Shown: piece by piece, positions 1-64,000 of the stretch
Layout of the letters: each line of letters starts with the position of its first letter
Position numbering within the stretch: the first letter of the stretch is position 1
IMG/VR virus record: IMGVR_UViG_3300009034_000002
Location: 109,109 to 173,108 of that record
Direction: 5' to 3' (one strand)
Source: a virus
Length of the DNA: 64,000 bases
Notes under the pieces: generated by a model
The model's database searches: none
The model's input: the letters and a program-made list of their open reading frames with translations, nothing else
What the model was told of the DNA's origin: nothing
Position numbers and translations under genes: made by a program

Positions 1-1610
1 CTAATTCCGCCAGTACGTGGAATGTTTTGAAGGTTAGGCCTCCTACTGGCCCACCTTGCCGTTGGCGTGGTATCCAAGTTAAATTCGGAAAACACGAGTC
101 CATCCTGGTTAATCCAACGAAACATACCAGCTTCGCCCGATCTCCCATCCAAATAAGTTGTCTTCAATTTTTCGAGCTTCCTAATCTTTAAAAGTACATC
201 TGGAACATTATGAAACTTTGTAAGTCGTTTGAGCACTTTCTTGTCAGTCTTCGGTGTTGGTTTTTTACTATCAGTCAATCCTTGGATGGGGAGATTCAAA
301 TCCTCAAACAACACTTTTACCAACTGTGGATGTGATCGATAGTTGAAGACGTGACCAACCTGTTCAAATAGTGAATTTTGTAACTTTTCGGTTTTAATTT
401 GATTTTCCTTAGCAACTTCCTTAAGTTGTTCCTTGGAAGCTAACATCCCTTCGCGTTCTATATGACTTGCACAAGGAATAAGTGGTTTCACTTCGTTAAT
501 ATAATAATTCCACAGGTCTGCCTTCTTAAGTCGATCAGTAATTGCTAACTTGCACATCCATGTGACATTGACGTCCCATGCAACCCTTCGGTAGTAAACA
601 TCCAATGGAGCCAATTTTTTCTTTTTGAAGTAGTTTGTAAGCTCCGACTTCCACTCCGGAACAGAACAATAAAACGAGCCAAGACATCCTAAACCCTTCG
701 GTAAATCTTCATAAAGCAAATGATGTGCATGTGCTGTATCCATAAAGAAATTTTTTACATCAATATTAGAACTGTGCATCATCTGAATATCAAATCTGGT
801 ATGTGAAGACTTTTCTACCGAGGAAGTAAAAATTTTGTTCAAACAAGCCATCACTATAGATTCTGGAAGCAACCATTGACCTTCATATTGTAATGGAATT
901 ATACATGCAACTCTATCTTGCCAAGATGGATAAAAGCCAATACAAATCATGGAATCCTTCCGACAATCTGTTCCAGTTGATTCGATATCCCAACACCACT
1001 CATGTTCACATAACCATCTTGTTGCCGCCAATAACTTCTCTTCGGTATCAGCAACAGCATACCCAACCTTGTTAACCGTTTCTAATTGTCCACGAAATAG
1101 ATTACCAAACTTAACTAAATCCGAGAAGAAAAGTGGAGATGACTCTGGTGAACGATGTGGCAAAATCATTGCTGGATGAACAGTAGGCAAGTACGTCTTG
1201 TTGTCTTTCTCATGGATATAGCCTCTCATTTTCATAATACCTGAATGGCCTAGAGCTGAAGACAAAGCTGCATCACCTAACAATAATACATACTTTTCCG
1301 GATAGTATTCAAGTTCCGCTTTCAACCTATCAGCACAATAATCCGGAGGCACAACATTGTAGCACAAACAAGCGTTGGTAATTCTTTGAAGACTTCGCGG
1401 TAGTTGTATTGCCTTTGTAGTACTCTGAAGTATTTGACCAGTTTCTCCAACAAATGGTTCCTTTTGTTCCCACTCATTCCGCCCAGGACACTCGCCAACT
1501 ACAATGAATCCTCCAGGCTGAAGAGGCTCTAAAGGAGGAACTATTCGTTCCTTATAAGGACAATTAGCACAAATCTCAGCAGCTTTTGGAGGTAGTCTAT
1601 CTAAAAACAT
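1..1610 (-). CDS. polA: Uracil-DNA glycosylase / 3'-5' exonuclease / family A DNA polymerase fusion (partial)
   Basis: Replicative or repair DNA polymerase whose C-terminal part lies beyond the left edge; about 536 N-terminal residues are visible. Residues 1-150 look like a family 4 uracil-DNA glycosylase: GECPG at 39-43, PFVGETG at 52-58, HPA at 145-147, and cysteines 14, 17, 83 and 92 placed like 4Fe-4S ligands. A DEDD exonuclease follows, with DIESTG at about 208. Near the edge TARWASRRPNLQNIP is the family A polymerase signature just before palm motif A. The ATG directly follows the stop of the MazG gene. Neighbouring MazG and dUTPase genes fit a uracil-avoidance role. The fused glycosylase could make the enzyme uracil-sensing; whether it is active is not visible. 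Confidence 0.9.
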   Translation of the reverse strand, partial: MFLDRLPPKAAEICANCPYKERIVPPLEPLQPGGFIVVGECPGRNEWEQKEPFVGETGQILQSTTKAIQLPRSLQRITNACLCYNVVPPDYCADRLKAELEYYPEKYVLLLGDAALSSALGHSGIMKMRGYIHEKDNKTYLPTVHPAMILPHRSPESSPLFFSDLVKFGNLFRGQLETVNKVGYAVADTEEKLLAATRWLCEHEWCWDIESTGTDCRKDSMICIGFYPSWQDRVACIIPLQYEGQWLLPESIVMACLNKIFTSSVEKSSHTRFDIQMMHSSNIDVKNFFMDTAHAHHLLYEDLPKGLGCLGSFYCSVPEWKSELTNYFKKKKLAPLDVYYRRVAWDVNVTWMCKLAITDRLKKADLWNYYINEVKPLIPCASHIEREGMLASKEQLKEVAKENQIKTEKLQNSLFEQVGHVFNYRSHPQLVKVLFEDLNLPIQGLTDSKKPTPKTDKKVLKRLTKFHNVPDVLLKIRKLEKLKTTYLDGRSGEAGMFRWINQDGLVFSEFNLDTTPTARWASRRPNLQNIPRTGGI

Positions 1611-1889
1611 TTAACGATCCTTCCTCGAATTACGGCGTTCCAATTCTTTCAGTTTCTTGTGTACTATTTGAGATAAATCCATGTTTAAATGTTTGGCTAT
1701 AATTACTGTGGAAATAAATACATCGGCTAGTTCATCTGCAATTTGTTCAGTTAAATCATTCCCATCACGCCACATCTTCTTAAAGACATTAGCCAACTCG
1801 CCAGCTTCACCCACCAAACCAATAATCCAGTAAGGAGTAGGTTTATTTCCTTCCGGCTTTATCTTTGAATACAGGTCATCTAAAGTCAT
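1611..1889 (-). CDS. mazG: MazG-like nucleotide pyrophosphohydrolase
   Basis: Small 92-residue all-alpha NTP pyrophosphohydrolase of the MazG/dUTPase-2 superfamily. It shows the paired acidic helices of the family: GEAGELANVFKK near residue 27 and DELADVFI near residue 53. The family hydrolyses (d)NTPs to monophosphates and can clear aberrant nucleotides or lower alarmone levels. SD GAGG precedes the ATG, and the gene overlaps the upstream one by 4 bases (ATGA). It sits between the dUTPase and the UDG-polymerase fusion, so nucleotide-pool cleaning is the likely role. The substrate cannot be told from sequence. Confidence 0.85.
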   Translation of the reverse strand: MTLDDLYSKIKPEGNKPTPYWIIGLVGEAGELANVFKKMWRDGNDLTEQIADELADVFISTVIIAKHLNMDLSQIVHKKLKELERRNSRKDR

Positions 1890-2245
1890 GACTTATCCTC
1901 TTCTAAGGCGTTATAGCCAATTCTTTTAAACATACTAAAATCGCAATGAGTTCTCCACCTATGCCGGCCATGCTCATCATAATACGAAACCATAACGCCA
2001 TGATTAGGCTGAAACGGAATTAACACAATTCTCTCTTTAGTCCGTTCTTCAACAATATGGATTCGGCCATCTTTAAAATATACACTGACAAATTTACCTT
2101 TGCCGAGAGCCGGCCACATCTCGTCATAAAAGTTAACGTTGCATGCCTTGCAGATTAATTTATGGTACTTCCTAAACCAAGTATGAGATTTCCGAAATTG
2201 TACACTCCACCACCACAATGAATATTTTAAATTCCACAACAGCAT
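1886..2245 (-). CDS. Hypothetical protein
   Basis: 119 residues, not recognised. A basic, tryptophan-rich N-terminus (WWWS) is followed by a single CKAC pair and a beta-rich middle. A perfect AGGAGGT lies upstream of the ATG. It is translationally coupled to the downstream MazG gene through a 4-base overlap and lies just after dut. Confidence 0.75.
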   Translation of the reverse strand: MLLWNLKYSLWWWSVQFRKSHTWFRKYHKLICKACNVNFYDEMWPALGKGKFVSVYFKDGRIHIVEERTKERIVLIPFQPNHGVMVSYYDEHGRHRWRTHCDFSMFKRIGYNALEEDKS

Positions 2246-2254
2246 ATGTACCTC

Positions 2255-2659
2255 CTATACAACGCCCGTCGAACCTTTACCGGACTCTCCTCTTTCGGTT
2301 GGCTCAAAGGATTCAACTTTACGTAGAATGTTATGTTCCTTTGGAATTAAAATTATTTGACAAAAACGTTCGCCGGTCCGTATTGACACATGTGAATTAC
2401 TTGTGTTTGTAACAAACGGGTCTAACGGCCCTTGATAGCCTGTGTCAATGATACTTTGTATGACCAATCCTTTCCGACGCATTGAAGACCGAGGAACTAT
2501 CAATACAAAACAATTCTTAGGTATGTTAATACGAGTGCTGACTTTCACTTCAACAGTTTCATGCGGCCAAATAAGGACGGTTTCAGCACAATACAAATCA
2601 AAACCGGCGTCATCATCATATTTCCGATATGGTTTTTCCCCTACATATTCCAAAATCAC
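2255..2659 (-). CDS. dut: Deoxyuridine 5'-triphosphate nucleotidohydrolase (dUTPase)
   Basis: Trimeric dUTPase converting dUTP to dUMP and pyrophosphate. All five family motifs are visible: DAGFDL (17-22), PRSSM (56-60), IIDTGYQG with the catalytic Asp at 72, GERFCQII, and the C-terminal glycine-rich arm RGESGKGSTG. The length of 134 residues is typical. The start is a GTG directly downstream of GGAGGT (2665-2670). It lies two genes upstream of a polymerase with a UDG domain, consistent with keeping uracil out of phage DNA while supplying dUMP. Confidence 0.96.
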   Translation of the reverse strand: MILEYVGEKPYRKYDDDAGFDLYCAETVLIWPHETVEVKVSTRINIPKNCFVLIVPRSSMRRKGLVIQSIIDTGYQGPLDPFVTNTSNSHVSIRTGERFCQIILIPKEHNILRKVESFEPTERGESGKGSTGVV

Positions 2660-2679
2660 AAGCTACCTCCAGTTCAATG

Positions 2680-2913
2680 TCAGCCAAATGCTTTTCGTAT
2701 CTTCTTCATTCCAAACAAATAGTTAGGCTGAACAGTATTAACTTGTTCGTAAATTTTTGGGTCTAGTCCATTCTTTAGAAACTTCTTTAATAACTTCGTA
2801 CCCGGTGGATTCACACAATGATGAGCACCCTTCTGTGTCTTCTTCTTGCCAAATGGGTAGTTTGGGGTTACTTCTGGCTTTTTGTTTTTTTGTTCGTCAT
2901 GCGACTTTTGCAT
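2680..2913 (-). CDS. Hypothetical basic protein with an internal repeat
   Basis: 77 residues from the ATG at 2913, which has GGGAGGT at good spacing; a longer in-frame start lacks a site. The protein is lysine-rich and carries two copies of one motif, PNYPFGKKKTQKG and PNYLFGMKKIRKA, near its middle and C-terminus. No family recognised; a nucleic-acid-binding role is only a guess from the charge. It overlaps the end of the upstream isomerase gene by 46 bases. Confidence 0.7.
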   Translation of the reverse strand: MQKSHDEQKNKKPEVTPNYPFGKKKTQKGAHHCVNPPGTKLLKKFLKNGLDPKIYEQVNTVQPNYLFGMKKIRKAFG

Positions 2914-3635
2914 AAATCTACCTCCCCTGAATAATGCCAATCAACTAATGCACAAATTGTATGACCTATCGTTATGTGGACTTCTTGAATTCTCGGAGTA
3001 TCAGTAGAACGAACCCATAAATATACATCAGCCAATCCAGGAAAATGAGGTTGAGAAACCTCCATCATTCCGCCCCCAAACAAAATTGTAGTTAAGCCAA
3101 ATTCCTTTGCAGCGACCAACCCATTAATAATACTTGGAGACTTACCGCTTGTGGTTATTCCAATTGCAACATCTCCCTTACATCCGAGTGCACTAATCTG
3201 CTTTGCAAAAACAATATCATATGAACGATCATTACTAATACTCGTAAGCACCGAACCATCCGTGGTTAATGCAATAGCTGGCAACGCTCGTCTTTCTAAC
3301 TTAAAACGATTTACAAACTCCGCGGCTAGATGTTGTGCATCCGAAGCACTACCACCATTACCAAACAATAATAATTTATTTCCACGTTCAAAAGCACACA
3401 CAATCTCGCGTGAAGCTTCAAGTATGTACTTTGCGCCATTGGAAACCTTTAAGAAAGCGTGTTTATGCTTAATGCTACGGGAGAAACAATTCGCAATTAC
3501 ATCAAACGCTTCGCCTTCAAAGGTTGTACCATCACCCGCGCCTCGCTCGAGCCATTTAATGTCATCTGAAGGCTTGTAAATCCAATCTGGTTGTTTCTCT
3601 TCACAAGATATAGTTGGTTCAAATAGTTTCTTCAT
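2868..3635 (-). CDS. gmhA: Sedoheptulose 7-phosphate isomerase (GmhA-like, SIS domain)
   Basis: SIS-domain sugar-phosphate isomerase most like GmhA, which converts sedoheptulose 7-phosphate to D-glycero-D-manno-heptose 7-phosphate, the first step of ADP-/GDP-heptose synthesis. The family signature GNGGSASDAQH is at 92-102, followed by LTTDGSVLTSISND, the phosphate-binding TSGKS, and RIQEVHI near the C-terminus. There is a roughly 45-residue N-terminal extension of unknown role. AGGAGG precedes the ATG. The window also encodes a split transketolase, the enzyme class that makes sedoheptulose 7-phosphate, so the two may form a pathway. Confidence 0.9.
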   Translation of the reverse strand: MKKLFEPTISCEEKQPDWIYKPSDDIKWLERGAGDGTTFEGEAFDVIANCFSRSIKHKHAFLKVSNGAKYILEASREIVCAFERGNKLLLFGNGGSASDAQHLAAEFVNRFKLERRALPAIALTTDGSVLTSISNDRSYDIVFAKQISALGCKGDVAIGITTSGKSPSIINGLVAAKEFGLTTILFGGGMMEVSQPHFPGLADVYLWVRSTDTPRIQEVHITIGHTICALVDWHYSGEVDLCKSRMTNKKTKSQK

Positions 3636-3648
3636 GTGGTTGGCCTCC

Positions 3649-4452
3649 TTAAGCCATCAAAAGTTTCAAGTGCCAATTACCATCAGAACAAACAGCACTA
3701 AATTGGTGAATACTCTCTTCAGACTCAACATAAATGCACTTATCGAGTACATAGGGACTAAGGCCATTCAGAGTTGTACGTGCAATCCTTGCCACATCTT
3801 CAACAAAGGTAGGAAGTTTTTCACATTTAAGTGCAATCTGTAATTCGCCATCACGCTTTAGTAACAACTTTGGAGTTACAAATTGTTTCCGTAAGGTATC
3901 AATTATATGAGGAACATTTCCAAACAATGGAACTTCACATGTAACCGTCAAAAATGCACGTTGCATATGTGGCACCCCTTTACCAACATGTTTACAAAGT
4001 TCCAATGAACACGGACACGTTGAAATAAGCTGTATCGTAAATGTACAAACCTTCTTGGGCACTTGAAGGCCATTTGTGGACAAAGAAACAGCTAATGGCA
4101 CGGTTGTACCATCCTTACAAAAGTATAAACCAGATACTGTTACGTAACCGTCCTGAGCATGTTGTTTATCGGCCACATTTCGCAAAAATATGTCAAGCTG
4201 CGTATCCTTGGCAGAACTTAGATGTTTTATACATTCAATAAACCGAGACATATGTACACCACGAGTTTTCTTCAAATCTACCAATGCAGAAATTTTACAT
4301 GTTTGAGTGTTGCCAAAGAACTCAAGCGAATGTTGCACGCCTTTCACGCCGACCTTATTAAGTGGGTCGCTTACAGGCGTCCTTTGTAAATCAGGCAAAT
4401 CCTTGTTGTTTTTATTAAATACCGCGGCATAACCATCTGTTATATTAACCAT
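3649..4452 (-). CDS. folE2: GTP cyclohydrolase IB (FolE2)
   Basis: Type IB GTP cyclohydrolase, a T-fold metalloenzyme turning GTP into dihydroneopterin triphosphate. The 267-residue length and the motifs GVKGVQH, RGVHMSR and TCPCS (catalytic/metal cysteine) match FolE2 rather than FolE. With QueD, QueE and a QueC-like protein elsewhere in the window it would start the preQ0 (7-deazaguanine) route used to modify phage DNA; a folate role is less likely here. SD AGGAGG is present. The gene overlaps the upstream primase by 8 bases. Confidence 0.93.
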   Translation of the reverse strand: MVNITDGYAAVFNKNNKDLPDLQRTPVSDPLNKVGVKGVQHSLEFFGNTQTCKISALVDLKKTRGVHMSRFIECIKHLSSAKDTQLDIFLRNVADKQHAQDGYVTVSGLYFCKDGTTVPLAVSLSTNGLQVPKKVCTFTIQLISTCPCSLELCKHVGKGVPHMQRAFLTVTCEVPLFGNVPHIIDTLRKQFVTPKLLLKRDGELQIALKCEKLPTFVEDVARIARTTLNGLSPYVLDKCIYVESEESIHQFSAVCSDGNWHLKLLMA

Positions 4453-5311
4453 TTAACATCCTCCTATCGGTACAAACTTCCCTTAACTTACCAAGTTCAA
4501 TGTCAAACACATCAAACACAGGCTGTTCAAATAGTTCCTCATGGGAATACCAAGACGGTGAGTTGTACTTTGTTAATTTCACAGCAAACCCGCTAATGCC
4601 ATCAAAGATTAACTTTTTTAATTCCTTGCGTGACATTTGAAAAGCATCGACATCAAAAGCAATAAATACTTGGCTGAACTTTTTTAACAAACTAATTTGT
4701 ACCCGAGTAAGTGAGGTGCCTAACGTGCCAACGCCAATGTCTTTATGCTTTAAACAATCCAATGGACCTTCCATAAGTAAAACACTCCTTGTTTTTACAA
4801 AATCGTAATTATATAAATACTTTGACTTGCTGAAGTTCTTAGCCGTATAGTAAAACTTGTTGTCAATATACCTCTTTTGCCAACCCACTAATTCGCCGGC
4901 AAAAAAGATTGGAAAGACTGGATTTTCATCTTCCATATCCACCCAAGCAAATCCACCGGGCACAATTTTACGCTCTTCAAAAAAGTCTGAAACTTTCTTA
5001 CAAAGTTTCAAATTGTTCAATTTTACAACTGTATCTGGTAATGCTTCAACTTCTCCCTTGGGCTCTACGGAAGGAAAATACCTAGCTCCGCCTTCCAGCC
5101 TCCCTCCGGCGGAACATCTCCAACAATTCCAAAGCCCTTTCTGTTCATTAATCTGAAGGTTACCTGTTTCATCAACGCTGCCAATTCTCTCCGGACACCA
5201 AGGACAGTAAAAGAGCAACTCATCCCCAACCTGCTTAAGAAACCTAGTCATCTTTAATCTTCTTAACTCGGCTTCTTTTAAAATTGAACCAGAAATACTT
5301 ACCTCCAACAA
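4445..5311 (-). CDS. DNA primase (CHC2 zinc finger and TOPRIM)
   Basis: DnaG-type primase for lagging-strand priming. An N-terminal zinc finger (C36/C39 in CPWC, C63/C66 in WNCWRC) is followed by a TOPRIM domain with LLMEGPLDCL (Glu about 181) and FDVD (about 219-222). At about 288 residues it is a compact phage form without a visible DnaB-binding C-terminal domain. The start is odd. The strongest site, GGAGGT at 5301-5306, sits inside the first codons of the open frame, five bases before an ATT codon (5294-5296), and no ATG lies near it. The first in-frame ATG (residue 21, 5251) has only a weak site. It pairs functionally with the DnaB-like helicase at 6069-7388. Confidence 0.88.
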   Translation of the reverse strand: MLEVSISGSILKEAELRRLKMTRFLKQVGDELLFYCPWCPERIGSVDETGNLQINEQKGLWNCWRCSAGGRLEGGARYFPSVEPKGEVEALPDTVVKLNNLKLCKKVSDFFEERKIVPGGFAWVDMEDENPVFPIFFAGELVGWQKRYIDNKFYYTAKNFSKSKYLYNYDFVKTRSVLLMEGPLDCLKHKDIGVGTLGTSLTRVQISLLKKFSQVFIAFDVDAFQMSRKELKKLIFDGISGFAVKLTKYNSPSWYSHEELFEQPVFDVFDIELGKLREVCTDRRMLNG

Positions 5312-5340
5312 ACAAAAAGGTAGATAGACAAAGGATTAAT

Positions 5341-5691
5341 TTAAGTTAAATTGTCTATCGTCTTACCATGATCATTCATTATAAACACTCGGCCTTCGCC
5401 AAGAATTACCAAATGTTTACCGTGTTCCTCTAGACCTTCGGCGTCTCCTGTAATCCTCCACAGTGTTACATGAAGGAACTCAAAACTCCCCTTTTCAGGG
5501 ACAGAGCCTTCACAAAGCACTTCATGCCATTTTTCCAGATATGCATCAAACTCAGCTTCGTTTTTCACACATACCTTTTTAAAGCCAACACTTTCGCATT
5601 CGTATAAATAACACACCTTTGGTAAAACCGTGTCCCTTCCGTGTGTTACGCCTTCTTCTTCCGTTAAAACTCTAACTACCTTCACGTACAT
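5341..5691 (-). CDS. Hypothetical acidic protein
   Basis: 116 residues, unrecognised, acidic, predicted mixed alpha/beta. GGGAGG precedes the ATG. It lies between the DnaB-like helicase cluster and the primase and overlaps the upstream gene by 20 bases, so it probably belongs to the replication transcript. Confidence 0.7.
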   Translation of the reverse strand: MYVKVVRVLTEEEGVTHGRDTVLPKVCYLYECESVGFKKVCVKNEAEFDAYLEKWHEVLCEGSVPEKGSFEFLHVTLWRITGDAEGLEEHGKHLVILGEGRVFIMNDHGKTIDNLT

Positions 5692-6067
5692 AGCTATCTT
5701 CCTCCCTTTCTTTACTTCCTTCCTGTCTATCTACCTTCAAACTGTTAACGACATCAATTACTTGGTCAAATGAAACTCTTCGTGGAATACCATAATACTT
5801 TATGATAGGCGTTTCATGTTGTAGAAATATGTACAAATCTGGCTCAACATAGTACGCATCTCTAATTGCCATTGCTACCGATAAATAATCGCAATAAAGA
5901 AAGCCGACCCAACCTACCTTTGGCTTGTTCCCATACTTTGCAGGATATTTTTTCCATGCGTTTAAAACTTGTAGCAGTTTCTTCTTGTTCCTGCACACAA
6001 TACAAAGTTTCCAAGGCCGATTCTTTGAAGTTATTGCCATTCGTAACCACGTCCAATTCTGTACCAT
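5672..6067 (-). CDS. Hypothetical protein
   Basis: 131 residues from the ATG at 6067, one base after the helicase stop. The site GGTGGA overlaps the helicase's last codons. A basic alpha/beta N-terminal half contains the hydrophobic strands KLCIVCR and VGFLYCDY, and the C-terminal tail is charged. The strand pattern could be a small Rossmann-like or regulatory domain, but no family is recognised. Confidence 0.7.
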   Translation of the reverse strand: MVQNWTWLRMAITSKNRPWKLCIVCRNKKKLLQVLNAWKKYPAKYGNKPKVGWVGFLYCDYLSVAMAIRDAYYVEPDLYIFLQHETPIIKYYGIPRRVSFDQVIDVVNSLKVDRQEGSKEREEDSYVREGS

Positions 6068-6068
6068 A

Positions 6069-7388
6069 TTATCCACCAAGTAATGCTTCACTATTCTCAA
6101 TAGTTTCTTCAATGCCGACAGTGCCATCCGGCATCATTTTCAACTTTCCGCGCTCAACTAAGCTTTGCCGTTCGTAATTTATACTGTAGACTAACTCCCT
6201 TCCAGAAGGTGTATGTTTTGCGGCATCAAGATAAATTCGCAACGTGCCTTCATCCTTTTCCTTCGGAACAAGTTGGTTCAATGTAAAGAAAAAGTCACAT
6301 GCAAAGATCTTTCCAAATGAGAAAGCAACATGTCTCCGGTCAGCACGTATTCTGTTAAAACCAGCTTTACTTAACTGAGTCGCAGTCCAAATCGGCAAGT
6401 CCAATACTTTTGACAAGCCAGATAAATGGTTAAACTTCTCAAACAGTTGGAAGAAGTATTCTTGTTTACTCGCAGCAGACTTGATTAGGTCGCCATAATC
6501 AATAACAATTAAGTCAACTTTCCTCCCAGACTTTATTATCTCAGCCACTTTTGATTCAATATCGGTTGTTGTCAAGGAATAACTTGGATACGGAATTATT
6601 GAAAGTAGTTCATCAATATAAGCATAGTCCCTTGATACGTGTTCTTTGATATTATCCCACTCAACTCCCAGATCCTCCCTTGGGACGCCAGTTAAACATG
6701 ACATAAAACGTTGGACGGTCATATTCTTAGATTCTTCAAGTGGAAAGTATACAACGCCGTACTTCTTCTTTAATACATTAACCGCAATATTAATTAAAAC
6801 GCAGGTCTTGCCTACACTTTTACTTCCGGCCAAAATGCCAAATTCACTCTTTCCAAGGCCACCAAACATAAGTTTATCGAGTTCGGTGTAACCTGTGGGA
6901 ATTGTATCCCGGAGAAAGCACATCTCTTGTAAAATCTGATTAAAGGTTGTAGCCTCTCCCCCGCCGCCAAATTGTGAAGAAAGCAAGTACTGTTCCGCAA
7001 GCTTAAGATCGCCATCGCGTGCTTGGATTAACGCCCTACTGAGAAGTTGTCTTTTCACAATATCTTTAACGGCATCTTTTACATAGTCAATATTGTTGAC
7101 ACTGATACCATCAAAACAACGGTTGGCAATTGTAGTAAATTCCTCTTTCTCCTCAGGCGTAAACTTACGTTGTTCTACATACTTAAGTAGTTCTCGAAAG
7201 AAGACAACCTTTGATGGAGAATCAGTATAAACCCTGTAGTAATCTTGCAAACATTTCCTACAAATTTCCTTAACGGAAGAAGAAAAGATGGGTACGTCAT
7301 TCTGTAATAACTGACGGGCAAAGCCTGAATCCGTTAACAGTAACTTGAGAACTTCAAATTCAAAATGTAAATCAATCGATTCTGTCAA
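6069..7388 (-). CDS. dnaB: Replicative DNA helicase (DnaB-like)
   Basis: Hexameric RecA-fold (SF4) helicase that unwinds DNA at the fork. The 439 residues hold an N-terminal helical domain to about 150 and a DnaB_C core with Walker A GSKSVGKT (188-195), Walker B LIVIDYGDLI, and the downstream Q-containing TATQLSKAG. The start is TTG (7386-7388) behind GGGAGA. It is two genes from the primase, as expected for a phage primosome, and no separate helicase loader is recognised nearby. Confidence 0.93.
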   Translation of the reverse strand: MTESIDLHFEFEVLKLLLTDSGFARQLLQNDVPIFSSSVKEICRKCLQDYYRVYTDSPSKVVFFRELLKYVEQRKFTPEEKEEFTTIANRCFDGISVNNIDYVKDAVKDIVKRQLLSRALIQARDGDLKLAEQYLLSSQFGGGGEATTFNQILQEMCFLRDTIPTGYTELDKLMFGGLGKSEFGILAGSKSVGKTCVLINIAVNVLKKKYGVVYFPLEESKNMTVQRFMSCLTGVPREDLGVEWDNIKEHVSRDYAYIDELLSIIPYPSYSLTTTDIESKVAEIIKSGRKVDLIVIDYGDLIKSAASKQEYFFQLFEKFNHLSGLSKVLDLPIWTATQLSKAGFNRIRADRRHVAFSFGKIFACDFFFTLNQLVPKEKDEGTLRIYLDAAKHTPSGRELVYSINYERQSLVERGKLKMMPDGTVGIEETIENSEALLGG

Positions 7389-7392
7389 ATCA

Positions 7393-7683
7393 CTATCTCC
7401 CGTCTTGAATAAACTTTATATATCTATTTAAAGCACTCTTCGAAGCTAGTTGATTCGGGAAGATTACGCCGGAATCGAAATTTGCTCTCATGTAGATATC
7501 CAAATAATTAAATATTCCAAGTTCCATCAAAAACTTGCAACATTTACGGAAGTGTTTCCAATTATTAGACAATTCTGGGTTATTATCCGGAAGTGCTTTA
7601 TAATAGGGTTGATACGCCCTGCGAAAGCACTCGTACACCGAAGCAACTTTCATAATGTCAACACTATAACAGTTAAATGGCAT
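7393..7683 (-). CDS. Hypothetical protein
   Basis: 96 residues, helical, rich in aromatic residues; no family recognised. It sits directly upstream of the helicase and is the first gene after a 114-base AT-rich gap that may hold a promoter. Its own ribosome binding site is weak (GTGTAAGT), unusual in this window. A role as helicase partner is possible from position only. Confidence 0.65.
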   Translation of the reverse strand: MPFNCYSVDIMKVASVYECFRRAYQPYYKALPDNNPELSNNWKHFRKCCKFLMELGIFNYLDIYMRANFDSGVIFPNQLASKSALNRYIKFIQDGR

Positions 7684-7740
7684 TTATTTACTTACACAAA
7701 TTAGGAGTCATTTATTATATCTATTGATACTCTAAGATTT

Positions 7741-7769
7741 ACTTTAACATATTCTATGACCCTAGTCAA
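7741..7769 (-). promoter_or_regulatory. Possible sigma70-type promoter upstream of the helicase operon
   Basis: On the minus strand TTGACT (7764-7769), a 17-base spacer and TAAAGT (7741-7746) resemble a -35/-10 pair (5/6 and 4/6 matches). They lie in the 114-base gap before the helicase/primase gene run. A 22-codon frame starting with the same TTG and preceded by GGAGG is a competing reading. Confidence 0.35.
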
Positions 7770-7797
7770 GTGTAAGAAACCTCCTCGTACTCAAACC

Positions 7798-8529
7798 TTA
7801 AGGATATACGGGAAAAACAGCACAAGCATTATACTTGATCAAGTCGATGACAAACGAATCCTTCAAAGCACTTGTGCCAAATCTTTGTGCCAACGTTGCC
7901 TTAAACGCGACTAACTCTTTTCCAGGGTTTGTAAAAGTTAAATAAAACGAAACTCCAGAATTAACAACCACATCCAGATTGTTCCAAAACAGTTTTGAAT
8001 TAAATGGCCTCCTTGTATTCTGTAAAAAGTTCTCAGGCGAAGTACCTTTGATATCTACAGCAAGTAAAACATTCTTGTTGATATATCGGAGATACTCCTT
8101 TTTATAGGGCTTTTCAATAAGTAGTAGGTCACTATGAAATACAAACCGCTCAGGTAATCTCTCCACAATATCAAACCAGTCCTCAACATACAAACCGGGA
8201 GCACCTCCCATCAAATGGAAAACCTCCTGACCTGAATTAAGGAATGTTTTAACTAATTCATTACTATGGTAAATTTTGTAATCTCCCCAGATTCCATCTG
8301 GAGTAACATAACAATAGAAACAATCCAGCGGACATCCAAAAAGTTGCACTACAAATTGATTATGTAATCTTTTCCCAAACCTACGATCATAGATATAAGG
8401 AAACTTATCATAGCCGCTGCCACTTCTGTAAACATCACATTTTCTAAAATCGCCATCACATAGAAGATCGTCGCGTCTAATATCTAACTTTTGCCTTTCA
8501 CAAATAGGTACTACCTTCCAATTTTTCAC
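7798..8529 (-). CDS. Radical SAM protein of unknown function
   Basis: 243 residues with the canonical CX3CX2C cluster motif CPLDCFYC (C66, C70, C73), which binds the 4Fe-4S cluster that cleaves S-adenosylmethionine. A glycine-rich GGAP follows the expected second strand, matching the SAM-contacting GGE position. The short TIM-barrel core lacks an obvious C-terminal SPASM or TRAM domain. It has extra cysteines at 10, 24 and 31. The substrate is unknown; its neighbours are small hypothetical genes. It differs from the QueE-like radical SAM protein at 33175. Confidence 0.85.
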   Translation of the reverse strand: MKNWKVVPICERQKLDIRRDDLLCDGDFRKCDVYRSGSGYDKFPYIYDRRFGKRLHNQFVVQLFGCPLDCFYCYVTPDGIWGDYKIYHSNELVKTFLNSGQEVFHLMGGAPGLYVEDWFDIVERLPERFVFHSDLLLIEKPYKKEYLRYINKNVLLAVDIKGTSPENFLQNTRRPFNSKLFWNNLDVVVNSGVSFYLTFTNPGKELVAFKATLAQRFGTSALKDSFVIDLIKYNACAVFPVYP

Positions 8530-8536
8530 CTTATTG

Positions 8537-8845
8537 TTACGCCTTCTCCTTTTTCAATTCAATGTTTCTTTTACATTCACTAGAAACAACGGCTTGTTTC
8601 ACAGGACCAAACTGTTCAACATCTTTATCCGTTAAGCCAGCCTCTTTAAAAAGTCCAAAGACCTTCTTGAAGAGTCCCCAAAGGTTGTTCTGAGCGGCAT
8701 GTTCATCAGCAAATGCCAAATGATTAGGCATCCTTAGTATTATGTAGAGCGCATCCACCAAATATTTCAACTGCTCTTCCGACAAATGAAGTACCATTGT
8801 ATAATTACCGGTCATGTGTTTCGTAATGCAATCTCCAGGCCACAT
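8537..8845 (-). CDS. Hypothetical helical protein
   Basis: 102 residues, predicted mainly helical; no family recognised. AGGAGGTGG precedes the ATG. It lies immediately upstream of the radical SAM gene. Confidence 0.7.
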   Translation of the reverse strand: MWPGDCITKHMTGNYTMVLHLSEEQLKYLVDALYIILRMPNHLAFADEHAAQNNLWGLFKKVFGLFKEAGLTDKDVEQFGPVKQAVVSSECKRNIELKKEKA

Positions 8846-8891
8846 TATTTATCCACCTCCTTTACACTTTCCAATTTGGTTTTATACTGAT

Positions 8892-9197
8892 TTATGAGTC
8901 TTCCAAAAGTGGTCTATTAACTGAAACTCTGATCTTTGATTTAAACTTCTTAACTTCAGGCGGCCGACTGATAACCACCCTTGTGCCATTTACAGCTTGG
9001 CCTCCACCCGCAAACGAGTAATGTGCATTGGCAAGAAATGGACCCGGTTTTTCAAACATCCTGTACGCATTTTTTTCATTAAAATCGGGGTAAAACTCAT
9101 GGTCTAACTGTAAACTCAAATTTACATGGCTAATTGTAATTTGATAATCACCATCGAAAAATATTAAGGTTCCCTTACCGAAAGTAACTTCTGACAT
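8892..9197 (-). CDS. Hypothetical beta-rich protein
   Basis: 101 residues, with alternating hydrophobic strands and a glycine-rich FAGGGQ turn; not recognised. GGAGG lies 7 bases from the ATG. Confidence 0.7.
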   Translation of the reverse strand: MSEVTFGKGTLIFFDGDYQITISHVNLSLQLDHEFYPDFNEKNAYRMFEKPGPFLANAHYSFAGGGQAVNGTRVVISRPPEVKKFKSKIRVSVNRPLLEDS

Positions 9198-9224
9198 TTT
9201 AATTGCCTCCTTAGTTAAAAATAT

Positions 9225-9884
9225 TTATGGCGCTATTCCAGAATCGTCAGGGTCAAAATCAACGCCAAGTAGCTTTGCAATCTCACACAAATACCATTGT
9301 TTGTGATGACCCCCATCCGTTCCGATACCTTTTGACACCAACTTTTGTACTTCTGTCGTAACACCGGTATGGCCAGCTGGCATACTTGGGTGTTTTAATT
9401 CCATTTCGTTGCAGTTCATGCCACACGATGCTGCAATTTTGTTAAAACACCAATCTTTTACCTTTGGATCATCAGATGCCAATCCATGTATTGAGATCGC
9501 TTTTATTCCATCAAAATCACTTGGTTCATAAAATAACTTCTTCTCAATTTCGGATAACTCATCGTAGTCAAGCTGTAAGCCGTAAGTAAGATCGATATAG
9601 TTGTGCATATCTTTGACGGTATCCACAACGCCTTCGTTCTTGGGCTTACTTCCTTTTCTAACTAAATTTGCCCATCGATCCAACTTTAAAAGTAGTAAGA
9701 AAAACGAATATCGAAACCAAGCCGGAAGTAAATGAAGTTTAAGAATTTCGAAGGCAAGTCCAACACGTTTAAAGTTGTCCAAAAAGTCTGCATCATCTGC
9801 ATAATCTGCCCCTTTACGTTCCATAAGTCCTAAACGTTCTTTATTCAACGCTTTACAAAGTGTAAAAAATTTCTCTATATTCAT
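9225..9884 (-). CDS. Nucleotide-modification-associated domain protein (DUF1599-like)
   Basis: 219 residues. The N-terminal half has RKGADYADDADFLDNFKRVG and a long helix LLLLKLDRWANL, a pattern I associate with the phage DUF1599 / Nmad1 family. That family is linked in the literature to phages with modified DNA bases. The C-terminal half (from about 130) is a separate, unrecognised region with several cysteines and histidines. AGGGGG precedes the ATG. The family call is tentative. Confidence 0.55.
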   Translation of the reverse strand: MNIEKFFTLCKALNKERLGLMERKGADYADDADFLDNFKRVGLAFEILKLHLLPAWFRYSFFLLLLKLDRWANLVRKGSKPKNEGVVDTVKDMHNYIDLTYGLQLDYDELSEIEKKLFYEPSDFDGIKAISIHGLASDDPKVKDWCFNKIAASCGMNCNEMELKHPSMPAGHTGVTTEVQKLVSKGIGTDGGHHKQWYLCEIAKLLGVDFDPDDSGIAP

Positions 9885-9893
9885 ACATCCCCC

Positions 9894-10088
9894 TTATTTC
9901 TTGCTTTCATACCAAGTAATCCAGCCACATGCACATTGCCAACCTAATTCGTATGGCCAGTCAATTTCCTTCATCTTTTTTGTGCATCTAGGACAGAAAA
10001 CTCTACCCAAAAGTCTATTCCAGAATGAAATATTGCGACCGTCAAAATCCGATTTCGGTTCCGGACTATCTTTAATGATTGCTCCCAT
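9894..10088 (-). CDS. Small zinc-ribbon protein
   Basis: 64 residues with two cysteine pairs, CPRC and CAC, spaced as in a zinc ribbon (Cys-X2-Cys, about 18 residues, Cys-X-Cys). AGGAGG upstream. One of many such mini-proteins in this window; function unknown. Confidence 0.7.
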   Translation of the reverse strand: MGAIIKDSPEPKSDFDGRNISFWNRLLGRVFCPRCTKKMKEIDWPYELGWQCACGWITWYESKK

Positions 10089-10089
10089 T

Positions 10090-10650
10090 TCAATCCTCCT
10101 TATACTTTCCGAGTTTAAGTATGTGAAACGGTTTTCTCACACCGCCTGAAAACTGTTCAGCCGCTTCAAGTGCCATACGAACTTTCTCCTCCGGGGTTTG
10201 CGGTTGTTGTTCAAGCGCGAATAATGCGCCAATAGCGTAGTCTTGGCCACAGCCACATGCGTCGTAATTCTTCACAACCTTGCCAACCTGAAAATCGCCT
10301 TCAACGCTATATAAATTTCCTTTGTAACCAAGGAGAAATGATCCGCCTTTCACTTCGTTCTTATCTACCTCAGCAAAACCTTTCTTCTTAAAGCACTCAA
10401 TCAGCTCATCGATAAACTTTGTACACAGATATTCGTAATCCGAGAGTCTCTTGGGGTGGTCAGGTGCTTTAAATGAGTATCTTAGTATCTGTCCCATCCG
10501 AAATGACGTAGTGAAACCAAAAATCATTTCATCATTAACGAACACCTTTTCGTCCGCCCTAACTCGTAAATCGTATCGGCCACCAACACCGGCCGAATCA
10601 CCTCCAATATACACGGCGCCATCTTGAACATAGCCAACTATACAAGTCAT
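10090..10650 (-). CDS. Proteasome beta / HslV-like Ntn-hydrolase peptidase
   Basis: 186 residues from the ATG at 10650, which has GGGAGGT; a longer frame start is disfavoured. The protein opens M-T-C-I-V-G-Y, so removing Met exposes a threonine nucleophile as in HslV and 20S beta subunits. GGDSA follows at about residue 17, the usual position of the conserved Asp, and further glycine-rich turns fit the alpha-beta-beta-alpha fold. No HslU-type unfoldase is recognised nearby. Known phage relatives are usually unannotated; a role in proteolysis or head maturation is inference. Confidence 0.75.
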   Translation of the reverse strand: MTCIVGYVQDGAVYIGGDSAGVGGRYDLRVRADEKVFVNDEMIFGFTTSFRMGQILRYSFKAPDHPKRLSDYEYLCTKFIDELIECFKKKGFAEVDKNEVKGGSFLLGYKGNLYSVEGDFQVGKVVKNYDACGCGQDYAIGALFALEQQPQTPEEKVRMALEAAEQFSGGVRKPFHILKLGKYKED

Positions 10651-10676
10651 ACTTTTATACCTCCCACTTATTTGCT

Positions 10677-10913
10677 TTAACCAACTTCGGTTTGGTTGCA
10701 AACTTTTACAACAAATTTCAAAAACGAAATTTTTAAATCGTTTTTCTTTTCTTCGTAGGCCTTAAGTAGTTCGAAGTGCCTATCCCACGTCATGTCACTC
10801 GGACAATGACAAGCACCTATTCCATCAAACCATTCACATAGTTTGCAACATTTTAAAGGATTATACTTCCAAGGTCCCACATCGCACTTAAATTTACTTA
10901 ACGGACAATCCAT
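10677..10913 (-). CDS. Cysteine-rich small protein
   Basis: 78 residues; eight of its cysteines lie in the first 40 residues (pattern C-X5-C, CC-X2-C, C-X-C), suggesting zinc or iron-sulfur binding, followed by a charged helix. It contains a second ATG region but AGGAGGT supports the one at 10913. It overlaps nothing and lies between the helicase and the HslV-like gene. Function unknown. Confidence 0.7.
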   Translation of the reverse strand: MDCPLSKFKCDVGPWKYNPLKCCKLCEWFDGIGACHCPSDMTWDRHFELLKAYEEKKNDLKISFLKFVVKVCNQTEVG

Positions 10914-10924
10914 TCAAATACCTC

Positions 10925-12229
10925 CTAGCCGATAATTTTAGGTTCCCACCCAGATTGTTTACACCACTTCATCCTATTCCTTGACCAACGATGAAGTGTG
11001 GGTTCATCTTGATCATACACATCAAAAATTAATAATATCTTGCCTTCCTTAAACCTAAGTCCTCTACCAACCTTTTGCTTCCAAGGGATTGGTCCACTCC
11101 CGCCGCCAGCAATAACCAAGACCTCAAAGTCATCAACATCCAAACCCTCTTCAACAACCTTTGTTCCAAATACAACCTGTTTCGTCCGTGCAAGCCGCAA
11201 ACGATCATCGGGCTTAACATTCTGGTACAGGAACACCGAACCAGGAATTTGTTCCGAAAGGAGCTTACCGTGAGCAACTCTTCTAACAAATACAAGTATT
11301 TTCTTTCCACACTTCCTTGACTTTTCCACAATGGACAGGACTTTTCTATTACGTGGTTCGTTATATACTATTCCAATTTCTTCAAGTTCGCTCAGATGGT
11401 TATATTTGTAACGTCTGGTATGTCTATGCTGAACAAACATTACTTTTGCTGGAGGAATATGACCATTTTTCTTCATATCCACAAGACCATACTCATAAAT
11501 AACTGGACCTGTAGCTGCAGTTTGTAACATATCCAATCCGTCTGACCTTCCTTTAGTGGTGCCAGATAAACCATACCTAAAATAAGCATTTTCCGCAGCC
11601 ATCGATACATCAAACATCTGTTTTGCCGGGAGGTGATGCGACTCGTCGAAAAGGAGCAAGCCAAACGATTTAAGATCAAGTTTCTGTGCTGAAGCAAAAC
11701 AAGCAACAATAATGTTTGCATCAAGTTGTTGCCTCTTTCCTCCTCCAATGGTGCCAACTTTACCAAGCCAGCTTCTGAACTTCTTTAAAGTTTGAAACTG
11801 TATTGTTGTACTTGGTACAACCAATAAGGTACGCAAACCAAGTATACGTGACAGTTCAGCCTCTACAAAAGTTTTCCCGCTAGCGGTTCCCATACTCAAT
11901 GTGCCTCTTCCAACTTCAATTGACCTCTGAACCGCTTCTTCTTGATAATCCCTTAATTCATAGAAGCCGGGGCCCCACTTAAATGGTTCCTTTTCCGGCC
12001 GAACTCTCTTATCCAAAACTTCAACATCAGGAAAGTACTTTTGAACTCGAGTAAGTAGTCCCGTCGGAAACGCATTCCTCCATAGCAGGACTTTAGGTCT
12101 TGGCCTACGATTTCGCTTTTTTGCTTGGATAAGTTCCCATCTAGGGTAAAATGATACCAGCTGACGGAAGAATTTCTGGTCAAACTCACCTTCAATTCTA
12201 GTTAATGAATTTCCAATTAGGAATTTCAC
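10925..12229 (-). CDS. Superfamily 2 helicase (UvsW/XPB-like)
   Basis: 434-residue SF2 ATPase. Motif I GTASGKT is at 114-120, motif II DESH at 195-198, motif III LSGTT, and motif VI QKVGRGLR. The DESH box and the roughly 90-residue N-terminal domain before the core recall UvsW, which in T4 remodels branched DNA and R-loops, and XPB/RadD-like proteins. The start is GTG (12227-12229), 10 bases after the previous stop. It is likely involved in recombination or replication restart with SbcCD and the resolvase-like nuclease. Confidence 0.9.
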   Translation of the reverse strand: MKFLIGNSLTRIEGEFDQKFFRQLVSFYPRWELIQAKKRNRRPRPKVLLWRNAFPTGLLTRVQKYFPDVEVLDKRVRPEKEPFKWGPGFYELRDYQEEAVQRSIEVGRGTLSMGTASGKTFVEAELSRILGLRTLLVVPSTTIQFQTLKKFRSWLGKVGTIGGGKRQQLDANIIVACFASAQKLDLKSFGLLLFDESHHLPAKQMFDVSMAAENAYFRYGLSGTTKGRSDGLDMLQTAATGPVIYEYGLVDMKKNGHIPPAKVMFVQHRHTRRYKYNHLSELEEIGIVYNEPRNRKVLSIVEKSRKCGKKILVFVRRVAHGKLLSEQIPGSVFLYQNVKPDDRLRLARTKQVVFGTKVVEEGLDVDDFEVLVIAGGGSGPIPWKQKVGRGLRFKEGKILLIFDVYDQDEPTLHRWSRNRMKWCKQSGWEPKIIG

Positions 12230-12239
12230 GCTTCAGGCC

Positions 12240-12425
12240 TCACTCCGGACATTGCACTAAATGACCAAGTCTTTGTAGCATATCTTTGCACATTAGTGAA
12301 TAAATGTCGCCTCCAGGAAAAATTACTGCTGGAAGTTCAGACATCAATCTTGCTAGATTGTGCTTTAGTGAAATTAAATCCTCGTCACTGATTATCCAGC
12401 GCTTCTGACAACATTGTTGTTCCAT
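12240..12425 (-). CDS. Hypothetical protein
   Basis: 61 residues; unrecognised. GAGGTGA precedes the ATG. Closely spaced with the SF2 helicase downstream. Confidence 0.65.
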   Translation of the reverse strand: MEQQCCQKRWIISDEDLISLKHNLARLMSELPAVIFPGGDIYSLMCKDMLQRLGHLVQCPE

Positions 12426-12448
12426 TTGTCACCTCGTAGTATAAAAAA

Positions 12449-12682
12449 CTAAGAACCTTTTTGTTCTGTCTTGACTAATTGCTTTTTTAATATATTGAGA
12501 TATTCCTCTATCTCAGCCGATGGGGTGTGATCATCATAAGTTGCATATAAGAGCGGTTGAGGCAAATGTGGATTCTGTTTAGCGTATTCCAGGAATCCCT
12601 TCAGGTGATTCGTAACTGCTTCCAGATCTTTAATACCTGAAAACACTAACGTGAAACATTTATCTGTACTAATTACATACAT
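12449..12682 (-). CDS. Hypothetical protein
   Basis: 77 residues; a short beta hairpin, then helices. AGGAGGT upstream. Lies between the phosphoribosyltransferase and helicase genes. No family recognised. Confidence 0.65.
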   Translation of the reverse strand: MYVISTDKCFTLVFSGIKDLEAVTNHLKGFLEYAKQNPHLPQPLLYATYDDHTPSAEIEEYLNILKKQLVKTEQKGS

Positions 12683-12694
12683 TCCTAATACCTC

Positions 12695-13216
12695 CTAGAA
12701 TATTAAACGATAGATTTGTGGAAGCTCACGGAGATGTCCACGGTAATTAAGTCCATATCCCACAATAAAACCGTTATCCAATTCAAAACCTACATAATCT
12801 ACGTTCACTGAAGTCTTTCGACGTTCAGATTTGTCAACTAATACGCAAATCTTTATTGATGCAGGGTTTTCCATTTCAACCCTCTTTTTCAAATAATCCA
12901 ATGTACTCCCGGTATCTATAATATCTTCGACAATGAGTACGTCTGTTCCCTCAAGAGACAATTCAATATCCTCTACCAATCTTATCTCACCGGGTTGCAA
13001 ACTAGGACCATAACTTGTTGTCCTAACAAAATCGACCTTAACCGGAATGGTCATTTTCCTAACCAAATCGGCCATGAAGATAAACACTCCCGTTAGATTA
13101 CCCAATAGTACTAGTTCCTTACCCGCGTAGTCATTGGAAATCATTGTGGCAAGCGATTGGACTCTCTCAGCAATCTGTTCATTGGTAAAAACTAATTCTT
13201 TTTTTACAAAAGACAT
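12695..13216 (-). CDS. hpt: Hypoxanthine(-guanine) phosphoribosyltransferase
   Basis: Purine salvage enzyme that joins hypoxanthine or guanine to PRPP. The 173 residues carry the type I PRTase PRPP loop VLIVEDIIDTGSTL in the C-terminal half, an early LLGNLTGVFIF loop, and GFELDNGFIVGYG near the end, typical of bacterial Hpt. AGGCGTGA lies upstream. With NAPRTase and nucleotide hydrolases it belongs to nucleotide supply; guanine salvage could also feed the GTP-dependent 7-deazaguanine pathway. Confidence 0.92.
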   Translation of the reverse strand: MSFVKKELVFTNEQIAERVQSLATMISNDYAGKELVLLGNLTGVFIFMADLVRKMTIPVKVDFVRTTSYGPSLQPGEIRLVEDIELSLEGTDVLIVEDIIDTGSTLDYLKKRVEMENPASIKICVLVDKSERRKTSVNVDYVGFELDNGFIVGYGLNYRGHLRELPQIYRLIF

Positions 13217-13252
13217 AATTATTCACGCCTTGGTTTAACAAGATTCAAACAC

Positions 13253-13660
13253 TTAACTTTGGTAACGAACTTTAAGTGAACTATCCAGATATCTAAACAA
13301 AGTGGTAACACTACACGCCATCAATGTGCCAGGAACCAGGGACATGCAATCTTTTATCTTTTGACCTTTCCAAAAGTCAAGAAAGTAATGTTGAGTCGTC
13401 GGAACATGTGTAAAATCTGGAATTTGTAAATTAGTTCCATGGGCCATCCAGACTTCATAGTTTGGTGATGAACGCTCAAGAAACATCTTTGCACTGAGTA
13501 CACAATCAAACACAAACAGCTTAGTATTATCAACAGGAAAAACCTCACAACCCGGAACGTAAATTAATTCCCATGGTCCTCGTAACGGCACAATGGAAGT
13601 GAGTTTACCATCAGGATGATGGTAAAGTACCTTACAACAATTAGGTTTAAGTATGCTCAT
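13253..13660 (-). CDS. Hypothetical protein
   Basis: 135 residues from the ATG at 13660, one base after the preceding stop; a TTG 42 bases further upstream is the alternative, and neither has a good ribosome binding site. Aromatic-rich, with LIYVPGCEVFPV and KLFVFDC strands. Probably translationally coupled to the exonuclease upstream. No family recognised. Confidence 0.65.
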   Translation of the reverse strand: MSILKPNCCKVLYHHPDGKLTSIVPLRGPWELIYVPGCEVFPVDNTKLFVFDCVLSAKMFLERSSPNYEVWMAHGTNLQIPDFTHVPTTQHYFLDFWKGQKIKDCMSLVPGTLMACSVTTLFRYLDSSLKVRYQS

Positions 13661-13661
13661 T

Positions 13662-14177
13662 TCAAATTTTTGATAAGCCCATACCTTTGGTGATACTTTC
13701 AACTAATGACTTATACGTTTGACAAGTATCACGGAAAGCTCGATGTGGCGGAATTGGCTCTCTAGTTTTTAATACCTCAAATAACAAACTAGTATCCCAG
13801 CCACAATAATGAAACGGCCAATCAAGATTGGCGTGTTTCAAAAGTTTCTGCATAAAAGACCACTCGAAGACAATACAATCAGACATCAAAATGGGTCTCG
13901 CCCCCGCGCACTTTTCAACAACCAACTTTGCAACATCTGTGTAAATTTGAGCTTTTTCGATGTATTCAAGTTTACTTATCCTATGTACAACACTAGCATT
14001 CCAATGTTGGTTTTCCCAGTATGTTGCATTAGTCACTTGAGGCCAAAGAATCAAGGTATCAATAGTGTGTACAATTTCCCAACTTGCATTAAGATATAAG
14101 CCGCCAATTTCAATCGGATAGTCTTCATCTGAAACCAGGCCGGTGGTTTCAAAATCAACTAGGAAGTACTTTATCAT
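13662..14177 (-). CDS. DnaQ-like 3'-5' exonuclease
   Basis: 171-residue RNase H-fold exonuclease of the DEDDh type. Exo I is DFETTG (8-13), Exo II is around SDCIVFEWSF, and Exo III is HRAFRDT near 148-154. It would remove 3' nucleotides as a proofreading or RNA-trimming enzyme. GGAGGTGA precedes the ATG. It is one of three DEDD exonucleases in the window (also 16352 and 26128), besides the domain inside the polymerase. Confidence 0.88.
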   Translation of the reverse strand: MIKYFLVDFETTGLVSDEDYPIEIGGLYLNASWEIVHTIDTLILWPQVTNATYWENQHWNASVVHRISKLEYIEKAQIYTDVAKLVVEKCAGARPILMSDCIVFEWSFMQKLLKHANLDWPFHYCGWDTSLLFEVLKTREPIPPHRAFRDTCQTYKSLVESITKGMGLSKI

Positions 14178-14206
14178 ATCATATCACCTCCGAGGGAGCC
14201 TAGCTA

Positions 14207-14389
14207 CTAAAGCTCCACTTTAATATCTCTAACAACAGTACGTCCAAAGTACACGCCGTTCAAACATTTATCCTTAGTAATTTCGATCTTTACTACGTCA
14301 CAATTGGTATTATCTTCAAAGTTCCGAAGTAACTGCTGAACTTGATGGATCAAATCTGTTTTCAATTTTTTAGCATCCATAAGTAGCAT
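14207..14389 (-). CDS. Hypothetical protein
   Basis: 60 residues, amphipathic helix then beta strands; not recognised. GGAGG is six bases before the ATG. It is the first protein gene downstream of tRNA-Ala. Confidence 0.65.
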   Translation of the reverse strand: MLLMDAKKLKTDLIHQVQQLLRNFEDNTNCDVVKIEITKDKCLNGVYFGRTVVRDIKVEL

Positions 14390-14413
14390 CTAAAACCTCC
14401 ATGTGAAATTATT

Positions 14414-14490
14414 TGGTGGAACCGGAGGGATTTGAACCCTCAACTTCCTGCTTGCAAGGCAGGTGCTCTCCCAAATTGAGCTACGGCCCC
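14414..14490 (-). tRNA. tRNA-Ala (anticodon TGC)
   Basis: A full cloverleaf can be drawn on the minus strand: acceptor GGGGCCG paired with CGGTTCC (two G-U pairs), D-stem GCTC/GAGC, anticodon stem CCTGC/GCAGG with loop CTTGCAA (anticodon TGC), T-stem GAGGG/CCCTC with loop TTCAAAT, discriminator A and an encoded CCA. Encoding CCA means the transcript needs no CCA addition when made, although a CCA-adding enzyme is present in the window. Confidence 0.95.
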
Positions 14491-14496
14491 ATACTT

Positions 14497-14577
14497 TCAA
14501 CTCGGTGGCATTGGAACATTCCAAAAGAGATAAACCAAAATTACGCCAGTAATAGCCAAAACAACAAAACCCGCCAT
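14497..14577 (-). CDS. Tiny single-pass membrane protein
   Basis: 26 codons: one hydrophobic helix (GFVVLAITGVILVYLFW) and a short polar tail. ATG preceded by AGGGG at long spacing. It fits exactly between the VIT-like gene and tRNA-Ala. Function unknown; coding status inferred from position and hydrophobicity. Confidence 0.5.
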   Translation of the reverse strand: MAGFVVLAITGVILVYLFWNVPMPPS

Positions 14578-14582
14578 TTTTA

Positions 14583-15065
14583 CTATACCCCTAATAAAAA
14601 CATACCACTAATCCAGATGCCAAGGAAATAAGTTGAGGTTAAAACACAAGTAGCAATTCCTACATGTTCTAATATGACTTTCCAAGGCTCAAGATTTTGT
14701 GTTCTTGCAATATAGAAACTGAATACTGCAAGTAACACCATACCAAACATAATATTAACTATGATAGCAACTTGCAATGAAAAGAGTAAACACGGTATAA
14801 TAAACAATAAAGTAAACAAGAACTTTGATAAAACAGTCGAAATTGTAGATTCCCAAACTGACTTCATACATCTACCCTTTGACTCTTCTGATAGATGAAT
14901 CCCAAGTGCATCAGAAACGGAATCAGCAACAGCAATCATTAATATAACGCCAATAACCGCAAGTTGCAAGTGCGTTCCAGAATACATACCGACCATTAAT
15001 CCTAACGTTGTTATTACGCTAGAGGTCAATCCAAAACCAAAGCCTGTTTTTACGGAACGTTTCAT
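14583..15065 (-). CDS. VIT/CCC1-like integral membrane protein
   Basis: 160 residues from the ATG at 15065 (a TTG lies 9 bases upstream). About five transmembrane segments. The first 60 residues, with GFGFGLTSSVITTLGLMVG and a helix ending DSVSDALGIHLSEESK, resemble the VIT1/CCC1 iron-manganese transporter family, where this first repeat carries the metal path. No strong Shine-Dalgarno precedes the start. The gene follows a 226-base leader with a promoter-like element and a hairpin, so it may be separately regulated. Metal specificity is unknown. Confidence 0.65.
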   Translation of the reverse strand: MKRSVKTGFGFGLTSSVITTLGLMVGMYSGTHLQLAVIGVILMIAVADSVSDALGIHLSEESKGRCMKSVWESTISTVLSKFLFTLLFIIPCLLFSLQVAIIVNIMFGMVLLAVFSFYIARTQNLEPWKVILEHVGIATCVLTSTYFLGIWISGMFLLGV

Positions 15066-15196
15066 AATAACCAAACGTGTTATTCGAAAACGGATGCTTT
15101 CATAACTTCGAGGAATAGTTTTTTAATAAGCTTTCCCCTATTCTTTTAAGTGTTGGTTCAAATGCCATTAAGTGGATTTTCAACAAATCATTTTCT

Positions 15197-15221
15197 CCTA
15201 TCGTGCTCTTGGAACGATAGG
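15197..15221 (-). promoter_or_regulatory. Hairpin in the leader of the VIT-like gene
   Basis: Perfect 8-base inverted repeat CCTATCGT / ACGATAGG with a 9-base loop, between the promoter-like element and the VIT-like gene. No T-run follows on the minus strand, so an intrinsic terminator is unlikely; an operator or RNA leader structure fits better. The rest of the 15066-15300 gap shows only a weaker GAATAG/CTATTC repeat. Confidence 0.5.
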
Positions 15222-15238
15222 GTGCATTTTAATTATCA

Positions 15239-15267
15239 GATATACTAAATGGCACTACTTCTGCCAA
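15239..15267 (-). promoter_or_regulatory. Candidate sigma70-type promoter before the VIT-like gene
   Basis: Minus strand TTGGCA (15262-15267), exactly 17 bases, then TATATC (15239-15244): 5/6 and 4/6 consensus matches, followed by AT-rich DNA. It is the best promoter look-alike noticed in the window and precedes one of the longest gene-free stretches. Confidence 0.5.
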
Positions 15268-15300
15268 TATAATCAAACTCTTTAACAATTCCTTGAAGAA

Positions 15301-15558
15301 TTACCGGGAGACTGTATCGCCAAAACATTGTTGTAAATTAACTTCCTTCAATTTTTCAGTTCTTCCAGCGTACAAATCACAACTGCTACAACGGAAATGA
15401 ATACAGTGTTGAAACTCATGCATTACAAGGTGGCCAATACACTCTGGATGCTGTGGACACCAAATGGTAGTGGCCAATAACCTAATTGGCTTCTCCCCCA
15501 TACAGCCATACACAGGATCCACAATGTGATCAAAAGCAGGCTTACACTTTGACATCAT
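15301..15558 (-). CDS. Small Cys/His-rich protein with an HEFQH motif
   Basis: 85 residues. It contains WCPQHPEC, then HLVMHEFQHCIHFRCSSC. The string HEFQH matches the HExxH zinc-metallopeptidase consensus, but the surrounding cysteines make a structural zinc finger at least as likely. GGAGG precedes ATGATG. Lies just downstream of the ClpP-like protease. Confidence 0.65.
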   Translation of the reverse strand: MMSKCKPAFDHIVDPVYGCMGEKPIRLLATTIWCPQHPECIGHLVMHEFQHCIHFRCSSCDLYAGRTEKLKEVNLQQCFGDTVSR

Positions 15559-15568
15559 ATGCCTCCGA

Positions 15569-16303
15569 TTAAATTATTTCGTCCAACAAACCAAATTCTT
15601 TTGCTTGTTCTGCTGAAAACCACAGGTCTTTCCGTTCCCACTTTTGTTCGATTTCTTCTGGAGACTTTTTCGTACGCAACGCTAATTCATCACGCAACAT
15701 TACATTCAACTTTTTCAATTCTGCTATTTCGTCTTCCAACTTGAAAAGGTCGCCCTCTAGGCCGGCCTTACCACAAACGTGAATCAATATCCTGGACATC
15801 TTATAAGCAATTCGTCTTGTACAAGCCTGTAAAATATCAGCTGCCATAGATGCCGCAAGACCTCTAACCTCTCCAATTATAACCTTCCCATTACGTTGGG
15901 CATGTTTTATGGTATTAAAGATCAACAGTCCTGGAAAAACTTCGCCTCCTCTCGAGTTTATAATAATCACAATCTTATCACGGAACTTGGAAACGTAATT
16001 GAAATCCCTCAAGAAATCTTTGGCAACATCATCGTCGATATCACCAAGTAAAGGCACATACCCATCGTCTAACAGGAGCTTCTGTTGATAATCATGCAAC
16101 ATGTAACGTGGAGTACCATCTGCGCCAATTTGTGGCTTCAAACGTTCTTGCTCTTCGTCATCATCCACCTCCGCTTCAATCTGTTCTACTACCACCTGTG
16201 GGCACATGGGATTAGGATCATGCCTTTTGTGAACATCACTGCACATAACAAAACCCCCTTTATCGGACAATATTAGTTTACTTATATCAAATTTTAACTG
16301 CAT
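15569..16303 (-). CDS. clpP: ClpP-like serine protease
   Basis: ClpP/crotonase-fold peptidase of 244 residues. Oxyanion region INSRGGEVFPG is at 116-125, the nucleophile Ser152 in GLAASMAA, His175 in RILIHV, and Asp226 in ERKDLWFSAEQA, followed by the family's FGLLDEI ending. An N-terminal extension of about 85 residues is acidic and unlike host ClpP. A second start at 16246 has GGGGG at better spacing and would remove 19 residues. Phage ClpP-like proteins often act in capsid maturation, but no capsid gene is near; working with a host or phage unfoldase is possible. Confidence 0.88.
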   Translation of the reverse strand: MQLKFDISKLILSDKGGFVMCSDVHKRHDPNPMCPQVVVEQIEAEVDDDEEQERLKPQIGADGTPRYMLHDYQQKLLLDDGYVPLLGDIDDDVAKDFLRDFNYVSKFRDKIVIIINSRGGEVFPGLLIFNTIKHAQRNGKVIIGEVRGLAASMAADILQACTRRIAYKMSRILIHVCGKAGLEGDLFKLEDEIAELKKLNVMLRDELALRTKKSPEEIEQKWERKDLWFSAEQAKEFGLLDEII

Positions 16304-16351
16304 TGATAAGGAACCTTCAACAAGAAACTAACCACATAGTTAAAAAGGCAA

Positions 16352-16897
16352 TTATGACCTTCCAAAGTAGGCCAGAACTCTTACTGTTTGAATTGCATCG
16401 TCTAAAGCATCATGATGTTTTCCATCAATGGGAAGTTGTAACCTTTTTGATACGTTCTTCAAGCCCCAAGACTTTGGCTTTAGTCCACGTTTACACATTT
16501 CCCACATTACAATACTTTTCAAATCCACACACCGCCGGTAAAAAGGACAATTGCGGTTAATCTTTTCATATTGTACACGGAGAAAACCGGCATCAAAGGA
16601 TACGCCCCAGGCTGCAAACTGTACGGACTTTGGATCCGTTAAAGCTTCCACCTTTTCCAATACTGGTTCCAGGGATGGCGCATTTAACAATACCTCTTCG
16701 GGAATTTGGTGTACCATCATAGACTTAGGCCTTCTAGTAGCTTCCAGGGGCTTCACGTAACTGCCAAATGACTTAATGATAGTTAATGTTTGTTTACAAA
16801 CCAACACCGCGCCAATCTGACAGATACTGTAAGCTGACATCGGATCAACGCCTGTTGCTTCAACGTCAATCACCAATAAATTCGTAGGAAAGTACAT
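16352..16897 (-). CDS. DEDDh 3'-5' exonuclease
   Basis: 181 residues from the ATG at 16897, placed behind GAGGTG (the in-frame GTG upstream lies inside that site). RNase H-fold exonuclease with DVEATG (Exo I), WGVSFDAGFL (Exo II) and HHDALDD (Exo III). It resembles the exonuclease family of DnaQ, RNase T and oligoribonuclease-like proteins. Candidate roles are proofreading or RNA/DNA end trimming; the short-substrate class cannot be resolved by eye. Confidence 0.88.
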   Translation of the reverse strand: MYFPTNLLVIDVEATGVDPMSAYSICQIGAVLVCKQTLTIIKSFGSYVKPLEATRRPKSMMVHQIPEEVLLNAPSLEPVLEKVEALTDPKSVQFAAWGVSFDAGFLRVQYEKINRNCPFYRRCVDLKSIVMWEMCKRGLKPKSWGLKNVSKRLQLPIDGKHHDALDDAIQTVRVLAYFGRS

Positions 16898-16921
16898 ATC
16901 TAACACCTCAAAACCGGTTTT

Positions 16922-17137
16922 CTACCGGTGAAAGTTAACAAAAGGGTATCCAATCGTAAGCAATACCCAAAGTAGCAATACAATCCATATAGGACTTAAA
17001 ACCCAAATCCATGGCCAGCTAACAACATTTAGAACTTTTAATAAGACAAACAAGACGGCAACAATAACAGACAACTTAATATAAGTATGCACAAATATAG
17101 CAAGTTCAGCAAGTACGAAGTAAATTTGGGATATCAA
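16922..17137 (-). CDS. Small membrane protein, two helices
   Basis: 71 residues with two strongly hydrophobic segments (about 16-36 and 46-64, the second W-rich). Start is TTG behind AGGAGGT, overlapping the previous gene's TGA (TTGA). Function unknown. Confidence 0.7.
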   Translation of the reverse strand: MISQIYFVLAELAIFVHTYIKLSVIVAVLFVLLKVLNVVSWPWIWVLSPIWIVLLLWVLLTIGYPFVNFHR

Positions 17138-17328
17138 TCTTCTACCTCCTTACATCTAGTATGATCAAAACAAATAATACATTCCCGACAAATGGTACAA
17201 GGACGGTGTCGGTCAGCATACTCCTTGAACTTGCACTTCTGCTCATCATCACAACCAAAAAGCCCTCCGCCACCTTCACAACTAACTAAACAGCCACACT
17301 CTAACGGTGTCCAAAATTCTCTGGCCAA
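17134..17328 (-). CDS. Cysteine-rich small protein
   Basis: 64 residues with ten cysteines (CGC, CKF, CTICRECIIC), probably binding one or two zinc ions. Starts at TTG behind GGAGGTG. Overlaps the downstream membrane-protein gene by 4 bases. Confidence 0.7.
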   Translation of the reverse strand: MAREFWTPLECGCLVSCEGGGGLFGCDDEQKCKFKEYADRHRPCTICRECIICFDHTRCKEVED

Positions 17329-17331
17329 CGT

Positions 17332-17532
17332 TCACACCTCCTTTAACATATTTTTTACCGCCTTCCTAAATGTCTTATCACTTCGCATAGCATCTAAAAA
17401 CTCTCTCTTTGTAGTACTCAACTTAATGTTTTTCCTCATTCCTTCAATAGTGACAGCATCGTACTTCCTCCAACAAGGTGGAACGCCACCTGGCCTTCCG
17501 TCCCTTTCCCACTGTATACACCCCATACACAT
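17332..17532 (-). CDS. Small protein with N-terminal cysteine cluster
   Basis: 66 residues from the ATG at 17532 with GGAGGTGA; the open frame continues 33 bases upstream without a site. It opens with CMGC and another cysteine at about residue 20 (CW), followed by a basic helical tail. Lies directly downstream of the Lon-like protease. Confidence 0.65.
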   Translation of the reverse strand: MCMGCIQWERDGRPGGVPPCWRKYDAVTIEGMRKNIKLSTTKREFLDAMRSDKTFRKAVKNMLKEV

Positions 17533-17561
17533 TACGTTCACCTCCATAGTCATTATTTTAT

Positions 17562-19991
17562 TCATTCTACGATAGACGTATGGAACCCTTTATAACCTTC
17601 AGCAAGCTCTATAAGCCGTTTGTTCACTAAGTAATTCACGGTGCCTTTGGGATAGGTATTATCCTTCCGTTGTGTGCCAGCAGACAATCCAGTCAAGATT
17701 TCAATACCTTCATTGATCGAATTTATCTTATAAATATGAAATTGGCCTTTTTTAACGGCTTGTGTCACATCCTCACGAAGCATCAAATTCCTTATATTCC
17801 GTGCCGGAATTAAAACGCCTTGTTCTCCCGTCAGACCTTTTTCTTTACATACATCAAAGAATCCTTCGATCTTTTGATTTACACCACCAATTGGCTGAAT
17901 TTCACCTTGTTGGTTAACCGAGCCGGTCACGGCTATATACTGCTTAATTGGAATATCGGCAAGGCTTGACAGTACGGCGTAAAGTTCAGTAGAAGAGGCA
18001 CTATCCCCATCTACGCCAGTATAAGTTTGTTCAAAGCAAAGACTTGCTGTAAGAGACAAAGGCTTATCTTGTGCAAATTTCGATCCCAAGTAGCCAGATA
18101 AGATAAGCACGCCTTTATCATGAATTCGTCCGCTGAGTTTTGACTCTCTTTCAATATTAATCACACCACGTTTACCCAAGAAGGTTTTTGCTGTAATGCG
18201 TGAAGGGAAACCGAAACTAAATATTCCAAAGTCATAAACAGCTAATCCGTTAACCTGTCCAACAACTGACCCTTCAACATCAACCATAAGTGTTCCTTCG
18301 GAAATTAGTTGCCGGATATTCTCAGCTACAAGATCAAGTCGATGAATCTTCTTTTTAACAGCCATATCAACATGTGTTCCAGTAATCATTCGGCTTTCAG
18401 ACTTCTTTGCCCAGTAGTCCGCCTCAATTGCCAAATCTTTCAACTGTCCAAAACGAGAAGATAACTTCTCCTGGTCACTTACCGCTCTTGAAGCATATTC
18501 CATAACCTTAGCAACACCTGCGCGGTCAAAGGGCAGTAACTTTTCACTGTCGCAACACTTTCGCAGAAACTGCGCATAACACACCAAATTTTCATCAGTT
18601 CGCTTGACTTTGTTGTTAAAATCAGCCTTTACCTTAAACATTTCCCAGAAATCTTCTTCATACAACGCCAGGAGTTGATAGATACGCTCCTCCCCGGTCA
18701 TTACTATTTTGACGTTTAAAGGCACGGGCTGCGGTCTGATCCCTTGTGGAACAAGGAAACCAAATTGTTCAAGAGGGTCTTCAAGTCTAACTTCCTTTGT
18801 TTTGATAGCCCTCTTAAGTCCATCCCAAACTCCAGGACTAAACAAAACATCGCGTACGTTAAGAATTAAGTACCCACCGTTGGCCAATTGAAGGGATCCT
18901 GGTTTAATCATTGTGTGATCACTTATATAAGCGCCCATTACAGCCTTCCTTTCAATTTTGCCAAACATATTAAACCAACTGGGATTAGATTCAATAACTA
19001 TTGGTGGCCCTTGAGAACAACTATTATCTACAAGCACATTCACCTTGAAGACAATAAACGGATCTGTTTGTATTGGAAAGGTAACTTCTTGTGAACTGTT
19101 TTTTGTTGGCTTGAAAAATAGTTGCAATTTTGTGAGTACAAATTCTTTAACCTCGTTTAAGAAATTTCTCACTTCCAGATATTCGCCATAGACTTCAAAC
19201 AATTCAGTAAAAGGTCCAGTTATTACAAATTCGGCCACTCTTTTGCCCATCTTGTTCAACTTAATGTCCGCCTCTTTTTCGAGACCGCTTACTAGTCTAG
19301 CGGTTGCATCAACCTTTTTCATCATCAGCCTTCGCTTTGTTTCAATGGCTTCCCTTTCTTCATCCTTTAGGCTTAAGAAATCCTCTCTGGATAAAGGCTT
19401 GCCGTCAGCCAAAGGAACTACTGTTGAGCCAGACATCGAAAGTTCAACCATTAAGCCATCCTTCTTTGCTTCCATATCTAAAACGTGCAGTACTTCGCGA
19501 TATTCCTTCTGTTTAGCTTCCAAAATTTCCTGCTTACGGTTCTGGACTTCTTCACTAGTAAAAGCCTTGGGTATTTCCACTTGCAAAGTCTTTAGAAGCC
19601 ATTCCATATGATTCTTAAAGGACTTACCACACCCCTTTGATAATTTTAAAATCCGGGGCCGATCCGGATCGGTAAAGTTGTGTACGTAGCACCAATCACA
19701 GGGCTGAAAATTTATACCATGCGACCGTTTATCATTAACAAATTTTTCCACGCAAGACTTGATAGTGGTAGCCTTTCCGGTTCCAGTAAGTCCAGTTAGA
19801 AAGAGGTTATAACCCTGACTGTCAACATCTAGTCCAAAGTTAATGGAATCTAATGCACGCTCTTGGCCAATAAATTCTTTAAGTGGCTCTAGGTTCGAGG
19901 TATCCTTGAACTTGAAATGTGTGGACGGACATCTCCATCGTAGTTCCTTAAGGGGAACTTTAAATTTTTTAAGCCTAATTTTATTTGACAT
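17562..19991 (-). CDS. Lon-like ATP-dependent protease (LonB/YcbZ type)
   Basis: 809-residue AAA+ serine protease. Walker A GLTGTGKA is at 67-74, and the long middle region (about 150-300) is charged, helical and probably coiled. ADGK/LEDPLEQFGF and IVMTGEERIYQ lie in the ATPase part. The C-terminal Lon protease domain has Ser664 in GVDGDSASSTE and Lys707 in GGVNQKIEGF, the Ser-Lys dyad. The layout matches COG1067 proteins rather than classical LonA. It is one of the longest genes here; its cellular target is unknown. With the ClpP- and HslV-like proteins it makes three regulated peptidases. Confidence 0.93.
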   Translation of the reverse strand: MSNKIRLKKFKVPLKELRWRCPSTHFKFKDTSNLEPLKEFIGQERALDSINFGLDVDSQGYNLFLTGLTGTGKATTIKSCVEKFVNDKRSHGINFQPCDWCYVHNFTDPDRPRILKLSKGCGKSFKNHMEWLLKTLQVEIPKAFTSEEVQNRKQEILEAKQKEYREVLHVLDMEAKKDGLMVELSMSGSTVVPLADGKPLSREDFLSLKDEEREAIETKRRLMMKKVDATARLVSGLEKEADIKLNKMGKRVAEFVITGPFTELFEVYGEYLEVRNFLNEVKEFVLTKLQLFFKPTKNSSQEVTFPIQTDPFIVFKVNVLVDNSCSQGPPIVIESNPSWFNMFGKIERKAVMGAYISDHTMIKPGSLQLANGGYLILNVRDVLFSPGVWDGLKRAIKTKEVRLEDPLEQFGFLVPQGIRPQPVPLNVKIVMTGEERIYQLLALYEEDFWEMFKVKADFNNKVKRTDENLVCYAQFLRKCCDSEKLLPFDRAGVAKVMEYASRAVSDQEKLSSRFGQLKDLAIEADYWAKKSESRMITGTHVDMAVKKKIHRLDLVAENIRQLISEGTLMVDVEGSVVGQVNGLAVYDFGIFSFGFPSRITAKTFLGKRGVINIERESKLSGRIHDKGVLILSGYLGSKFAQDKPLSLTASLCFEQTYTGVDGDSASSTELYAVLSSLADIPIKQYIAVTGSVNQQGEIQPIGGVNQKIEGFFDVCKEKGLTGEQGVLIPARNIRNLMLREDVTQAVKKGQFHIYKINSINEGIEILTGLSAGTQRKDNTYPKGTVNYLVNKRLIELAEGYKGFHTSIVE

Positions 19992-20002
19992 CCTCTTTCC
20001 TC

Positions 20003-20716
20003 CTATTTCTCTTCACCTTCAAAATAACCGTCAATGGCCGAACGACACTTTGAAAACTCTGGAGCCGCTGACGAACGCCAACCAAAGTGTTGGTAAACAA
20101 AGATGCCGTTCTTCCACTCGTTGGACAACTTCGACCAATTAACCCCTTTACCGTATAACATTTCGTGTATATCCGACTGATTCTTATTCATTAACTCATT
20201 ATGCGAAAAGTGTGACTGAGCTAACATATGTATACTGTTACGTTCCCAATCCTTCTGACGCCAAATGAAGTAGTTACAAACTTCTTCCTTTGGGATATTA
20301 AATACTCTACAATCAAACAGGGCTAATTGGGGAGGCAAAACCACACCATACCCATCAATGAAGAAATTTTTCGTAAATGTTACAGAAGCAATACTAGCTG
20401 CGATAGAAGTCATCTTTTGAATGTTATAATCAAACCAAGCTGAGGTATTTAACTTATCAAAATCCGAAATCAAGATCGAAATTTCATCGGATTGGACATA
20501 TGCACATTTTGAACCTTGGATTTCACTACACAACGCAATTGCGGTCTTTTTCATACAATCCGAAAAGATGTTATCAAACGGTTTTTCACATCTTCGTGTC
20601 AGGGTATGAAATGCTTTCCCATCCAGTCTCATAATAACAGGCGTTCTGCGACATAGTTTAATCCTGTAACGATTTTCGTAGTTCTCCTTCATTCTATCGC
20701 CTATCGACTGAGTCAT
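20003..20716 (-). CDS. thg1: tRNA(His) guanylyltransferase-like 3'-5' polymerase (Thg1/TLP)
   Basis: 237 residues from the ATG at 20716 (GGAGGA upstream). The reverse polymerase family adds nucleotides in the 3'-5' direction to tRNA 5' ends. RLDGKAFHTLTR, followed by KPFD, contains the first metal-binding Asp, and YVQSDEISIL contains the second acidic metal motif. Bacterial and viral members (TLPs) are known to repair 5'-truncated tRNAs rather than only adding G-1. The window also encodes RNA ligases and a CCA enzyme, supporting tRNA repair. Confidence 0.92.
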   Translation of the reverse strand: MTQSIGDRMKENYENRYRIKLCRRTPVIMRLDGKAFHTLTRRCEKPFDNIFSDCMKKTAIALCSEIQGSKCAYVQSDEISILISDFDKLNTSAWFDYNIQKMTSIAASIASVTFTKNFFIDGYGVVLPPQLALFDCRVFNIPKEEVCNYFIWRQKDWERNSIHMLAQSHFSHNELMNKNQSDIHEMLYGKGVNWSKLSNEWKNGIFVYQHFGWRSSAAPEFSKCRSAIDGYFEGEEK

Positions 20717-20739
20717 GAGGTCCTCCAAATTTATTTGAG

Positions 20740-21036
20740 CTATAACTTTTTTTCTTCAATCCATTCAACGGTTACCAAATTACCAAATAATTTATTAATG
20801 TTTTTCTCAATTGACTTTAGGTTTTTCTGCCATGGCCCAAAACTTTTAACCATAGTTACGGTCACTTCGGAACTAACATAAGTTGCATAGGCCAAATCCT
20901 TTAGAAACTTACCATTGGCAAACTCCCATGCTCGGTTTTCCTTTGTAAAATACATTCGTACTTTACAATGATGTGGTTCGTAGTATTCCCACTTTACCTC
21001 AAAGTGAATTGGTTTCTTCGACTTCGTCATCCTCAT
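20740..21036 (-). CDS. Hypothetical protein
   Basis: 98 residues from the ATG at 21036 (AAGGGGG upstream); a longer frame start is less likely. Basic, beta-alpha pattern, HFEVKWEYYEPHHCKVRMYF near the start. No family recognised. Confidence 0.65.
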   Translation of the reverse strand: MRMTKSKKPIHFEVKWEYYEPHHCKVRMYFTKENRAWEFANGKFLKDLAYATYVSSEVTVTMVKSFGPWQKNLKSIEKNINKLFGNLVTVEWIEEKKL

Positions 21037-21077
21037 CGCTACCCCCTTCATGCCAATTGTTTAAACCTAAAAAAGCT

Positions 21078-21299
21078 TCACTTATGTGTGTCTTCATCTT
21101 CATTATCAGTCGATTCTTCAATCAAATCTGATACCTCGTCACGTAAGCTAGTGATTGGCAGTTCAAGCTCATAACCTAGTAGCCACTCCAATGCAGCTTT
21201 CACGCCCTTGTTGTACGGACTGGCCACTTTGTCAGACTCGTCACATTCAAGCATCTTCAAAACAACATCATCTCGACTTCTCCTAAATTGTTCACACAT
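21078..21299 (-). CDS. Small duplicated protein, copy 2 (ALEW family)
   Basis: 73 residues, very similar to the product at 21337-21564: both start MCE-F-RSRD-VV and share YNKGV-AALEW-LGYE followed by an acidic tail. Its upstream 41 bases are identical to those of the other copy, so it arose by tandem duplication. A third, shorter relative is at 47306. Function unknown. Confidence 0.8.
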   Translation of the reverse strand: MCEQFRRSRDDVVLKMLECDESDKVASPYNKGVKAALEWLLGYELELPITSLRDEVSDLIEESTDNEDEDTHK

Positions 21300-21329
21300 T
21301 TACCTTTCCCTCCATTGCAGAAATTATTG
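21289..21329. repeat. 41-base direct repeat, copy A (second copy at 21554-21594)
   Basis: The 41 bases at 21289-21329 and 21554-21594 are identical. Each covers the first codons of a small gene, its ribosome binding site GGAGGGAAAGG, and the last codons (ISAMEGKVNV) of the ligase gene. In copy A the ligase tail is a non-functional remnant. Weaker identity continues some 10 bases further. This dates the small-gene duplication as recent. Confidence 0.9.
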
Positions 21330-21336
21330 TGTATAC

Positions 21337-21564
21337 TTACCTTAACCTCACGTCTTCATTTTCACTATCAGATGATTCTTCATCAAAATCCAAGTTTACC
21401 AAGTCGCGTGGGTCAATAATAGATAGTTCATCCTCATAACCTAAAATCCACTCCAAAGCCGCGTTCACTCCCTTGTTGTAAGGAACAAAAGATTTGGCAG
21501 ACTCTTCACATTCAAACATCTTTGCGACAACTTCATCTCGACTTCTCTTAAAATGTTCACACAT
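21337..21564 (-). CDS. Small duplicated protein, copy 1 (ALEW family)
   Basis: 75 residues, paralogue of the next gene downstream. Conserved core YNKGVNAALEWILGYE; C-terminal third rich in Asp/Glu/Ser. It overlaps the end of the ligase gene by 8 bases and its ribosome binding site lies within that gene's last codons. Confidence 0.8.
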   Translation of the reverse strand: MCEHFKRSRDEVVAKMFECEESAKSFVPYNKGVNAALEWILGYEDELSIIDPRDLVNLDFDEESSDSENEDVRLR

Positions 21565-22684
21565 TTACCTTTCCCTCCATTGCAGAAATTATTGAATATA
21601 CATACCGCATTTTATCCTTTGGACAAAACTGCGACATATACCTCATTACCTGTCGTTTGTCTTCCATTAACTTAACGCCAAACTCCTTATACTTTTGTAA
21701 AACTTCATTCCTTAACTTTACTTCAAATTTAACGTCGTTGATACACTTCCATACAAGATCCTGGCGAGCTTCAACTTCGCGGTCTGTAATTTCTTCCAAT
21801 AACAGCTCCTTAACAAATGTATAGGTAAGTTCTTCAACAGATACGTTTTCAAGCGCGTTATAACATGTTGTTAAAATGTCTTGCTTATTTAAACCTGGCT
21901 TAGCATGAACTGCCATCACACTTTCGGGTTTACATTTCCATTGAACCCAGCCCAACTCAGGATCTTTGACATACACCACAGAACCTTCGGAGCCTTCAAT
22001 GCCAAAATCTGTTGTTTTATTAGTATTTTCAAGTTCACCACGTATCCTCTTGTAAAAGTCTTCGAAGTTGTTCTCGGGTTTAATTTGATAATAAACTGTA
22101 GCAGTCGGAACTTCCGTTGTGAATGATTCTGGCAGCAGTATTTGTTCGGACTTCCTGTCAATTCCAAATATCAATGCAGTATCAAGCGGCGTGGGATAAA
22201 TTATTAAATGTTTATTTCTTATCCCATAAAGTTCACAAACAGCGGTACGTTCCATACTGGGTAAACGCTTAATAGCGGGATAACGTTCTAACATTTCACG
22301 CCACATCTTTACGAAGTCGTAAGATTCAAAACTGTGCATGACTGGCGTCATCCTAGTCTTATAAGTTACATATTCTTTCCTTCTGAAACGGTAAACGTAA
22401 CAAATAATAGCTGTGCCGTCATACTTTTGATAAGCAGGCGAAACTTCAAGAGTATGATGGAAGAAAAATTTGCCAAACCTATTATGAGGATAGTACATCT
22501 TTGGCGCACTCATTATAAACTGAGCTTCGCATTGCATTCCGTTTATATGTGTTAACCAAAGTGATCCATAGTATTTGCCAGACTCCGTGCACATATATCC
22601 GGAAAGGAGATGATCCGGATTAAAAACATCAACTACATCTTTAAATTCACGACGTGGCTTCGTAAGAAATTCAGTAAATTCCAA
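21557..22684 (-). CDS. ATP-dependent RNA/DNA ligase-like nucleotidyltransferase
   Basis: About 375 residues starting at a TTG (22682-22684) seven bases after AAGGAGGT. The open frame runs 51 bases further into the transketolase gene, but no better start is present. Covalent nucleotidyltransferase motifs: I KYDGT (Lys about 87), III near CELYGI, IV EGSVVYV, V WKCKPE. The roughly 100-residue C-terminal domain is helical and unassigned. The motif style is closer to phage RNA ligases than to NAD or ATP DNA ligases, but substrate is not proven. Next to a Thg1 gene two positions downstream. Confidence 0.78.
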   Translation of the reverse strand: MEFTEFLTKPRREFKDVVDVFNPDHLLSGYMCTESGKYYGSLWLTHINGMQCEAQFIMSAPKMYYPHNRFGKFFFHHTLEVSPAYQKYDGTAIICYVYRFRRKEYVTYKTRMTPVMHSFESYDFVKMWREMLERYPAIKRLPSMERTAVCELYGIRNKHLIIYPTPLDTALIFGIDRKSEQILLPESFTTEVPTATVYYQIKPENNFEDFYKRIRGELENTNKTTDFGIEGSEGSVVYVKDPELGWVQWKCKPESVMAVHAKPGLNKQDILTTCYNALENVSVEELTYTFVKELLLEEITDREVEARQDLVWKCINDVKFEVKLRNEVLQKYKEFGVKLMEDKRQVMRYMSQFCPKDKMRYVYSIISAMEGKVNV

Positions 22685-22688
22685 TTCG

Positions 22689-23630
22689 CTACCTCCTTGG
22701 TTTGTGCCGCATAAATGTTTCAATAGTAGCCACAATACTACGCGGTGTTAAATTATATTTCTTTAATAACGATTCTGGAGAACCCGAGCGAGTAAATATA
22801 TCAGGAATACCAATACGTAACATTGAAACAAGTTTGTGTTCCATTAAACATTCTGACACAGCATCACCTAAACCGCCAATTACTGAATGATCCTCGACGG
22901 TAACTACCGAGCCAGTACTTCCAGCACAATGCAACAATAATTCAGTATCCAATGGTTTAACTGTTGACATAGCAACAATACTACTGGAAACACCAGACAT
23001 TTGAAGATAGTTTGCAACTTGTAAACATGTATGAGTTAAATAACCTGTTGTCACAATTGTGACATCTTTACCGTCACGCAAACAGCTACCCTTCCCAATT
23101 TCAAAATGGTTACGCTTTTCAACAATCTCTGGCATATCAATTCTACAACCTCTAATATACACCGGGCCTGGATGTGCTACAACAGTTTCAACAACCTGTT
23201 CCATTTCGGTGCTATCTATTGGAGCAATCACGGTCATATTTGGTATTACTCGCATTAATGCAAGATCTTCCAACGCGTGGTGTGATACACCGTCGGGTCC
23301 AACGGTTATTCCGCCATGGCTACCAAAGATTTTTACATTCAAGTTGTCCAACGCAATTGTTTGTCTTATTTGTTCCCATCCCCTACAAACAAAGATTGCA
23401 AAGGTAGCCAGGAAAACAATCTTACCAGTTAGTGCAAGTCCCGCAGCTACGGACATCATATTTTGTTCTTGTACCCCAACGTTAAAAAACCGATCCGGGA
23501 AAGTCTTCGCAAAGTAATGGGTCTTTGTTGATGATGAAAGGTCAGCATCGAGCACGACAACGTCTTTATTTAATGTACCTACTTCTTGTAGTTTCTTTCC
23601 GAAAGCATCTCGCGGATTACGCTTTTCCAT
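22689..23630 (-). CDS. tktB: Transketolase, C-terminal subunit
   Basis: 313 residues covering the pyrimidine-binding and C-terminal domains of a split transketolase. FNVGVQEQNMMSVAAGLA holds the catalytic Glu that activates thiamine diphosphate; HHALEDLALMR and VEDHSVIGGLGDAV are also typical. It overlaps the N-terminal subunit gene by 14 bases, so the two are translated together. Similar split enzymes occur in archaea and some bacteria. With GmhA it could supply and use sedoheptulose 7-phosphate; a 1-deoxyxylulose-phosphate-synthase-like or other ThDP reaction cannot be excluded. Confidence 0.9.
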   Translation of the reverse strand: MEKRNPRDAFGKKLQEVGTLNKDVVVLDADLSSSTKTHYFAKTFPDRFFNVGVQEQNMMSVAAGLALTGKIVFLATFAIFVCRGWEQIRQTIALDNLNVKIFGSHGGITVGPDGVSHHALEDLALMRVIPNMTVIAPIDSTEMEQVVETVVAHPGPVYIRGCRIDMPEIVEKRNHFEIGKGSCLRDGKDVTIVTTGYLTHTCLQVANYLQMSGVSSSIVAMSTVKPLDTELLLHCAGSTGSVVTVEDHSVIGGLGDAVSECLMEHKLVSMLRIGIPDIFTRSGSPESLLKKYNLTPRSIVATIETFMRHKPRR

Positions 23631-24471
23631 TTAACTCCTCCAACGCTTTAATATACTCTGCATACGTAGGTGCAACCCCATGATACTTTACTCGATTTTC
23701 CATAAAAGAAACGCCTTTACCTTTGACGGTCTTTGCAATAACGCACAATGGTCTGTGATGAGTTCGTGGGTATTGAAGTACGCGTTTTAACTGAACAAAG
23801 TCGTGTCCATCAACTGAAAACGTTTCCCAACCAAAGGATTGAAACTTGAGATAAAGTGGATAGATATTCATAACATCAGTAATACGCCCGTCTATCTGGA
23901 GGTCGTTATTATCCACAATAACAACAAGATTATCAAGTTCATAGTGACTCGCACACATAGCGGCCTCCCAAATTTGTCCAGACTGTAACTCGCCATCACC
24001 AGTTACTACAAACACTCTGTTCGGATCCTGATTGAGTTTAAGTCCTAGTGCAATTCCAACGCCAACTGATAGCCCTTGTCCAAGTGAGCCAGTAGAAACT
24101 TCAATACCTGGAGTAAACTTCCTCCTTGGATGCCCTTGAAGCTGGCCAAAAATTGTCCTTAACTCTAACAAATCCTTAATTGGAAAATAACCTAATCTAG
24201 CAAGGATAGAATAAAGCGTTGGACAACCATGACCCTTCGATAATATAAAATAATCGTGCGGAACATTTACATCAGTTGCAGACAACGGAGGTAAACTCAT
24301 TACATGACAGAAGAGTGTAGCTAGTATTTCTACACAGGATAATGCGCCGCCCGTGTGTCCAGAGCCTGCAACACACAACATAGTAAGTACATCTTCCCTT
24401 ATCCTCTTGACCAGTTTCGGAAATGGCAAAGTACGGAATGTTTCACTACTACTAATTATATCTATTGCCAT
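23617..24471 (-). CDS. tktA: Transketolase, N-terminal (ThDP-binding) subunit
   Basis: 284 residues forming the pyrophosphate-binding half. SGHTGGALS and SKGHGCPTLY are followed by STGSLGQGLSVGVG and the thiamine-diphosphate motif GDGELQSGQIWEA followed by VDNND. All are hallmark transketolase segments, and length equals the usual split subunit. AAGGAGA precedes the ATG. It forms a two-gene unit with the C-terminal subunit. Confidence 0.92.
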   Translation of the reverse strand: MAIDIISSSETFRTLPFPKLVKRIREDVLTMLCVAGSGHTGGALSCVEILATLFCHVMSLPPLSATDVNVPHDYFILSKGHGCPTLYSILARLGYFPIKDLLELRTIFGQLQGHPRRKFTPGIEVSTGSLGQGLSVGVGIALGLKLNQDPNRVFVVTGDGELQSGQIWEAAMCASHYELDNLVVIVDNNDLQIDGRITDVMNIYPLYLKFQSFGWETFSVDGHDFVQLKRVLQYPRTHHRPLCVIAKTVKGKGVSFMENRVKYHGVAPTYAEYIKALEELNGKA

Positions 24472-24483
24472 AGTCTTGTCTCC

Positions 24484-24810
24484 TTACCAATGAAAACCAA
24501 CCACATGTCCAAACTTTTTTATTTCCCATTCCTTGGTTTTCCATCCCGCATCTAGCCACCTTTTTTGCTTTGCCTTACAACCCTTTCTTGTACATTTTCG
24601 ATAGATTGCATTAAACATGTAATTGTGATAGTATTTCCATTTATGAAGCTTTAACCTGCACAATAACTTGTTTAGCATTGGAACCTCAAATACTCTCTTT
24701 TCACAAGGTAATTTATAATAATCAACCAATAAATTACCTTTATATTTCTCTTTAGCACCTTTACAAGAGGTTATAAATTCTGGACAAGTGGCACATTTAT
24801 GATGCATCAT
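24484..24810 (-). CDS. Cysteine-rich hypothetical protein
   Basis: 108 residues with CATC, CKG, CEKR, and CTRKGCKA clusters, probably zinc-binding, and a basic, aromatic middle. AGGAGATG upstream. Lies just upstream of the transketolase pair. Unrecognised. Confidence 0.7.
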   Translation of the reverse strand: MMHHKCATCPEFITSCKGAKEKYKGNLLVDYYKLPCEKRVFEVPMLNKLLCRLKLHKWKYYHNYMFNAIYRKCTRKGCKAKQKRWLDAGWKTKEWEIKKFGHVVGFHW

Positions 24811-24858
24811 TGTACATCTCCTTTAAAATTGAATCAATTTATTTTTATGTAACCATAG

Positions 24859-25956
24859 TCATACCTTTATCAATAAGATATCCTTGGTGGTTGGCACTTT
24901 TACCGGAAAGAACGTGCCAAGTCCCTTACTCACAATAGATTCAAACGCGTCAGACTCATTGAGAAGTGCAAGTACACGCGGACCTTTATGTAAATAAAAC
25001 TCATTCCAATTTATATCAAATGTGCTTGGAAACTCAATTCCGCCAATTATTCTATCAATATGCCTCAAAAGCTTCTTCTGTATAACAGTTGAGTACAACA
25101 CAGCAACACGCTTGCAACTATCAAATGGTGAAACACCGAAGTTACAATTACGGAACTTTTCCACTTGTTCAGTAAAGTCATGAATAAACTCATAAATTGA
25201 ACAGTGAAAATGTTTAAACATCCCTCTTAACGAACAGTTAGATAACGACTTTAAACAAGCAACAATATTAACAGGGTTGCCGGTTTTCATTTGTGACCAA
25301 ATGAATCGTGACCACATTTTATCCGGGAAGAATTTATTGTAAATACTTGGATAATCCGAAAATATTTCCCACGATGTAACGTGGTTGTGAGATAACATGC
25401 GACTATACTGCAAAAAGTAAGCGGAATTATCTTCTATGGTTTCAGCAAGCGGTAACCGTGCAATGTCGGTTTCAGACCTAATTGATTGTGCTTTAATTGG
25501 ATATACTTTACAATCAGCTCGTGAACAATATACCTTGATCAACGCAACAGTAACATCTGGCGTGTCAATCAAAATCCCGTCTGGTACATTGTCAATCTTT
25601 TTTGGAGTCACTTGTAACACCCTAGGCTGCTTCTTAATATTAAAGCCAACACTTGAACGTCTAAGAAATCCAACTTCATGCCTACTTGCCCAGTAGCTAC
25701 CAAAGTCCCATTTACTATCCCGCCATCGTCTTATTGGTTCCCAGGTTATGTTAGGTATCAACATAAGTTGAAGTGACGCCAGATGTTCAACATTATACTT
25801 CTTGAACATTGAAGGCTCTGACTCACACAAGCAAGCAAGGTTTGAATCACAAATAAAACACGCGGCTACAGACTTCCATCTTCCAAAACATCTCGGCGTG
25901 AACTTAAAAATTCTAGAGTACCAAGACCTCTCTTTATGTCTATAAGTTCTTTTCAC
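24859..25956 (-). CDS. Hypothetical protein, 365 residues
   Basis: One of the largest unassigned genes here. GTG start with AAGGA close by. The N-terminal 50 residues are basic with a cysteine group (CFICDSNLACLC); the rest is mixed alpha/beta without a motif I recognise. It follows the small basic protein gene at 25964 by 7 bases, so the two are likely co-expressed. No enzyme signature (Walker, DEDD, HNH, SAM) was found. Confidence 0.75.
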   Translation of the reverse strand: MKRTYRHKERSWYSRIFKFTPRCFGRWKSVAACFICDSNLACLCESEPSMFKKYNVEHLASLQLMLIPNITWEPIRRWRDSKWDFGSYWASRHEVGFLRRSSVGFNIKKQPRVLQVTPKKIDNVPDGILIDTPDVTVALIKVYCSRADCKVYPIKAQSIRSETDIARLPLAETIEDNSAYFLQYSRMLSHNHVTSWEIFSDYPSIYNKFFPDKMWSRFIWSQMKTGNPVNIVACLKSLSNCSLRGMFKHFHCSIYEFIHDFTEQVEKFRNCNFGVSPFDSCKRVAVLYSTVIQKKLLRHIDRIIGGIEFPSTFDINWNEFYLHKGPRVLALLNESDAFESIVSKGLGTFFPVKVPTTKDILLIKV

Positions 25957-25963
25957 AAATCCT

Positions 25964-26131
25964 TCACCCAGTTTCTTTAATAATTGACTTTAACTTTTCC
26001 CGGTCACGTTTCCTGTTGTATTTCTTTTTTTTAACAACATGAACCTGTGTTGGCCTCCCGACTGGAATGCGTATCTTAACATCATCAAGATTAATTTCAA
26101 TCCGTATCTTCTTTTTCCTTTGTTTACTCAT
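25964..26131 (-). CDS. Small highly basic protein
   Basis: 55 codons; 20 of the residues are Lys or Arg, with an IRIEINLDDVKIRI beta hairpin between two basic runs (QRKKK, KKKKYNRKRDREK). Overlaps the exonuclease stop by 4 bases (ATGA), so translation is coupled. A nucleic-acid-binding role is plausible from charge alone. Confidence 0.7.
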   Translation of the reverse strand: MSKQRKKKIRIEINLDDVKIRIPVGRPTQVHVVKKKKYNRKRDREKLKSIIKETG

Positions 26132-26736
26132 GGCACTTGTGAAAAACGAAATAACCCTTTTCCAGGGACAATTATATATTTATGTTCGAATATGAACAAA
26201 TATAAATCCCTAGTCAACTTAACGTCATTGATACAATAAGAAACTAACTCACCCCACCTGCCAGCACGCCACAGCAATGGAGCATCAGCTCCATGACCAG
26301 TCTTTCCAGACTTGTTTAAGGTGCCTTTCACGCAAGCATCCAAGCCAAAACCGCCATGAGTTTTATGTACATATTCAACCCCAAGACCTGCTGCTAACCA
26401 AGTTTGCCTGAGAATATCAAAATCAACAGGGCCAATATCCGGATTAGTGGTACGACTTATAATTGGATATCCCGAGTGTTTCATCACGTTATAATCAAAA
26501 TGAATATGATTAAATCCAATAATTACATCAGCAGAATTAAGTCGGTTTTGTAATCCATCTAATGTATGTTCATCAAATACTATAAAACGATCAAATGCAA
26601 GCTCGTATATTACAGCACAAGATATTCCCATCTCATCATGTGATTGCCAGCCTCGCGAACACTCCTCAATGGGCTTCTTAATCTCCAAATCAAAAATCAC
26701 TCTGTCCTTAGTACCTAACGAGTTATGAAATTTCAT
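26128..26736 (-). CDS. RNase H-fold 3'-5' exonuclease (DEDDy type)
   Basis: 202 residues. Exo I VIFDLEI near residue 13, Exo II GFNHIHFDYNVM near 74, and Exo III YCINDVKLTRDLY near 167, where the Tyr four residues before the Asp marks the DEDDy class. It resembles the stand-alone exonuclease domains of YprB-like proteins. GGAGGGGTG upstream. Lies in the recombination region with SbcCD. Confidence 0.85.
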   Translation of the reverse strand: MKFHNSLGTKDRVIFDLEIKKPIEECSRGWQSHDEMGISCAVIYELAFDRFIVFDEHTLDGLQNRLNSADVIIGFNHIHFDYNVMKHSGYPIISRTTNPDIGPVDFDILRQTWLAAGLGVEYVHKTHGGFGLDACVKGTLNKSGKTGHGADAPLLWRAGRWGELVSYCINDVKLTRDLYLFIFEHKYIIVPGKGLFRFSQVP

Positions 26737-26763
26737 GCTTCACCCCTCCAAATATTATCAAAT

Positions 26764-26997
26764 CTATTTTCTTAATTCACGTATCATTCGTATCTTGAAT
26801 TGATTTTCAAGATACTCACGCCAACACTTCCATGGTGCAGAACAATCTTCTGACTCACATCGTCCAGTGAAATAGTCATGTAAACTCAACGGACATTCGC
26901 CACATTGGTCAAACACATATTTACAAGCTTCTACCAATATCTTCCCTGTTGTAACTTTTACATTCGGAACTATATCTTTTAGTTTACGCTTTTCCAT
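26764..26997 (-). CDS. Hypothetical cysteine-containing protein
   Basis: 77 residues, with cysteines at CGEC, CESEDC and CW, perhaps zinc-binding. GGGGTGATG upstream. No family recognised. Confidence 0.65.
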   Translation of the reverse strand: MEKRKLKDIVPNVKVTTGKILVEACKYVFDQCGECPLSLHDYFTGRCESEDCSAPWKCWREYLENQFKIRMIRELRK

Positions 26998-27014
26998 ATC
27001 ATCACCCCACTAAA

Positions 27015-28271
27015 TTATCGTTTTGCGAGGAATGGGTCACTAGAGTTTTCACTGCACATTTCTTTGGGTGAATCTATTTCTGTGGATTCTTCAACACCTT
27101 TATTAAAGCCAATTGATGGCTTGAAGATATGAAAGTTTTCTTTAACAATCTCAACTGCTGATTCAACATACTTTGTTATACCATTAGAATTATGTTTCGC
27201 AGCCAACAACTTAGCGGTATCAGCAATTTCACTTACATGAGCTCCAGTCAATTGAGTTAAATCCTTCGCATTCGAAGGCATTTCAACGCCAACAAACTTC
27301 TTGAAAAGTTGATTCAATTCCTCTTTTGTAGGATATTCAAACCGTAACCGTCTATCAAATCTACAAGGTCTTACAATTGCTTTATCAAGGACGTCAAACC
27401 TGTTTGTTGTTGCTACGATTACAATCGGCAGCTCGTAAGGCTCAATGCCACTCAACGAAGATAGTAACGGGCCAATTGTTTCGGATATACCAACACGCCT
27501 ATCGTAAGCAATTAAATCAATGTCTTCAAGTACAATTAACGCCGGAGTTAAATATTGATTTACAAATGTAAACAATTGATCCACGGAAGCTTCTTTACCA
27601 CGAAAACAGCTTTCGTCGCTAATGTAAATACATGTTATATTGTTACTTGTAAGCATGTTAAAAGCAGCTGAGACTAATGAAGTCTTTCCTAACCCGGGAT
27701 CTCCATGCAGTAAGACGCTCCGTTTCTTTACAACGTTGTGCAATCGAGGTTCCATTAGAAAGTCCATTACATTTAACTTAAATTCTTCCTTCAACTTTGG
27801 CTTCAAAATTACCCCTGCTAACGTCTCATTTGGCGTTTTTGCAAATTGGAATGTGAGTCCTGGACCAACCTTTAAACACTTACCTTTGTAGAAGTTAGAT
27901 TCTTTAAACGCATCGACATACCAGCGTTCTAATGCCTCCAAGTCATGAGCAGTTTTGCCCATAAGTTCAACATGATATGTGTTATATCTGGCGTCATAAA
28001 TAGCAGTCAGCACACCCGGCTTAAAGACTGCTAGGATGTCCTGAAAAACCTTTGTCCTTTCATTCAAACCGGTTTGAATCGATGTTGAAGACGGAGGATC
28101 AGTGGGCTTCCTGACGTCGCCACACACAATACAATGTTTGTTAATCATCTTTGTAATTGCATAACAAGCAATGGTAATTTCGGCCTTAAAGTAGGTAAAA
28201 GACATTGAATGGTTTGATGTATCCTTCGTTAAATCAACTAACTGACTTTTGAAATCTCTCTCCTTTATCAT
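27015..28271 (-). CDS. AAA+ ATPase (FtsH/Bcs1/Cdc48-type core)
   Basis: 418 residues. The first 160 residues are unassigned and may recognise substrate. An AAA core follows with Walker A GDPGLGKT (190-197), Walker B ALIVLEDIDLI, sensor 1 VATTNR and the second region of homology with RPCRFDRRL arginine fingers. No peptidase domain follows, so it could be a remodeller or unfoldase, perhaps for the ClpP- or HslV-like peptidases (speculative). AAGGAGG upstream; the gene abuts SbcC. Confidence 0.85.
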   Translation of the reverse strand: MIKERDFKSQLVDLTKDTSNHSMSFTYFKAEITIACYAITKMINKHCIVCGDVRKPTDPPSSTSIQTGLNERTKVFQDILAVFKPGVLTAIYDARYNTYHVELMGKTAHDLEALERWYVDAFKESNFYKGKCLKVGPGLTFQFAKTPNETLAGVILKPKLKEEFKLNVMDFLMEPRLHNVVKKRSVLLHGDPGLGKTSLVSAAFNMLTSNNITCIYISDESCFRGKEASVDQLFTFVNQYLTPALIVLEDIDLIAYDRRVGISETIGPLLSSLSGIEPYELPIVIVATTNRFDVLDKAIVRPCRFDRRLRFEYPTKEELNQLFKKFVGVEMPSNAKDLTQLTGAHVSEIADTAKLLAAKHNSNGITKYVESAVEIVKENFHIFKPSIGFNKGVEESTEIDSPKEMCSENSSDPFLAKR

Positions 28272-29717
28272 TTAAACCTCCTTCAATTCAATTACTTGTT
28301 CACATGGAAGTGACAGTTGATGATGACTTGTAAGTATTACCTGACTAAAATCCCTAACACGATCTGCCAAAGCAGAAGTAGCAAGGTCAAAGTTTTTATC
28401 ATCTAATGAATCAAAAGCGCTATCTAGCACCAATGTAAAATCCTTACCCCCAAAGTGTAACCTTGCAAGTACCCGTGAAATTACAACGCGTAGCAATGTT
28501 GCAATTAAATCAATTTGACCGCCAGAATACGTATCAAGCGGTCTACCGCCAACAATGAGTTCAAAATCATTAGTAAGTTCTAGCCTTCCAAAGTTTGTAT
28601 ATGAAAGGAGTACCTCCGTTGCAGATTGTGAAATGTACTTCGAGTAGCCATACAGTAACCAACTCCTAAACTCTGTCAAAGCAACACGTAAATCCGACTG
28701 TCTCTTACGTTCCGTCCACTGTTCAATTTCGGAAAGTAAGTACTTTATTTCAGTTTCGAGTGACGAAGCTTTCTTAATGTCCTCAAACATTTTATCCGTA
28801 GTTGATTGTGCTAACCTTTTTAATGTAGCTATATCCTCATTAGGAATTGAAGACAACACAGTATTAATATTATAAACCTTCCTTTGATATTCAGCACATT
28901 TTTGACTGAGTAGTACCAGTTTCTCCTCAATCTTTTGCCTACTTATATCTTTGTTCAAACACACGGGACAAACCTTACAGCCAAGTCTTAACGTAAGTTT
29001 TAACAAACCTTCTAGGCCTGACAACATATTTACCGTCTTTGTCAACTTTGTTGCAGAAGTATTCAATTCATCCTTTCGGCCAAGCCATTCTTTATACAAC
29101 TCGGCACGTTTTAGTTTCCTCCGAGCGTCTTCAGCTGTAAGTGCGTCCTCTACTGTAAAACCAGCAATAAGATGTTTCAAACCTTCCAATTCGGAACGCT
29201 TCTGTGACAACGACCCCCCCATATCTGGCGGTGAGCCTCTTAACAGCCTTAACTTTTGAGTACACCGGTCAACAATATCCACACCCAACAGTTTTGACAA
29301 AACTTGTTTCCTCATGCCTTCGGTTGCCTTTGCAAGTAGATCGCATTCCTTCTGTTTGCACAAAAATGTGTGATGAAAGAGCTTTTCATCAACAAGGAAC
29401 TTCATAAATGTCTTTGTAACTTGCGCTAATCCTTTAACTTCTTCTCCGCCAATCGTTGCATGAGCTTTACTCAAACCCCTTGTTGCATCAAAAGGATGTC
29501 CAAAGATGTCGCCAATCATTCGTACTTCCAAATCCTTTGCGTAATTATCCTTACTTGAACGTAGTGCAGTTGTGCCTGCAAGTAAAAAGTGAATTGCTTC
29601 CGTTATATTCGATTTACCACTCCCATTGGGCCCGTATATAAAAATCAATCCAGGTTTCAAATTAAACTCTCGGATCCCCGGAAGTCCAAAGTTTGTCGTT
29701 TTCAAATATTTAATCAT
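28272..29717 (-). CDS. sbcC: SbcC/Rad50/gp46-like recombination ATPase
   Basis: SMC-type ATPase that partners SbcD in processing DNA ends. Walker A GPNGSGKS is at 29-36. A short coiled coil carries a zinc-hook-like CPVC (with a second cysteine pair position nearby). The signature YSGGQIDLIATLL and Walker B LVLDSAFDSLDD lie near the C-terminus. At 481 residues it is shorter than host SbcC, similar to phage gp46-like proteins. It lies immediately downstream of sbcD. Confidence 0.93.
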   Translation of the reverse strand: MIKYLKTTNFGLPGIREFNLKPGLIFIYGPNGSGKSNITEAIHFLLAGTTALRSSKDNYAKDLEVRMIGDIFGHPFDATRGLSKAHATIGGEEVKGLAQVTKTFMKFLVDEKLFHHTFLCKQKECDLLAKATEGMRKQVLSKLLGVDIVDRCTQKLRLLRGSPPDMGGSLSQKRSELEGLKHLIAGFTVEDALTAEDARRKLKRAELYKEWLGRKDELNTSATKLTKTVNMLSGLEGLLKLTLRLGCKVCPVCLNKDISRQKIEEKLVLLSQKCAEYQRKVYNINTVLSSIPNEDIATLKRLAQSTTDKMFEDIKKASSLETEIKYLLSEIEQWTERKRQSDLRVALTEFRSWLLYGYSKYISQSATEVLLSYTNFGRLELTNDFELIVGGRPLDTYSGGQIDLIATLLRVVISRVLARLHFGGKDFTLVLDSAFDSLDDKNFDLATSALADRVRDFSQVILTSHHQLSLPCEQVIELKEV

Positions 29718-29736
29718 AGCTATTCCATCCCGTAAA

Positions 29737-30684
29737 TTAAATTTTCTCTAATTCTTCCTTTAACATGGCAGCGCCGGGCTCCAAAAATTCGACTTTGCCA
29801 GCTTCCTGACACCAAGTTGCATATCGTTCTAGTAATGTTCCATGAGTAACTTGAGCTTCTTCCACAAGCATTTCCTCACTTTCGGTATCACAAATTACAT
29901 GAAAAGCCCTCTTTTTTAATGTGCCAATATCTAAATCAAACTCAAACGAGCCAAGAAGTCTAATAATCTTCCCATCTAATTTCTGTGGCAAGTCTTTAAT
30001 GTTCCTAACTGTCAATAATTCCCTAGAACGAACGGGATAAAAAGTTGGCTTCCAATCATGAATCATTACGTAACCGCCCACAAATCCTTCCTCCGAAAAG
30101 TTACGCCGTTCTAGCGAACCAGGATAAACCAATTTCCCTTTCACAAAGTGCCTATGTAAATGTCCACCAGCAATATATTTATATCGATCCTGATCAATCT
30201 TATGAATACTGTCAACATGCTTAAACTCCTCAACACCCGAAGTTGCACAGTGTATAAGTAAGATGTCAGCATTTCCTGGCGGAATTGGTTTACCATATGG
30301 AACGCATATAATTGACACCGGACCCTTACTGGTATTAACTTTTATACGTTGAGACTCAGTTACTACAGTAATATTTTCACCTGCCAACACTTCCACCGGC
30401 GACTTATCAAATGGACTAGCATCATCATGGTTCCCAGGTATTACAACAATTGGAATGTTGAGCTGTTTCAACTTGCCGGCAACAATTTGTGCAAGATTCG
30501 GTGGCTTACGTTTGTCGTAGAGATCGCCAGCAATTAACATAAGGTCTGGATGACATTGACGAATTTCCTTCACCGTCTGGATGAAAGTCCGGTAGAAATC
30601 GGCCTCTCTTGCATTCATTTGTTGGGTATACTTACCATAAGCCCGGAAACCGAGATGGGCATCAGCAATGTGTGCAATTATCAT
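29737..30684 (-). CDS. sbcD: SbcD/Mre11/gp47-like nuclease
   Basis: Metallophosphoesterase exonuclease of 315 residues acting with SbcC on double-strand breaks. Metal-binding motifs IADAHLG, AGDLYDKR, PGNHDD and GGHLHRH are in the expected order. GGAGG lies upstream. Overlaps the upstream gene by 4 bases. Needed for recombination-dependent replication in many large phages. Confidence 0.95.
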   Translation of the reverse strand: MIIAHIADAHLGFRAYGKYTQQMNAREADFYRTFIQTVKEIRQCHPDLMLIAGDLYDKRKPPNLAQIVAGKLKQLNIPIVVIPGNHDDASPFDKSPVEVLAGENITVVTESQRIKVNTSKGPVSIICVPYGKPIPPGNADILLIHCATSGVEEFKHVDSIHKIDQDRYKYIAGGHLHRHFVKGKLVYPGSLERRNFSEEGFVGGYVMIHDWKPTFYPVRSRELLTVRNIKDLPQKLDGKIIRLLGSFEFDLDIGTLKKRAFHVICDTESEEMLVEEAQVTHGTLLERYATWCQEAGKVEFLEPGAAMLKEELEKI

Positions 30685-30941
30685 TTTGGAATTTCCTCCA
30701 ATGCAATCTTTCTTTTCACATAGTAAATTTTTTGGTTAACATTCGCTATTATTAAGTCATCAATTATAACAGAAAAACATTCCCAACCATAACGTGACAA
30801 ATAGGACAATAATGGTTTAACATCGGAATAGCCTGTAAAGTCTTGAACAACAACCGATATTTCTTTCCTTTCACTTGTAACCAATCGATATCCTTCTGGA
30901 GATTTAACCACTATTCCATATTCCCAGCCCCACACATCCAT
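30681..30941 (-). CDS. Hypothetical protein
   Basis: 86 residues from the ATG at 30941 behind AGGAGG; the upstream extension lacks a site. Beta-rich with VVQDFTGYSDVKPLLSYL in the middle. Coupled to sbcD by a 4-base overlap; function unknown. Confidence 0.7.
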   Translation of the reverse strand: MDVWGWEYGIVVKSPEGYRLVTSERKEISVVVQDFTGYSDVKPLLSYLSRYGWECFSVIIDDLIIANVNQKIYYVKRKIALEEIPK

Positions 30942-30961
30942 TTTAATCCTCCTTACCAGTT

Positions 30962-31237
30962 TTAATATACTTCTTTGCTTATTTCCGCACAAGCCTCATG
31001 TCCATCTACATCCTCATGAAACAAAAATGTCCTTCCATATAACTCAAAGTATACCCAACCATTTCCAAGATTCTTAATAATTTTTGCATCACATGGTAAC
31101 GTGTCAGGATAAAACTGTACTGAACTTGCCTGTGCCAACTGGTTCTGTTTATGAACATCAAAACCGTAAGCAAAAAACACAATAAAACCTAAAACCACTA
31201 TCAACAATGCTTCCTCTATAAGCCAACTTCGATTCAT
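30962..31237 (-). CDS. Membrane-anchored small protein
   Basis: 91 residues, with one N-terminal membrane segment (ALLIVVLGFIVFFAYGF) and a soluble domain of about 65 residues containing two cysteines. Function unknown. AGAGGT upstream. Confidence 0.7.
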   Translation of the reverse strand: MNRSWLIEEALLIVVLGFIVFFAYGFDVHKQNQLAQASSVQFYPDTLPCDAKIIKNLGNGWVYFELYGRTFLFHEDVDGHEACAEISKEVY

Positions 31238-31254
31238 ATATTTACCTCTAAACT

Positions 31255-32283
31255 TTATTTTGCAAAGTTGTCATATTTCCTCAAAACGGAATCATCCATC
31301 AGATGATTTAAAACGAGATCCGAAACACTTTTTATACGCTTGTTTGACCACCTTAGATAAGTTCCCAGTTTAAGTACAAACTCCTTTCCAAGAGCTTCGT
31401 GATGCACGTAGGTACTTCTATCAAGTTTATGAACCCGCACAAACGGTTTTGCAATGTCATGGAGCAATAAAGCCCACGCTACCTCAATATCCAACGAATC
31501 GCATACTGAAGAATAAGCATCAAGCGCAGTTAAAGTATGTTCCCATAAATCACGGTTGTGCCATTTGTTATTCTGATCGTAATCTACTTGAACTGAGAGT
31601 TCAGGTAAAATATAATTGAGTACTTCAGTTCTATCCAAGAAACTTAATCCTCTTGAAGGTTTATAACTCAGTAACAATTTGTCAATTTCTCCAACCCAAC
31701 GTTCCTTACTAACACCCAATATCTTATAATTCACTTTTTTTGCACAATCTTCCGTCTTAGCATCAACATGAAAGCCAAGTTGTGAAGCAAAACGTGCAGC
31801 TCTTAACAGTCTCAATGGATCCTCGCGAAAACGAGACGTGGGATTACCTACAGCACGAATTAATTGCTTTTCAATATCTCGACTACCACCAAAGGGGTCT
31901 ATATACCTATTACCTCTTTTAGCAATTGCGTTCATAGTGAAATCTCTTCTACTAAGGTCAGCCGTGATATTATTAACAAATTCAACTTGAGGTTTACGAG
32001 ATCCAGTAATATACTTCTCTTTTCGGAACGTAGTTATTTCCACCATCCTTCCATCTACCTTCACTCCCAAAGTTCCAAATTTCTTGCCAACTAAATATGG
32101 CCTTCTTTGAGCCTTTCTAATACGGTTTTCAATTTCATCCGGAGGCAGAGGTGTAGTGAAATCGTAATCCTTCGGATCAACACCCATCAGCTCATCCCTA
32201 ACGGAACCACCTACGAGATAGACAGGACAAACCAAGCCTTCAACGTATTTAACAATCTCTTTATGTGTCATCCTCTTTGCCAC
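31255..32283 (-). CDS. cca: CCA-adding enzyme (tRNA nucleotidyltransferase, class II)
   Basis: Adds or repairs the 3' CCA of tRNAs without a template. Nucleotidyltransferase head with LVGGSVRDELMG (23-34), catalytic DYDF (39-42), RRDFTMNAIA and the neck motif RLLRAARFASQLGF. The C-terminal part has an HD domain with LLLHDIAKP. At 342 residues it is shorter than the Escherichia coli protein. GTG start with AAGGAG, overlapping the RlaP-like gene by one base. Both window tRNAs already encode CCA, so repair of damaged tRNAs is the likely use. Confidence 0.95.
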   Translation of the reverse strand: MAKRMTHKEIVKYVEGLVCPVYLVGGSVRDELMGVDPKDYDFTTPLPPDEIENRIRKAQRRPYLVGKKFGTLGVKVDGRMVEITTFRKEKYITGSRKPQVEFVNNITADLSRRDFTMNAIAKRGNRYIDPFGGSRDIEKQLIRAVGNPTSRFREDPLRLLRAARFASQLGFHVDAKTEDCAKKVNYKILGVSKERWVGEIDKLLLSYKPSRGLSFLDRTEVLNYILPELSVQVDYDQNNKWHNRDLWEHTLTALDAYSSVCDSLDIEVAWALLLHDIAKPFVRVHKLDRSTYVHHEALGKEFVLKLGTYLRWSNKRIKSVSDLVLNHLMDDSVLRKYDNFAK

Positions 32284-33086
32284 TATGCCCGCTCCTTCCA
32301 GAAGTCCTTAATGATACTTGTGCACAACTCGTTTGCCTTATTAAAATTTGGCTTTGCAGGTAACTTGCTCCTTACAAATGCTTCTTCGGCTAACTTGAAT
32401 AAATGTTGTGCTTCATCTTGCACCTTTTCAAGTGGCCATTCCCCTCGTTTAATAGCAATTAACTGTTGTCTATCGTGTCTCAGCACATTGAGTTCACCTG
32501 TAATCAATAGTTCTATTCCCATCTTGAGTAACCTAATCAAGTGGCCAGCATTCTTACAGTCATAGCCAAACTTCTCAACCAACTCTTTCCTCTTTTGTCC
32601 CATGTAGCCTTCAAATCTGAAATGTGTCATCCGTCGTAACTGTCCGTAAGCATAGCCAGTAAAAGACTTATAACATTGTTTAGATATGAACATATCACGG
32701 TTTTCGATAAGTCGGTTTCCCAAATCAGTTTTTAGGATGTAATGGTTTGGACTAAGCCATAATAAACCAAGCACATTAGGATTTCCCTTAAGCAACAACC
32801 GTATATATTTCTTAATGTCGTATACAACCAAATCGATACTTCCTTCGAAACAGTCATAACTCTCAAACTTCTTTAATCCAAGATAGTAATCTTTTGGAGA
32901 AACAGAAACGCCTATAATGTCAATATCATCAATATGACTTGGCACGTAGGTTCCATGTGCTTTACTACCACGGTATCCTCTAAGAATACAATCTTTATGG
33001 TATGGACAGAAGCCGAGTTGAACTGCACGAGAACAAAAGCTAGAATTTCTACTGTCACATAGACTACAATCTTTCCATCTGTCCAT
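32283..33086 (-). CDS. RlaP-like predicted nucleotidyltransferase (COG3541)
   Basis: 267 residues. Polymerase-beta-fold nucleotidyltransferase motif GSKAHGT (40-46) and HIDDIDIIGV (51-60) match the COG3541/RlaP family, predicted from gene neighbourhoods to act with RNA ligases in RNA end repair. The N-terminal 35 residues carry five cysteines (CSLC, C18, C27, C33), a possible zinc cluster not usual for the family. It overlaps the CCA-enzyme gene start by one base, so the two are likely made together. Confidence 0.8.
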   Translation of the reverse strand: MDRWKDCSLCDSRNSSFCSRAVQLGFCPYHKDCILRGYRGSKAHGTYVPSHIDDIDIIGVSVSPKDYYLGLKKFESYDCFEGSIDLVVYDIKKYIRLLLKGNPNVLGLLWLSPNHYILKTDLGNRLIENRDMFISKQCYKSFTGYAYGQLRRMTHFRFEGYMGQKRKELVEKFGYDCKNAGHLIRLLKMGIELLITGELNVLRHDRQQLIAIKRGEWPLEKVQDEAQHLFKLAEEAFVRSKLPAKPNFNKANELCTSIIKDFWKERA

Positions 33087-33088
33087 AA

Positions 33089-33169
33089 CTACCCTTTCTT
33101 CTTATTAACCTTACTTTGTCCAATCCAAATAAAAATTACTATCAGTATATACCAACCAATTGAGCCCAT
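33089..33169 (-). CDS. Tiny single-pass membrane protein
   Basis: 26 codons: hydrophobic GWYILIVIFIWIG followed by a lysine-rich tail. GAGGTGA six bases before the ATG. Fills the gap between queE and the RlaP-like gene. Function unknown. Confidence 0.55.
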   Translation of the reverse strand: MGSIGWYILIVIFIWIGQSKVNKKKG

Positions 33170-33174
33170 ACCCT

Positions 33175-34224
33175 TCACCTCATTTGAACAAATTTGTGTA
33201 TCTGAGTACCAAGGATGACGTCCTTACCTTTCCAAAAGTTAGACATCAAAATATCCGCAACGTTACTCAATCGTTTAAGGTATTCATTAACATCAAACGG
33301 GACCGGAGACACTGGAGACAAAACAAAGGCTGCGGTTGACATTTTTTCTACTACATACTTTGCAAACTCTAGATCTTCAATGCCGTCCAGAAGTAACTTG
33401 AACTGAACGAAAGGCCGAGGATGTTGTGGATCAAAGAAATGCTGTCTTTGGTCTAGCCAGAAACGTTTGTAAATCTTCATGGGAACGTCCAAATTGTTTT
33501 TAACCTTTGAACTCGGTCCTTTTATATCTACGGAAATCAAGCCATTCACCAAGTCAAACACCTCAGGGTTCCAAATTGTGCCATTGGTTTGTAGCATTAT
33601 TTGGCAACCAAATCGACGTAACATATTTATCAAATACTTAGCGGCTGAAGGTTGATGTAGCACCTCACCGCCAGTAAGGAAAATCACACTATTTCTTAAC
33701 GGACTATATTCATCATGTGCGTTAACACAATGAACTTCATCAAGTAACCGACGAATCGACCAATTCTGACCTTTTCCCCAACTATACTTTGTGTCGCAAT
33801 ATGGACACTGGAGGTTACACCCCGAAAATCTAATAAATGTAGCAGGGGTTCCCACCTCATGTCCTTCGCCACAAACGGACCGGAACACATCTTCAGCAAG
33901 CCTTACTGGAACCGTTCTTTCAAACCAAGCTTGTGGCAAATCATTCAAATCTTCTTCATACAAACCTAAATACTCTATCTTATGAGAACGGTAACTGTTT
34001 ACCGCGTCAACAAAATATTTAAAGTATCCAGGAATGTCAAATCCGCCAAAATATTCAATAAAAAGTTGTGGGTGTTTAATATAACAATCCGGACTGATTA
34101 TACCATCAGGTTGTGGATAGCAATTCTCAAAATCCAAACCCAAATCGTGGAAAAAGTAAATAATCTTGTCAATTTGATTAGCAAACATATCTTGGAATTT
34201 TATTTCGATCTTTTTTCCAGTCAT
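33175..34224 (-). CDS. queE: 7-carboxy-7-deazaguanine synthase (QueE-like) with an N-terminal extra domain
   Basis: Radical SAM enzyme converting 6-carboxytetrahydropterin to 7-carboxy-7-deazaguanine. CNLQCPYCDTKYSW (C136, C140, C143), the LTGGEV SAM-binding motif and QTNGT are QueE hallmarks. Residues 1-110 are extra: IISPDCYI, FIEYFGG (E57) and RSHKIEYL resemble a PD-(D/E)XK nuclease-like fold (PD at 45-46), unusual for QueE, which normally has about 220 residues. GGGAG upstream. It acts with FolE2, QueD and QueC. Confidence 0.88.
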   Translation of the reverse strand: MTGKKIEIKFQDMFANQIDKIIYFFHDLGLDFENCYPQPDGIISPDCYIKHPQLFIEYFGGFDIPGYFKYFVDAVNSYRSHKIEYLGLYEEDLNDLPQAWFERTVPVRLAEDVFRSVCGEGHEVGTPATFIRFSGCNLQCPYCDTKYSWGKGQNWSIRRLLDEVHCVNAHDEYSPLRNSVIFLTGGEVLHQPSAAKYLINMLRRFGCQIMLQTNGTIWNPEVFDLVNGLISVDIKGPSSKVKNNLDVPMKIYKRFWLDQRQHFFDPQHPRPFVQFKLLLDGIEDLEFAKYVVEKMSTAAFVLSPVSPVPFDVNEYLKRLSNVADILMSNFWKGKDVILGTQIHKFVQMR

Positions 34225-34238
34225 AATATTTCTCCCAA

Positions 34239-34448
34239 TTAAAACTTAATGTGCGTAATGTAATTTACGGCAACCCATTTAACAGCTGTGTACACCCCAA
34301 GAACAAAAAATGCCAACAAGGAAAGACTCATCAAAAACGACTTGAAATTAACATCTCGAGGTTCAATTTCGGTATGACCACATTTTTTACAAGTTTGAAC
34401 TGGCTCAGAATGTAATTGCAAACATTTTACACACTCATAAATTTTCAT
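34239..34448 (-). CDS. Zinc-ribbon membrane protein
   Basis: 69 residues: N-terminal zinc ribbon (CVKC, CKKC) then one membrane helix (LSLLAFFVLGVYTAV). GGAGG upstream. Function unknown. Confidence 0.7.
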   Translation of the reverse strand: MKIYECVKCLQLHSEPVQTCKKCGHTEIEPRDVNFKSFLMSLSLLAFFVLGVYTAVKWVAVNYITHIKF

Positions 34449-34451
34449 TTA

Positions 34452-34907
34452 TTAACCTCCCCAAGACTTCTTTTTTTTGAAATGTGGACACTGTGAGCAT
34501 GTAAAGGAAACAAAGCTGGTTTCCAATGCAACCCAACTCAAACATAAATTATAATGCTTACAATCCAAATATCGATGATTACGAACATCTGGAACCGCCA
34601 AAGCGTCAAATAACTCAGTGGGCTTACAGCCAAACTTCTTTAATTCATGAAAGATAGACTTCATTTCTCCGGCATCGATCTTACTACTTACGCTTAGTAT
34701 AATCCTTCGGAGATCGTAAGCAATTATCCTAAATACTGTAAACACCGAATACCGACCATGAAATCTACGAGGATGTTCACCATTAAGAAACCGTTTCACA
34801 AAATCTTCACGTTCCGGAACAGAAACAACAGATTTATCAATACGCCTATTCACGTGTCCCTCTACTGTGGCACTACTCTCTTCAGTATGATTCTGAATTT
34901 CCGACAT
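34452..34907 (-). CDS. Hypothetical protein with C-terminal cysteine cluster
   Basis: 151 residues from the ATG at 34907 (AGGAGG upstream). Helical middle and a C-terminal CKHYNLC ... CSQC group. A 73-base AT-rich gap with no clear signal precedes it. Confidence 0.7.
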   Translation of the reverse strand: MSEIQNHTEESSATVEGHVNRRIDKSVVSVPEREDFVKRFLNGEHPRRFHGRYSVFTVFRIIAYDLRRIILSVSSKIDAGEMKSIFHELKKFGCKPTELFDALAVPDVRNHRYLDCKHYNLCLSWVALETSFVSFTCSQCPHFKKKKSWGG

Positions 34908-34980
34908 AGACACACCTCCTACGAGAAGTGAGTTATCACAATTTTTATTATTTTTTGTAGTTGAGTTGACATAAATAATA

Positions 34981-35211
34981 TTAGTGCATCTTTTTACGTG
35001 CCTTCATGGTCCATTCAACTAAATTAATCCAAGTTTCCACTCGCTCATTGTAGCACATCTCCTTACCAGCGATGGCTTTCCAGTAGAGGCTATAAAGTGA
35101 GTTTAGACAATCCGGACAAAACCAATGTTTTGCAGTAAAGTCAAAAATTAAGCCGCCTTCACTCCAATCGGCACAACAAACTTCACAAATTGTCCTATTT
35201 GGATTTAACAT
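34981..35211 (-). CDS. Small zinc-finger protein
   Basis: 76 residues with CEVCC and CPDC pairs about 23 residues apart, then helices. GAGG upstream. Unknown role. Confidence 0.7.
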   Translation of the reverse strand: MLNPNRTICEVCCADWSEGGLIFDFTAKHWFCPDCLNSLYSLYWKAIAGKEMCYNERVETWINLVEWTMKARKKMH

Positions 35212-35236
35212 ATAAAATCCTCACACACTTATTAGG

Positions 35237-35818
35237 TTAAAGTAAATCAAATTTGTTAATATACCTATACCATTTATTCCGAGGTGTTATTGGATACAAT
35301 AACGACGTTCGTCTATCCCGTTTGCCAACTGGAAGCAAATACGTAGGCACAATAACATTCAGAGTCAAACTTTTATCTTGTAAAATAAAAATGGTAATGT
35401 TACTGTCATACCGCGCGACATACGGACAAAATTTGTAACCTCTAGGATCTAATTGTACCTTTGAAGCCAAAAGTCTTACAATTTTATCATTAACACGAAT
35501 GTAGCTACCACGCGAGACTCTCGTAACCACAAATCCTTTCCTTTTTAGAAGTTGTGTAAATTCCTCCTTTGCACGTGAAAACCAACACTTGCCCCACGAG
35601 AAAGTCTTACACCTATTTACTACTCTTTCGCGTTTCTGACTTAAACCTAACTTATCAATAACTTGTCGAGCGTACTCCCTTGTAAAACCAAAGTATCTAC
35701 CAATATCTGCCTTAGAACACAGTGGATCGTGATACATCCGCATAAACTGTTGCATAGCGCCGGGACCATAAAGTTCCTCAAATTTATCCTTAAAAGTTTG
35801 GCTCCTTCGCCTTCGCAT
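35237..35818 (-). CDS. HTH-containing protein, possible endonuclease relative
   Basis: 193 residues. A basic N-terminus is followed by a helix-turn-helix (SKADIGRYFGFTREYARQVI, about 35-54). The C-terminal 90 residues have FCPYVARYDSNITIFILQD and NVIVPTYLLP, a pattern seen in intron-type PD-(D/E)XK nucleases, but I see no clear catalytic Lys. Could be a regulator or a degenerate homing-type nuclease. GAAGGAGG lies inside the queC gene, which it overlaps by 29 bases. Confidence 0.65.
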   Translation of the reverse strand: MRRRRSQTFKDKFEELYGPGAMQQFMRMYHDPLCSKADIGRYFGFTREYARQVIDKLGLSQKRERVVNRCKTFSWGKCWFSRAKEEFTQLLKRKGFVVTRVSRGSYIRVNDKIVRLLASKVQLDPRGYKFCPYVARYDSNITIFILQDKSLTLNVIVPTYLLPVGKRDRRTSLLYPITPRNKWYRYINKFDLL

Positions 35819-36875
35819 TGTACGCCTCCTTCAGTTCGTTCAAACTAATTACCCCCTTTTTATACGCTTCCCACTTTAGCCAGAAGAAGTAGGTGTAACA
35901 CACATGATCTCGCAACTCCTCCGATCCAAATTCAAACATGTCATCCTTAAGGAAATGTGCTGAATCAAACTTTCTCAAACCAGCTCGCAGTCCATCAATA
36001 CAAAAGTTCATAAATTCCTTAAACCTTTTCTCATCAAAAGAGTTCAAGCCTTCGTATTTACTATCCCTATCAAACAAGCTAACCAACTGTGCAAATGGAA
36101 TACGAAGAAGGTTAGGTCTATTCTTGAAAACCCAGATAAGTCCTGGCATGTACCGCATTTGAACACAATATTCAGGGAAAAGTGGACTTTCCCGTGGATC
36201 TTTATCATAAGTCGTTTTATCTTCCCCAAGCGCAGACAACATTGCAACGTTGCGCTCAACACATAAATAACATTGGCCACAATGTAACTTATATGGAATA
36301 CTTCTACCCTTTATTGTACCTCTATCATAGTAAAAACAGCTGTTCGTTTCATATATCAAATCGCCAACTTGGTCATGACACAGTTTAACACGATCACACT
36401 TTATGGTTGCATTTCCAATGTCATCCAACGTCCAAAGTTTGCACTGAGGATCTTTCCCATGAATGTAGTTCTGTAACTCTTCAGTATTGCTGTCTTTTGT
36501 TGACACCGACCACCAATTTACCCAAGTTTCTGGCCCACCACCTTTATACTCGCCCATTCCAATGTCAGCACCCGGGAACCGTTCCAATGTCCAATCAATC
36601 ATATACTGATTCCTTTTAGGTAGCATATCTCGCGTCATCATGTATTTCCGATCTGAAAAAATAAGCGGTTTCGGAATATCAAAACCTTCCTTAGTGCACT
36701 TATTCCATAAGTTCATAACGGTTCGAACTTCGCGTACACAATAGCCTTCACCTTTCCACCTAACGTATATTGGCTGTGGTTTAATTAATCCAAGAGTCTG
36801 ATTGCAACGAGCAAGCCAAGTCAACACGGCCAGTGAATCCAATCCGCCTGAAAATAGCACAATAGCTTTTTTCAA
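35790..36875 (-). CDS. queC: QueC-like 7-cyano-7-deazaguanine synthase, divergent
   Basis: 361-residue PP-loop ATPase. FSGGLDS (8-14) is the pyrophosphate loop; C180, C199, C202 and C205 (HCGQCYLCVERN) match the QueC zinc site. QueC converts 7-carboxy-7-deazaguanine to preQ0 with ATP and ammonia. Host QueC is about 230 residues; here an insertion in the middle and about 110 extra C-terminal helical residues are unexplained. TTG start behind GGGGGAAG. Two genes upstream of an HTH protein and in the same run as queE. Confidence 0.82.
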   Translation of the reverse strand: MKKAIVLFSGGLDSLAVLTWLARCNQTLGLIKPQPIYVRWKGEGYCVREVRTVMNLWNKCTKEGFDIPKPLIFSDRKYMMTRDMLPKRNQYMIDWTLERFPGADIGMGEYKGGGPETWVNWWSVSTKDSNTEELQNYIHGKDPQCKLWTLDDIGNATIKCDRVKLCHDQVGDLIYETNSCFYYDRGTIKGRSIPYKLHCGQCYLCVERNVAMLSALGEDKTTYDKDPRESPLFPEYCVQMRYMPGLIWVFKNRPNLLRIPFAQLVSLFDRDSKYEGLNSFDEKRFKEFMNFCIDGLRAGLRKFDSAHFLKDDMFEFGSEELRDHVCYTYFFWLKWEAYKKGVISLNELKEAYNAKAKEPNF

Positions 36876-37411
36876 TTCACTTCCCCCTCATTTTTAAGAA
36901 TTTCCTCAAGGTTATCTTTCTCTTGAGGCCAATGTTCTAAAATTTTAATATGTGCTCGATATGCAAAACCGAACGTCTGTTTGCCGTTGACAGGATCATT
37001 TAACGTAAAATCGCCGCGTTCTGAAACATTTAATACTAACCTGATAGCACCCGCCTTCTGGGAAGTCGATAACCCTTTCACAATTTGAATGTACATTCCA
37101 TGTTGCAAATCCGGAAGAGCAAATTTGGACTCTTCAGCAACAGTTTTTGTTATGTTATCCTGTAGTTGTTGTTCCAATTTATCAAACTTATCAAGGAGAA
37201 CCGCACAACAGGTCCGGTCGTCGGTAAATGCTTTTCCAAGTTTAAATTGTTCCAATGGCAAATCAACCATAATTTGCAGAAAACTATGAAATGCATCATC
37301 TGTAGAAACATTTTTATGAATACGGAACTCTTTAATCCACAGGTTAAGCTGAAAACTAGTCGCAATTTTCCTAAGGAATGACAATTCTGGATACCCAATT
37401 TCAAGTAGCAT
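36872..37411 (-). CDS. Hypothetical protein
   Basis: 179 residues, helical first half and beta-rich end (AGAIRLVLNVSERGDFTL). No family recognised. Four-base overlap with the QueC-like gene suggests coupled expression and possibly a related role. Confidence 0.7.
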   Translation of the reverse strand: MLLEIGYPELSFLRKIATSFQLNLWIKEFRIHKNVSTDDAFHSFLQIMVDLPLEQFKLGKAFTDDRTCCAVLLDKFDKLEQQLQDNITKTVAEESKFALPDLQHGMYIQIVKGLSTSQKAGAIRLVLNVSERGDFTLNDPVNGKQTFGFAYRAHIKILEHWPQEKDNLEEILKNEGEVN

Positions 37412-37456
37412 GATAATTTTCTCCTCGTATTAAAGCTTCGTTAATCCAGCTTGTGA

Positions 37457-37780
37457 CTACTTTGTTTGATTGGCCTCTCCCGGTAAACAATACCAAATCT
37501 CGATATATCGAATTTGACCGGTGAAGTAGACGGGCTTAATTAAAATTACTACGTGCGACTTAATAAAAGCATTTGCATCGCGTGTGAGATTATTTACATC
37601 GCCGCATACTGGAATCGATGTGTTCCGAGAAAAAATCTTTATGCCGACTTTTGGACATTTTCCCGCACTTAACACACTACTTTCCAATGGAACCTTATCA
37701 GAACAAGCAGAGGTATGACCTTCATAATATCCAAACACTAATCCCACTACTAAACAGAAAACAGCAATTGTGTTTTTCAC
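37457..37780 (-). CDS. Exported or membrane-anchored small protein
   Basis: 107 residues with an N-terminal signal sequence or anchor (TIAVFCLVVGLVFGYY) and three later cysteines that could form disulfides outside the cytoplasm. GTG start behind AGGAGGTG. Function unknown. Confidence 0.7.
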   Translation of the reverse strand: MKNTIAVFCLVVGLVFGYYEGHTSACSDKVPLESSVLSAGKCPKVGIKIFSRNTSIPVCGDVNNLTRDANAFIKSHVVILIKPVYFTGQIRYIEIWYCLPGEANQTK

Positions 37781-37799
37781 GTACTATCACCTCCTAATA

Positions 37800-38048
37800 T
37801 CACGGGCGAGGATCTTTTTTTGATGCCAATTTGTAACGTCTTTCAAAATCGTTACATATTGGACTGTCAACTAACGGATTTAGCCAAAATTCTCCTGTCA
37901 TTACCAACTCAACATCTTCCGGTCTGTAGCACATAATATGTTCTGGAAGACAACAGTAACGTGCATTACGAGGATCAATGTTGTTGACCTGGCAATAATA
38001 CTTAAACTGCTTATACGTGCCTGTAAGAACTAAGACCACCTTCTTCAT
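37800..38048 (-). CDS. Hypothetical protein
   Basis: 82 residues starting with a KVVLVLTGTYKQFKYY strand-loop-helix, reminiscent of small nucleotide-fold proteins, but without a diagnostic motif. GGAGA upstream. Confidence 0.65.
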   Translation of the reverse strand: MKKVVLVLTGTYKQFKYYCQVNNIDPRNARYCCLPEHIMCYRPEDVELVMTGEFWLNPLVDSPICNDFERRYKLASKKDPRP

Positions 38049-38049
38049 A

Positions 38050-38262
38050 TTATTTCGTCTCCTTGATTACCTTTCGAAGCCTCTTTTCGAGAATGTTAAA
38101 CATCTGCGGTAAAACTTGTTTAACATTTGATACAGAATGGGTAACTGTAGATAAGTCACAGTAGAAGCAATACTTCATTACAACTCCATTTTCTTCAATA
38201 GTGTCAGCAATAGGAACATTAGCCGAGCCACAAAAGGCACAATCCCCAAGTTCTTCAGTCAT
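38050..38262 (-). CDS. Small zinc-ribbon protein
   Basis: 70 residues: CAFC and CFYC pairs about 21 residues apart, then a helix. AGGAGG upstream. Function unknown. Confidence 0.7.
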   Translation of the reverse strand: MTEELGDCAFCGSANVPIADTIEENGVVMKYCFYCDLSTVTHSVSNVKQVLPQMFNILEKRLRKVIKETK

Positions 38263-38277
38263 GATATCTCGACCTCC

Positions 38278-38646
38278 TTAACAACCGACGTCACTGACGT
38301 CCGTTTGTTGTTCTTCAACTTCAAGTTGTTCTTCAACAGCGTGTATTCCTACACATTCCGAAGGTAAATCTAATGTAGTTATTCTGTGGTAAGCATCACT
38401 CTTTGAATTAATTCCATCTTTCCGACATCTTATCTGACCCTGACCTAACTCACATTCCCAACCGTCATTCATCAATTTACCAACCGAGTCAGCAACATGT
38501 TCAAGTCGTCGCTTTAACTCTTCGCCAAGCTCTTTAAGAGCCTCACAGAAAACAATTGGCTTTGCGTTTTGTTCTTTATAATTATTCCACCATTTATCAA
38601 GTTCTGCGCCTGCCGTCCTAAACAAATACAAACTAACGTAAATCAT
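38278..38646 (-). CDS. Hypothetical protein with acidic tail
   Basis: 122 residues, helical centre and glutamate-rich C-terminus. GGAGA upstream. Unrecognised. Confidence 0.65.
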   Translation of the reverse strand: MIYVSLYLFRTAGAELDKWWNNYKEQNAKPIVFCEALKELGEELKRRLEHVADSVGKLMNDGWECELGQGQIRCRKDGINSKSDAYHRITTLDLPSECVGIHAVEEQLEVEEQQTDVSDVGC

Positions 38647-38682
38647 CTCAATCTCCTTACTTTTTAATCTTTACTCGTTTAT

Positions 38683-38850
38683 TCATCCCTCCCTTCTTGC
38701 TAGATCTGTTTCAACACACTCCATTAGTAATTCAAGCTCATCTCGTAACCCTTTTAACATATCAAATGTTGTCTCCAATGGGACAGAGGTATCTGTATGT
38801 ACTTCATTAATGGCTTTAATTGCTTTCTTATATGCTATGGAATCTATCAT
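38683..38850 (-). CDS. Small helical protein
   Basis: 55 codons with AGGAGGTAG before the ATG, predicted helical and amphipathic. It fills most of the 215-base gap between its neighbours. A 9-codon frame (MNKRVKIKK) follows its stop and is not called. Confidence 0.7.
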   Translation of the reverse strand: MIDSIAYKKAIKAINEVHTDTSVPLETTFDMLKGLRDELELLMECVETDLARREG

Positions 38851-38861
38851 TATCTACCTCC

Positions 38862-39167
38862 TTACCGTCTTCTTTTCAATATAATTCTACCTGTTTTACA
38901 ATTCTTGCACTTAAACTTTAACTTATAAGCACATTTCCTACAGTAGGCCGAATCGTTAGAAATATAGCAACTGTAGTAGTCATATTTCAAATAGACTCGT
39001 TTCCCAGCTTTTGTCAATTTAGAAACTGTGCTTGGTGCAACCTTTCTTCTTATACGAGCGTTATTACACCCCCACTCTTCTTCATGTTGAATGTTGTGTC
39101 CTAATCCACTCCACCAAGCTAAAGCTTTTCTACAGTTACAACAAAGAACATCATGTGTTGAAACCAT
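38862..39167 (-). CDS. Zinc-binding protein with two cysteine clusters
   Basis: 101 residues: CCNC with a later single C near the start, then CYISNDSAYCRKC and CKNCKTG toward a basic C-terminus. Probably two zinc sites. GGGGGATG upstream. Confidence 0.7.
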   Translation of the reverse strand: MVSTHDVLCCNCRKALAWWSGLGHNIQHEEEWGCNNARIRRKVAPSTVSKLTKAGKRVYLKYDYYSCYISNDSAYCRKCAYKLKFKCKNCKTGRIILKRRR

Positions 39168-39179
39168 AACATCCCCCTT

Positions 39180-40052
39180 TTACATAATCCTAGACGCCTT
39201 ACTACTCCAACTCGTATACAAGTGTCCATCTGGTAAATGTATAACGCTCTTGAAGCCATCTTTGTACTCATTTACAACACATGTTGCAACGGTAACTTGC
39301 AATCCACTGTTGAAAACGTCATAGACCACTTCGCCCCAAGGTAGCCAAATAATACTTCTGGCCTTCTTGTGTAAAACTAACCATTCTAAAGCATCTCTAG
39401 CAACTTGAATATCAACAAAGTTGTCTCGACTCCATTGAGTTACCGAGTTCTCTTTCGAATTTTCAGGTATCCACAATTCCCTAAAGACAATTGAATCCAC
39501 TCCAAGTGAAATTGCACGCTTAATATAGTTGATTATTGTTGTTTCATTATAAACGCCTTGTTTATTCATCACGCACGAAAGTCGGACAGTTACATCCGCT
39601 TTCTCTTTTAAAAACTTAAACAATTGTGTATAATCTAGATGAATTCCCATCAATTCATAATTGAGTTCAAAATCTAACGAAGCAACTGTTATTGTAACGT
39701 TTGTTAAGCCATACCTCGGCTTTATAAGCCATTCCAAAAATTCATCCTGTCTATCCAGAACCAAAGACATGTTGCTATGTAAATCTCGTTGCCCGAATCC
39801 AACTAAGGAACACTCGAGTAAAATATTACTCAAATAAACCCAATCAACTCCCAAGAGAGTTTCGCCTTTACTAGTGAGAATTGCGGTTTGTGCATTGCCA
39901 GCCCTTGCCCACATCAACGAGTTTCGTAACTTAGCAAAGTCTAAGTCGTTCCTACCAGACTTTGGAGTCTGTGACATCGCGGAAATGCAATATTTACACT
40001 TGGCATTACACCCTTGAACTGCAGGAACAATGGAAATGGATTGAACATCCAT
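39180..40052 (-). CDS. Radical SAM protein of unknown function
   Basis: 290 residues with CNAKCKYC (C15, C19, C22). The following region lacks a plain GGE motif; TSKGETLLG may take that place. Further cysteines near the C-terminus could hold a second cluster. The fold is similar in outline to small peptide- or nucleic-acid-modifying radical SAM enzymes, but the substrate is unknown. GGGG upstream. Distinct from the other two radical SAM genes in the window. Confidence 0.83.
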   Translation of the reverse strand: MDVQSISIVPAVQGCNAKCKYCISAMSQTPKSGRNDLDFAKLRNSLMWARAGNAQTAILTSKGETLLGVDWVYLSNILLECSLVGFGQRDLHSNMSLVLDRQDEFLEWLIKPRYGLTNVTITVASLDFELNYELMGIHLDYTQLFKFLKEKADVTVRLSCVMNKQGVYNETTIINYIKRAISLGVDSIVFRELWIPENSKENSVTQWSRDNFVDIQVARDALEWLVLHKKARSIIWLPWGEVVYDVFNSGLQVTVATCVVNEYKDGFKSVIHLPDGHLYTSWSSKASRIM

Positions 40053-40056
40053 AACT

Positions 40057-40434
40057 TTACCCCTTTAATTTTGGTAAATTTACTTCTTGCGTTTCGTGCA
40101 TGATCTTTTCGATGTCTCTTTGTAAGAATTTAGACTCTTCGAGTTTCTTCCTTACAAGGAAATCATGTATTTGTGCTATTCTTTGGATAAGTTCAACAAC
40201 CTCGTTGTATAAGTTATTAAGTTCTTTGTCTTGTGGAAAAGTCCTTACTAAAGTAGGTAGATTTAGTAATTCCTGTGCATAGTATACCAATTTGGACACT
40301 TCATTCGTCCAAACTTGTATGTATTTTGGATCTGCAATCCAAGTCGGAAGAGGTACTTTTATAATAAATTCCAGGTTACTACTTTTTTTACAAAGGTCAA
40401 TAATACTTTGTACTCTTTTATCTTGGTATGTCAT
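40057..40434 (-). CDS. Hypothetical helical protein
   Basis: 125 residues, long helices rich in Leu, Glu and Lys, likely coiled coil in the second half. AAGGAG upstream; lies four bases before the radical SAM gene. Confidence 0.7.
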   Translation of the reverse strand: MTYQDKRVQSIIDLCKKSSNLEFIIKVPLPTWIADPKYIQVWTNEVSKLVYYAQELLNLPTLVRTFPQDKELNNLYNEVVELIQRIAQIHDFLVRKKLEESKFLQRDIEKIMHETQEVNLPKLKG

Positions 40435-40475
40435 AAACTTTACTCCTTACTCAGTCGAGTATACATCTAAACAAC

Positions 40476-40679
40476 CTACCACCACGAATTTATATCATTC
40501 CAAACCTCTTGTCTAAGTTCCTCCATCGACTCCGCAGAAACCGAACCATCGCTACTTTTCAAATGGTACAAACTACCGACTCCTCTAGAAAATAAACGTT
40601 GGAAAAACGTACTCATTGCAATCCTAGCAACCGCTTTATTATGTTCTTGAAATTTTTTCTCAGTAAGAAAAATCTTCAT
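40476..40679 (-). CDS. Hypothetical protein
   Basis: 67 residues from the ATG at 40679 with AAGGAGGG; a longer frame start is not supported. Basic N-terminal half, acidic C-terminal half. Confidence 0.65.
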   Translation of the reverse strand: MKIFLTEKKFQEHNKAVARIAMSTFFQRLFSRGVGSLYHLKSSDGSVSAESMEELRQEVWNDINSWW

Positions 40680-40726
40680 CTTTCCCTCCTTAATCCGAAT
40701 CACACATAACAGTATTTCTTAACATA

Positions 40727-41902
40727 CTATATAACCCTTTTAAGCCTTATTGTGTTAAAGTTATACTTCCTTCCCTTCTTGGCACAATTAATCCACATTC
40801 CAAGTGACCTTTGAACAATATCCGCGGTAAAGTCAAACTTGCCATCAAACATAGACGAGCCAACACCATAAGCATAAACCGGCAAATCTAACCTTTCAAA
40901 TTTGGAAATCTTCTCCGGCGTAAATCCGCCACTAACTACAATCTTAATATCACTAAAGAATTGACGTCCTACGCTCCCTACCTTAAAGTCCAAAGACCTG
41001 TTTCGTAATGCTAAAAAAACATTTTTTACCAATTGTGGGTTGACTCCAGTTATTTCATGTAAATTATGCGGCACAAATGTACCTTCATCATCTATAGAAT
41101 CCAACACCGACTTATCCACCATCGTTCCAGATGTATCTAGTCTTACACCAAACAGTTTGTATCGTGGATCTCTTGTTTCCTGATATTTTAACCACATTGC
41201 ATTTGCAACATCCAAAGATGTCTTTACGGAATCGTTGTCAAAATCAACAAGCACAACTCTCTTTACCATTGGATCAATAAATTGACAAAACTTAAGTGTA
41301 GCCGTTACTGTATCTCCGCCATAGGCAGCAATTAATCCATGAGGCATCGTTCCAATGCCTTTTTCTCCCCACCACCAACCTTGGGCGTCAGTCGACACGC
41401 CTCCGCATAATGGCAGACCAGCAGCTTCTCTGCCAACAGAATAAGAGTACCCATCTTTAGGCTGTACAGTATAACTATCAAATCTGGCAGGAAAGAAAAG
41501 AATTGGTTTACCCTTCGCAGCTTTCACGCACCTATAAACATTAGTTGCAACCTTAGTACCTCTCGCTAAAGTGCCCAAGTATACAGTCTCAAGATGTGCA
41601 AACAGTGAATAATCGCCCTCAATTAACATTACCGTTTCCCAAGCGTTTATAATATCGCCATCACGTAAAGACCTAATCGTAAGCTTTTCAAAACTTGTGT
41701 TTAAAATTTGTTTCATTATATGAATTGACTCATCAATGCCACACAAGCATGCGTTATTATTCTTCTGGAAAATCTGAATCCTGACAATGGGACGATGATG
41801 ATCCCACTCCAAAATTCGTTTGGTATTGTTGAAGTATTCGTCGGTGTAGCTTCCAAACTTTATCACAGGTTCAACTTTTACACGATTACAATTTAATTTC
41901 AT
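40727..41902 (-). CDS. pncB: Nicotinate phosphoribosyltransferase family protein
   Basis: 391 residues from the ATG at 41902. Joins nicotinic acid (or nicotinamide) to PRPP in NAD salvage. ETVMLIEGDYSLFAHLETV then LGTLARGTKVATN, RFDSYT, SVGREAAGLPLCGGVST and GGDTVTATLKFC are characteristic of this family, as is the VVSGGFTPEKISKF phosphate site. Overlaps the upstream gene by 17 bases. No NMN adenylyltransferase was found in the window, so it would feed host NAD synthesis, which could offset NAD-depleting defences (inference). Confidence 0.9.
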   Translation of the reverse strand: MKLNCNRVKVEPVIKFGSYTDEYFNNTKRILEWDHHRPIVRIQIFQKNNNACLCGIDESIHIMKQILNTSFEKLTIRSLRDGDIINAWETVMLIEGDYSLFAHLETVYLGTLARGTKVATNVYRCVKAAKGKPILFFPARFDSYTVQPKDGYSYSVGREAAGLPLCGGVSTDAQGWWWGEKGIGTMPHGLIAAYGGDTVTATLKFCQFIDPMVKRVVLVDFDNDSVKTSLDVANAMWLKYQETRDPRYKLFGVRLDTSGTMVDKSVLDSIDDEGTFVPHNLHEITGVNPQLVKNVFLALRNRSLDFKVGSVGRQFFSDIKIVVSGGFTPEKISKFERLDLPVYAYGVGSSMFDGKFDFTADIVQRSLGMWINCAKKGRKYNFNTIRLKRVI

Positions 41903-42128
41903 ATTCCTTACCCTTTTTATCTGGTTTGTAGGTTGTCTCACATTGAGGACTAGACAAACTCATATCGTTGTTTATACAAAGCTCCTTCATAGCCTGACAA
42001 ATTATCCAACGAGGATACGTCAAATCCGTAGCAAACATCATAAACATTTGTCTACGTTCACTATCAGACTTTGCAACTGAGAAACAATCCTTAACATACT
42101 TAAGCTGTACTTTCTCCTTGTCCGTCAT
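41886..42128 (-). CDS. Hypothetical protein
   Basis: 80 residues, charged, two cysteines. GGGGGG precedes the ATG. Its last codons contain the ribosome binding site of the NAPRTase gene. Confidence 0.65.
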   Translation of the reverse strand: MTDKEKVQLKYVKDCFSVAKSDSERRQMFMMFATDLTYPRWIICQAMKELCINNDMSLSSPQCETTYKPDKKGKEYEIKL

Positions 42129-42160
42129 TGTACATCTCCCCCCTTAAGTGTTTGTAACAT

Positions 42161-42379
42161 TTATGGCCTGTCACATTCAATGTGATCACGGAACCACTGG
42201 TCATAATTTTCGGAAATTATTCTCTTGCAACGTTTACACTGAAGGTCACTCGGTCCACCGGCTCTCTTATGAACTACTTGTTTCAACTTTAATCCACAAA
42301 CAGTTTTGAGTTGATTCTTCAACGAGTGATACTTTCCGTTAATTACAATCTGTGCCCAGTAAACTGTTATATCAAACAT
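42161..42379 (-). CDS. Hypothetical protein with CXXC
   Basis: 72 residues; single CKRC pair plus nearby H and C (HIEC) may bind zinc. GGGGGG upstream. Abuts the previous gene. Confidence 0.65.
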   Translation of the reverse strand: MFDITVYWAQIVINGKYHSLKNQLKTVCGLKLKQVVHKRAGGPSDLQCKRCKRIISENYDQWFRDHIECDRP

Positions 42380-42598
42380 TTATGGTAGCCCCCCTTCTTC
42401 AAATAAACGATTCAAGAATTCAAGTGCAAACCAATACGTATGTGAAAACTCAACAAAACACGTGCTACAGAATTGTTCTACTGACGGTTTACTTGGCTTT
42501 ATCGGCTCAGGCCTTAAATTCAGCCAGTTATGATATGTATTTAGTATGTAAGATTCCTTTTTTGTAAACTCAACCGCTCCATCACTAGGACTAGTCAC
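42380..42598 (-). CDS. Hypothetical protein
   Basis: 72 residues from a GTG behind GAGGGGG. One CSTC pair. No family recognised. Confidence 0.65.
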   Translation of the reverse strand: MTSPSDGAVEFTKKESYILNTYHNWLNLRPEPIKPSKPSVEQFCSTCFVEFSHTYWFALEFLNRLFEEGGLP

Positions 42599-42633
42599 TT
42601 AACCCCCTCACTTTCATATCAAGCTCGCAAGCC

Positions 42634-43215
42634 TCATGGTTCCGGCGTGGTTATAACACGATCTCCGGTCACTAGGCCAGTCAGGTTGAGTTCATTATGC
42701 TCACCGCCAGAGCTACAAACTAGTGGAGCCTGAAAGTGTAAAGAAGCCGATTGTTGCAAGGCCCGCCACGCTTTAAATTGATGTTCATCAAACATATTAA
42801 AACCCACACAGTGAGTAATTACATCCACCGTCACATCTTGAGTCCACCACAAATGAGGTTGAAGTATTTCAGCACAAAGAAGTGGTAGAACTGCTATCTG
42901 ATTACGACCTTGCGGATTATTAACAGTAATTACCCTAATTGGACCCATTGGCGCAATAATTCCTTCAGCGATGTCCCAACTTGTTAGTACTCTTTTTGTG
43001 CGAGAAAAACTACTGGTACAAGTGTTAATATAAATTTCGCGTGAAGGCCTCTTCCTATCATATACGCCAAATACCCATACCGAATCATGCCAATCCTTTG
43101 GAATTTTAAAATCCGGGTTTGCAAAATCTTCAGAACCAACAACTAATTTCATATCGCCAAACTGAACGGCAATAAGATTTTTCCTACTTATGTCCAGGAT
43201 TTCCATATCTTTCAC
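42634..43215 (-). CDS. Possible nitrilase-superfamily (amidohydrolase-like) protein
   Basis: 193 residues. The segment AVLPLLCAEILQP with a cysteine after a hydrophobic strand, followed by VDVITHCVGF and APLVCSSGGE, resembles the catalytic Cys half of carbon-nitrogen hydrolases. The Glu and Lys of the usual triad are not obvious, and the protein is shorter than the family's 260-plus residues. Start is a GTG overlapping the preceding TGA, or an ATG at 43206. Weak call. Confidence 0.5.
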   Translation of the reverse strand: MKDMEILDISRKNLIAVQFGDMKLVVGSEDFANPDFKIPKDWHDSVWVFGVYDRKRPSREIYINTCTSSFSRTKRVLTSWDIAEGIIAPMGPIRVITVNNPQGRNQIAVLPLLCAEILQPHLWWTQDVTVDVITHCVGFNMFDEHQFKAWRALQQSASLHFQAPLVCSSGGEHNELNLTGLVTGDRVITTPEP

Positions 43216-43538
43216 TCTTTACTAATAAGCCCTGTTGAATTACATCGAGTACAAGATTTAACTGAAATGTTATCATGAGATATAATATCTTTAATTTTCC
43301 CATTGCCCTCACATATAGGACACACAGGAAAACTTTCAAGCCAACGTTGTAACCCCGCTTCATATGTTTCTAGGATTCTTACTCTATTTAGTAAATCATC
43401 CATCTCCTGTCTAAGTGCATGACGAAGTCGTTTAACCATCTTATACCGAAACGGCTCTCCCTTGTCGTAGTACGGGAATTTGGTATCCAAATCTTTTATA
43501 TTAGACGTGTTAAATATAAGTTTCCAATAGTCACTCAT
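43212..43538 (-). CDS. Protein with DnaJ-type zinc repeat
   Basis: 108 residues from the ATG at 43538 (GGAGGG upstream). Helical first part; the C-terminal CPICEGNG ... CTRCNSTG resembles one DnaJ zinc-centre repeat pair. Partner unknown. Confidence 0.7.
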   Translation of the reverse strand: MSDYWKLIFNTSNIKDLDTKFPYYDKGEPFRYKMVKRLRHALRQEMDDLLNRVRILETYEAGLQRWLESFPVCPICEGNGKIKDIISHDNISVKSCTRCNSTGLISKE

Positions 43539-43558
43539 TTTTGACCCTCCACCCTTCA

Positions 43559-43681
43559 TTACTTAAACAAAAAGTGTAGACAGACAGGTGAAATCTCCTT
43601 GCCGCCAATAGAGAATAGTAATGCCATAAAGGCAACCGCGGCCGTAATTGAAATTATTATTGTAATTATTTCAGCTCTCAT
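43559..43681 (-). CDS. Small membrane protein
   Basis: 40 codons: TIIISITAAVAFMALLFSIG membrane helix and a short tail. The ATG follows the preceding stop directly, with AAGGAA as its site. Fills a 120-base gap. Function unknown. Confidence 0.6.
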   Translation of the reverse strand: MRAEIITIIISITAAVAFMALLFSIGGKEISPVCLHFLFK

Positions 43682-43879
43682 TTATGTTCCTTTACATGAG
43701 TCTTCACAAGACTCAAGAAGTTCAATTTTAATATATTTACCTTGTATTTGTGATTGACACTTTTCACAAACAAAAAGCCAGCCACAAACTTGGTCTGTAG
43801 AACCTCTATGTGCTAACATCCTAAGACTCTCTTGACCATTACATAAAACACAACACATTATATAGTCAATTTTTTTCAT
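43682..43879 (-). CDS. Small zinc-ribbon protein
   Basis: 65 residues from the ATG at 43879 (AGGAG six bases upstream). CVLC and CEKC pairs, then a helix and a C-terminal CEDSC. Function unknown. Confidence 0.65.
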   Translation of the reverse strand: MKKIDYIMCCVLCNGQESLRMLAHRGSTDQVCGWLFVCEKCQSQIQGKYIKIELLESCEDSCKGT

Positions 43880-43902
43880 TTGAACTCCTATAAATCCAAT
43901 CA

Positions 43903-44238
43903 TTATTTTACTTTTGTTTCAAGATACTTAACAAACATGTTTGTAACGTGATCTAGTTCCTCTTCAAGCTTCTTCACGCGCGATGACAACTTAAACAGGG
44001 TTTCAAACATCAAGCCGTACCTAGCGGGGTCTAACTTAAAATCCCGGCACGATTCAGATGTTAACATATCATGCAAGGCCGGCTCATCCGGAGTAAAACG
44101 TTTGCAACCTGACCCTGAACGTTTTGTAATCTTCCGTTTAGAACAATACAAACACATTCGTTCCTTACCTGGGATAACACTTTCTGTATTTACTTCTTTT
44201 TCCCAGTCGTCAATGTGAACTCGTTCGCTGCTTTTCAT
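43903..44238 (-). CDS. Cysteine-containing coiled-coil protein
   Basis: 111 residues: CLYC near 28 with CKRF and a later C that may complete a zinc site, then a heptad-rich C-terminal helix (SRVKKLEEELDHV). Overlaps the upstream gene by 4 bases. GAGGAGG upstream. Confidence 0.7.
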   Translation of the reverse strand: MKSSERVHIDDWEKEVNTESVIPGKERMCLYCSKRKITKRSGSGCKRFTPDEPALHDMLTSESCRDFKLDPARYGLMFETLFKLSSRVKKLEEELDHVTNMFVKYLETKVK

Positions 44239-44699
44239 AAACTTGCCTCCTCACGAGTAGAAACTGGCATTCCATCTTCAAGCCAGTCAATCACACCTGA
44301 AATATAATATTTACAGTTATCCTGAAAACAGAGCCAATCCTCATTAGACTTTGCATCGACCATTTCGAGTACAAAACCTGCAATTGTTGGATTTATAACC
44401 CGCCACGCGTCGTAAATGTGATTGATATAATGTTCAATCCAAGTTTCATTCCAAAGTTTTTCAATCATGTTATTTCTAAATTCCGGACCAACCCGAAAGG
44501 CGCCCAAAAAGTCGACCGCGTCTAAAACCCAACGATTACGGCCACGTAGAGGGCCAGTAAACAAACACTTTGTAGACCAAGCCGTTCCCCTTTCGACTAC
44601 GCCATCCGGTCCTCGAAGTGCCGTTAAATAATGCCAACAATTATGTGGATTAATTTCATATAACTCCTGTGCGAGTTGCCAAAATGTCTTGAACTTCAT
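44235..44699 (-). CDS. Hypothetical protein
   Basis: 154 residues, Trp-rich, predicted helical; acidic C-terminus. AGGAGG upstream. No family recognised. Confidence 0.7.
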   Translation of the reverse strand: MKFKTFWQLAQELYEINPHNCWHYLTALRGPDGVVERGTAWSTKCLFTGPLRGRNRWVLDAVDFLGAFRVGPEFRNNMIEKLWNETWIEHYINHIYDAWRVINPTIAGFVLEMVDAKSNEDWLCFQDNCKYYISGVIDWLEDGMPVSTREEASL

Positions 44700-44703
44700 A
44701 CGG

Positions 44704-44907
44704 TTATCCTCCTTTTTTCAAGTTAGCAAGTCCCGGAAGTACTTTTTTCTCTACTACTTTCGAAAGCTTTGAAATTTCCTTTTCAAGTGACTGAAGATTC
44801 TTTACCATCTTCGGAAGCATGGAAATACATCTAATAAGCTCAGGTAGGTCTTCAGGCATTGATTTTAACAGTTCCTTTTGTGCTTTCAACTTATCCAAAA
44901 GTTCCAT
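44704..44907 (-). CDS. Small coiled-coil protein
   Basis: 67 residues from the ATG at 44907; a TTG 24 bases upstream is possible, and the site (GTGGG) is weak either way. Nearly all helix with Leu heptads (KMVKNLQSLEKEISKLSKVV). Confidence 0.65.
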   Translation of the reverse strand: MELLDKLKAQKELLKSMPEDLPELIRCISMLPKMVKNLQSLEKEISKLSKVVEKKVLPGLANLKKGG

Positions 44908-44931
44908 GATACAACCCACAAGAAAATACAA

Positions 44932-45123
44932 CTATACAATTTTAGTAAAACTTAAACTTCCAGATTTCATATAATCCGTCATACCTCGATAGGTGCCACA
45001 TATGAGACAAATATTACACTGAAAATTTGACTTATGACCGCAGATTAAGCTCGGTAACATCATATATCGTGGTCCATCCTTGACACTTCTAAATTTTGAT
45101 TCCTTCCTCTTAGGTCTCGGCAT
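44932..45123 (-). CDS. Small basic zinc-finger protein
   Basis: 63 residues from the ATG at 45123 (GAGGTGA). CGHKSNFQCNICLIC is a compact Cys/His cluster after a basic start. Function unknown. Confidence 0.65.
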   Translation of the reverse strand: MPRPKRKESKFRSVKDGPRYMMLPSLICGHKSNFQCNICLICGTYRGMTDYMKSGSLSFTKIV

Positions 45124-45132
45124 CAATCACCT

Positions 45133-46047
45133 CTAAACGCCTAAATCAATCTTGTAAGAATCCACTGTCTTTTGTAGACCATCTTTAAACGGGCTTGGTA
45201 AATACCCAAGAATATTCTTTGAATTTGTAATATCAAAACTGACATCTCTAATGTCACCAAGCCTTTGTTGAACATGTCGAGCTTCCATAGATGCGCCGGT
45301 AATTTGTTTTAAATAACTAAAGAGTTCATTTACAGTATGTGACCGGCCACTTCCAATGGGAAAGGATTTGCCACAAACAAGTTGCTTTGGTACAAAAGCA
45401 GCTAACACGTTTGCAGTAACAACATCTTCAACATAAACAAAGTCCCTAGTTTGTTCTCCATCACCATAAATTTCAACTGGCTCGCCAGTTAAAAGCGCCC
45501 TAGTAAATTTCGGCACTACGGCAGCATATTCTAAATGTGGATTCTGCCTTGGTCCAAACACATTTGAATAACGCAGTGAAACGGTTTCCAGGCCATACAA
45601 TTCATAGAAAAGTCTCAAATAATGTTCGCAAGTCAGTTTTGTTACTCCATATGGCGACGCAGGCTTAAAGTTGTTGTTGGCACCGTAAACCGAGCCCGAG
45701 GATGCAAAAATAAAACGTTTCACGTCAAATTCTCGAGATGCTATCAACATATTCAAAGTGCCCAATACGTTATTTGCATGACTTTCTATTGGATTATCGA
45801 CGGAACGTTTTACAGAACCAATTGCAGCAAGATGTAACACAAAGTCCATTCCATAGCACATAAAACGACAGGCCTCAAGGTCTTTAATGTCGCCACGCCA
45901 AAACCGAGCTTTCGAATTTACATTTTCAATTTTTCCATTGGATAGATTATCCAAAACGGCAACAAGTTGGCTATTATCGCACAAATAGTCCACAAGGTGT
46001 GAGCCAATAAAGCCCGCTCCACCAGTCACTAGCCACTTATATTTCAT
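45133..46047 (-). CDS. NAD-dependent sugar epimerase/dehydratase
   Basis: 304-residue extended short-chain dehydrogenase acting on nucleotide sugars. NAD-binding GGAGFIG is at 9-15, the catalytic SSGSVYG serine and YGVTK Tyr/Lys pair follow, then RYSNVFGPRQ and GDGEQTRDFVYVEDV, all typical of UDP-hexose 4-epimerases and related WbpP/GalE proteins. The exact sugar is not predictable. AAGGAG upstream. With GmhA and transketolase it belongs to a carbohydrate theme, possibly surface-glycan or glycosylation chemistry. Confidence 0.9.
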   Translation of the reverse strand: MKYKWLVTGGAGFIGSHLVDYLCDNSQLVAVLDNLSNGKIENVNSKARFWRGDIKDLEACRFMCYGMDFVLHLAAIGSVKRSVDNPIESHANNVLGTLNMLIASREFDVKRFIFASSGSVYGANNNFKPASPYGVTKLTCEHYLRLFYELYGLETVSLRYSNVFGPRQNPHLEYAAVVPKFTRALLTGEPVEIYGDGEQTRDFVYVEDVVTANVLAAFVPKQLVCGKSFPIGSGRSHTVNELFSYLKQITGASMEARHVQQRLGDIRDVSFDITNSKNILGYLPSPFKDGLQKTVDSYKIDLGV

Positions 46048-46048
46048 G

Positions 46049-46285
46049 CTACATCAACTCCTTATTTGATTTATCTGGAGTCATATCCACTAATACAACC
46101 AAAGCGCCAAACATAGGATGTGATTCATCAGCCCTTGCAGCCAATAACCTACCTGCGATAATTTCGCTATCAGTAAAGAACACCTTTACATCTTTCTTAA
46201 ACAAATGTGGATCCAGCCTGGCCAATTCGTTCAACTTTAGCCTTACAACATCTTTGTTATTATCCTCCATAAGCAAATCTTTCAT
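46049..46285 (-). CDS. Hypothetical protein
   Basis: 78 residues from the ATG at 46285 (AAGGAGGTG upstream). Alpha/beta with a C-terminal hydrophobic FGALVVLVDM strand. No family recognised. Confidence 0.65.
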   Translation of the reverse strand: MKDLLMEDNNKDVVRLKLNELARLDPHLFKKDVKVFFTDSEIIAGRLLAARADESHPMFGALVVLVDMTPDKSNKELM

Positions 46286-46301
46286 GTCTTGCACACCTCC
46301 T

Positions 46302-46739
46302 TTACTTGTATACAACTATAAACCTGTCATCCCAAATTTTCAACACTGGCTTAACCGTGGTTTCCCAATTCAAACGTCCATATCCACAACCAGGTCGAGG
46401 AATATAAATCTCCTTAATATCTGGAGATTCATTAACATATTGTAACAGTTCCCATGCACTCCTCTCAATTAACTGAATATCTGCAGGGCCCATAAAATTT
46501 CGAGGTTTAACAGGGAAAGTAAAGATTGAATACTTTCCGTACTGACCAAGAAACCATACATGGTTACCTCCCATGGTTATCTTAAATCCAATGTCATGTG
46601 CAATCTCCGGGAACCTTTCCTTAGCCTCAAGTGCACATCCTCTCCCCATGACGCATTGATTATAGCGAGTAACATATCCATTTGTGGTTATAGCAATATA
46701 AGGACCAAGACTCCAAATATTTCGTTTAAGTTCAAGCAT
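46302..46739 (-). CDS. Macro-domain (ADP-ribose binding/processing) protein
   Basis: 145 residues from the ATG at 46739 (GAGGGGTGA upstream; an in-frame TTG lies further out). YIAITTNGYVTRYN, then NQCVMGRGCALEAKERFP matches the ADP-ribose loop of macro domains, and IYIPRPGCGYGRLNW the second phosphate loop. Relatives remove ADP-ribose from proteins or DNA, or the phosphate from ADP-ribose-1''-phosphate. The latter arises when tRNA splice-type repair removes a 2'-phosphate, which links it to the RNA repair genes; countering ADP-ribosylating toxins is another option. Confidence 0.82.
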   Translation of the reverse strand: MLELKRNIWSLGPYIAITTNGYVTRYNQCVMGRGCALEAKERFPEIAHDIGFKITMGGNHVWFLGQYGKYSIFTFPVKPRNFMGPADIQLIERSAWELLQYVNESPDIKEIYIPRPGCGYGRLNWETTVKPVLKIWDDRFIVVYK

Positions 46740-46773
46740 AAGCTTTATATCACCCCTCAATTTTCATACAATC

Positions 46774-47271
46774 TTAGTGGTCTATTCTGGTAATTCCAAA
46801 TTTCTGACAATGTTCACATCTACATGGGCCTTTCCACCGCCACCGATCTTCAGCTCCCATAAGGCAATAAGTTTTAATTTTGTCTCGCTTTCGGCGTTCA
46901 TTAGGAATAGCCAAATTCATGTGAAGATGGAATTTTCGAGTTACGAAGTCATCAAAACTTTTCAATAATTGTTGATCCGATAAATGAATGTTGTAAGTAC
47001 AATGAGAAAACCAAGTTAAACACCAAGTTTCAAGTTCAAAAAACACACAACCCAATCTTTTTAATTTCGGATTTTTACTTAATAAAGTAACCTTTGTTCT
47101 TGGATGTTCTTTCCTTAGATGGTCTTCCCACCAGTCAATAGTATCCTGTCTTGCTTGATTCATACCAGGGTCCTCTCGGTACATCCTGTTAAAACTTACA
47201 AAGCCATCCTTGAAATCATCGTGGTCATACCAAGCAGAGACTATGTAAATAGGGTATCTTTTCTCATTCAT
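46774..47271 (-). CDS. Hypothetical protein
   Basis: 165 residues with a C-terminal CRCEHC cluster. The body shows IYIVSAWYDHDDF at the start, otherwise unassigned. GGAGA upstream. Confidence 0.7.
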   Translation of the reverse strand: MNEKRYPIYIVSAWYDHDDFKDGFVSFNRMYREDPGMNQARQDTIDWWEDHLRKEHPRTKVTLLSKNPKLKRLGCVFFELETWCLTWFSHCTYNIHLSDQQLLKSFDDFVTRKFHLHMNLAIPNERRKRDKIKTYCLMGAEDRWRWKGPCRCEHCQKFGITRIDH

Positions 47272-47305
47272 ATCTTAATCTCCATTTATAAACACGTCAA
47301 AGATG

Positions 47306-47461
47306 CTACTCCTCAACAGGAAGGTCATCCGTATCACCAAGTACCCATTCCAATGCGGTTCTAACGCCTTCCTCGTAGGACAAGCCAAAACACTTCCCTT
47401 CCGTTTCATGACTTACATTAATCTGCTGAACAATCTCAGATTCAGTTCTTGGGACAAACAT
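47306..47461 (-). CDS. Small protein, third ALEW-family member
   Basis: 51 codons; AGGAGG eight bases before the ATG. Its YEEGVRTALEWVLGDTDDLP matches YNKGV-AALEW-LGYE of the duplicated pair at 21078 and 21337. It lacks their acidic tail. Family function unknown. Confidence 0.75.
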   Translation of the reverse strand: MFVPRTESEIVQQINVSHETEGKCFGLSYEEGVRTALEWVLGDTDDLPVEE

Positions 47462-47509
47462 TACAACATCCTCCTTCAATTGAATGAATATAAACCTACA
47501 ATAAAATGA

Positions 47510-47749
47510 CTATCCGCGTATCAAGCCAACAATCTCGCCTAATATATGGTCAACCGAAGCAGTATCCAAAGCTCCAAGTTTCCTCCACTTGTTTATAACC
47601 ATCTTAAATCTGTAACTACAATCGTAAACCACTTCAGCAAGTTCAATTTTCGCCCTTTTTAACTCTTGAAGTTCCTTTTCGTCTTCAGGCTCGTATAACG
47701 CGAAGCAATTGCTATCTTTTGCGTACTTTATATACTCGCGTTTTCTCAT
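47510..47749 (-). CDS. Hypothetical protein
   Basis: 79 residues from the ATG at 47749 (GGAGGG upstream). Charged, helical. No family recognised. Confidence 0.65.
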   Translation of the reverse strand: MRKREYIKYAKDSNCFALYEPEDEKELQELKRAKIELAEVVYDCSYRFKMVINKWRKLGALDTASVDHILGEIVGLIRG

Positions 47750-47768
47750 GTTACCCTCCAATTTTTTT

Positions 47769-48008
47769 TCAAACTTTATTATATAATACCTTTGCCAGAG
47801 TTAGCAAATTCCTAAGACCTTGCCAAATTGTTAATTTCTGTTCAAAATATTTACACTCGCCGTGAATGTTTTCTAACTTGTGGCTAAGGCCTCTACGTTC
47901 GCGTGTGTAACGATTTGTTATTATCACTTTTGAACATGTTTCTATCCCAAATATCCCCATTAAATATACCTTGAAAAATTTACACTCTTCACAATATACT
48001 TTTTCCAT
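47769..48008 (-). CDS. Small cysteine-containing protein
   Basis: 79 residues from the ATG at 48008 (GAGGTGAAGG upstream). CEEC, then C and GECKYF spaced as a possible zinc site; helical tail. Directly downstream of the methyltransferase-like gene. Confidence 0.65.
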   Translation of the reverse strand: MEKVYCEECKFFKVYLMGIFGIETCSKVIITNRYTRERRGLSHKLENIHGECKYFEQKLTIWQGLRNLLTLAKVLYNKV

Positions 48009-48022
48009 CTCCTTCACCTCGA

Positions 48023-48955
48023 TCAAAATGCATAATTTACTATGCTGCCTTTAGAAACCTTCTTTATATTCAAACGTTTCTTACTTCCAAAAATCACCCA
48101 ATCATCAAAGCCAACAAAAGGTTTGTAAATATAGCCAACATAAGTGTAGTACTGTTTTAATACCTTAACAGTATCACCCAACGTGCGACTTCCCGTGCCT
48201 AAACCGGTTATAACATATGGAACGGTAAAATGACAAAAGTAAACAAGCTCCCTGAACTTAGCTAATTCATTCCCTTCATGCCAATCGTCAGGTTGACAAA
48301 AGAACACATCGTTATATAGTAACGCTTCCAGAACGTCATAACGTTTATGAAAAACTTTATAACGTTTCTCCGGCATAACCGTTGGCATACCAAGATAGAC
48401 AAGTTGTATAACATCTGGATTCAAAACATTTTGTAAAAACATATTTGCATCGCCAAATCGGAAGTCAACCTGGTTAGGCTTAATCCTTGAAGTCATCCTC
48501 TCTAAATACTTCTGATTCTTCTTCACAAGTTCATTTACCGGAACTTGTAAGTCATGAACATAAATATGTTCCAACCATGCCATAATCTGTGCAGCACGAG
48601 AAAAACTTTGTGGCTGTTTCTTAAATATATAGTCAGCAATGGCCTTTACAGTCTTCATTCTATCGCAGCATATCACATTGAGACCTTTTCTAGCACATCC
48701 ATAAGGTAAGTCCAACCCACACGCAAAAGGTATAACAACTTGTTCAACATCAGGTGGGATATTTTCAACAATTTCATCTAAGATTAACCGTTGGGAACCC
48801 AAGATGCGAGTATCAAATATAATATCACGATCGAACTCCGGCTTATTCTTTACAGTTAATTCAAGCCTTTCATAGTTATCCGACTCTAATGATCTCACAA
48901 ATTGTTTTAATCTGTCAATCCAAAGTTGATTCGCTTTATTTCTTGGTTTCTTCAT
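48023..48955 (-). CDS. SAM-methyltransferase-like protein coupled to DpdA
   Basis: 310 residues resembling a D12-class DNA methyltransferase. GSQRLILDEI opens the fold and VVIPFACGLDLPYG occupies the SAM-binding FxGxG position, followed by an acidic CCDR end of strand 2. The catalytic DPPY position reads VYLGMPTV, so N6-adenine methylation is unlikely. Overlaps the DpdA gene by 4 bases (ATGA), implying joint function. It may modify the inserted 7-deazaguanine or serve as a DNA-binding partner. Family membership is by overall pattern only. Confidence 0.6.
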   Translation of the reverse strand: MKKPRNKANQLWIDRLKQFVRSLESDNYERLELTVKNKPEFDRDIIFDTRILGSQRLILDEIVENIPPDVEQVVIPFACGLDLPYGCARKGLNVICCDRMKTVKAIADYIFKKQPQSFSRAAQIMAWLEHIYVHDLQVPVNELVKKNQKYLERMTSRIKPNQVDFRFGDANMFLQNVLNPDVIQLVYLGMPTVMPEKRYKVFHKRYDVLEALLYNDVFFCQPDDWHEGNELAKFRELVYFCHFTVPYVITGLGTGSRTLGDTVKVLKQYYTYVGYIYKPFVGFDDWVIFGSKKRLNIKKVSKGSIVNYAF

Positions 48956-49734
48956 CGTACATACACCTCACTAGCAAAGGCACGTAACTTCATACAATTG
49001 TTCCAAATCTGGAGTAACACTTTCGGACCAACCTTGATCGAAAAGTCGAGATCAAATGGACTTGGTTTTTCAAAAGTGCCAAACTGACTAATTTCCTTAC
49101 CGGCTAACGCAAGTTTGGTTGGATCTCCAGTATCAAGACGTAAGTACAAACCAGCGTGTCGATATCCCATTAATTCCAATCCACCATCTGAAGGCATACC
49201 TAGTAAATGAATAACCTTGTTTATTGTTAATTTACTTAACAGGTAACTTAAAAACCTCAAACGATTTATGCCAGGATGAGTTGAAAACAACGCGGGCAAT
49301 AAACCTCTATAGCCAAACCCGATCGAGTAAATCTCAGGGTGTTGATTAAACCAATTAAAACTTTGAACTAGAGATTCAAGTTCCAAACCTTGAACAACGC
49401 CCATGAACTTTATATCTGGACCAAAGGCATCACGAAATAATTTTATTGAACGATCGGCTGTGCGAATTGTCTTCTGTGCATCCTTCCAAATGTCAGGCAA
49501 TACTACTTCATTAGGCTGTGTCAACTCAATCTTTTCGCACATCTTTTCAGCTTCCATTGCAACGCCGCACTCAACCGCGCCGTTATCCAAAACTTTCCAC
49601 TTTGAATTCTGTGAGTAGAACTTGGTATAAGCATTACTTGGTTCTACTAAGTGTGCCAGTAACAAATGAAAATCTTGCAAACTGTCAAAGTCGTCCAAAT
49701 ATGCAGTTGGCACACAAAAACTAAACTCTATCAT
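48952..49734 (-). CDS. dpdA: DpdA-like 7-deazaguanine DNA transglycosylase
   Basis: 260 residues of the tRNA-guanine transglycosylase superfamily, phage DpdA type: exchanges guanine in DNA for preQ0 or a derivative. Asp50 in WKVLDNGAVE is the likely first catalytic Asp, VVLPDIW and FMGVVQG mark the barrel's base-binding strands, and LRLDTGDP (Asp201) the second. The four-cysteine zinc site of tRNA TGT is missing, as in phage DpdAs. ACGGAGGTG upstream. With FolE2, QueD, QueE and QueC it completes a DNA-modification pathway. Confidence 0.85.
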   Translation of the reverse strand: MIEFSFCVPTAYLDDFDSLQDFHLLLAHLVEPSNAYTKFYSQNSKWKVLDNGAVECGVAMEAEKMCEKIELTQPNEVVLPDIWKDAQKTIRTADRSIKLFRDAFGPDIKFMGVVQGLELESLVQSFNWFNQHPEIYSIGFGYRGLLPALFSTHPGINRLRFLSYLLSKLTINKVIHLLGMPSDGGLELMGYRHAGLYLRLDTGDPTKLALAGKEISQFGTFEKPSPFDLDFSIKVGPKVLLQIWNNCMKLRAFASEVYVR

Positions 49735-49973
49735 AATACACCTCCGTCTCGTGTCTCCTGTCCTTCCTTCACGACAGATTGCAACCTTTTGTACATAAGT
49801 TCACTTGTTAAAAAGCCACTCCCCAGTTTTGCAAATAGTAGAACTAAAGCCGGAATCCAAGCTTCTCTACCAAGGTAAAATCCACAAAGGAATAGGGTAA
49901 CTGTAGAAAGCCTACCAACAACTTGCAACCCGTTTTGATAAAAACGAGAAGATTTAAGTGCCGTCCTTTCCAT
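49731..49973 (-). CDS. Small membrane protein
   Basis: 80 residues with two hydrophobic stretches (about 20-34 and 39-56) and a basic N-terminus. Overlaps dpdA by 4 bases. Weak ribosome binding site, so coupling from the upstream gene is likely. Unknown role. Confidence 0.65.
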   Translation of the reverse strand: MERTALKSSRFYQNGLQVVGRLSTVTLFLCGFYLGREAWIPALVLLFAKLGSGFLTSELMYKRLQSVVKEGQETRDGGVL

Positions 49974-50313
49974 TACTAAGCTTTAATAGTAAAAATTCTC
50001 CTTTAGTATTGAGATAAATGCCAATTTCACCTTTATCAATGCTTTCGAACCAAATTTTAATCAGTGGCGGCGGTGGCATTAGTTTCCACACAGACAAAAT
50101 CACAGCCCACTTAAAAGCACGTTTTTCGTCCACGGATACCTCTTCGGAAGTGTCCACCACACCACTAATGGCCTGAGTCCCAGGTAAGATGTTGAGGATA
50201 TCCGTTGATTCAACTTGTGTAGATTTCGAAACATTTTGTTCACTTTTACGGCTAAAATATAACAGTGCTATTACAATAACGACAGTTATAATTATAATAG
50301 AAATTTCGCTCAC
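49954..50313 (-). CDS. Membrane-anchored protein
   Basis: 119 residues: N-terminal helix (IIIITVVIVIALLYF) then a soluble domain with MPPPPLIKIWFE. GTG start with GAGG four bases upstream. Downstream of the lysis cassette; function unknown. Confidence 0.65.
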   Translation of the reverse strand: MSEISIIIITVVIVIALLYFSRKSEQNVSKSTQVESTDILNILPGTQAISGVVDTSEEVSVDEKRAFKWAVILSVWKLMPPPPLIKIWFESIDKGEIGIYLNTKGEFLLLKLSNGKDGT

Positions 50314-50373
50314 CGGCCTCGATTTTTCTGTGGACTATACTAGAATTTTAAACATACGGGTATAATGAAGACA

Positions 50374-50877
50374 CTATATAAGTACAACAACAAGAAGTAT
50401 TGTGGTTACTATTTGGACAATTGTTCCAAGTGCGTCTCTTATTACCTTCTGCCTTTCCATCTTAATCAACTGGTTCTGGGTATCAACAAAAATCTTGTAA
50501 TATGTATCTCCTCTAGCCTGTTCTAATTGCAACAAATCAATCATAGAATTAAGTAATCTTGTCTGGATACCAAGTTTTTCAAAATATAACTTAGCAACTT
50601 CGTGATATTCCTTGCCTTGCCGTACCTTAGCCACCAGCTTATCATGTTCCTTAACCAAATAGCCAATCACTTCCTTGCCATCAGGTGTCTGCATTTCTAT
50701 TGGTATTGGCTTTTCTATCTTCCGCTGTTCGATTTCAGTCAGCAAGTCCTTCGTCTGAGCAGACTTTTGAATTTCGATGTGGTTAAGTGGAATATGCTTT
50801 AAATAAGCAGGGCCGCAACCACTAATCCCAAGAGTCATTAAGACTATCAATAGACTCCTTAGCATCTTTGCTATCAT
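50374..50877 (-). CDS. Unimolecular spanin candidate (lipoprotein with C-terminal anchor)
   Basis: 167 residues. A signal sequence ends in the lipobox LGISGC (Cys21), and the last 19 residues (IVQIVTTILLVVVLI) form a membrane helix, with about 120 helical residues between. Outer-membrane lipid anchor plus inner-membrane helix is the architecture of T1 gp11-type u-spanins, which fuse the two membranes at lysis. GGAGGG upstream. Overlaps the preceding coiled-coil membrane gene by 56 bases and lies three genes after the endolysin. Confidence 0.7.
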   Translation of the reverse strand: MIAKMLRSLLIVLMTLGISGCGPAYLKHIPLNHIEIQKSAQTKDLLTEIEQRKIEKPIPIEMQTPDGKEVIGYLVKEHDKLVAKVRQGKEYHEVAKLYFEKLGIQTRLLNSMIDLLQLEQARGDTYYKIFVDTQNQLIKMERQKVIRDALGTIVQIVTTILLVVVLI

Positions 50878-51181
50878 GTTTCCCTCCTAACCTTTCTTTG
50901 ACCCTCTTGTCGAAGTTGTTGATTCGATCATCAACCTCTTTCAATTGATCTTGAAGATATAATATTTCTTCTTCTTTACTTTCGATTTCACTTGTGGTCT
51001 TAGCTACTTTTTTCAAGTCTTCGGTAATAGCCAATTTGTGTTCCAAGCGTTGTTTCTCATGTTTCTGGTTAAGCTTGCCGATTAAATACCAAAACACAAT
51101 AAGAAGTCCCACAAGAAAAGGTATGAACTTGTAACCTTTCTTAATGGTACTTTTAATTATGTTCCACAAACTTTTCAACAT
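50822..51181 (-). CDS. Membrane coiled-coil protein in the lysis cassette
   Basis: 119 residues: basic N-terminus, a membrane helix (FIPFLVGLLIVFWYLI) and a long coiled coil. This i-spanin-like layout, with a lipoprotein gene overlapping its end out of frame, copies Rz/Rz1 organisation. AGGAGG upstream. Could alternatively be a holin partner or antiholin. Confidence 0.65.
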   Translation of the reverse strand: MLKSLWNIIKSTIKKGYKFIPFLVGLLIVFWYLIGKLNQKHEKQRLEHKLAITEDLKKVAKTTSEIESKEEEILYLQDQLKEVDDRINNFDKRVKERLGGKHDSKDAKESIDSLNDSWD

Positions 51182-51212
51182 AACACCTCCTGACGTTATT
51201 CCTGAACTGCGG

Positions 51213-51512
51213 TTACACCTTTATTCGTCCGCCACCTAACTGTTTTATCTTTTTTGCAACGTGCACGCCACTACTCGTTAACCAAGTACGTACAGTTGCT
51301 GTTTTAAAGACTTCACGCATTCCGTAAATAACGCCATAATTAGCCACATTAAAGGTTGTCCAATTACCTCCCGAGATGTGACTATGTGTAACCAACCACG
51401 TTGAAACCCAAAGGCCACTTATGATGCCCCAAGTTTTCAAACTGATTACATTTTCAACAATCTTGTATAAAGCAGCTTTCCAAAATGATTCTTCCACTTT
51501 CTTTTCTGCCAT
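51213..51512 (-). CDS. Holin candidate
   Basis: 99 residues with one clear membrane segment (WGIISGLWVSTWLVTHS) and a second weak one, charged N-terminus and basic C-terminus. Size and place between endolysin and spanin genes fit a holin; sequence alone does not prove it. GGGGGT upstream. Confidence 0.55.
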   Translation of the reverse strand: MAEKKVEESFWKAALYKIVENVISLKTWGIISGLWVSTWLVTHSHISGGNWTTFNVANYGVIYGMREVFKTATVRTWLTSSGVHVAKKIKQLGGGRIKV

Positions 51513-51607
51513 TGTTACCCCCTTTACTTCGTTATATCATCTTAATAGTTAGTCCAATTACTAAGGAAAATTACAGTTAAAAACACATCTCTTATGTTAA
51601 GAAATAT

Positions 51608-52123
51608 TTAAACTCTATTCAACCAGCCTTTTAAATACTTTGTAAGCTCTGGCCTACGTTCAGATAGCTTGATATATCTGACAACTTCCTCACAACGATA
51701 TATCTTAAGTAAGGCTTTAGACCAACCATCCTCAATAAGCAAATTCAAATTGTACAATGTTTTAGGGCCAATATCTCCATCCAGCATCAAATACGCTGGT
51801 TCCCCAAGTACCATAGTAAGTTTATTTACTGTACGTTGTAAGGTAACGGATGCTGTCTTTACGCCTACGTTCACAGCATAATCCAAAATTTCTGTTGCTA
51901 AATCCTGATCCTCAATGTAAACACCTTTTATTGGACACCAGTAATCGCAGTCATAAATTTCAGTTGCTTCATCCTTGGTTAAACTTTTAATGTCAACAGC
52001 TGGATGTGCACGTTTAGAGATTCCATATTTTGTTTCTCCACCCGGATCGTCGGGATCATTTACATATCCGCCTTCATGTTCAAAGATTACAGGCATTGCT
52101 TTCTCTAGTCTGGCCATAAACAT
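51608..52123 (-). CDS. Endolysin (GH108 N-acetylmuramidase with peptidoglycan-binding domain)
   Basis: 171 residues. FEHEGGYVNDPDDPGGETK (Glu17 in HEGGY) and KYGIS are the GH108 signature; the enzyme cuts peptidoglycan glycan chains. DGDIGPKT in the second half matches the small peptidoglycan-binding domain usually paired with it. No signal peptide, so a holin is needed. AGGAGG upstream. A 94-base AT-rich gap without clear signals separates it from the next lysis gene. Confidence 0.93.
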   Translation of the reverse strand: MFMARLEKAMPVIFEHEGGYVNDPDDPGGETKYGISKRAHPAVDIKSLTKDEATEIYDCDYWCPIKGVYIEDQDLATEILDYAVNVGVKTASVTLQRTVNKLTMVLGEPAYLMLDGDIGPKTLYNLNLLIEDGWSKALLKIYRCEEVVRYIKLSERRPELTKYLKGWLNRV

Positions 52124-52783
52124 TTACCTCCTGAAGTCTTTGTGTTTCAACTTAGTTACTATACGTTTACCCGACCGAGCTTTTAATTCAACCAATGGCT
52201 TCAACACAAGTCCCTCAGCAAGAAAGTCGCCAAAGCTCGATTTAAGTCCACGTTTAACAGTCATTATAGCATCATCAATAGTTCCTATGCTAAGGATTTG
52301 GACAATATCAATTCCAAGCTTCGTTGCAATATCTACCATATTTCCCCTTTCAAGCCACCAATCATTAATTAATATGTCAAATAGTATGAAACTCTGTCCA
52401 TCGCGTATGTAATTGCCCCCTTTCTGAATTCCGGCGCCATAACCTTCGCCATACAAAGTCACGTCCTGCATTCCAAACATTTTCTTAAACTTTTCAACAG
52501 GGAACATTTTATTAAGTACCTCTAGCAATAGTGGGGGCATATTCGCATTATCGGTTTTTCCTCTAAACGAAACTTTATCCGCATCGTTAATTTCAATCCC
52601 GTTGTTTGCAACGGTTCTGTAAATTACCCTGATGTTCATTCCGTCAATTTTCTCGGTCCCAACCCAGAAGTTATCCTTCAAGTATTGAAATTCAGGCCGA
52701 GTCCAATCACCTTCGATGAAGTAATTTGGTTTCTGTGACATATCGCGTTTGAAGATACTTTGAATTTTAGGATACTCCTTCAC
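52124..52783 (-). CDS. RNA ligase (Rnl2/PF09414-like)
   Basis: 219 residues, GTG start behind GGGGGT. Nucleotidyltransferase motifs I EKIDG (Lys45), III LYGEGYG, IV EGLVLKP and V KLKHKDF are in the order of T4 Rnl2-type RNA ligases, which reseal nicked RNA. No extra C-terminal domain. Second ligase-like gene in the window and a partner candidate for Thg1, RlaP and the CCA enzyme in tRNA repair. Directly upstream of the endolysin. Confidence 0.87.
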   Translation of the reverse strand: MKEYPKIQSIFKRDMSQKPNYFIEGDWTRPEFQYLKDNFWVGTEKIDGMNIRVIYRTVANNGIEINDADKVSFRGKTDNANMPPLLLEVLNKMFPVEKFKKMFGMQDVTLYGEGYGAGIQKGGNYIRDGQSFILFDILINDWWLERGNMVDIATKLGIDIVQILSIGTIDDAIMTVKRGLKSSFGDFLAEGLVLKPLVELKARSGKRIVTKLKHKDFRR

Positions 52784-52795
52784 TTGCGTAACCCC

Positions 52796-52954
52796 CTATA
52801 TACAAAGTATTATTGTCATTATTACAATTACGCCAACAACCAGGCTCATTAAAAGGAAGACCTTATCATCCTGATCAGCTATTTTCTCTTTTTCCAATGC
52901 CTCCTCGTATGTAATGTCTCCTTTTTGCCATTTATCCCTAATTTCCTTTCTCAT
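52796..52954 (-). CDS. Small C-terminally anchored membrane protein
   Basis: 52 codons: helical, charged first half, then a membrane helix (LLMSLVVGVIVIMTIILC). GGGAG eight bases before the ATG. The first half (IRDKWQKGDITYEEALEKEK) resembles short oligomerisation domains. Unknown role. Confidence 0.65.
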   Translation of the reverse strand: MRKEIRDKWQKGDITYEEALEKEKIADQDDKVFLLMSLVVGVIVIMTIILCI

Positions 52955-52979
52955 TTTCTAACTCCCTCATCACTACACG

Positions 52980-53192
52980 TCAATCTTCTTCAGAATTATC
53001 CTCGTCCTCTTCAAGTATTGACTTCTTATACTCTTCAGTACAAATCACACAGCCACGACTGCCATAGTCATGATAATACTCATCAATACTAGTATCAACC
53101 TTCTCGCCTTTATTCACCTGCTCTACCGCATGATTAAAGCATAATGAGCCATACTTCTTTGTTGAAAAGACCACCTCCCACGGACTACTCAT
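52980..53192 (-). CDS. Small acidic protein
   Basis: 70 residues with a C-terminal acidic run and three cysteines. GGAGG inside the upstream gene's end, which it overlaps by 4 bases. Confidence 0.65.
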   Translation of the reverse strand: MSSPWEVVFSTKKYGSLCFNHAVEQVNKGEKVDTSIDEYYHDYGSRGCVICTEEYKKSILEEDEDNSEED

Positions 53193-53401
53193 ACCTTAGC
53201 CTCCTCAAATGCTTGCTTAACATCTGTTATGCACTTCCTGACTGACTTTTCAGCTCTAACCCAAAACTTTAGTTTCTTTTCAAGATATACAAGATCACAA
53301 TCTTTATCGCAATGTTCATCTTTAATCTGGTCAGTTATCGATACCTGAGATATCAATATTCGTGTCAATACTTCCTGTAAGTCGTAAAAAATTCCGCCCA
53401 T
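53189..53401 (-). CDS. Hypothetical helical protein
   Basis: 70 residues from the ATG at 53401 behind AGGAGG; the longer frame would run into the bL27 gene. Helical with one C-X3-C pair. Located between bL27 and a small acidic protein gene. Confidence 0.65.
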   Translation of the reverse strand: MGGIFYDLQEVLTRILISQVSITDQIKDEHCDKDCDLVYLEKKLKFWVRAEKSVRKCITDVKQAFEEAKV

Positions 53402-53414
53402 AACTATTATCCTC

Positions 53415-53651
53415 CTACACCACGGAAACGTAGCCGTTTGAAAATTTAACTGTGCCTCGTTTCTTAGCAAATAGTGTAAAATCTCTTCCAACACCGACGT
53501 TGGAACCCAGCTTTATTTTTGTGCCAACTTGTCTCACCAAAATTGTTCCTACGTTTACAAGTTGGCCATCTCCTCGTCTCACGCCTCTACGCTTTCCCCG
53601 CGTATGACACCCTTGATGGGCTCTACTGCCGCCAGCTTTCTTGTGTGCCAT
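53415..53651 (-). CDS. rpmA: Ribosomal protein bL27
   Basis: 78 residues, near full length for bL27 (about 85). It begins AHKKAGGS after Met, exactly the N-terminal tail that in bacteria reaches the peptidyl-transferase centre. It continues through [25 protein letters not shown], and [11 protein letters not shown], matching the family throughout. The usual C-terminal tail is short. GGAGT precedes the ATG. The phage copy could replace or supplement host L27 during infection and bias translation; that is inference. Confidence 0.95.
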
Positions 53652-53653
53652 TG

Positions 53654-54175
53654 TTACTCCTGTAACATAAGCGTGTTCTGGCCTAACAATTTAAAATGTT
53701 CTGGTTTGAATGTTGCAAAGAAGTCAACTGAACTACACAACCACCAATTGGTATCTAAAAGTATGAAAGGTTTGTCCCAAAGTATGTTAGAAAGCCGCTG
53801 AGATAATTCAATAAACTCGAACTTCATGCCGATGTAGGGTTTTCGGTTATCACGTTTAATCACCAATATTGGTATCCGGTTGGTTTCCCTAGCGTCACGT
53901 TCACATTGTGCAGCATATTCAAGGAATCTAACATTTTTGTTATGGTCCAAAAGTTTTAGTATATCAAATTCTTTCGGCGCTTTCAACTCAATATTAAAAT
54001 GATCAATTAATGGTAAACCAAGTTTATAGTGAGGATGATTAAGATTAACCGTAACGTCCCCTTGGTGGGACTGACCAGGAATGCGTTTAAAGATACCTGT
54101 GTATTGTCCATTTGTCCACCAACGACTCAACGACTTTTTCGGCCACTCTCTTTCAAAACTTTTCCACGATTTCAT
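53654..54175 (-). CDS. PD-(D/E)XK nuclease, Holliday-junction-resolvase-like
   Basis: 173 residues. GDVTVNL provides an Asp, FNIELKAPK the ExK pair, and a following Q-rich helix ([11 protein letters not shown]) before [17 protein letters not shown] completes the resolvase-type layout of small phage endonucleases. A cut on branched recombination DNA or foreign DNA is possible. GAAGGTGA upstream; three bases before bL27. Confidence 0.75.
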
Positions 54176-54435
54176 CCTATATCACCTTCTATAACCTTCC
54201 GTTCCTCATGAATTACCTGAATGTGTGGCCGCCATTCAAATGGAATTTCAGCATTAACTTGAGCTTCTGTAGCACCCATAGACTCAAGGAGTGCTACAAT
54301 CCCAAGGCATTCAATTGGAGTATGTTGTTTGTAATCCTTATTCAAGTTTCCCAATTTACTTAAAGTGCAATTCGCCCTAAGTAACTTAATAAACTCGTTG
54401 TCAAGTTCTATCGTTATCCTAACCTTCCTAGACAT
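54172..54435 (-). CDS. Hypothetical protein with ribbon-helix-helix-like start
   Basis: 87 residues. MSRKVRITIELDNEFIKLL resembles the beta strand and first helix of ribbon-helix-helix regulators, but the remainder is unassigned. Overlaps the nuclease start by 4 bases. AAGGAGG upstream. Confidence 0.55.
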   Translation of the reverse strand: MSRKVRITIELDNEFIKLLRANCTLSKLGNLNKDYKQHTPIECLGIVALLESMGATEAQVNAEIPFEWRPHIQVIHEERKVIEGDIG

Positions 54436-54454
54436 AAAGCCTCCTTAAGAAACA

Positions 54455-54727
54455 TCACCATACTGTTGGATTTACATCACCGTGCTGTTTGATTTTTGTA
54501 TCTTCATATAGACCGTGGTTTTTACGATATATCTCCAAGATAGCCATTATTAACGATCCAACCCCAAGAGCTCTCTCCCAGTATTTCCCGTTAAATGTGT
54601 CAAGTAGTCTATAAATCACATAAGTAAATTCACCTGCGGCTTTAGTCTGATCATCAGGAAGTCTCGAAAGAATTGTGTTTATTGCAACATCATATTCTTC
54701 TCTTCGTTCTTGTGGTATATACGGCAT
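54455..54727 (-). CDS. DUF6899-family conserved phage protein
   Basis: 90 residues. The MPYIPQERREE start, GEFTYVIYRLL centre and YEDTKIKQHGDVN end are those of a small family recurring in phages, which I recall as DUF6899. No function is known. AGGAGG upstream. Confidence 0.75.
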   Translation of the reverse strand: MPYIPQERREEYDVAINTILSRLPDDQTKAAGEFTYVIYRLLDTFNGKYWERALGVGSLIMAILEIYRKNHGLYEDTKIKQHGDVNPTVW

Positions 54728-54923
54728 TTTTTACCTCCTTCATCTCTCCATACGGTTTCACCGTAGGATATACATAACTAGCTGCTTGCAACTTTGGACA
54801 ATTAATACAGCATCTCGACCACGAAAGTGTCCACGGTTTCCCACTAAAATCCCAATTATGAAAGCCAACAAAACAAAAGAACCTTCTAAACCGTTCCCAT
54901 ATACTATCAACCAATTTCTTCAT
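54690..54923 (-). CDS. Small Cys-containing protein
   Basis: 77 residues from the ATG at 54923 (GAGGA upstream). CFVGFHNWDFSG recalls a recurring phage zinc-type mini-domain; CCINC follows. Overlaps both neighbours. Confidence 0.6.
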   Translation of the reverse strand: MKKLVDSIWERFRRFFCFVGFHNWDFSGKPWTLSWSRCCINCPKLQAASYVYPTVKPYGEMKEVKNAVYTTRTKRRI

Positions 54924-55083
54924 ATGTAGTTCCTCGTTCGATATAAGTTGGTATTTCATACACATCTGGAAACTCTTTAAATAACTCAAATTCCAAACGT
55001 CTTAAGAACGATTCGCGTTCCACTCTTTCGCTCCAACGTCGCAGGTAATGCCCAAGGTAAATTATTGCAAACCACATAGCCAT
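54907..55083 (-). CDS. Small hypothetical protein
   Basis: 58 codons. Hydrophobic start MAMWFAIIYLGHYL then an amphipathic helix rich in Glu and Arg. AAGGAG upstream. Its last 17 bases overlap the next gene and contain that gene's ribosome binding site. Confidence 0.65.
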   Translation of the reverse strand: MAMWFAIIYLGHYLRRWSERVERESFLRRLEFELFKEFPDVYEIPTYIERGTTYEEIG

Positions 55084-55096
55084 TTTCTATTACTCC

Positions 55097-55318
55097 TTAT
55101 GTTTTTAAATTTTTTAAAGCTTTTTCAACCTTCTCGATACTCTCCTTAGTAACAAATTCTTCGTTGCAAATGTCACAACGTTTTACGGTAAAATCAAACA
55201 CCGTAACATGAAAAAATTCCTTTCCGCGCGTGAATGGCTTCGGAAACTTAAAAGTTTCACGCGCTTTCACCGTCAAGTGTAAAATGCCCTCGTCACAAAC
55301 GTAACACTTCTCTTCCAT
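55097..55318 (-). CDS. YgiT-type zinc-finger protein
   Basis: 73 residues from the ATG at 55318 (AAAGGAAG upstream). CYVCDEG and CDICNEEFVT flank a beta-rich segment, as in the MqsA/YgiT N-terminal zinc domain; no DNA-binding helix-turn-helix follows. Overlaps the upstream gene by one base. Role unknown. Confidence 0.7.
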   Translation of the reverse strand: MEEKCYVCDEGILHLTVKARETFKFPKPFTRGKEFFHVTVFDFTVKRCDICNEEFVTKESIEKVEKALKNLKT

Positions 55319-55539
55319 TAATCTTCCTTTATCAAACCATCCAACAAGCCCCAGCGTGTCTTCGTCCAACAGCGTTCATACAGCCAATAGAAAAGTGTTT
55401 TAGTCACTGCAACACCGGCCGTAATTTCTAATGATGTAAGCCAAGCCCCGGTAACAGCTTCACAGACAAGAAAAGTTATAACTATTGCGCCAACCCGATA
55501 ACCAACGGTTTTAACTAATGTTCTTTTATGTGTTTCCAT
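55318..55539 (-). CDS. DUF2061 membrane protein
   Basis: 73 residues with KRTLVKTVGYRVGAIVITF, two membrane segments and LFYWLYERCW, the pattern of the DUF2061 family. No start-proximal AGGAGG is seen; the upstream gene may provide coupling. Function unknown. Confidence 0.75.
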   Translation of the reverse strand: METHKRTLVKTVGYRVGAIVITFLVCEAVTGAWLTSLEITAGVAVTKTLFYWLYERCWTKTRWGLLDGLIKED

Positions 55540-55549
55540 TTCGATTTAT

Positions 55550-55813
55550 TTAAAAAATAACTTTACCGACTTTAACACGTTTAATTAATTGTTTAATTTC
55601 GTCAAGTAGTTCCATCCTTTCACTGCACAAAATCGGAGAGTAATAATTCCAGTAGTCTGGACTACTATGGTTCATATAATAAACACATCTGTTCAGAATA
55701 TCTAATAGCTCAGACTTCTTACGCTGTTGTGTAACTTTTTTTACGGCCTTCCGGATAACACTACGCTTAACAGTGCCCTTACCCGGATGATTTTTAACAA
55801 TTCGTTTCCTCAT
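55550..55813 (-). CDS. Basic hypothetical protein
   Basis: 87 residues, a strongly basic N-terminal third (RKRIVKNHPGKGTVKRSV) and a helical remainder. GAGGTGA upstream. May bind nucleic acid. Confidence 0.65.
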   Translation of the reverse strand: MRKRIVKNHPGKGTVKRSVIRKAVKKVTQQRKKSELLDILNRCVYYMNHSSPDYWNYYSPILCSERMELLDEIKQLIKRVKVGKVIF

Positions 55814-55917
55814 GGAGTCACCTCGGAAACCTACTAGATACTTTTAAATTAAACTATTTTCATCAATAATTCAACGCTTGACAATTGAATCAGGAAAAGA
55901 ACATTCTAAGTGCCAAT

Positions 55918-56328
55918 TTAACCAAAAGTAGCCCAATTGGTTGGAGTTTCGTACACTGTAACCTCCTTAACAATAAGAGACTGTGTATTTAACTGACTTG
56001 ATAGAATGTTATAGATATATCTCGACATAACTTCTGCTGTTGGCTGATCCTCTGGTAATAAAACAACTTCATTGCCAAGATTATATAAATGTCGAAACAG
56101 CTCATCATCGGAAGACGATAAAATTGTAGCATGATCAAACTTTTCAAGGATCTTCTTTAATTCCATTTTCAAAATACCAAAATCAATAACCATTCCCTGA
56201 TTCAAAGTACCTTTACAAACCGTTGCAATAACCTTATAAGTGTGGCCATGAAGATTCTTGCATTTACCGTCGTATTCCGGTAATCGATGTGCAGCGTCAA
56301 AAGTCATCTCAATACTAACGCAATACAT
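55918..56328 (-). CDS. queD: 6-carboxy-5,6,7,8-tetrahydropterin synthase (QueD)
   Basis: 136-residue T-fold zinc enzyme for the second step to preQ0. Zinc ligands His14 (FDAAHRLP), His27 and His29 (NLHGHTY) and catalytic Cys23 (GKCKN) are all present, as are DHATIL and the C-terminal VYETPTNWA. AGGGGGTGG upstream. Overlaps the previous gene by 14 bases. The 104 bases after it hold no convincing signal. Confidence 0.95.
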   Translation of the reverse strand: MYCVSIEMTFDAAHRLPEYDGKCKNLHGHTYKVIATVCKGTLNQGMVIDFGILKMELKKILEKFDHATILSSSDDELFRHLYNLGNEVVLLPEDQPTAEVMSRYIYNILSSQLNTQSLIVKEVTVYETPTNWATFG

Positions 56329-56677
56329 TAGTCCACCCCCTAACCTTTTTTACAGCTGTTAACACCAAATCACCTATTTTAATTATTCCCACCATCATCC
56401 AAAGAAATATTACCGCAAGCATCACCACTGAAAAGAATCCAATACGTTTACAATGTAAACTCAAACTAAGATTTTTATGCTGAAAGTTACCGGGACCTTC
56501 ATCGGACTCATGTAATCCAGTTTCAAGAATATACAGAGCATCGCGCTTCGTGCGTTCAACAGAAGTGATAGAATTAAGGGTTTCTCCATTGTGCCAAACG
56601 TTTGGCCAAACTATTTTAGTTCTTAGGAGTTGTCTAATTTTCTTAACATCCTCATCGGATATCAACCACCAATCCAT
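56315..56677 (-). CDS. Membrane protein
   Basis: 120 residues: an N-terminal soluble part of about 75 residues and one membrane helix (FFSVVMLAVIFLWMMVGII). GGAGGTGA upstream. Unrecognised. Confidence 0.65.
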   Translation of the reverse strand: MDWWLISDEDVKKIRQLLRTKIVWPNVWHNGETLNSITSVERTKRDALYILETGLHESDEGPGNFQHKNLSLSLHCKRIGFFSVVMLAVIFLWMMVGIIKIGDLVLTAVKKVRGWTNVLR

Positions 56678-56683
56678 AATATT

Positions 56684-56878
56684 TCACCTCCTGTACGATT
56701 TCCTCCAAGCTCTAATAAATTCCTTATCTTTTTCCTTTACACACCCGACACTACACAGACGGGCTTCATAGTTTATTTCCACTAAATGGGTTAGCTCACC
56801 GCAGTTCCAACAAGGTTGTAAATCTGGCGCTATCACAAATTCTTCATTATCTATGCGAAGGTTCTCTACTATACTCAT
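56684..56878 (-). CDS. Small zinc-ribbon protein
   Basis: 64 residues from the ATG at 56878 (AAGGAGGG). CWNC, then CSVGC: zinc ribbon. The ATG overlaps the previous TGA (TGATG), so translation is coupled. Confidence 0.7.
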   Translation of the reverse strand: MSIVENLRIDNEEFVIAPDLQPCWNCGELTHLVEINYEARLCSVGCVKEKDKEFIRAWRKSYRR

Positions 56879-57045
56879 CACCAACCCTCCTTGCCAAATA
56901 TCCAATCTCCTACCTTTACAAATGTTACCTTGAGTAAAGTTAAAGAAATGCCTAGTGCGAAAATCATAACAACCAGTCCAATGGAACTAGCCATTCCAGC
57001 GTGACCGTGAGATAAATACATCAGTAGATTCTCAAACCATTCCAT
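56878..57045 (-). CDS. Small membrane protein
   Basis: 55 codons with one long membrane segment (MASSIGLVVMIFALGISLTL). AGGAGG precedes the ATG. Fills the gap between two annotated-size genes; unknown role. Confidence 0.7.
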   Translation of the reverse strand: MEWFENLLMYLSHGHAGMASSIGLVVMIFALGISLTLLKVTFVKVGDWIFGKEGW

Positions 57046-57070
57046 TACCAACCTCCTACCATTATTTAAT

Positions 57071-57259
57071 TCACACCTCGGCTGTGTTGATCTTTTGGTT
57101 TAGTACACCCATGAGATAATTCGTGAACTTAACAACCTCTTCTTTCCCAAACCTCTTCTCAAAAGTCTCTGAACAGTCAACATCATATGCGAAAGAGACA
57201 AACTCGTAATTTGAAACTGCCTTCTTGAGATTACGTTTTATCGTTTTTTCATTTAACAT
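57071..57259 (-). CDS. Hypothetical protein
   Basis: 62 residues, charged and helical. GAGGTGA upstream. No family recognised. Confidence 0.65.
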   Translation of the reverse strand: MLNEKTIKRNLKKAVSNYEFVSFAYDVDCSETFEKRFGKEEVVKFTNYLMGVLNQKINTAEV

Positions 57260-57268
57260 AACGTCACC

Positions 57269-57532
57269 TCACAACTTGGCTTTTCGAGCAAGTGCAATTA
57301 ATGTTGCCAGATTAAACGTTTCTACCATTAGTTTCCCCGGCAACCTCCTTTCAAGAATTACAACAAACTCTTGACAGCCATTCATAATAAAATTAGGCAA
57401 AACCTGGTCGCCATAGGCATTATCAAGATTATAACCAACAACTCTCGCTTCGAGTTCTTGCTCATCTGGCTCATGCATATCATCACGACACCCTCGACAA
57501 ATCTTTAAAAGTCTTGCTTTTGTTTCTTTCAT
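57269..57532 (-). CDS. Hypothetical protein
   Basis: 87 residues, with an N-terminal CRGC and a beta-rich centre ending in a helix (LATLIALARKAKL). GGAGG upstream. Overlaps the upstream gene by 4 bases. Confidence 0.65.
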   Translation of the reverse strand: MKETKARLLKICRGCRDDMHEPDEQELEARVVGYNLDNAYGDQVLPNFIMNGCQEFVVILERRLPGKLMVETFNLATLIALARKAKL

Positions 57533-57810
57533 AATTTAACCTCCACTTTGGGAAAAGGATCGTCGTTACCAAACCAATGACGCCATTCATCATTGGTCAT
57601 ATTTGGCCCCGGATAAGAGTAGTACAAGCCATGATAATCATGCCACATTAACTTACCGCCATCAACACGAATACTATAAAATGTACTTCGGGTCCAAAAG
57701 TTTCGCCAGTGGTACCTTAACTTTGTATACTTAAACCAATGTGGAATACCAAACCAATTCATTCTAAAATCCCAAGAACAACCGCAACCAACATAAATTA
57801 AATACTTCAC
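57529..57810 (-). CDS. Aromatic-rich hypothetical protein
   Basis: 93 residues, very rich in Trp, Tyr and His, GTG start behind GGAGA. No family recognised. Confidence 0.65.
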   Translation of the reverse strand: MKYLIYVGCGCSWDFRMNWFGIPHWFKYTKLRYHWRNFWTRSTFYSIRVDGGKLMWHDYHGLYYSYPGPNMTNDEWRHWFGNDDPFPKVEVKL

Positions 57811-57825
57811 TTCAAACCGTCTCCT

Positions 57826-58353
57826 TTATACTTGACCTCTGATAAAAGGCCGGATTATCTCGGGATGCTCTTCACCCTCATCTACTGGCTTTCGAATCTT
57901 TTTTTCCGCAGTACCGGACTTTGGAATAATATAAAATCTCACAAAACATTTAGCAAATTCAACTTGATAAGCCTCTTGTGGACATTCCATTAAGTAAACC
58001 ATGTGCCTTTCCGATATCCATTCTAACAAATCATCAAGATCGGTCTCATCCATCCTCTTCCAATGTTTATGTTTTTCTGCAGAAACATAAACCAACCCAT
58101 TTCTTTTTAACCTACGCTTTCGACTTTTATGTACCGAAGAAGCTACTTGGATTGACTGCGGACCTTTGCGTTTCTTCCGAGACTGCTTCTTCTTAGGTTT
58201 AGATTTCTCGTTTGTCCGCGTGGAAATGTTAGGAACGTTTTGTTCTGGCTCAATAACAGGTTTCCTAAGTTTTGCATCATTTTCCTGTGTGGGTTGGACA
58301 ATGTCCTGGCCATTCCCTTTTAGTACATCCTGCATCTTAATAATCTTTGTCAT
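57826..58353 (-). CDS. Protein with long basic linker
   Basis: 175 residues from the ATG at 58353 (GGAGG upstream). The first 60 residues look disordered; a strongly basic run (SRKKRKG, HKSRKRRLKRNG) precedes a folded C-terminal part with DLDDLLEWISERHMVYLM. Likely DNA- or RNA-binding through the linker; function unknown. Confidence 0.7.
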   Translation of the reverse strand: MTKIIKMQDVLKGNGQDIVQPTQENDAKLRKPVIEPEQNVPNISTRTNEKSKPKKKQSRKKRKGPQSIQVASSVHKSRKRRLKRNGLVYVSAEKHKHWKRMDETDLDDLLEWISERHMVYLMECPQEAYQVEFAKCFVRFYIIPKSGTAEKKIRKPVDEGEEHPEIIRPFIRGQV

Positions 58354-58373
58354 ACAAGCCTCCGACAAAACAT

Positions 58374-59027
58374 TTATAATACAACAACACTGTCCTCAAC
58401 GGACAACTCGACAAATTTTTCTTCAATCTTAAGCTGTGGAAATGGATGTAAACACAAATAGTAACGTCCATAAACGAGCCACACCCAAGTTACATGCAAT
58501 TTCTTAAAGAGTTTCTTTGAAAACCACTTATTTATACGCCGTTTAGCTTCATCAAACACCGTGATATACTTAATTCTAACAACACGCCTTAGATGGTTTG
58601 AAATAACAACTTCAAGGTCCGCAATTTTAATAGGAGGACATGTCATCGGCATGTCAGTTGTACTAGTTAAATCCTTATACAAGTCATGTACCTTCTTTGG
58701 ACTCACCAAAACCTTCGTTGGGGTAAAACCTTTAAGTGATAACCACGTCCTCTGGGCTTCAATTTCAGCAATTACTCTTGAACCAAAACTCACCGTCTCA
58801 AATGTCAAATCTTCAAACTCAGGTGGAACACTCGAAATGGAATCAACTATTTCAACACTTGGTCTAAACACAACAAATCTAACCTGTTGTTCAACAGGTT
58901 CAAGTCCAGAACGCATAATGAAGCTTAAACCTCGTTCAAAAGCAGACTTTACAATATCAAGTCTAAATGAATGTCTAAGCTCACCCCAAACCTGTTCTGT
59001 CATCTTTAAACAATGAATAGACTCCAA
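58374..59027 (-). CDS. Hypothetical protein, 217 residues
   Basis: Mixed alpha/beta protein, two similar strand-rich halves, no motif recognised. The start is uncertain: a TTG at 59027 has GGAGGTGA eleven bases upstream, while the ATG at 59003 has no site. Downstream of tRNA-Pro by two genes. Confidence 0.7.
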   Translation of the reverse strand: MESIHCLKMTEQVWGELRHSFRLDIVKSAFERGLSFIMRSGLEPVEQQVRFVVFRPSVEIVDSISSVPPEFEDLTFETVSFGSRVIAEIEAQRTWLSLKGFTPTKVLVSPKKVHDLYKDLTSTTDMPMTCPPIKIADLEVVISNHLRRVVRIKYITVFDEAKRRINKWFSKKLFKKLHVTWVWLVYGRYYLCLHPFPQLKIEEKFVELSVEDSVVVL

Positions 59028-59045
59028 CGGTTAAATCACCTCCCA

Positions 59046-59258
59046 TTACCAATCCTCTTTTTTTACCTCATTAACGCCAAATGGCCTTTGGCCTTTGTAC
59101 CACTTTGCATCTTCTGGAGCATCGGCTAATATTTTCTCCTTCAATTCCTCGTACTTACCATGATACTCAGGCTTTTCTTGCCCATCAGGCCCAAAAGCTG
59201 AAACAGTATCATCATCCCAATGAATTACCTCATTAATTGGAACGTTAGTCTCTACCAT
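59046..59258 (-). CDS. Small acidic protein
   Basis: 70 residues, acidic, with HWDDDTVSAFGPDG. AAGGAGGTG upstream. First protein gene downstream of tRNA-Pro. Confidence 0.65.
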   Translation of the reverse strand: MVETNVPINEVIHWDDDTVSAFGPDGQEKPEYHGKYEELKEKILADAPEDAKWYKGQRPFGVNEVKKEDW

Positions 59259-59284
59259 CTTGCAACACCTCCTTACTTTCTGGT

Positions 59285-59362
59285 TGGTCTGGAAGGGAGG
59301 ATTTGAACCTCCAACAACCTGGCTCCAAACCAGGGGCTCTATCCAGACTGAGCTACTTCCAG
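59285..59362 (-). tRNA. tRNA-Pro (anticodon TGG)
   Basis: Minus-strand cloverleaf: acceptor CTGGAAG perfectly paired with CTTCCAG, D-stem GCTC/GAGC, anticodon stem CCTGG/CCAGG with loop TTTGGAG (anticodon TGG), T-stem GGAGG/CCTCC with loop TTCAAAT, discriminator A and encoded CCA. It begins one base after the stop of the upstream gene. Confidence 0.94.
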
Positions 59363-59363
59363 A

Positions 59364-59585
59364 TTAAACATCTTCCCACCCACAAGGCCACCAATCATCC
59401 AAATCAAACCAACTGTTGACTGGGTTAAGTTCAATAATCTCAGCGCCATCGTGTGGATAAGAATAAGCCTGCAACTGACAAACCCGATCGACATCACAAA
59501 CCATAAGTGCTTCTTTATACTCAAATGTAATAAAACGTTTAGCTTTGTTGTAACCCGATATCCGACAAGCATCTTCAAATCTCAT
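59364..59585 (-). CDS. Acidic hypothetical protein
   Basis: 73 residues, acidic, ending DLDDWWPCGWEDV. GAGGTGA upstream. Its stop abuts tRNA-Pro, so both may share a transcript that is then processed. Confidence 0.7.
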   Translation of the reverse strand: MRFEDACRISGYNKAKRFITFEYKEALMVCDVDRVCQLQAYSYPHDGAEIIELNPVNSWFDLDDWWPCGWEDV

Positions 59586-59596
59586 TGTAATTCACC

Positions 59597-59845
59597 TCAG
59601 AATGGATTACTCCTTCTACGAATTTTCCTTTTATTAACTTTACCCTTTCTTTTACCGGCTCGAGCCTCTCTTAAAGCTTTAAGGACAGCCTCTTCTGGAT
59701 ACAATCGGTCGTAGCCATAGTGATCAAGTGCATCATACCGGCCAGTACTATAAAGTTCGTATTCCTGTAGTAAACAAACATCACACAAATCATACTCGTC
59801 TGGCATATAACTGCCACATTTACACAACTTTGTCCAACCCTTCAT
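59597..59845 (-). CDS. Zinc-finger protein with basic tail
   Basis: 82 residues: CKCG and CDVC pairs near the start, then a helix and a strongly basic C-terminus (GKRKGKVNKRKIRRRS). Probably nucleic-acid-binding. Confidence 0.7.
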   Translation of the reverse strand: MKGWTKLCKCGSYMPDEYDLCDVCLLQEYELYSTGRYDALDHYGYDRLYPEEAVLKALREARAGKRKGKVNKRKIRRRSNPF

Positions 59846-59866
59846 ATTACACCGCCTTAAGATTAA

Positions 59867-60856
59867 TTACCTAAAGAAACAAAACCGTTCTAATTCAAAT
59901 TCACTTTCTGACATTAACTTGCGGTAAATTTGAGCAGCACAGAAAATGTCTTGAATAGCCAACCCGGTTGAATCAAATACTGTTATTGTATCTAATGAAG
60001 GAATAACCGACTTCCTACCGGTAACAATTTCGCCAATATCCGCGTATATATATGTTATATCAATTAAGCCTTTTGCAAGAGGCACATTAATTTCTCCACT
60101 TATTGATGCCTGTTCCCGATCATCAACAACTACCGTAGCAACATCAAGAATTGAGATATCTAATTCACGTTTGCCGGGTGCATCCGCGCCAATTGCGTTA
60201 ATATGCATTCCATTCCGCAACCACTCCAGTCTAACTATTGGAATTAAAGACGGCGTTGTTGTAATAACGACATCAGCCACACGTAAAGTGTCTTGAACTG
60301 TAGAAGAAAGTTCACCTTTTATACCAAATTTGAAATGTGCCCATTGTAAAAACGTCACAGTATTTTTCTCATTAATATCCCAAGCAGTAACTTTCTCAAT
60401 TCCAGGTCTGACAACCAACAAAGCTTCTAGTTGCGTCCTTGCTTGGACTCCCGCGCCAATAAAAGCGGCTACCTTTGAATCTTTGCGAGCAAGATACTTC
60501 ACTGCAACACCACCCGCAGCTCCAGTTCGCATGTTTGTAATATGTGTTCCATCCATAATTGCGATTGGAAAGCCAGTCTCCGGATCAAATAATGTTATAG
60601 TTGCCATTACTGTAGGCAAACGTTCATTCCGAGGATGAACACTCACATTCTTTACGCCTGCAAGGTTGACCGATGGAATATAAGCAGGCATACAACGTAA
60701 GTCGCCTTTTAAAAATTGTAAATAAACCTTGGGCGGAGCTTGCACTTGACCCCGGCCAAATTGTTTAAATACGCTTTCCACGGCATCTATATATTCCGGC
60801 ATACTAAAAGCCTTTTCAATTTGGGAACGCGTAATTATATAGGTTGTCTTGTTCAT
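59867..60856 (-). CDS. Ornithine cyclodeaminase / alanine dehydrogenase family protein
   Basis: 329 residues. Rossmann motif AAFIGAGVQARTQLEAL, the substrate-domain MPAYIP and GVKNVSVHP, IMDGTHITNMRTGAAGG (basic and acidic catalytic region), and VFDSTGLAIQD near the end all match the mu-crystallin superfamily of NAD(P)-dependent enzymes. Members deaminate ornithine to proline, oxidise alanine or reduce cyclic imines; the substrate cannot be assigned. GAAGGTG upstream. Such genes are rare in phages as far as I know. Confidence 0.9.
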   Translation of the reverse strand: MNKTTYIITRSQIEKAFSMPEYIDAVESVFKQFGRGQVQAPPKVYLQFLKGDLRCMPAYIPSVNLAGVKNVSVHPRNERLPTVMATITLFDPETGFPIAIMDGTHITNMRTGAAGGVAVKYLARKDSKVAAFIGAGVQARTQLEALLVVRPGIEKVTAWDINEKNTVTFLQWAHFKFGIKGELSSTVQDTLRVADVVITTTPSLIPIVRLEWLRNGMHINAIGADAPGKRELDISILDVATVVVDDREQASISGEINVPLAKGLIDITYIYADIGEIVTGRKSVIPSLDTITVFDSTGLAIQDIFCAAQIYRKLMSESEFELERFCFFR

Positions 60857-60876
60857 TTACACCTTCAAAGTAGAAA

Positions 60877-60987
60877 TTAGAAAACAGGCCGGAAGAACTT
60901 GCACGCGGCGTAACCAATCGCACACAACAAAAGCGCCATTACTATAAGACACATACCAGCTATTAAGTAACAATCCTTTGAATCCAA
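60877..60987 (-). CDS. Tiny membrane protein
   Basis: 36 codons from a TTG behind GAGGTGA; single hydrophobic helix (MCLIVMALLLCAIGYAAC) and basic end. Sits in the gap before the cyclodeaminase gene. Function unknown. Confidence 0.5.
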   Translation of the reverse strand: MDSKDCYLIAGMCLIVMALLLCAIGYAACKFFRPVF

Positions 60988-60997
60988 TATGTTCACC

Positions 60998-61315
60998 TCA
61001 AATCAACTTTCTCCTGAGTCTACACAACTGTTTCATTAATTGTTTAAATTTAGGCCCGGCTGAAGCTCCATAACCACCCCGCCTTGACCCTAAACCTTTT
61101 AAAACGCCAATCTGTTTTAAATGTTCGCCCATGCGATGATTAGTAATTTGAACCTCATCACTTTCAACAGCCTCTAGTGTATCTATCAAATCCCAGAACT
61201 CAAACCTTTCGCCTTCAACCCAGACAAAATCAACTTGTCTGGTTACCGGTTCCCGCTTATGTCTAACGTCTAAAGGCTTATAACTCAAATCAAAACTAAG
61301 TTGTTTATCTCTCAT
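60998..61315 (-). CDS. Hypothetical protein
   Basis: 105 residues from the ATG at 61315, just after the previous stop. FVWVEGERFEFWDLID and a basic glycine-rich C-terminal part. Weak ribosome binding site, so coupling is likely. Confidence 0.65.
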   Translation of the reverse strand: MRDKQLSFDLSYKPLDVRHKREPVTRQVDFVWVEGERFEFWDLIDTLEAVESDEVQITNHRMGEHLKQIGVLKGLGSRRGGYGASAGPKFKQLMKQLCRLRRKLI

Positions 61316-61320
61316 AATTT

Positions 61321-61518
61321 TCACTTTTTGCACCATACATAGGATTTATTATCCTCTAAGTCTAAACCAATTAAGGATAACCTGAGACACTTTTTACAAT
61401 ACTCTACAGCCATTTCTCTGCTACAGTCGGTACAGTCTACCCACCTAGATCCTGTTTTGTTTACTTTTATAGCTCTCTTTGTGACAAATCCAAAAAATTC
61501 TACTGCGATATTTTTCAT
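61321..61518 (-). CDS. Small zinc-finger protein
   Basis: 65 residues with CTDC and CKKC pairs about 12 residues apart. Function unknown. Confidence 0.7.
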   Translation of the reverse strand: MKNIAVEFFGFVTKRAIKVNKTGSRWVDCTDCSREMAVEYCKKCLRLSLIGLDLEDNKSYVWCKK

Positions 61519-61528
61519 GTTTCACCAA

Positions 61529-61747
61529 CTACCTCTTGGTGTTCAAAAACTTTGGGTTAAAATTTGGCATGTGGATAATAGCGTGTAACCCACATACTGG
61601 ACAAGACCAAATTTCGCGTACGCCCATATCATCAAACCACGTCATAGTACTTCCACAGATGCACTTAAACCCAAAAATTCTATGCCAAACACGTTGCGCC
61701 CACGTTAAGTATACATATTTAGTTATTCCAACATCAGTTGGAGCCAT
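61529..61747 (-). CDS. Small zinc-ribbon protein
   Basis: 72 residues; KCICGS and CPVCG pairs about 18 residues apart, a typical ribbon similar in layout to the one at 9894. GAGG upstream. Confidence 0.7.
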   Translation of the reverse strand: MAPTDVGITKYVYLTWAQRVWHRIFGFKCICGSTMTWFDDMGVREIWSCPVCGLHAIIHMPNFNPKFLNTKR

Positions 61748-61778
61748 AGTTACAACCTCGTCATTAAACTAATAGTCA

Positions 61779-62051
61779 TTAACTCAAAAGCTCAAAGGCT
61801 TCACCCGACTTCTGCAAGATCCATTCACTTTCACTCTCGGTATCATAAATCTCGATTTGTTGAGACTCAAAACCGAATAATTTTTCTAAGAAAGTCCTCT
61901 TGACTTCAATCATCTTTTTGAAAGTTGGTATTCGAAAGTAAATACCACGCCTTCGATCGTTCGATTTAAAATAGATCTTTCTGTTTATACGATCAACTTT
62001 GTACTGTAAGTTTAACGAATTTGACAAAGTGTTTGAAATGAAAAGGTCCAC
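61779..62051 (-). CDS. Hypothetical protein
   Basis: 90 residues from a GTG behind AAGGAAA; basic centre and acidic C-terminus. No family recognised. Confidence 0.65.
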   Translation of the reverse strand: MDLFISNTLSNSLNLQYKVDRINRKIYFKSNDRRRGIYFRIPTFKKMIEVKRTFLEKLFGFESQQIEIYDTESESEWILQKSGEAFELLS

Positions 62052-62086
62052 AACGTTTCCTTATTTGTTAAATGTAACGTCTTGGT

Positions 62087-62218
62087 TTAAAGTCCATTGC
62101 TTATGCCAACATACTCACTTGCAGCTGTCTCCAAAATTGGCTCGATTTGACTCAAAAATGCTCCCATAAAGAAAATACCTGAAAATATTTTTAACAAAGC
62201 AACCCACATAAATGCCAA
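62087..62218 (-). CDS. Small membrane protein
   Basis: 43 codons from a TTG with GAGGGG nine bases upstream (an ATG lies three codons in). One membrane helix (WVALLKIFSGIFFMGAFL). Occupies most of a 240-base gap. Confidence 0.5.
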   Translation of the reverse strand: MAFMWVALLKIFSGIFFMGAFLSQIEPILETAASEYVGISNGL

Positions 62219-62294
62219 CCCAAATAACCCCTCACATTTTCACATTACAGACCAAACTTAAATAAGTCAGTTCCAAACGGTCCATATTGGATTA

Positions 62295-62711
62295 TTAAAT
62301 ACATCTTTCCCTCACGATATTGTTTGGGCATCTTAGTAAGTCCGTTTCAGTAATGCCACTTATTACACCGGGCATGTAACCATGCCAACGAGTCTCAAAT
62401 TTCTTTTCCCAAACATTCAAATAGCGCAACAGCTCTTCAGACTCAAATTCACGCCACAAATGTGAATGCTTTTTAAGAAAGACCTCAGGCTCAACTGGCG
62501 ACTTCTGAATGCAATATAATGGTTTAGCTGTACCATGAAATTCATTTGAATCCCAATGTAACTCTTCAAATAAATAATTGTGTCCAAACTTAACACGAGA
62601 AATAACAAAACTAGTGCGTTCTGAAATCCAAATACCGACTTTAGCTCTCCTAGCGACGATTCGGTACAAGTAGCCGTCCTTCAATTCACACATCTTCATG
62701 TAGTCATTCAT
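62295..62711 (-). CDS. Hypothetical protein
   Basis: 138 residues from the ATG at 62711 with AAGGGAG. The frame stays open another 29 codons to a TTG at 62798 without a usable site. Basic, Trp-containing, no family recognised. Confidence 0.65.
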   Translation of the reverse strand: MNDYMKMCELKDGYLYRIVARRAKVGIWISERTSFVISRVKFGHNYLFEELHWDSNEFHGTAKPLYCIQKSPVEPEVFLKKHSHLWREFESEELLRYLNVWEKKFETRWHGYMPGVISGITETDLLRCPNNIVRERCI

Positions 62712-62801
62712 ATTAATCTCCCTTACTTTGGAGGTTGTTGTCCAACGCCTTCCAGTTCTTCCTTTCACCCAAACATACCCACGAAAAGTATCGTGCAACC
62801 T

Positions 62802-62876
62802 TTAAAGACCATTGATGTAACTTAAAAAAAGATCAGACAAACTTAAAAAGAAAATTACTAACTTTAACGCTCGCAT
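62802..62876 (-). CDS. Tiny hydrophobic peptide
   Basis: 24 codons (MRALKLVIFFLSLSDLFLSY...) with GGAGG seven bases before the ATG. It lies immediately downstream of the structured RNA candidate, which could control it. Coding status uncertain. Confidence 0.45.
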   Translation of the reverse strand: MRALKLVIFFLSLSDLFLSYINGL

Positions 62877-62894
62877 ATTTCAACCTCCGCACAA

Positions 62895-63024
62895 TTAAGG
62901 CCCCCGTCTTGGTGTAGTATATAGTCTAGCGGGTTCTGGCGGACTTACACTGTTGGACTAGCTTTCGTTTCCTACTAGCTTATACGCCCTGTGGGGAGCT
63001 CTTATGTCTCCTGTGCAGTCCGCG
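62895..63024 (-). ncRNA. Structured intergenic RNA candidate
   Basis: About 130 bases with no plausible gene, roughly 51 percent G+C against a clearly AT-rich background. On the minus strand GCGGAC+TGCAC (63013-63023) pairs with GTGTA+GTCCGC (62939-62950) across a single bulged A, an 11-pair closing helix. Inside are GGAG/CTCC and GCTAGT/GCTAGT (G-U ends) helices, and CTCCCC can reach GGGGG downstream. It matches no RNA family I know. It sits between the stop of a DUF932 gene and a tiny hydrophobic frame. Confidence 0.55.
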
Positions 63025-63028
63025 ACAA

Positions 63029-63844
63029 TTAATGAACTATATCAATTTCGTCATGATCAAGTACAAGTCTCGGTTCGTTAATATACTTATGCAGCACATT
63101 CCTACTGTCAAGACTTCTACTTAACGGCCTTCCAGAATGTGATAGAACTTCGGTAAATGCATTAAAGACATCCCACTTAGTTGGATCTGGTTCCAACTTC
63201 CCAAGAATTTGTGTTCTGCCTTTCTGAGAAATTCCAAGCCGATTTACAATATATTCAACGAGAGGTTGAGCTGTTAGTTCTGGTAAAGTAAACTGAGACC
63301 AATTTTTATAAAGTGCTACAAGGTCGTCAAGATTTTTCACGCCATCTTCAATTCTCTTCTGTAACACTTCACCACCAAGAAGATTGTGTTCCATGATCAA
63401 CGGAAGAACGAAATCCTTCCTCTGGCCTATCATCCCATTTTCGCACAATAGTCGCCACAAGCCAAAGAAAATTGCAGTTTTAAAGTGTTGTGTGTAATCA
63501 TTTACAACAGTCATAGTTGTTTGTACCACATCGCCAACAACAACCTCATGTTCAGCCTTATAGAACTTAAACAAAATGCACATCCTGCCGGCATTCTTTG
63601 AAAGTTCCCAGGACGGTTCAAAATCTCTTCCTGTGGCCACAAGACCATTCAGTGCGGTATCGAGTACTTGAGCATGTGGAAAAACTGCTTTTTTCTTACT
63701 AATTGTGCCTAAGATTATCTTCCCATCCTTAACATCTCGCAAGATTGTATCATACTTCGATCTCTTATGGGAATCCTCAGAAATTAATGGCTCACGATAA
63801 ATCGGAAAGTCAATAACTTTCCGTAAAGGCTCAAATATTTCCAT
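63029..63844 (-). CDS. DUF932-family phage protein
   Basis: 271 residues from the ATG at 63844, eight bases after GGAGG; earlier in-frame ATGs lack a site. The layout (mid-protein VVNDYTQHFKTAIFFGLWRLLCENGMI, late KWDVFNAFTEVLSHSG) matches DUF932 proteins common in phages and plasmids and linked to DNA metabolism without a proven activity. Followed by the structured RNA candidate. Confidence 0.75.
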   Translation of the reverse strand: MEIFEPLRKVIDFPIYREPLISEDSHKRSKYDTILRDVKDGKIILGTISKKKAVFPHAQVLDTALNGLVATGRDFEPSWELSKNAGRMCILFKFYKAEHEVVVGDVVQTTMTVVNDYTQHFKTAIFFGLWRLLCENGMIGQRKDFVLPLIMEHNLLGGEVLQKRIEDGVKNLDDLVALYKNWSQFTLPELTAQPLVEYIVNRLGISQKGRTQILGKLEPDPTKWDVFNAFTEVLSHSGRPLSRSLDSRNVLHKYINEPRLVLDHDEIDIVH

Positions 63845-63860
63845 AACGTTATCCTCCATT

Positions 63861-64000
63861 TTAATTACGTGCCCGGCGTAAAAGTCGTGGAAACCGCAGA
63901 AGCTCATGAGCATTGTGATTACAAATTGTGTTTAAAAACAAATCAATACCTTTCGATGTTGAACTAACAGATACCCTTATGGAGAGTCCACACATACATA
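63861..64000 (-). CDS. C-terminal fragment of an unknown protein (runs off the right edge)
   Basis: About 45 codons are visible, ending ELLRFPRLLRRARN before a TAA that leaves just room for the next gene's ribosome binding site, as elsewhere here. Basic C-terminus; nothing else can be said. Coding status inferred from spacing. Confidence 0.45.
   Translation of the reverse strand, partial: CMCGLSIRVSVSSTSKGIDLFLNTICNHNAHELLRFPRLLRRARN

Follow-up and report, generated by a model that had tools for sequence, protein, structure and literature searches.

Defences against phages are increasingly seen to act by cleaving tRNA, and the repair of cut tRNA by Pnkp and the RNA ligase Rnl1 is the answer of phage T4 to PrrC. 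Enzyme sets of this kind have already been published for jumbo phages: in its passages on these phages, the survey of Iyer et al. 2021 (PMC7824862) reports Rnl1 and Rnl2 ligases, RlaP, a CCA-adding enzyme, Thg1 and Macro, describes RlaP as mirroring the ligases, and finds end-healing enzymes to be generally congruent with ATP-grasp ligases. The present analysis concerns a window of 64,000 nucleotides from a further jumbo phage, the full record of which comprises 241,415 bp. This phage probably has a version of the RNA-repair repertoire already known from phages, in a kinase-free form directed at 5'-phosphate breaks and lost CCA tails. Like T4 it possesses an Rnl1-type ligase; unlike T4 it lacks a kinase match and adds RlaP, a CCA enzyme, Thg1 and a second ligase. 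Compared with the repertoire as laid out in those passages of Iyer et al. (PMC7824862), its distinctive traits are the missing partner kinase, none being found despite two ATP-grasp ligases, one very unusual ligase outside the reach of Pfam's Rnl1 model, and two probably coupled repair genes, RlaP and CCA, which share a base between stop and start.

An initial annotation of the window had read six open reading frames (ORFs) as one multi-part tRNA repair toolkit. All six were recovered at their annotated coordinates, each on the minus strand, and four of them, namely Thg1, RlaP, the CCA enzyme and the Rnl2-type ligase, are clear members of the families named and carry the corresponding active-site motifs. 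The repair genes are scattered over 33 kb, and their common direction has little meaning since almost every longer ORF has the same orientation.

RlaP (32283..33086, minus strand, 267 aa) features a cysteine-rich N-terminal stretch of approximately 33 aa and matches PF10127 at 5.3e-22 (79 bits against a cut-off of 23), with its nucleotidyltransferase motifs (GS, DxD) reading GSKAHG and DDIDI. The adjoining CCA-adding enzyme (31255..32283, minus strand, 342 aa) is of the class II type, matching PolyA_pol (PF01743, 1.4e-30), PolyA_pol_RNAbd (PF12627, 1e-9) and HD (2e-5); head, neck and template motif are all present, and the motifs read GGSVRD, DYD, RRDFT and EDPLR. All matches to NCBIfam equivalog models remain below the cut-off, including that to TIGR02692 (2.6e-74), and addition of CCA, as opposed to A or CC only, is predicted. 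The HD domain retains H249 and H275-D276 and might clean 3' ends by analogy with the E. coli enzyme, whose HD domain has this function. As annotated initially, the CCA gene overlaps RlaP: the TAG stop of the latter and the GTG start of the former, which is preceded by AAGGAG, share one base, and hence the two genes are probably translationally coupled.

Gene linkage was assessed in 36 Thg1-bearing records of at least 100 kb, taken from 80 loci kept of 99 found; presence of a family was set at E ≤1e-3, distances were measured between HMM matches, and the near-duplicates G016 and G036, recognized by eye, were dropped from the counts. Curated cut-offs were exceeded by RlaP in 22/36 and by RNA_ligase in 25/36 records. 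For the kinase, only AAA_33 matches above the cut-off were considered (26/36 records; 29 at 1e-3), this being a broad family in which a match is not proof of a polynucleotide kinase. RlaP and CCA lie within 5 kb of each other in 4 of the 11 phages that have both, the present one included (0.57 expected, P=0.0017). Likewise, RlaP is found within 5 kb of a ligase in 7/21 phages (1.65 expected, P=7e-4) and of a kinase in 5/17 (1.06 expected, P=0.003), while ligase and kinase are this close in 9/22 (1.9 expected, P=4e-5); among the records counted, G033 and G034 are similar and not fully independent. Linkage of CCA to a ligase (2/11, P=0.18) or a kinase (2/10, P=0.10) is not significant. In the present phage RlaP is located about 10 and 19 kb from the two ligases.

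RlaP and CCA constitute a recurrent gene pair, separated by at most 1 kb in five other phages. Moreover, 12 records were picked by their CCA enzyme instead of by Thg1; RlaP is also present in four of them and lies within 1 kb of CCA in two (L104, L109), and an Rnl1 ligase occurs within 6 kb of CCA in 4/12, two of these being duplicates. In L096, a relative picked by RlaP, CCA was not found in its 14-kb stretch. An ORF between RlaP and CCA in two phages (G033:104963-105913, G034:22908-23861) had motifs suggestive of a Thg1-like polymerase; it was rejected as such by hhalign, which at P=0.3 did not rank it above controls. A phage-encoded CCA enzyme whose gene is coupled to RlaP represents a concrete and testable candidate. 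A narrower version, in which the pair would be a coupled 3'-end rebuilding unit against tRNA-tail-cutting defences such as Cas12a3 and the kinase-free set would be specialized for metal-dependent RNases that leave directly sealable cuts, is considered unlikely.

The two ligase-type nucleotidyltransferases of the initial annotation look RNA-type by sequence, one Rnl1-like and one Rnl2-like. Ligase B (52124..52783, minus strand) consists of a nucleotidyltransferase domain only, with KIDG, FDI, EGLV and TKLKH as motifs I, III, IV and V, and matches PF09414 (1.1e-15) as well as the RNA ligase PHROG 548 (2e-22). Owing to its length of 219 aa, from which the C-terminal Rnl2 domain is absent, and to a TIGR02307 score of 30 bits (2.7e-7) under the cut-off of 197, this minimal protein is termed Rnl2-like only and not assigned to TIGR02307. 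Ligase A (21557..22735, minus strand; 392 aa counted from a TTG start) overlaps an upstream transketolase-like ORF by 47 nt and is without significant matches to Pfam, PHROGs, NCBIfam and PDB sequences; the best E values (Pfam 0.075, PHROGs 0.088, PDB 0.018; NCBIfam none) all belong to unrelated proteins. No relatives were detected in INPHARED phages at 1e-3, PF09511 matches neither ligase A nor anything else in the 241-kb record, and hmmsearch with our own Rnl1 profile misses the protein even at an E value of 10. Profile-profile comparison by hhalign with 15 phage Rnl1 proteins yields P=4.9e-5 over 225 columns and ranks ligase A as the best Rnl1 match among the 149 ORFs of this phage scanned, the match spanning residues 100-359 and thus reaching the Rnl1 C-terminal region. 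Furthermore, the motifs KxDG, III, EGxVV and KxK appear in the correct order, with K104, D106, G107, E168, E250, G251, K267 and K269 invariant. By this comparison and these motifs, ligase A can be described as a very divergent T4-Rnl1-type ligase; because the PF09511 profile match is absent, it is named Rnl1-like only and not placed in that family. Its structure model is poor (pLDDT 43.6; 34 for a single-sequence fold), and its best Foldseek hit, T4 Rnl1 (E 9e-4, TM ~0.2), was obtained with an input alignment that was itself Rnl1.

DNA specificity of the ligases is unlikely in view of their RNA-type likeness and of the separate DNA-ligase-like proteins in the genome, one with DNA_ligase_A_M and one LigA-like with HHH/BRCT. 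T4 Rnl1 has a second role in tail-fibre attachment, and both ligases might serve other purposes, ligase A as a bifunctional protein resembling T4 gp63 and ligase B in lysis, virion structure or DNA metabolism. This would be in line with the invisibility of ligase A to ordinary profiles and with the position of ligase B directly upstream of an ORF (51608-52123) that we take by eye to be lysozyme-like; given that the catalytic motifs are kept in both proteins and that DNA-ligase-like proteins are encoded elsewhere in the genome, such roles are deemed quite improbable. In pattern scans of IMG/VR, a method that finds close relatives, RlaP retrieved one record besides the present phage, while ligase A, helicase, macro and transketolase retrieved the present phage alone.

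The initial annotation saw no polynucleotide kinase-phosphatase in the window, and this extends to the 241,415-bp record, with 0 AAA_33 matches and no PNK3P among the 114 ORFs scanned, although an HMM non-match is weak evidence of family absence in divergent phage proteins. The Pfam scans of the genome comprised these 114 ORFs in batches, a few of which were scanned more than once; outside this set lie the short ORFs and, in the left arm, many that are structural or glycosyltransferase-like. An HAD-like ORF (G001:179855-180220) was rejected as the missing phosphatase, since Pfam does not match it and its DxD motif is immediately preceded by an in-frame stop; further candidates for this activity are the CCA enzyme, through its HD domain, and a calcineurin-type protein resembling SbcD (29737-30684).

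Since no 5'-kinase was found, the favoured kinase-free set should work unaided only on 5'-phosphate cuts, or else borrow a kinase from the host. Ligase A would reseal single-strand 5'-phosphate/3'-OH breaks, for instance in anticodon loops, and ligase B the same type of nick in duplex RNA. RlaP, co-produced with the CCA enzyme, would put back the nucleotides missing from 3' ends that have been broken or trimmed, upon which the CCA enzyme would rebuild CCA, its own HD domain possibly cleaning 3' ends as well, while Thg1 would add back lost 5' nucleotides opposite the acceptor strand. Cuts repairable in this way would be those of metal-dependent RNases leaving 5'-phosphate ends, such as PARIS AriB, PIN/VapC-type enzymes and tail cutters like Cas12a3. 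For AriB, the cleavage experiments described in PMC12409363 show a 3'-OH, and a 5'-phosphate is expected there. We infer all of these activities and substrates, as well as the membership of Thg1 in one pathway with the other enzymes.

The Thg1-like protein (TLP; 20003..20728, minus strand, 241 aa, with a likely start at the ATG of codon 5 judging from where alignments begin) matches PF04446 (1.4e-27) and PHROG 4717 (1.8e-82), and its catalytic domain includes the metal-binding carboxylates (RLDG at 34, SDE at 80). Its nearest solved relative is the Bacillus thuringiensis TLP (4kgk, 1.7e-54), which shares the catalytic motifs and, according to the part of PMC3701042 dealing with its activity, repairs 5'-truncated tRNAs by 3'-5' addition; the protein described here differs in being phage-borne and in having an activity predicted from sequence. 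Service to a phage tRNA-His was rejected in this case, as the tRNAs found in the phage are Ala, Pro and Glu only; among 80 Thg1 loci (stretches of up to 10 kb on each side), tRNA-His is near Thg1 in seven.

It is not very likely, yet conceivable, that two things are at hand, namely an RNA-repair group of RlaP-CCA and ligases, and a Thg1 acting separately in tRNA maturation or quality control, e.g. on host tRNA 5' ends, and owing its presence to the tendency of large phages to accumulate tRNA-related genes. Consistent with this, Thg1 is found no farther than 5 kb from RlaP (1/23), CCA (1/14), ligase (3/28) and kinase (2/24) at chance level only, and its place in a physical repair cluster was rejected. 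Moreover, Thg1 occurs commonly and in diverse forms among large phages (99 IMG/VR stretches; 127/50,697 INPHARED records). When the ORFs up to 6 kb away were clustered by BLAST, none of the resulting neighbour families appeared at more than 7 of the 69 non-redundant loci. On the other hand, the closest solved relative is a repair enzyme, no tRNA-His was found in the phage itself, and in the 484-kb phage W06 Thg1 stands in one gene run with a CCA enzyme. A few further Thg1 loci adjoin sequences that we take to be TROVE- and PTH2-like.

Co-occurrence with PF09414 ligases likewise argues against a fully separate Thg1. For Fisher tests, G016, G036 and the present phage were removed, leaving 33 Thg1 phages, which were compared with a small set of manually chosen isolates from other lineages, each at least 100 kb long (20 selected out of 60 rows spread over 1,255 RecA-matching records; 18 after two Thg1-positive ones were dropped; CCA, PF09511 and AAA_33 searched in 14/20). 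QueD as a control set provided 2/34 records of at least 100 kb, one being the present phage. The co-occurrence in other phages that the initial annotation had proposed as a check was evident for the PF09414 ligase (27/33 against 5/18, P=2e-4) and for either ligase family (27/33 against 4/12, P=0.004), borderline for RlaP (22/33 against 7/18, P=0.053), and not significant for CCA (13/33 against 2/12, P=0.14), Rnl1-family ligases (9/33 against 4/12, P=0.78) and AAA_33 (27/33 against 7/12, P=0.11). The idea of one toolkit is thus half supported: linkage reveals that RlaP travels with CCA, ligase and kinase and that ligase and kinase cluster, whereas Thg1 does not join them and the macro protein had to be removed.

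The latter (46302..46760, minus strand, 152 aa) had been proposed to process ADP-ribose-1''-phosphate, a role that was discarded in favour of a probable DarG/TARG1-type macrodomain outside the RNA repair set; no KptA family member was detected among the ORFs scanned. Pfam gives no match, and the best matches are NCBIfam DarG (NF048014, 7.3e-11), the solved DarG macrodomain 5m3i (1.3e-7) and TARG1 (3e-3), although the protein lacks the rest of the longer DarG and its 41.9 bits stay under the curated cut-off of 250. FPVK (K85) aligns with FPTK of DarG, so that K85 would correspond to DarG K80, reported as essential for DNA de-ADP-ribosylation in the relevant section of PMC5179494. Reversal of nucleic-acid ADP-ribosylation is more likely than processing of Appr-1''-phosphate, and a contribution to ADP-ribose/NAD counter-defence, together with a nicotinate phosphoribosyltransferase (NAPRTase, 2.4e-83) and an isochorismatase-family protein (G001:238756-239397, 6e-44), appears rather likely. 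A phage-encoded antitoxin against DarT, AdfB, is presented in the pertinent part of PMC11481870 as likely acting by direct interaction. The isochorismatase-family protein, possibly a nicotinamidase, is nearer to biuret amidohydrolase (1e-18) than to nicotinamidase (4e-12), both below cut-off, which weakens the NAD side of this reading. ADP-ribosylation of RNA is known as well, and the macro protein may also have a role on RNA.

The source of the window is a jumbo phage, and the kind of enzyme set that it encodes is already known, since the same enzyme families, the Macro domain included, have been listed for jumbo phages (PMC7824862). To this kind our phage adds one odd ligase, a probably coupled RlaP-CCA gene pair and a sharper prediction. 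The window makes up the right-hand portion of a 173-kb virus record, which over the stretches compared is identical to part of the 241,415-bp record IMGVR_UViG_3300009034_000001 (G001), so that absences could be judged on more sequence than the window alone. A short LigA-like stretch encoded at both ends of this larger record suggests that the record closes on itself; an exact overlap of its ends was looked for and not found. Nearly all longer ORFs are carried by the minus strand, and shared direction is therefore no evidence of an operon.

Firm family matches with retained active-site motifs were obtained for the Thg1-like protein (TLP; 20003-20728), the CCA-adding enzyme (31255-32283), the PF10127 nucleotidyltransferase RlaP (32283-33086) and the short Rnl2-like ligase B (52124-52783). 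The closest relative of solved structure to the phage Thg1 is a TLP of Bacillus thuringiensis; TLPs act on many tRNAs and preferentially mend those whose 5' end is damaged (PMC3701042). RlaP (window 32286-33086) features an additional Cys/His-rich N-terminal stretch of ~33 aa with a weak C5HCH match (E 0.046), which possibly constitutes a zinc-binding element.

For ligase A (21557-22735), searches of Pfam, PHROGs, NCBIfam, PDB sequences and INPHARED phages gave nothing significant, 35 other Thg1 phages gave no match, and an IMG/VR pattern scan returned its own phage only. Profile-profile comparison with 15 phage Rnl1 proteins, drawn from PF09511 matches and including two near-duplicates, yielded P=4.9e-5 over 225 columns, versus 0.037 or worse for the controls, ten shuffles and ten further proteins from the window. 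When 149 ORFs of 150 aa or longer from its own genome were ranked, ligase A came first (runner-up 0.0069); hmmsearch with the same Rnl1 profile missed it. Alignments to 14 and to 8 of these Rnl1 proteins show no variation at residues K104, D106, G107, E168, E250, G251, K267 and K269. A structure model built from the alignment with eight relatives reached a pLDDT of 43.6 only, and its best PDB match, T4 Rnl1 (5tt6; E 9e-4, TM ~0.2), is not independent of the Rnl1 alignment supplied. Behind ligase A, a tandem (window 21090-21606) comprises two 79% identical copies, ~255 bp, of the ligase A end and a small acidic ORF.

The overlap of the CCA and RlaP genes noticed in the initial annotation was confirmed: a single base is common to the TAG that ends RlaP and the GTG that opens CCA, with AAGGAG directly upstream, and no mention of it was found in the sections of PMC7824862 consulted. 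Of the 11 Thg1 phages of 100 kb or more that carry both genes, 4 have them at most 5 kb apart and in the same orientation (expected 0.57, P=0.0017), namely our phage and the records G028, G033 and G034. The latter three have a gap of 0.86 to 0.95 kb enclosing one ORF, which resembles a GIY-YIG endonuclease in G028 (named by eye), overlaps both neighbors in G033 and overlaps the CCA gene in G034. The gap ORFs G033:104963-105913 and G034:22908-23861 encode proteins of ~316 aa with no significant Pfam family. Four records picked by CCA rather than by Thg1 also contain RlaP, and in two of these (L104, L109) CCA precedes RlaP at a distance of ~0.9 to 1 kb. A stretch of ~8 kb in G034 brings RlaP, the gap ORF and CCA together with an RNA ligase, an AAA_33 kinase that carries an HD domain and an ORF judged HAD-like by eye, with further ORFs interspersed.

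In jumbo phages, RlaP is reported to mirror the ligases, and Thg1 to be sporadic (PMC7824862). In 36 Thg1 phages we found RlaP in 24, RNA_ligase (PF09414) in 30, CCA in 16, the Rnl1 family PF09511 in 10 and AAA_33 in 29; 20 control isolates picked by RecA gave RlaP in 8, RNA_ligase in 7 and Thg1 in 2, and the 14 searched for the rest gave CCA in 4, PF09511 in 6 and AAA_33 in 9. After removal of duplicates, our own phage and Thg1-positive controls, enrichment in Thg1 phages was clear for the PF09414 ligase (27/33 vs 5/18, P=2e-4), borderline for RlaP (22/33 vs 7/18, P=0.053) and not significant for CCA (13/33 vs 2/12, P=0.14), PF09511 (9/33 vs 4/12, P=0.78) or AAA_33 (27/33 vs 7/12, P=0.11). 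Linkage exceeded chance for RlaP-ligase (7/21 phages), RlaP-kinase (5/17) and ligase-kinase (9/22), and was not significant for CCA-ligase (2/11) and CCA-kinase (2/10). The proposal of one tRNA repair toolkit stands in part: RlaP is linked to CCA and to ligase across the Thg1 phages, but Thg1 is unlinked to RlaP, CCA, ligase or kinase in the same phage set. In BLAST clustering, any one gene family neighbored Thg1 at 7 of 69 non-redundant loci at most; recurrent neighbors include NADAR-, PTH2-, TROVE- and macro-like sequences (named by eye). In a 484-kb phage (LR756508.1, 85208-90194), TROVE-like pieces, a CCA enzyme, a nucleotidyltransferase-like ORF and Thg1 follow one another in an apparent operon, Thg1 being two genes from the CCA enzyme (TROVE and nucleotidyltransferase named by eye).

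Beyond the window, too, no polynucleotide kinase-phosphatase was found: AAA_33 matched nothing in the 241-kb record, and PNK3P, RtcB, KptA and 2H families gave no match among 114 ORFs scanned in batches and a few others, together part of the genome's ORFs. PrrC and colicins leave 5'-OH ends, and a host kinase would therefore be needed for such breaks. The CCA enzyme retains H249 and H275-D276 of its HD domain; the HD domain of the E. coli CCA-adding enzyme has 3'-end cleaning activity, and by analogy that of the phage could clean 3' ends. ATP-grasp ligases require 5'-phosphate and 3'-OH ends (PMC7824862). AriB of PARIS leaves a 3'-OH, as tested, with a 5'-phosphate expected (PMC12409363), and Cas12a3 removes CCA tails (PMC12851939). 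Ligases without a 5'-kinase would suit cuts by metal-dependent RNases such as AriB and Cas12a3. We give this kinase-free reading a low probability, because it derives from the absence of a kinase match. Among the open-licence papers listed by the searches, no title or abstract opening presents a CCA enzyme of phages as a response to tail cutting. A Rit1-like ORF (G001:179114-179701), whose PF17184 score of 25.5 bits falls slightly short of the cut-off of 27, neighbors a HAD-like ORF (G001:179855-180220) in which an in-frame stop precedes the DxD motif.

The macro protein (46302-46760), initially counted among the RNA repair enzymes, was removed from the set owing to its DarG-like matches and an aligned lysine. 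Devoid of a Pfam match, it resembles DarG both in NCBIfam, where the score is below cut-off, and among PDB sequences, where TARG1 follows. In the alignment its FPVK lysine pairs with that of FPTK in DarG and would be the counterpart of K80, which is essential in DarG (PMC5179494). NAD salvage in the same phage is possible, judging from a nicotinate phosphoribosyltransferase (window 40727-41941, 2.4e-83) and an isochorismatase-family protein (G001:238756-239397) that matches biuret amidohydrolase better than nicotinamidase, each match being below cut-off. A YAcAr/SLOG protein (G001:188628-189011) was recognized by eye.

A 7-deazaguanine DNA modification pathway is likely, as predicted from FolE2 (window 3649-4452, placed by eye), a QueE-looking radical SAM protein (33175-34224), a QueC-like protein (35790-36875, just under its cut-off) and QueD-like (55918-56328) and transglycosylase-like ORFs (48952-49734), the last two by eye. 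Likewise, ADP-heptose synthesis is possible given phosphoheptose isomerase-like (window 2868-3635), cytidylyltransferase-like (PF01467; L002:9241-9726) and sugar-kinase-like ORFs (L002:17665-18618), named partly by eye. ARAGORN detected three tRNAs (Ala-TGC, Pro-TGG, Glu-TTC), and the phage that carries this tRNA-Glu gene also encodes a glutamyl/glutaminyl-tRNA-synthetase-like protein (L005:17957-19279, i.e. G000:77957-79279; PF00749, 2e-20). The right arm (G001, about 200-219 kb) harbors a long, partly tandem family of alike small Cys-rich ORFs of ~105 aa.
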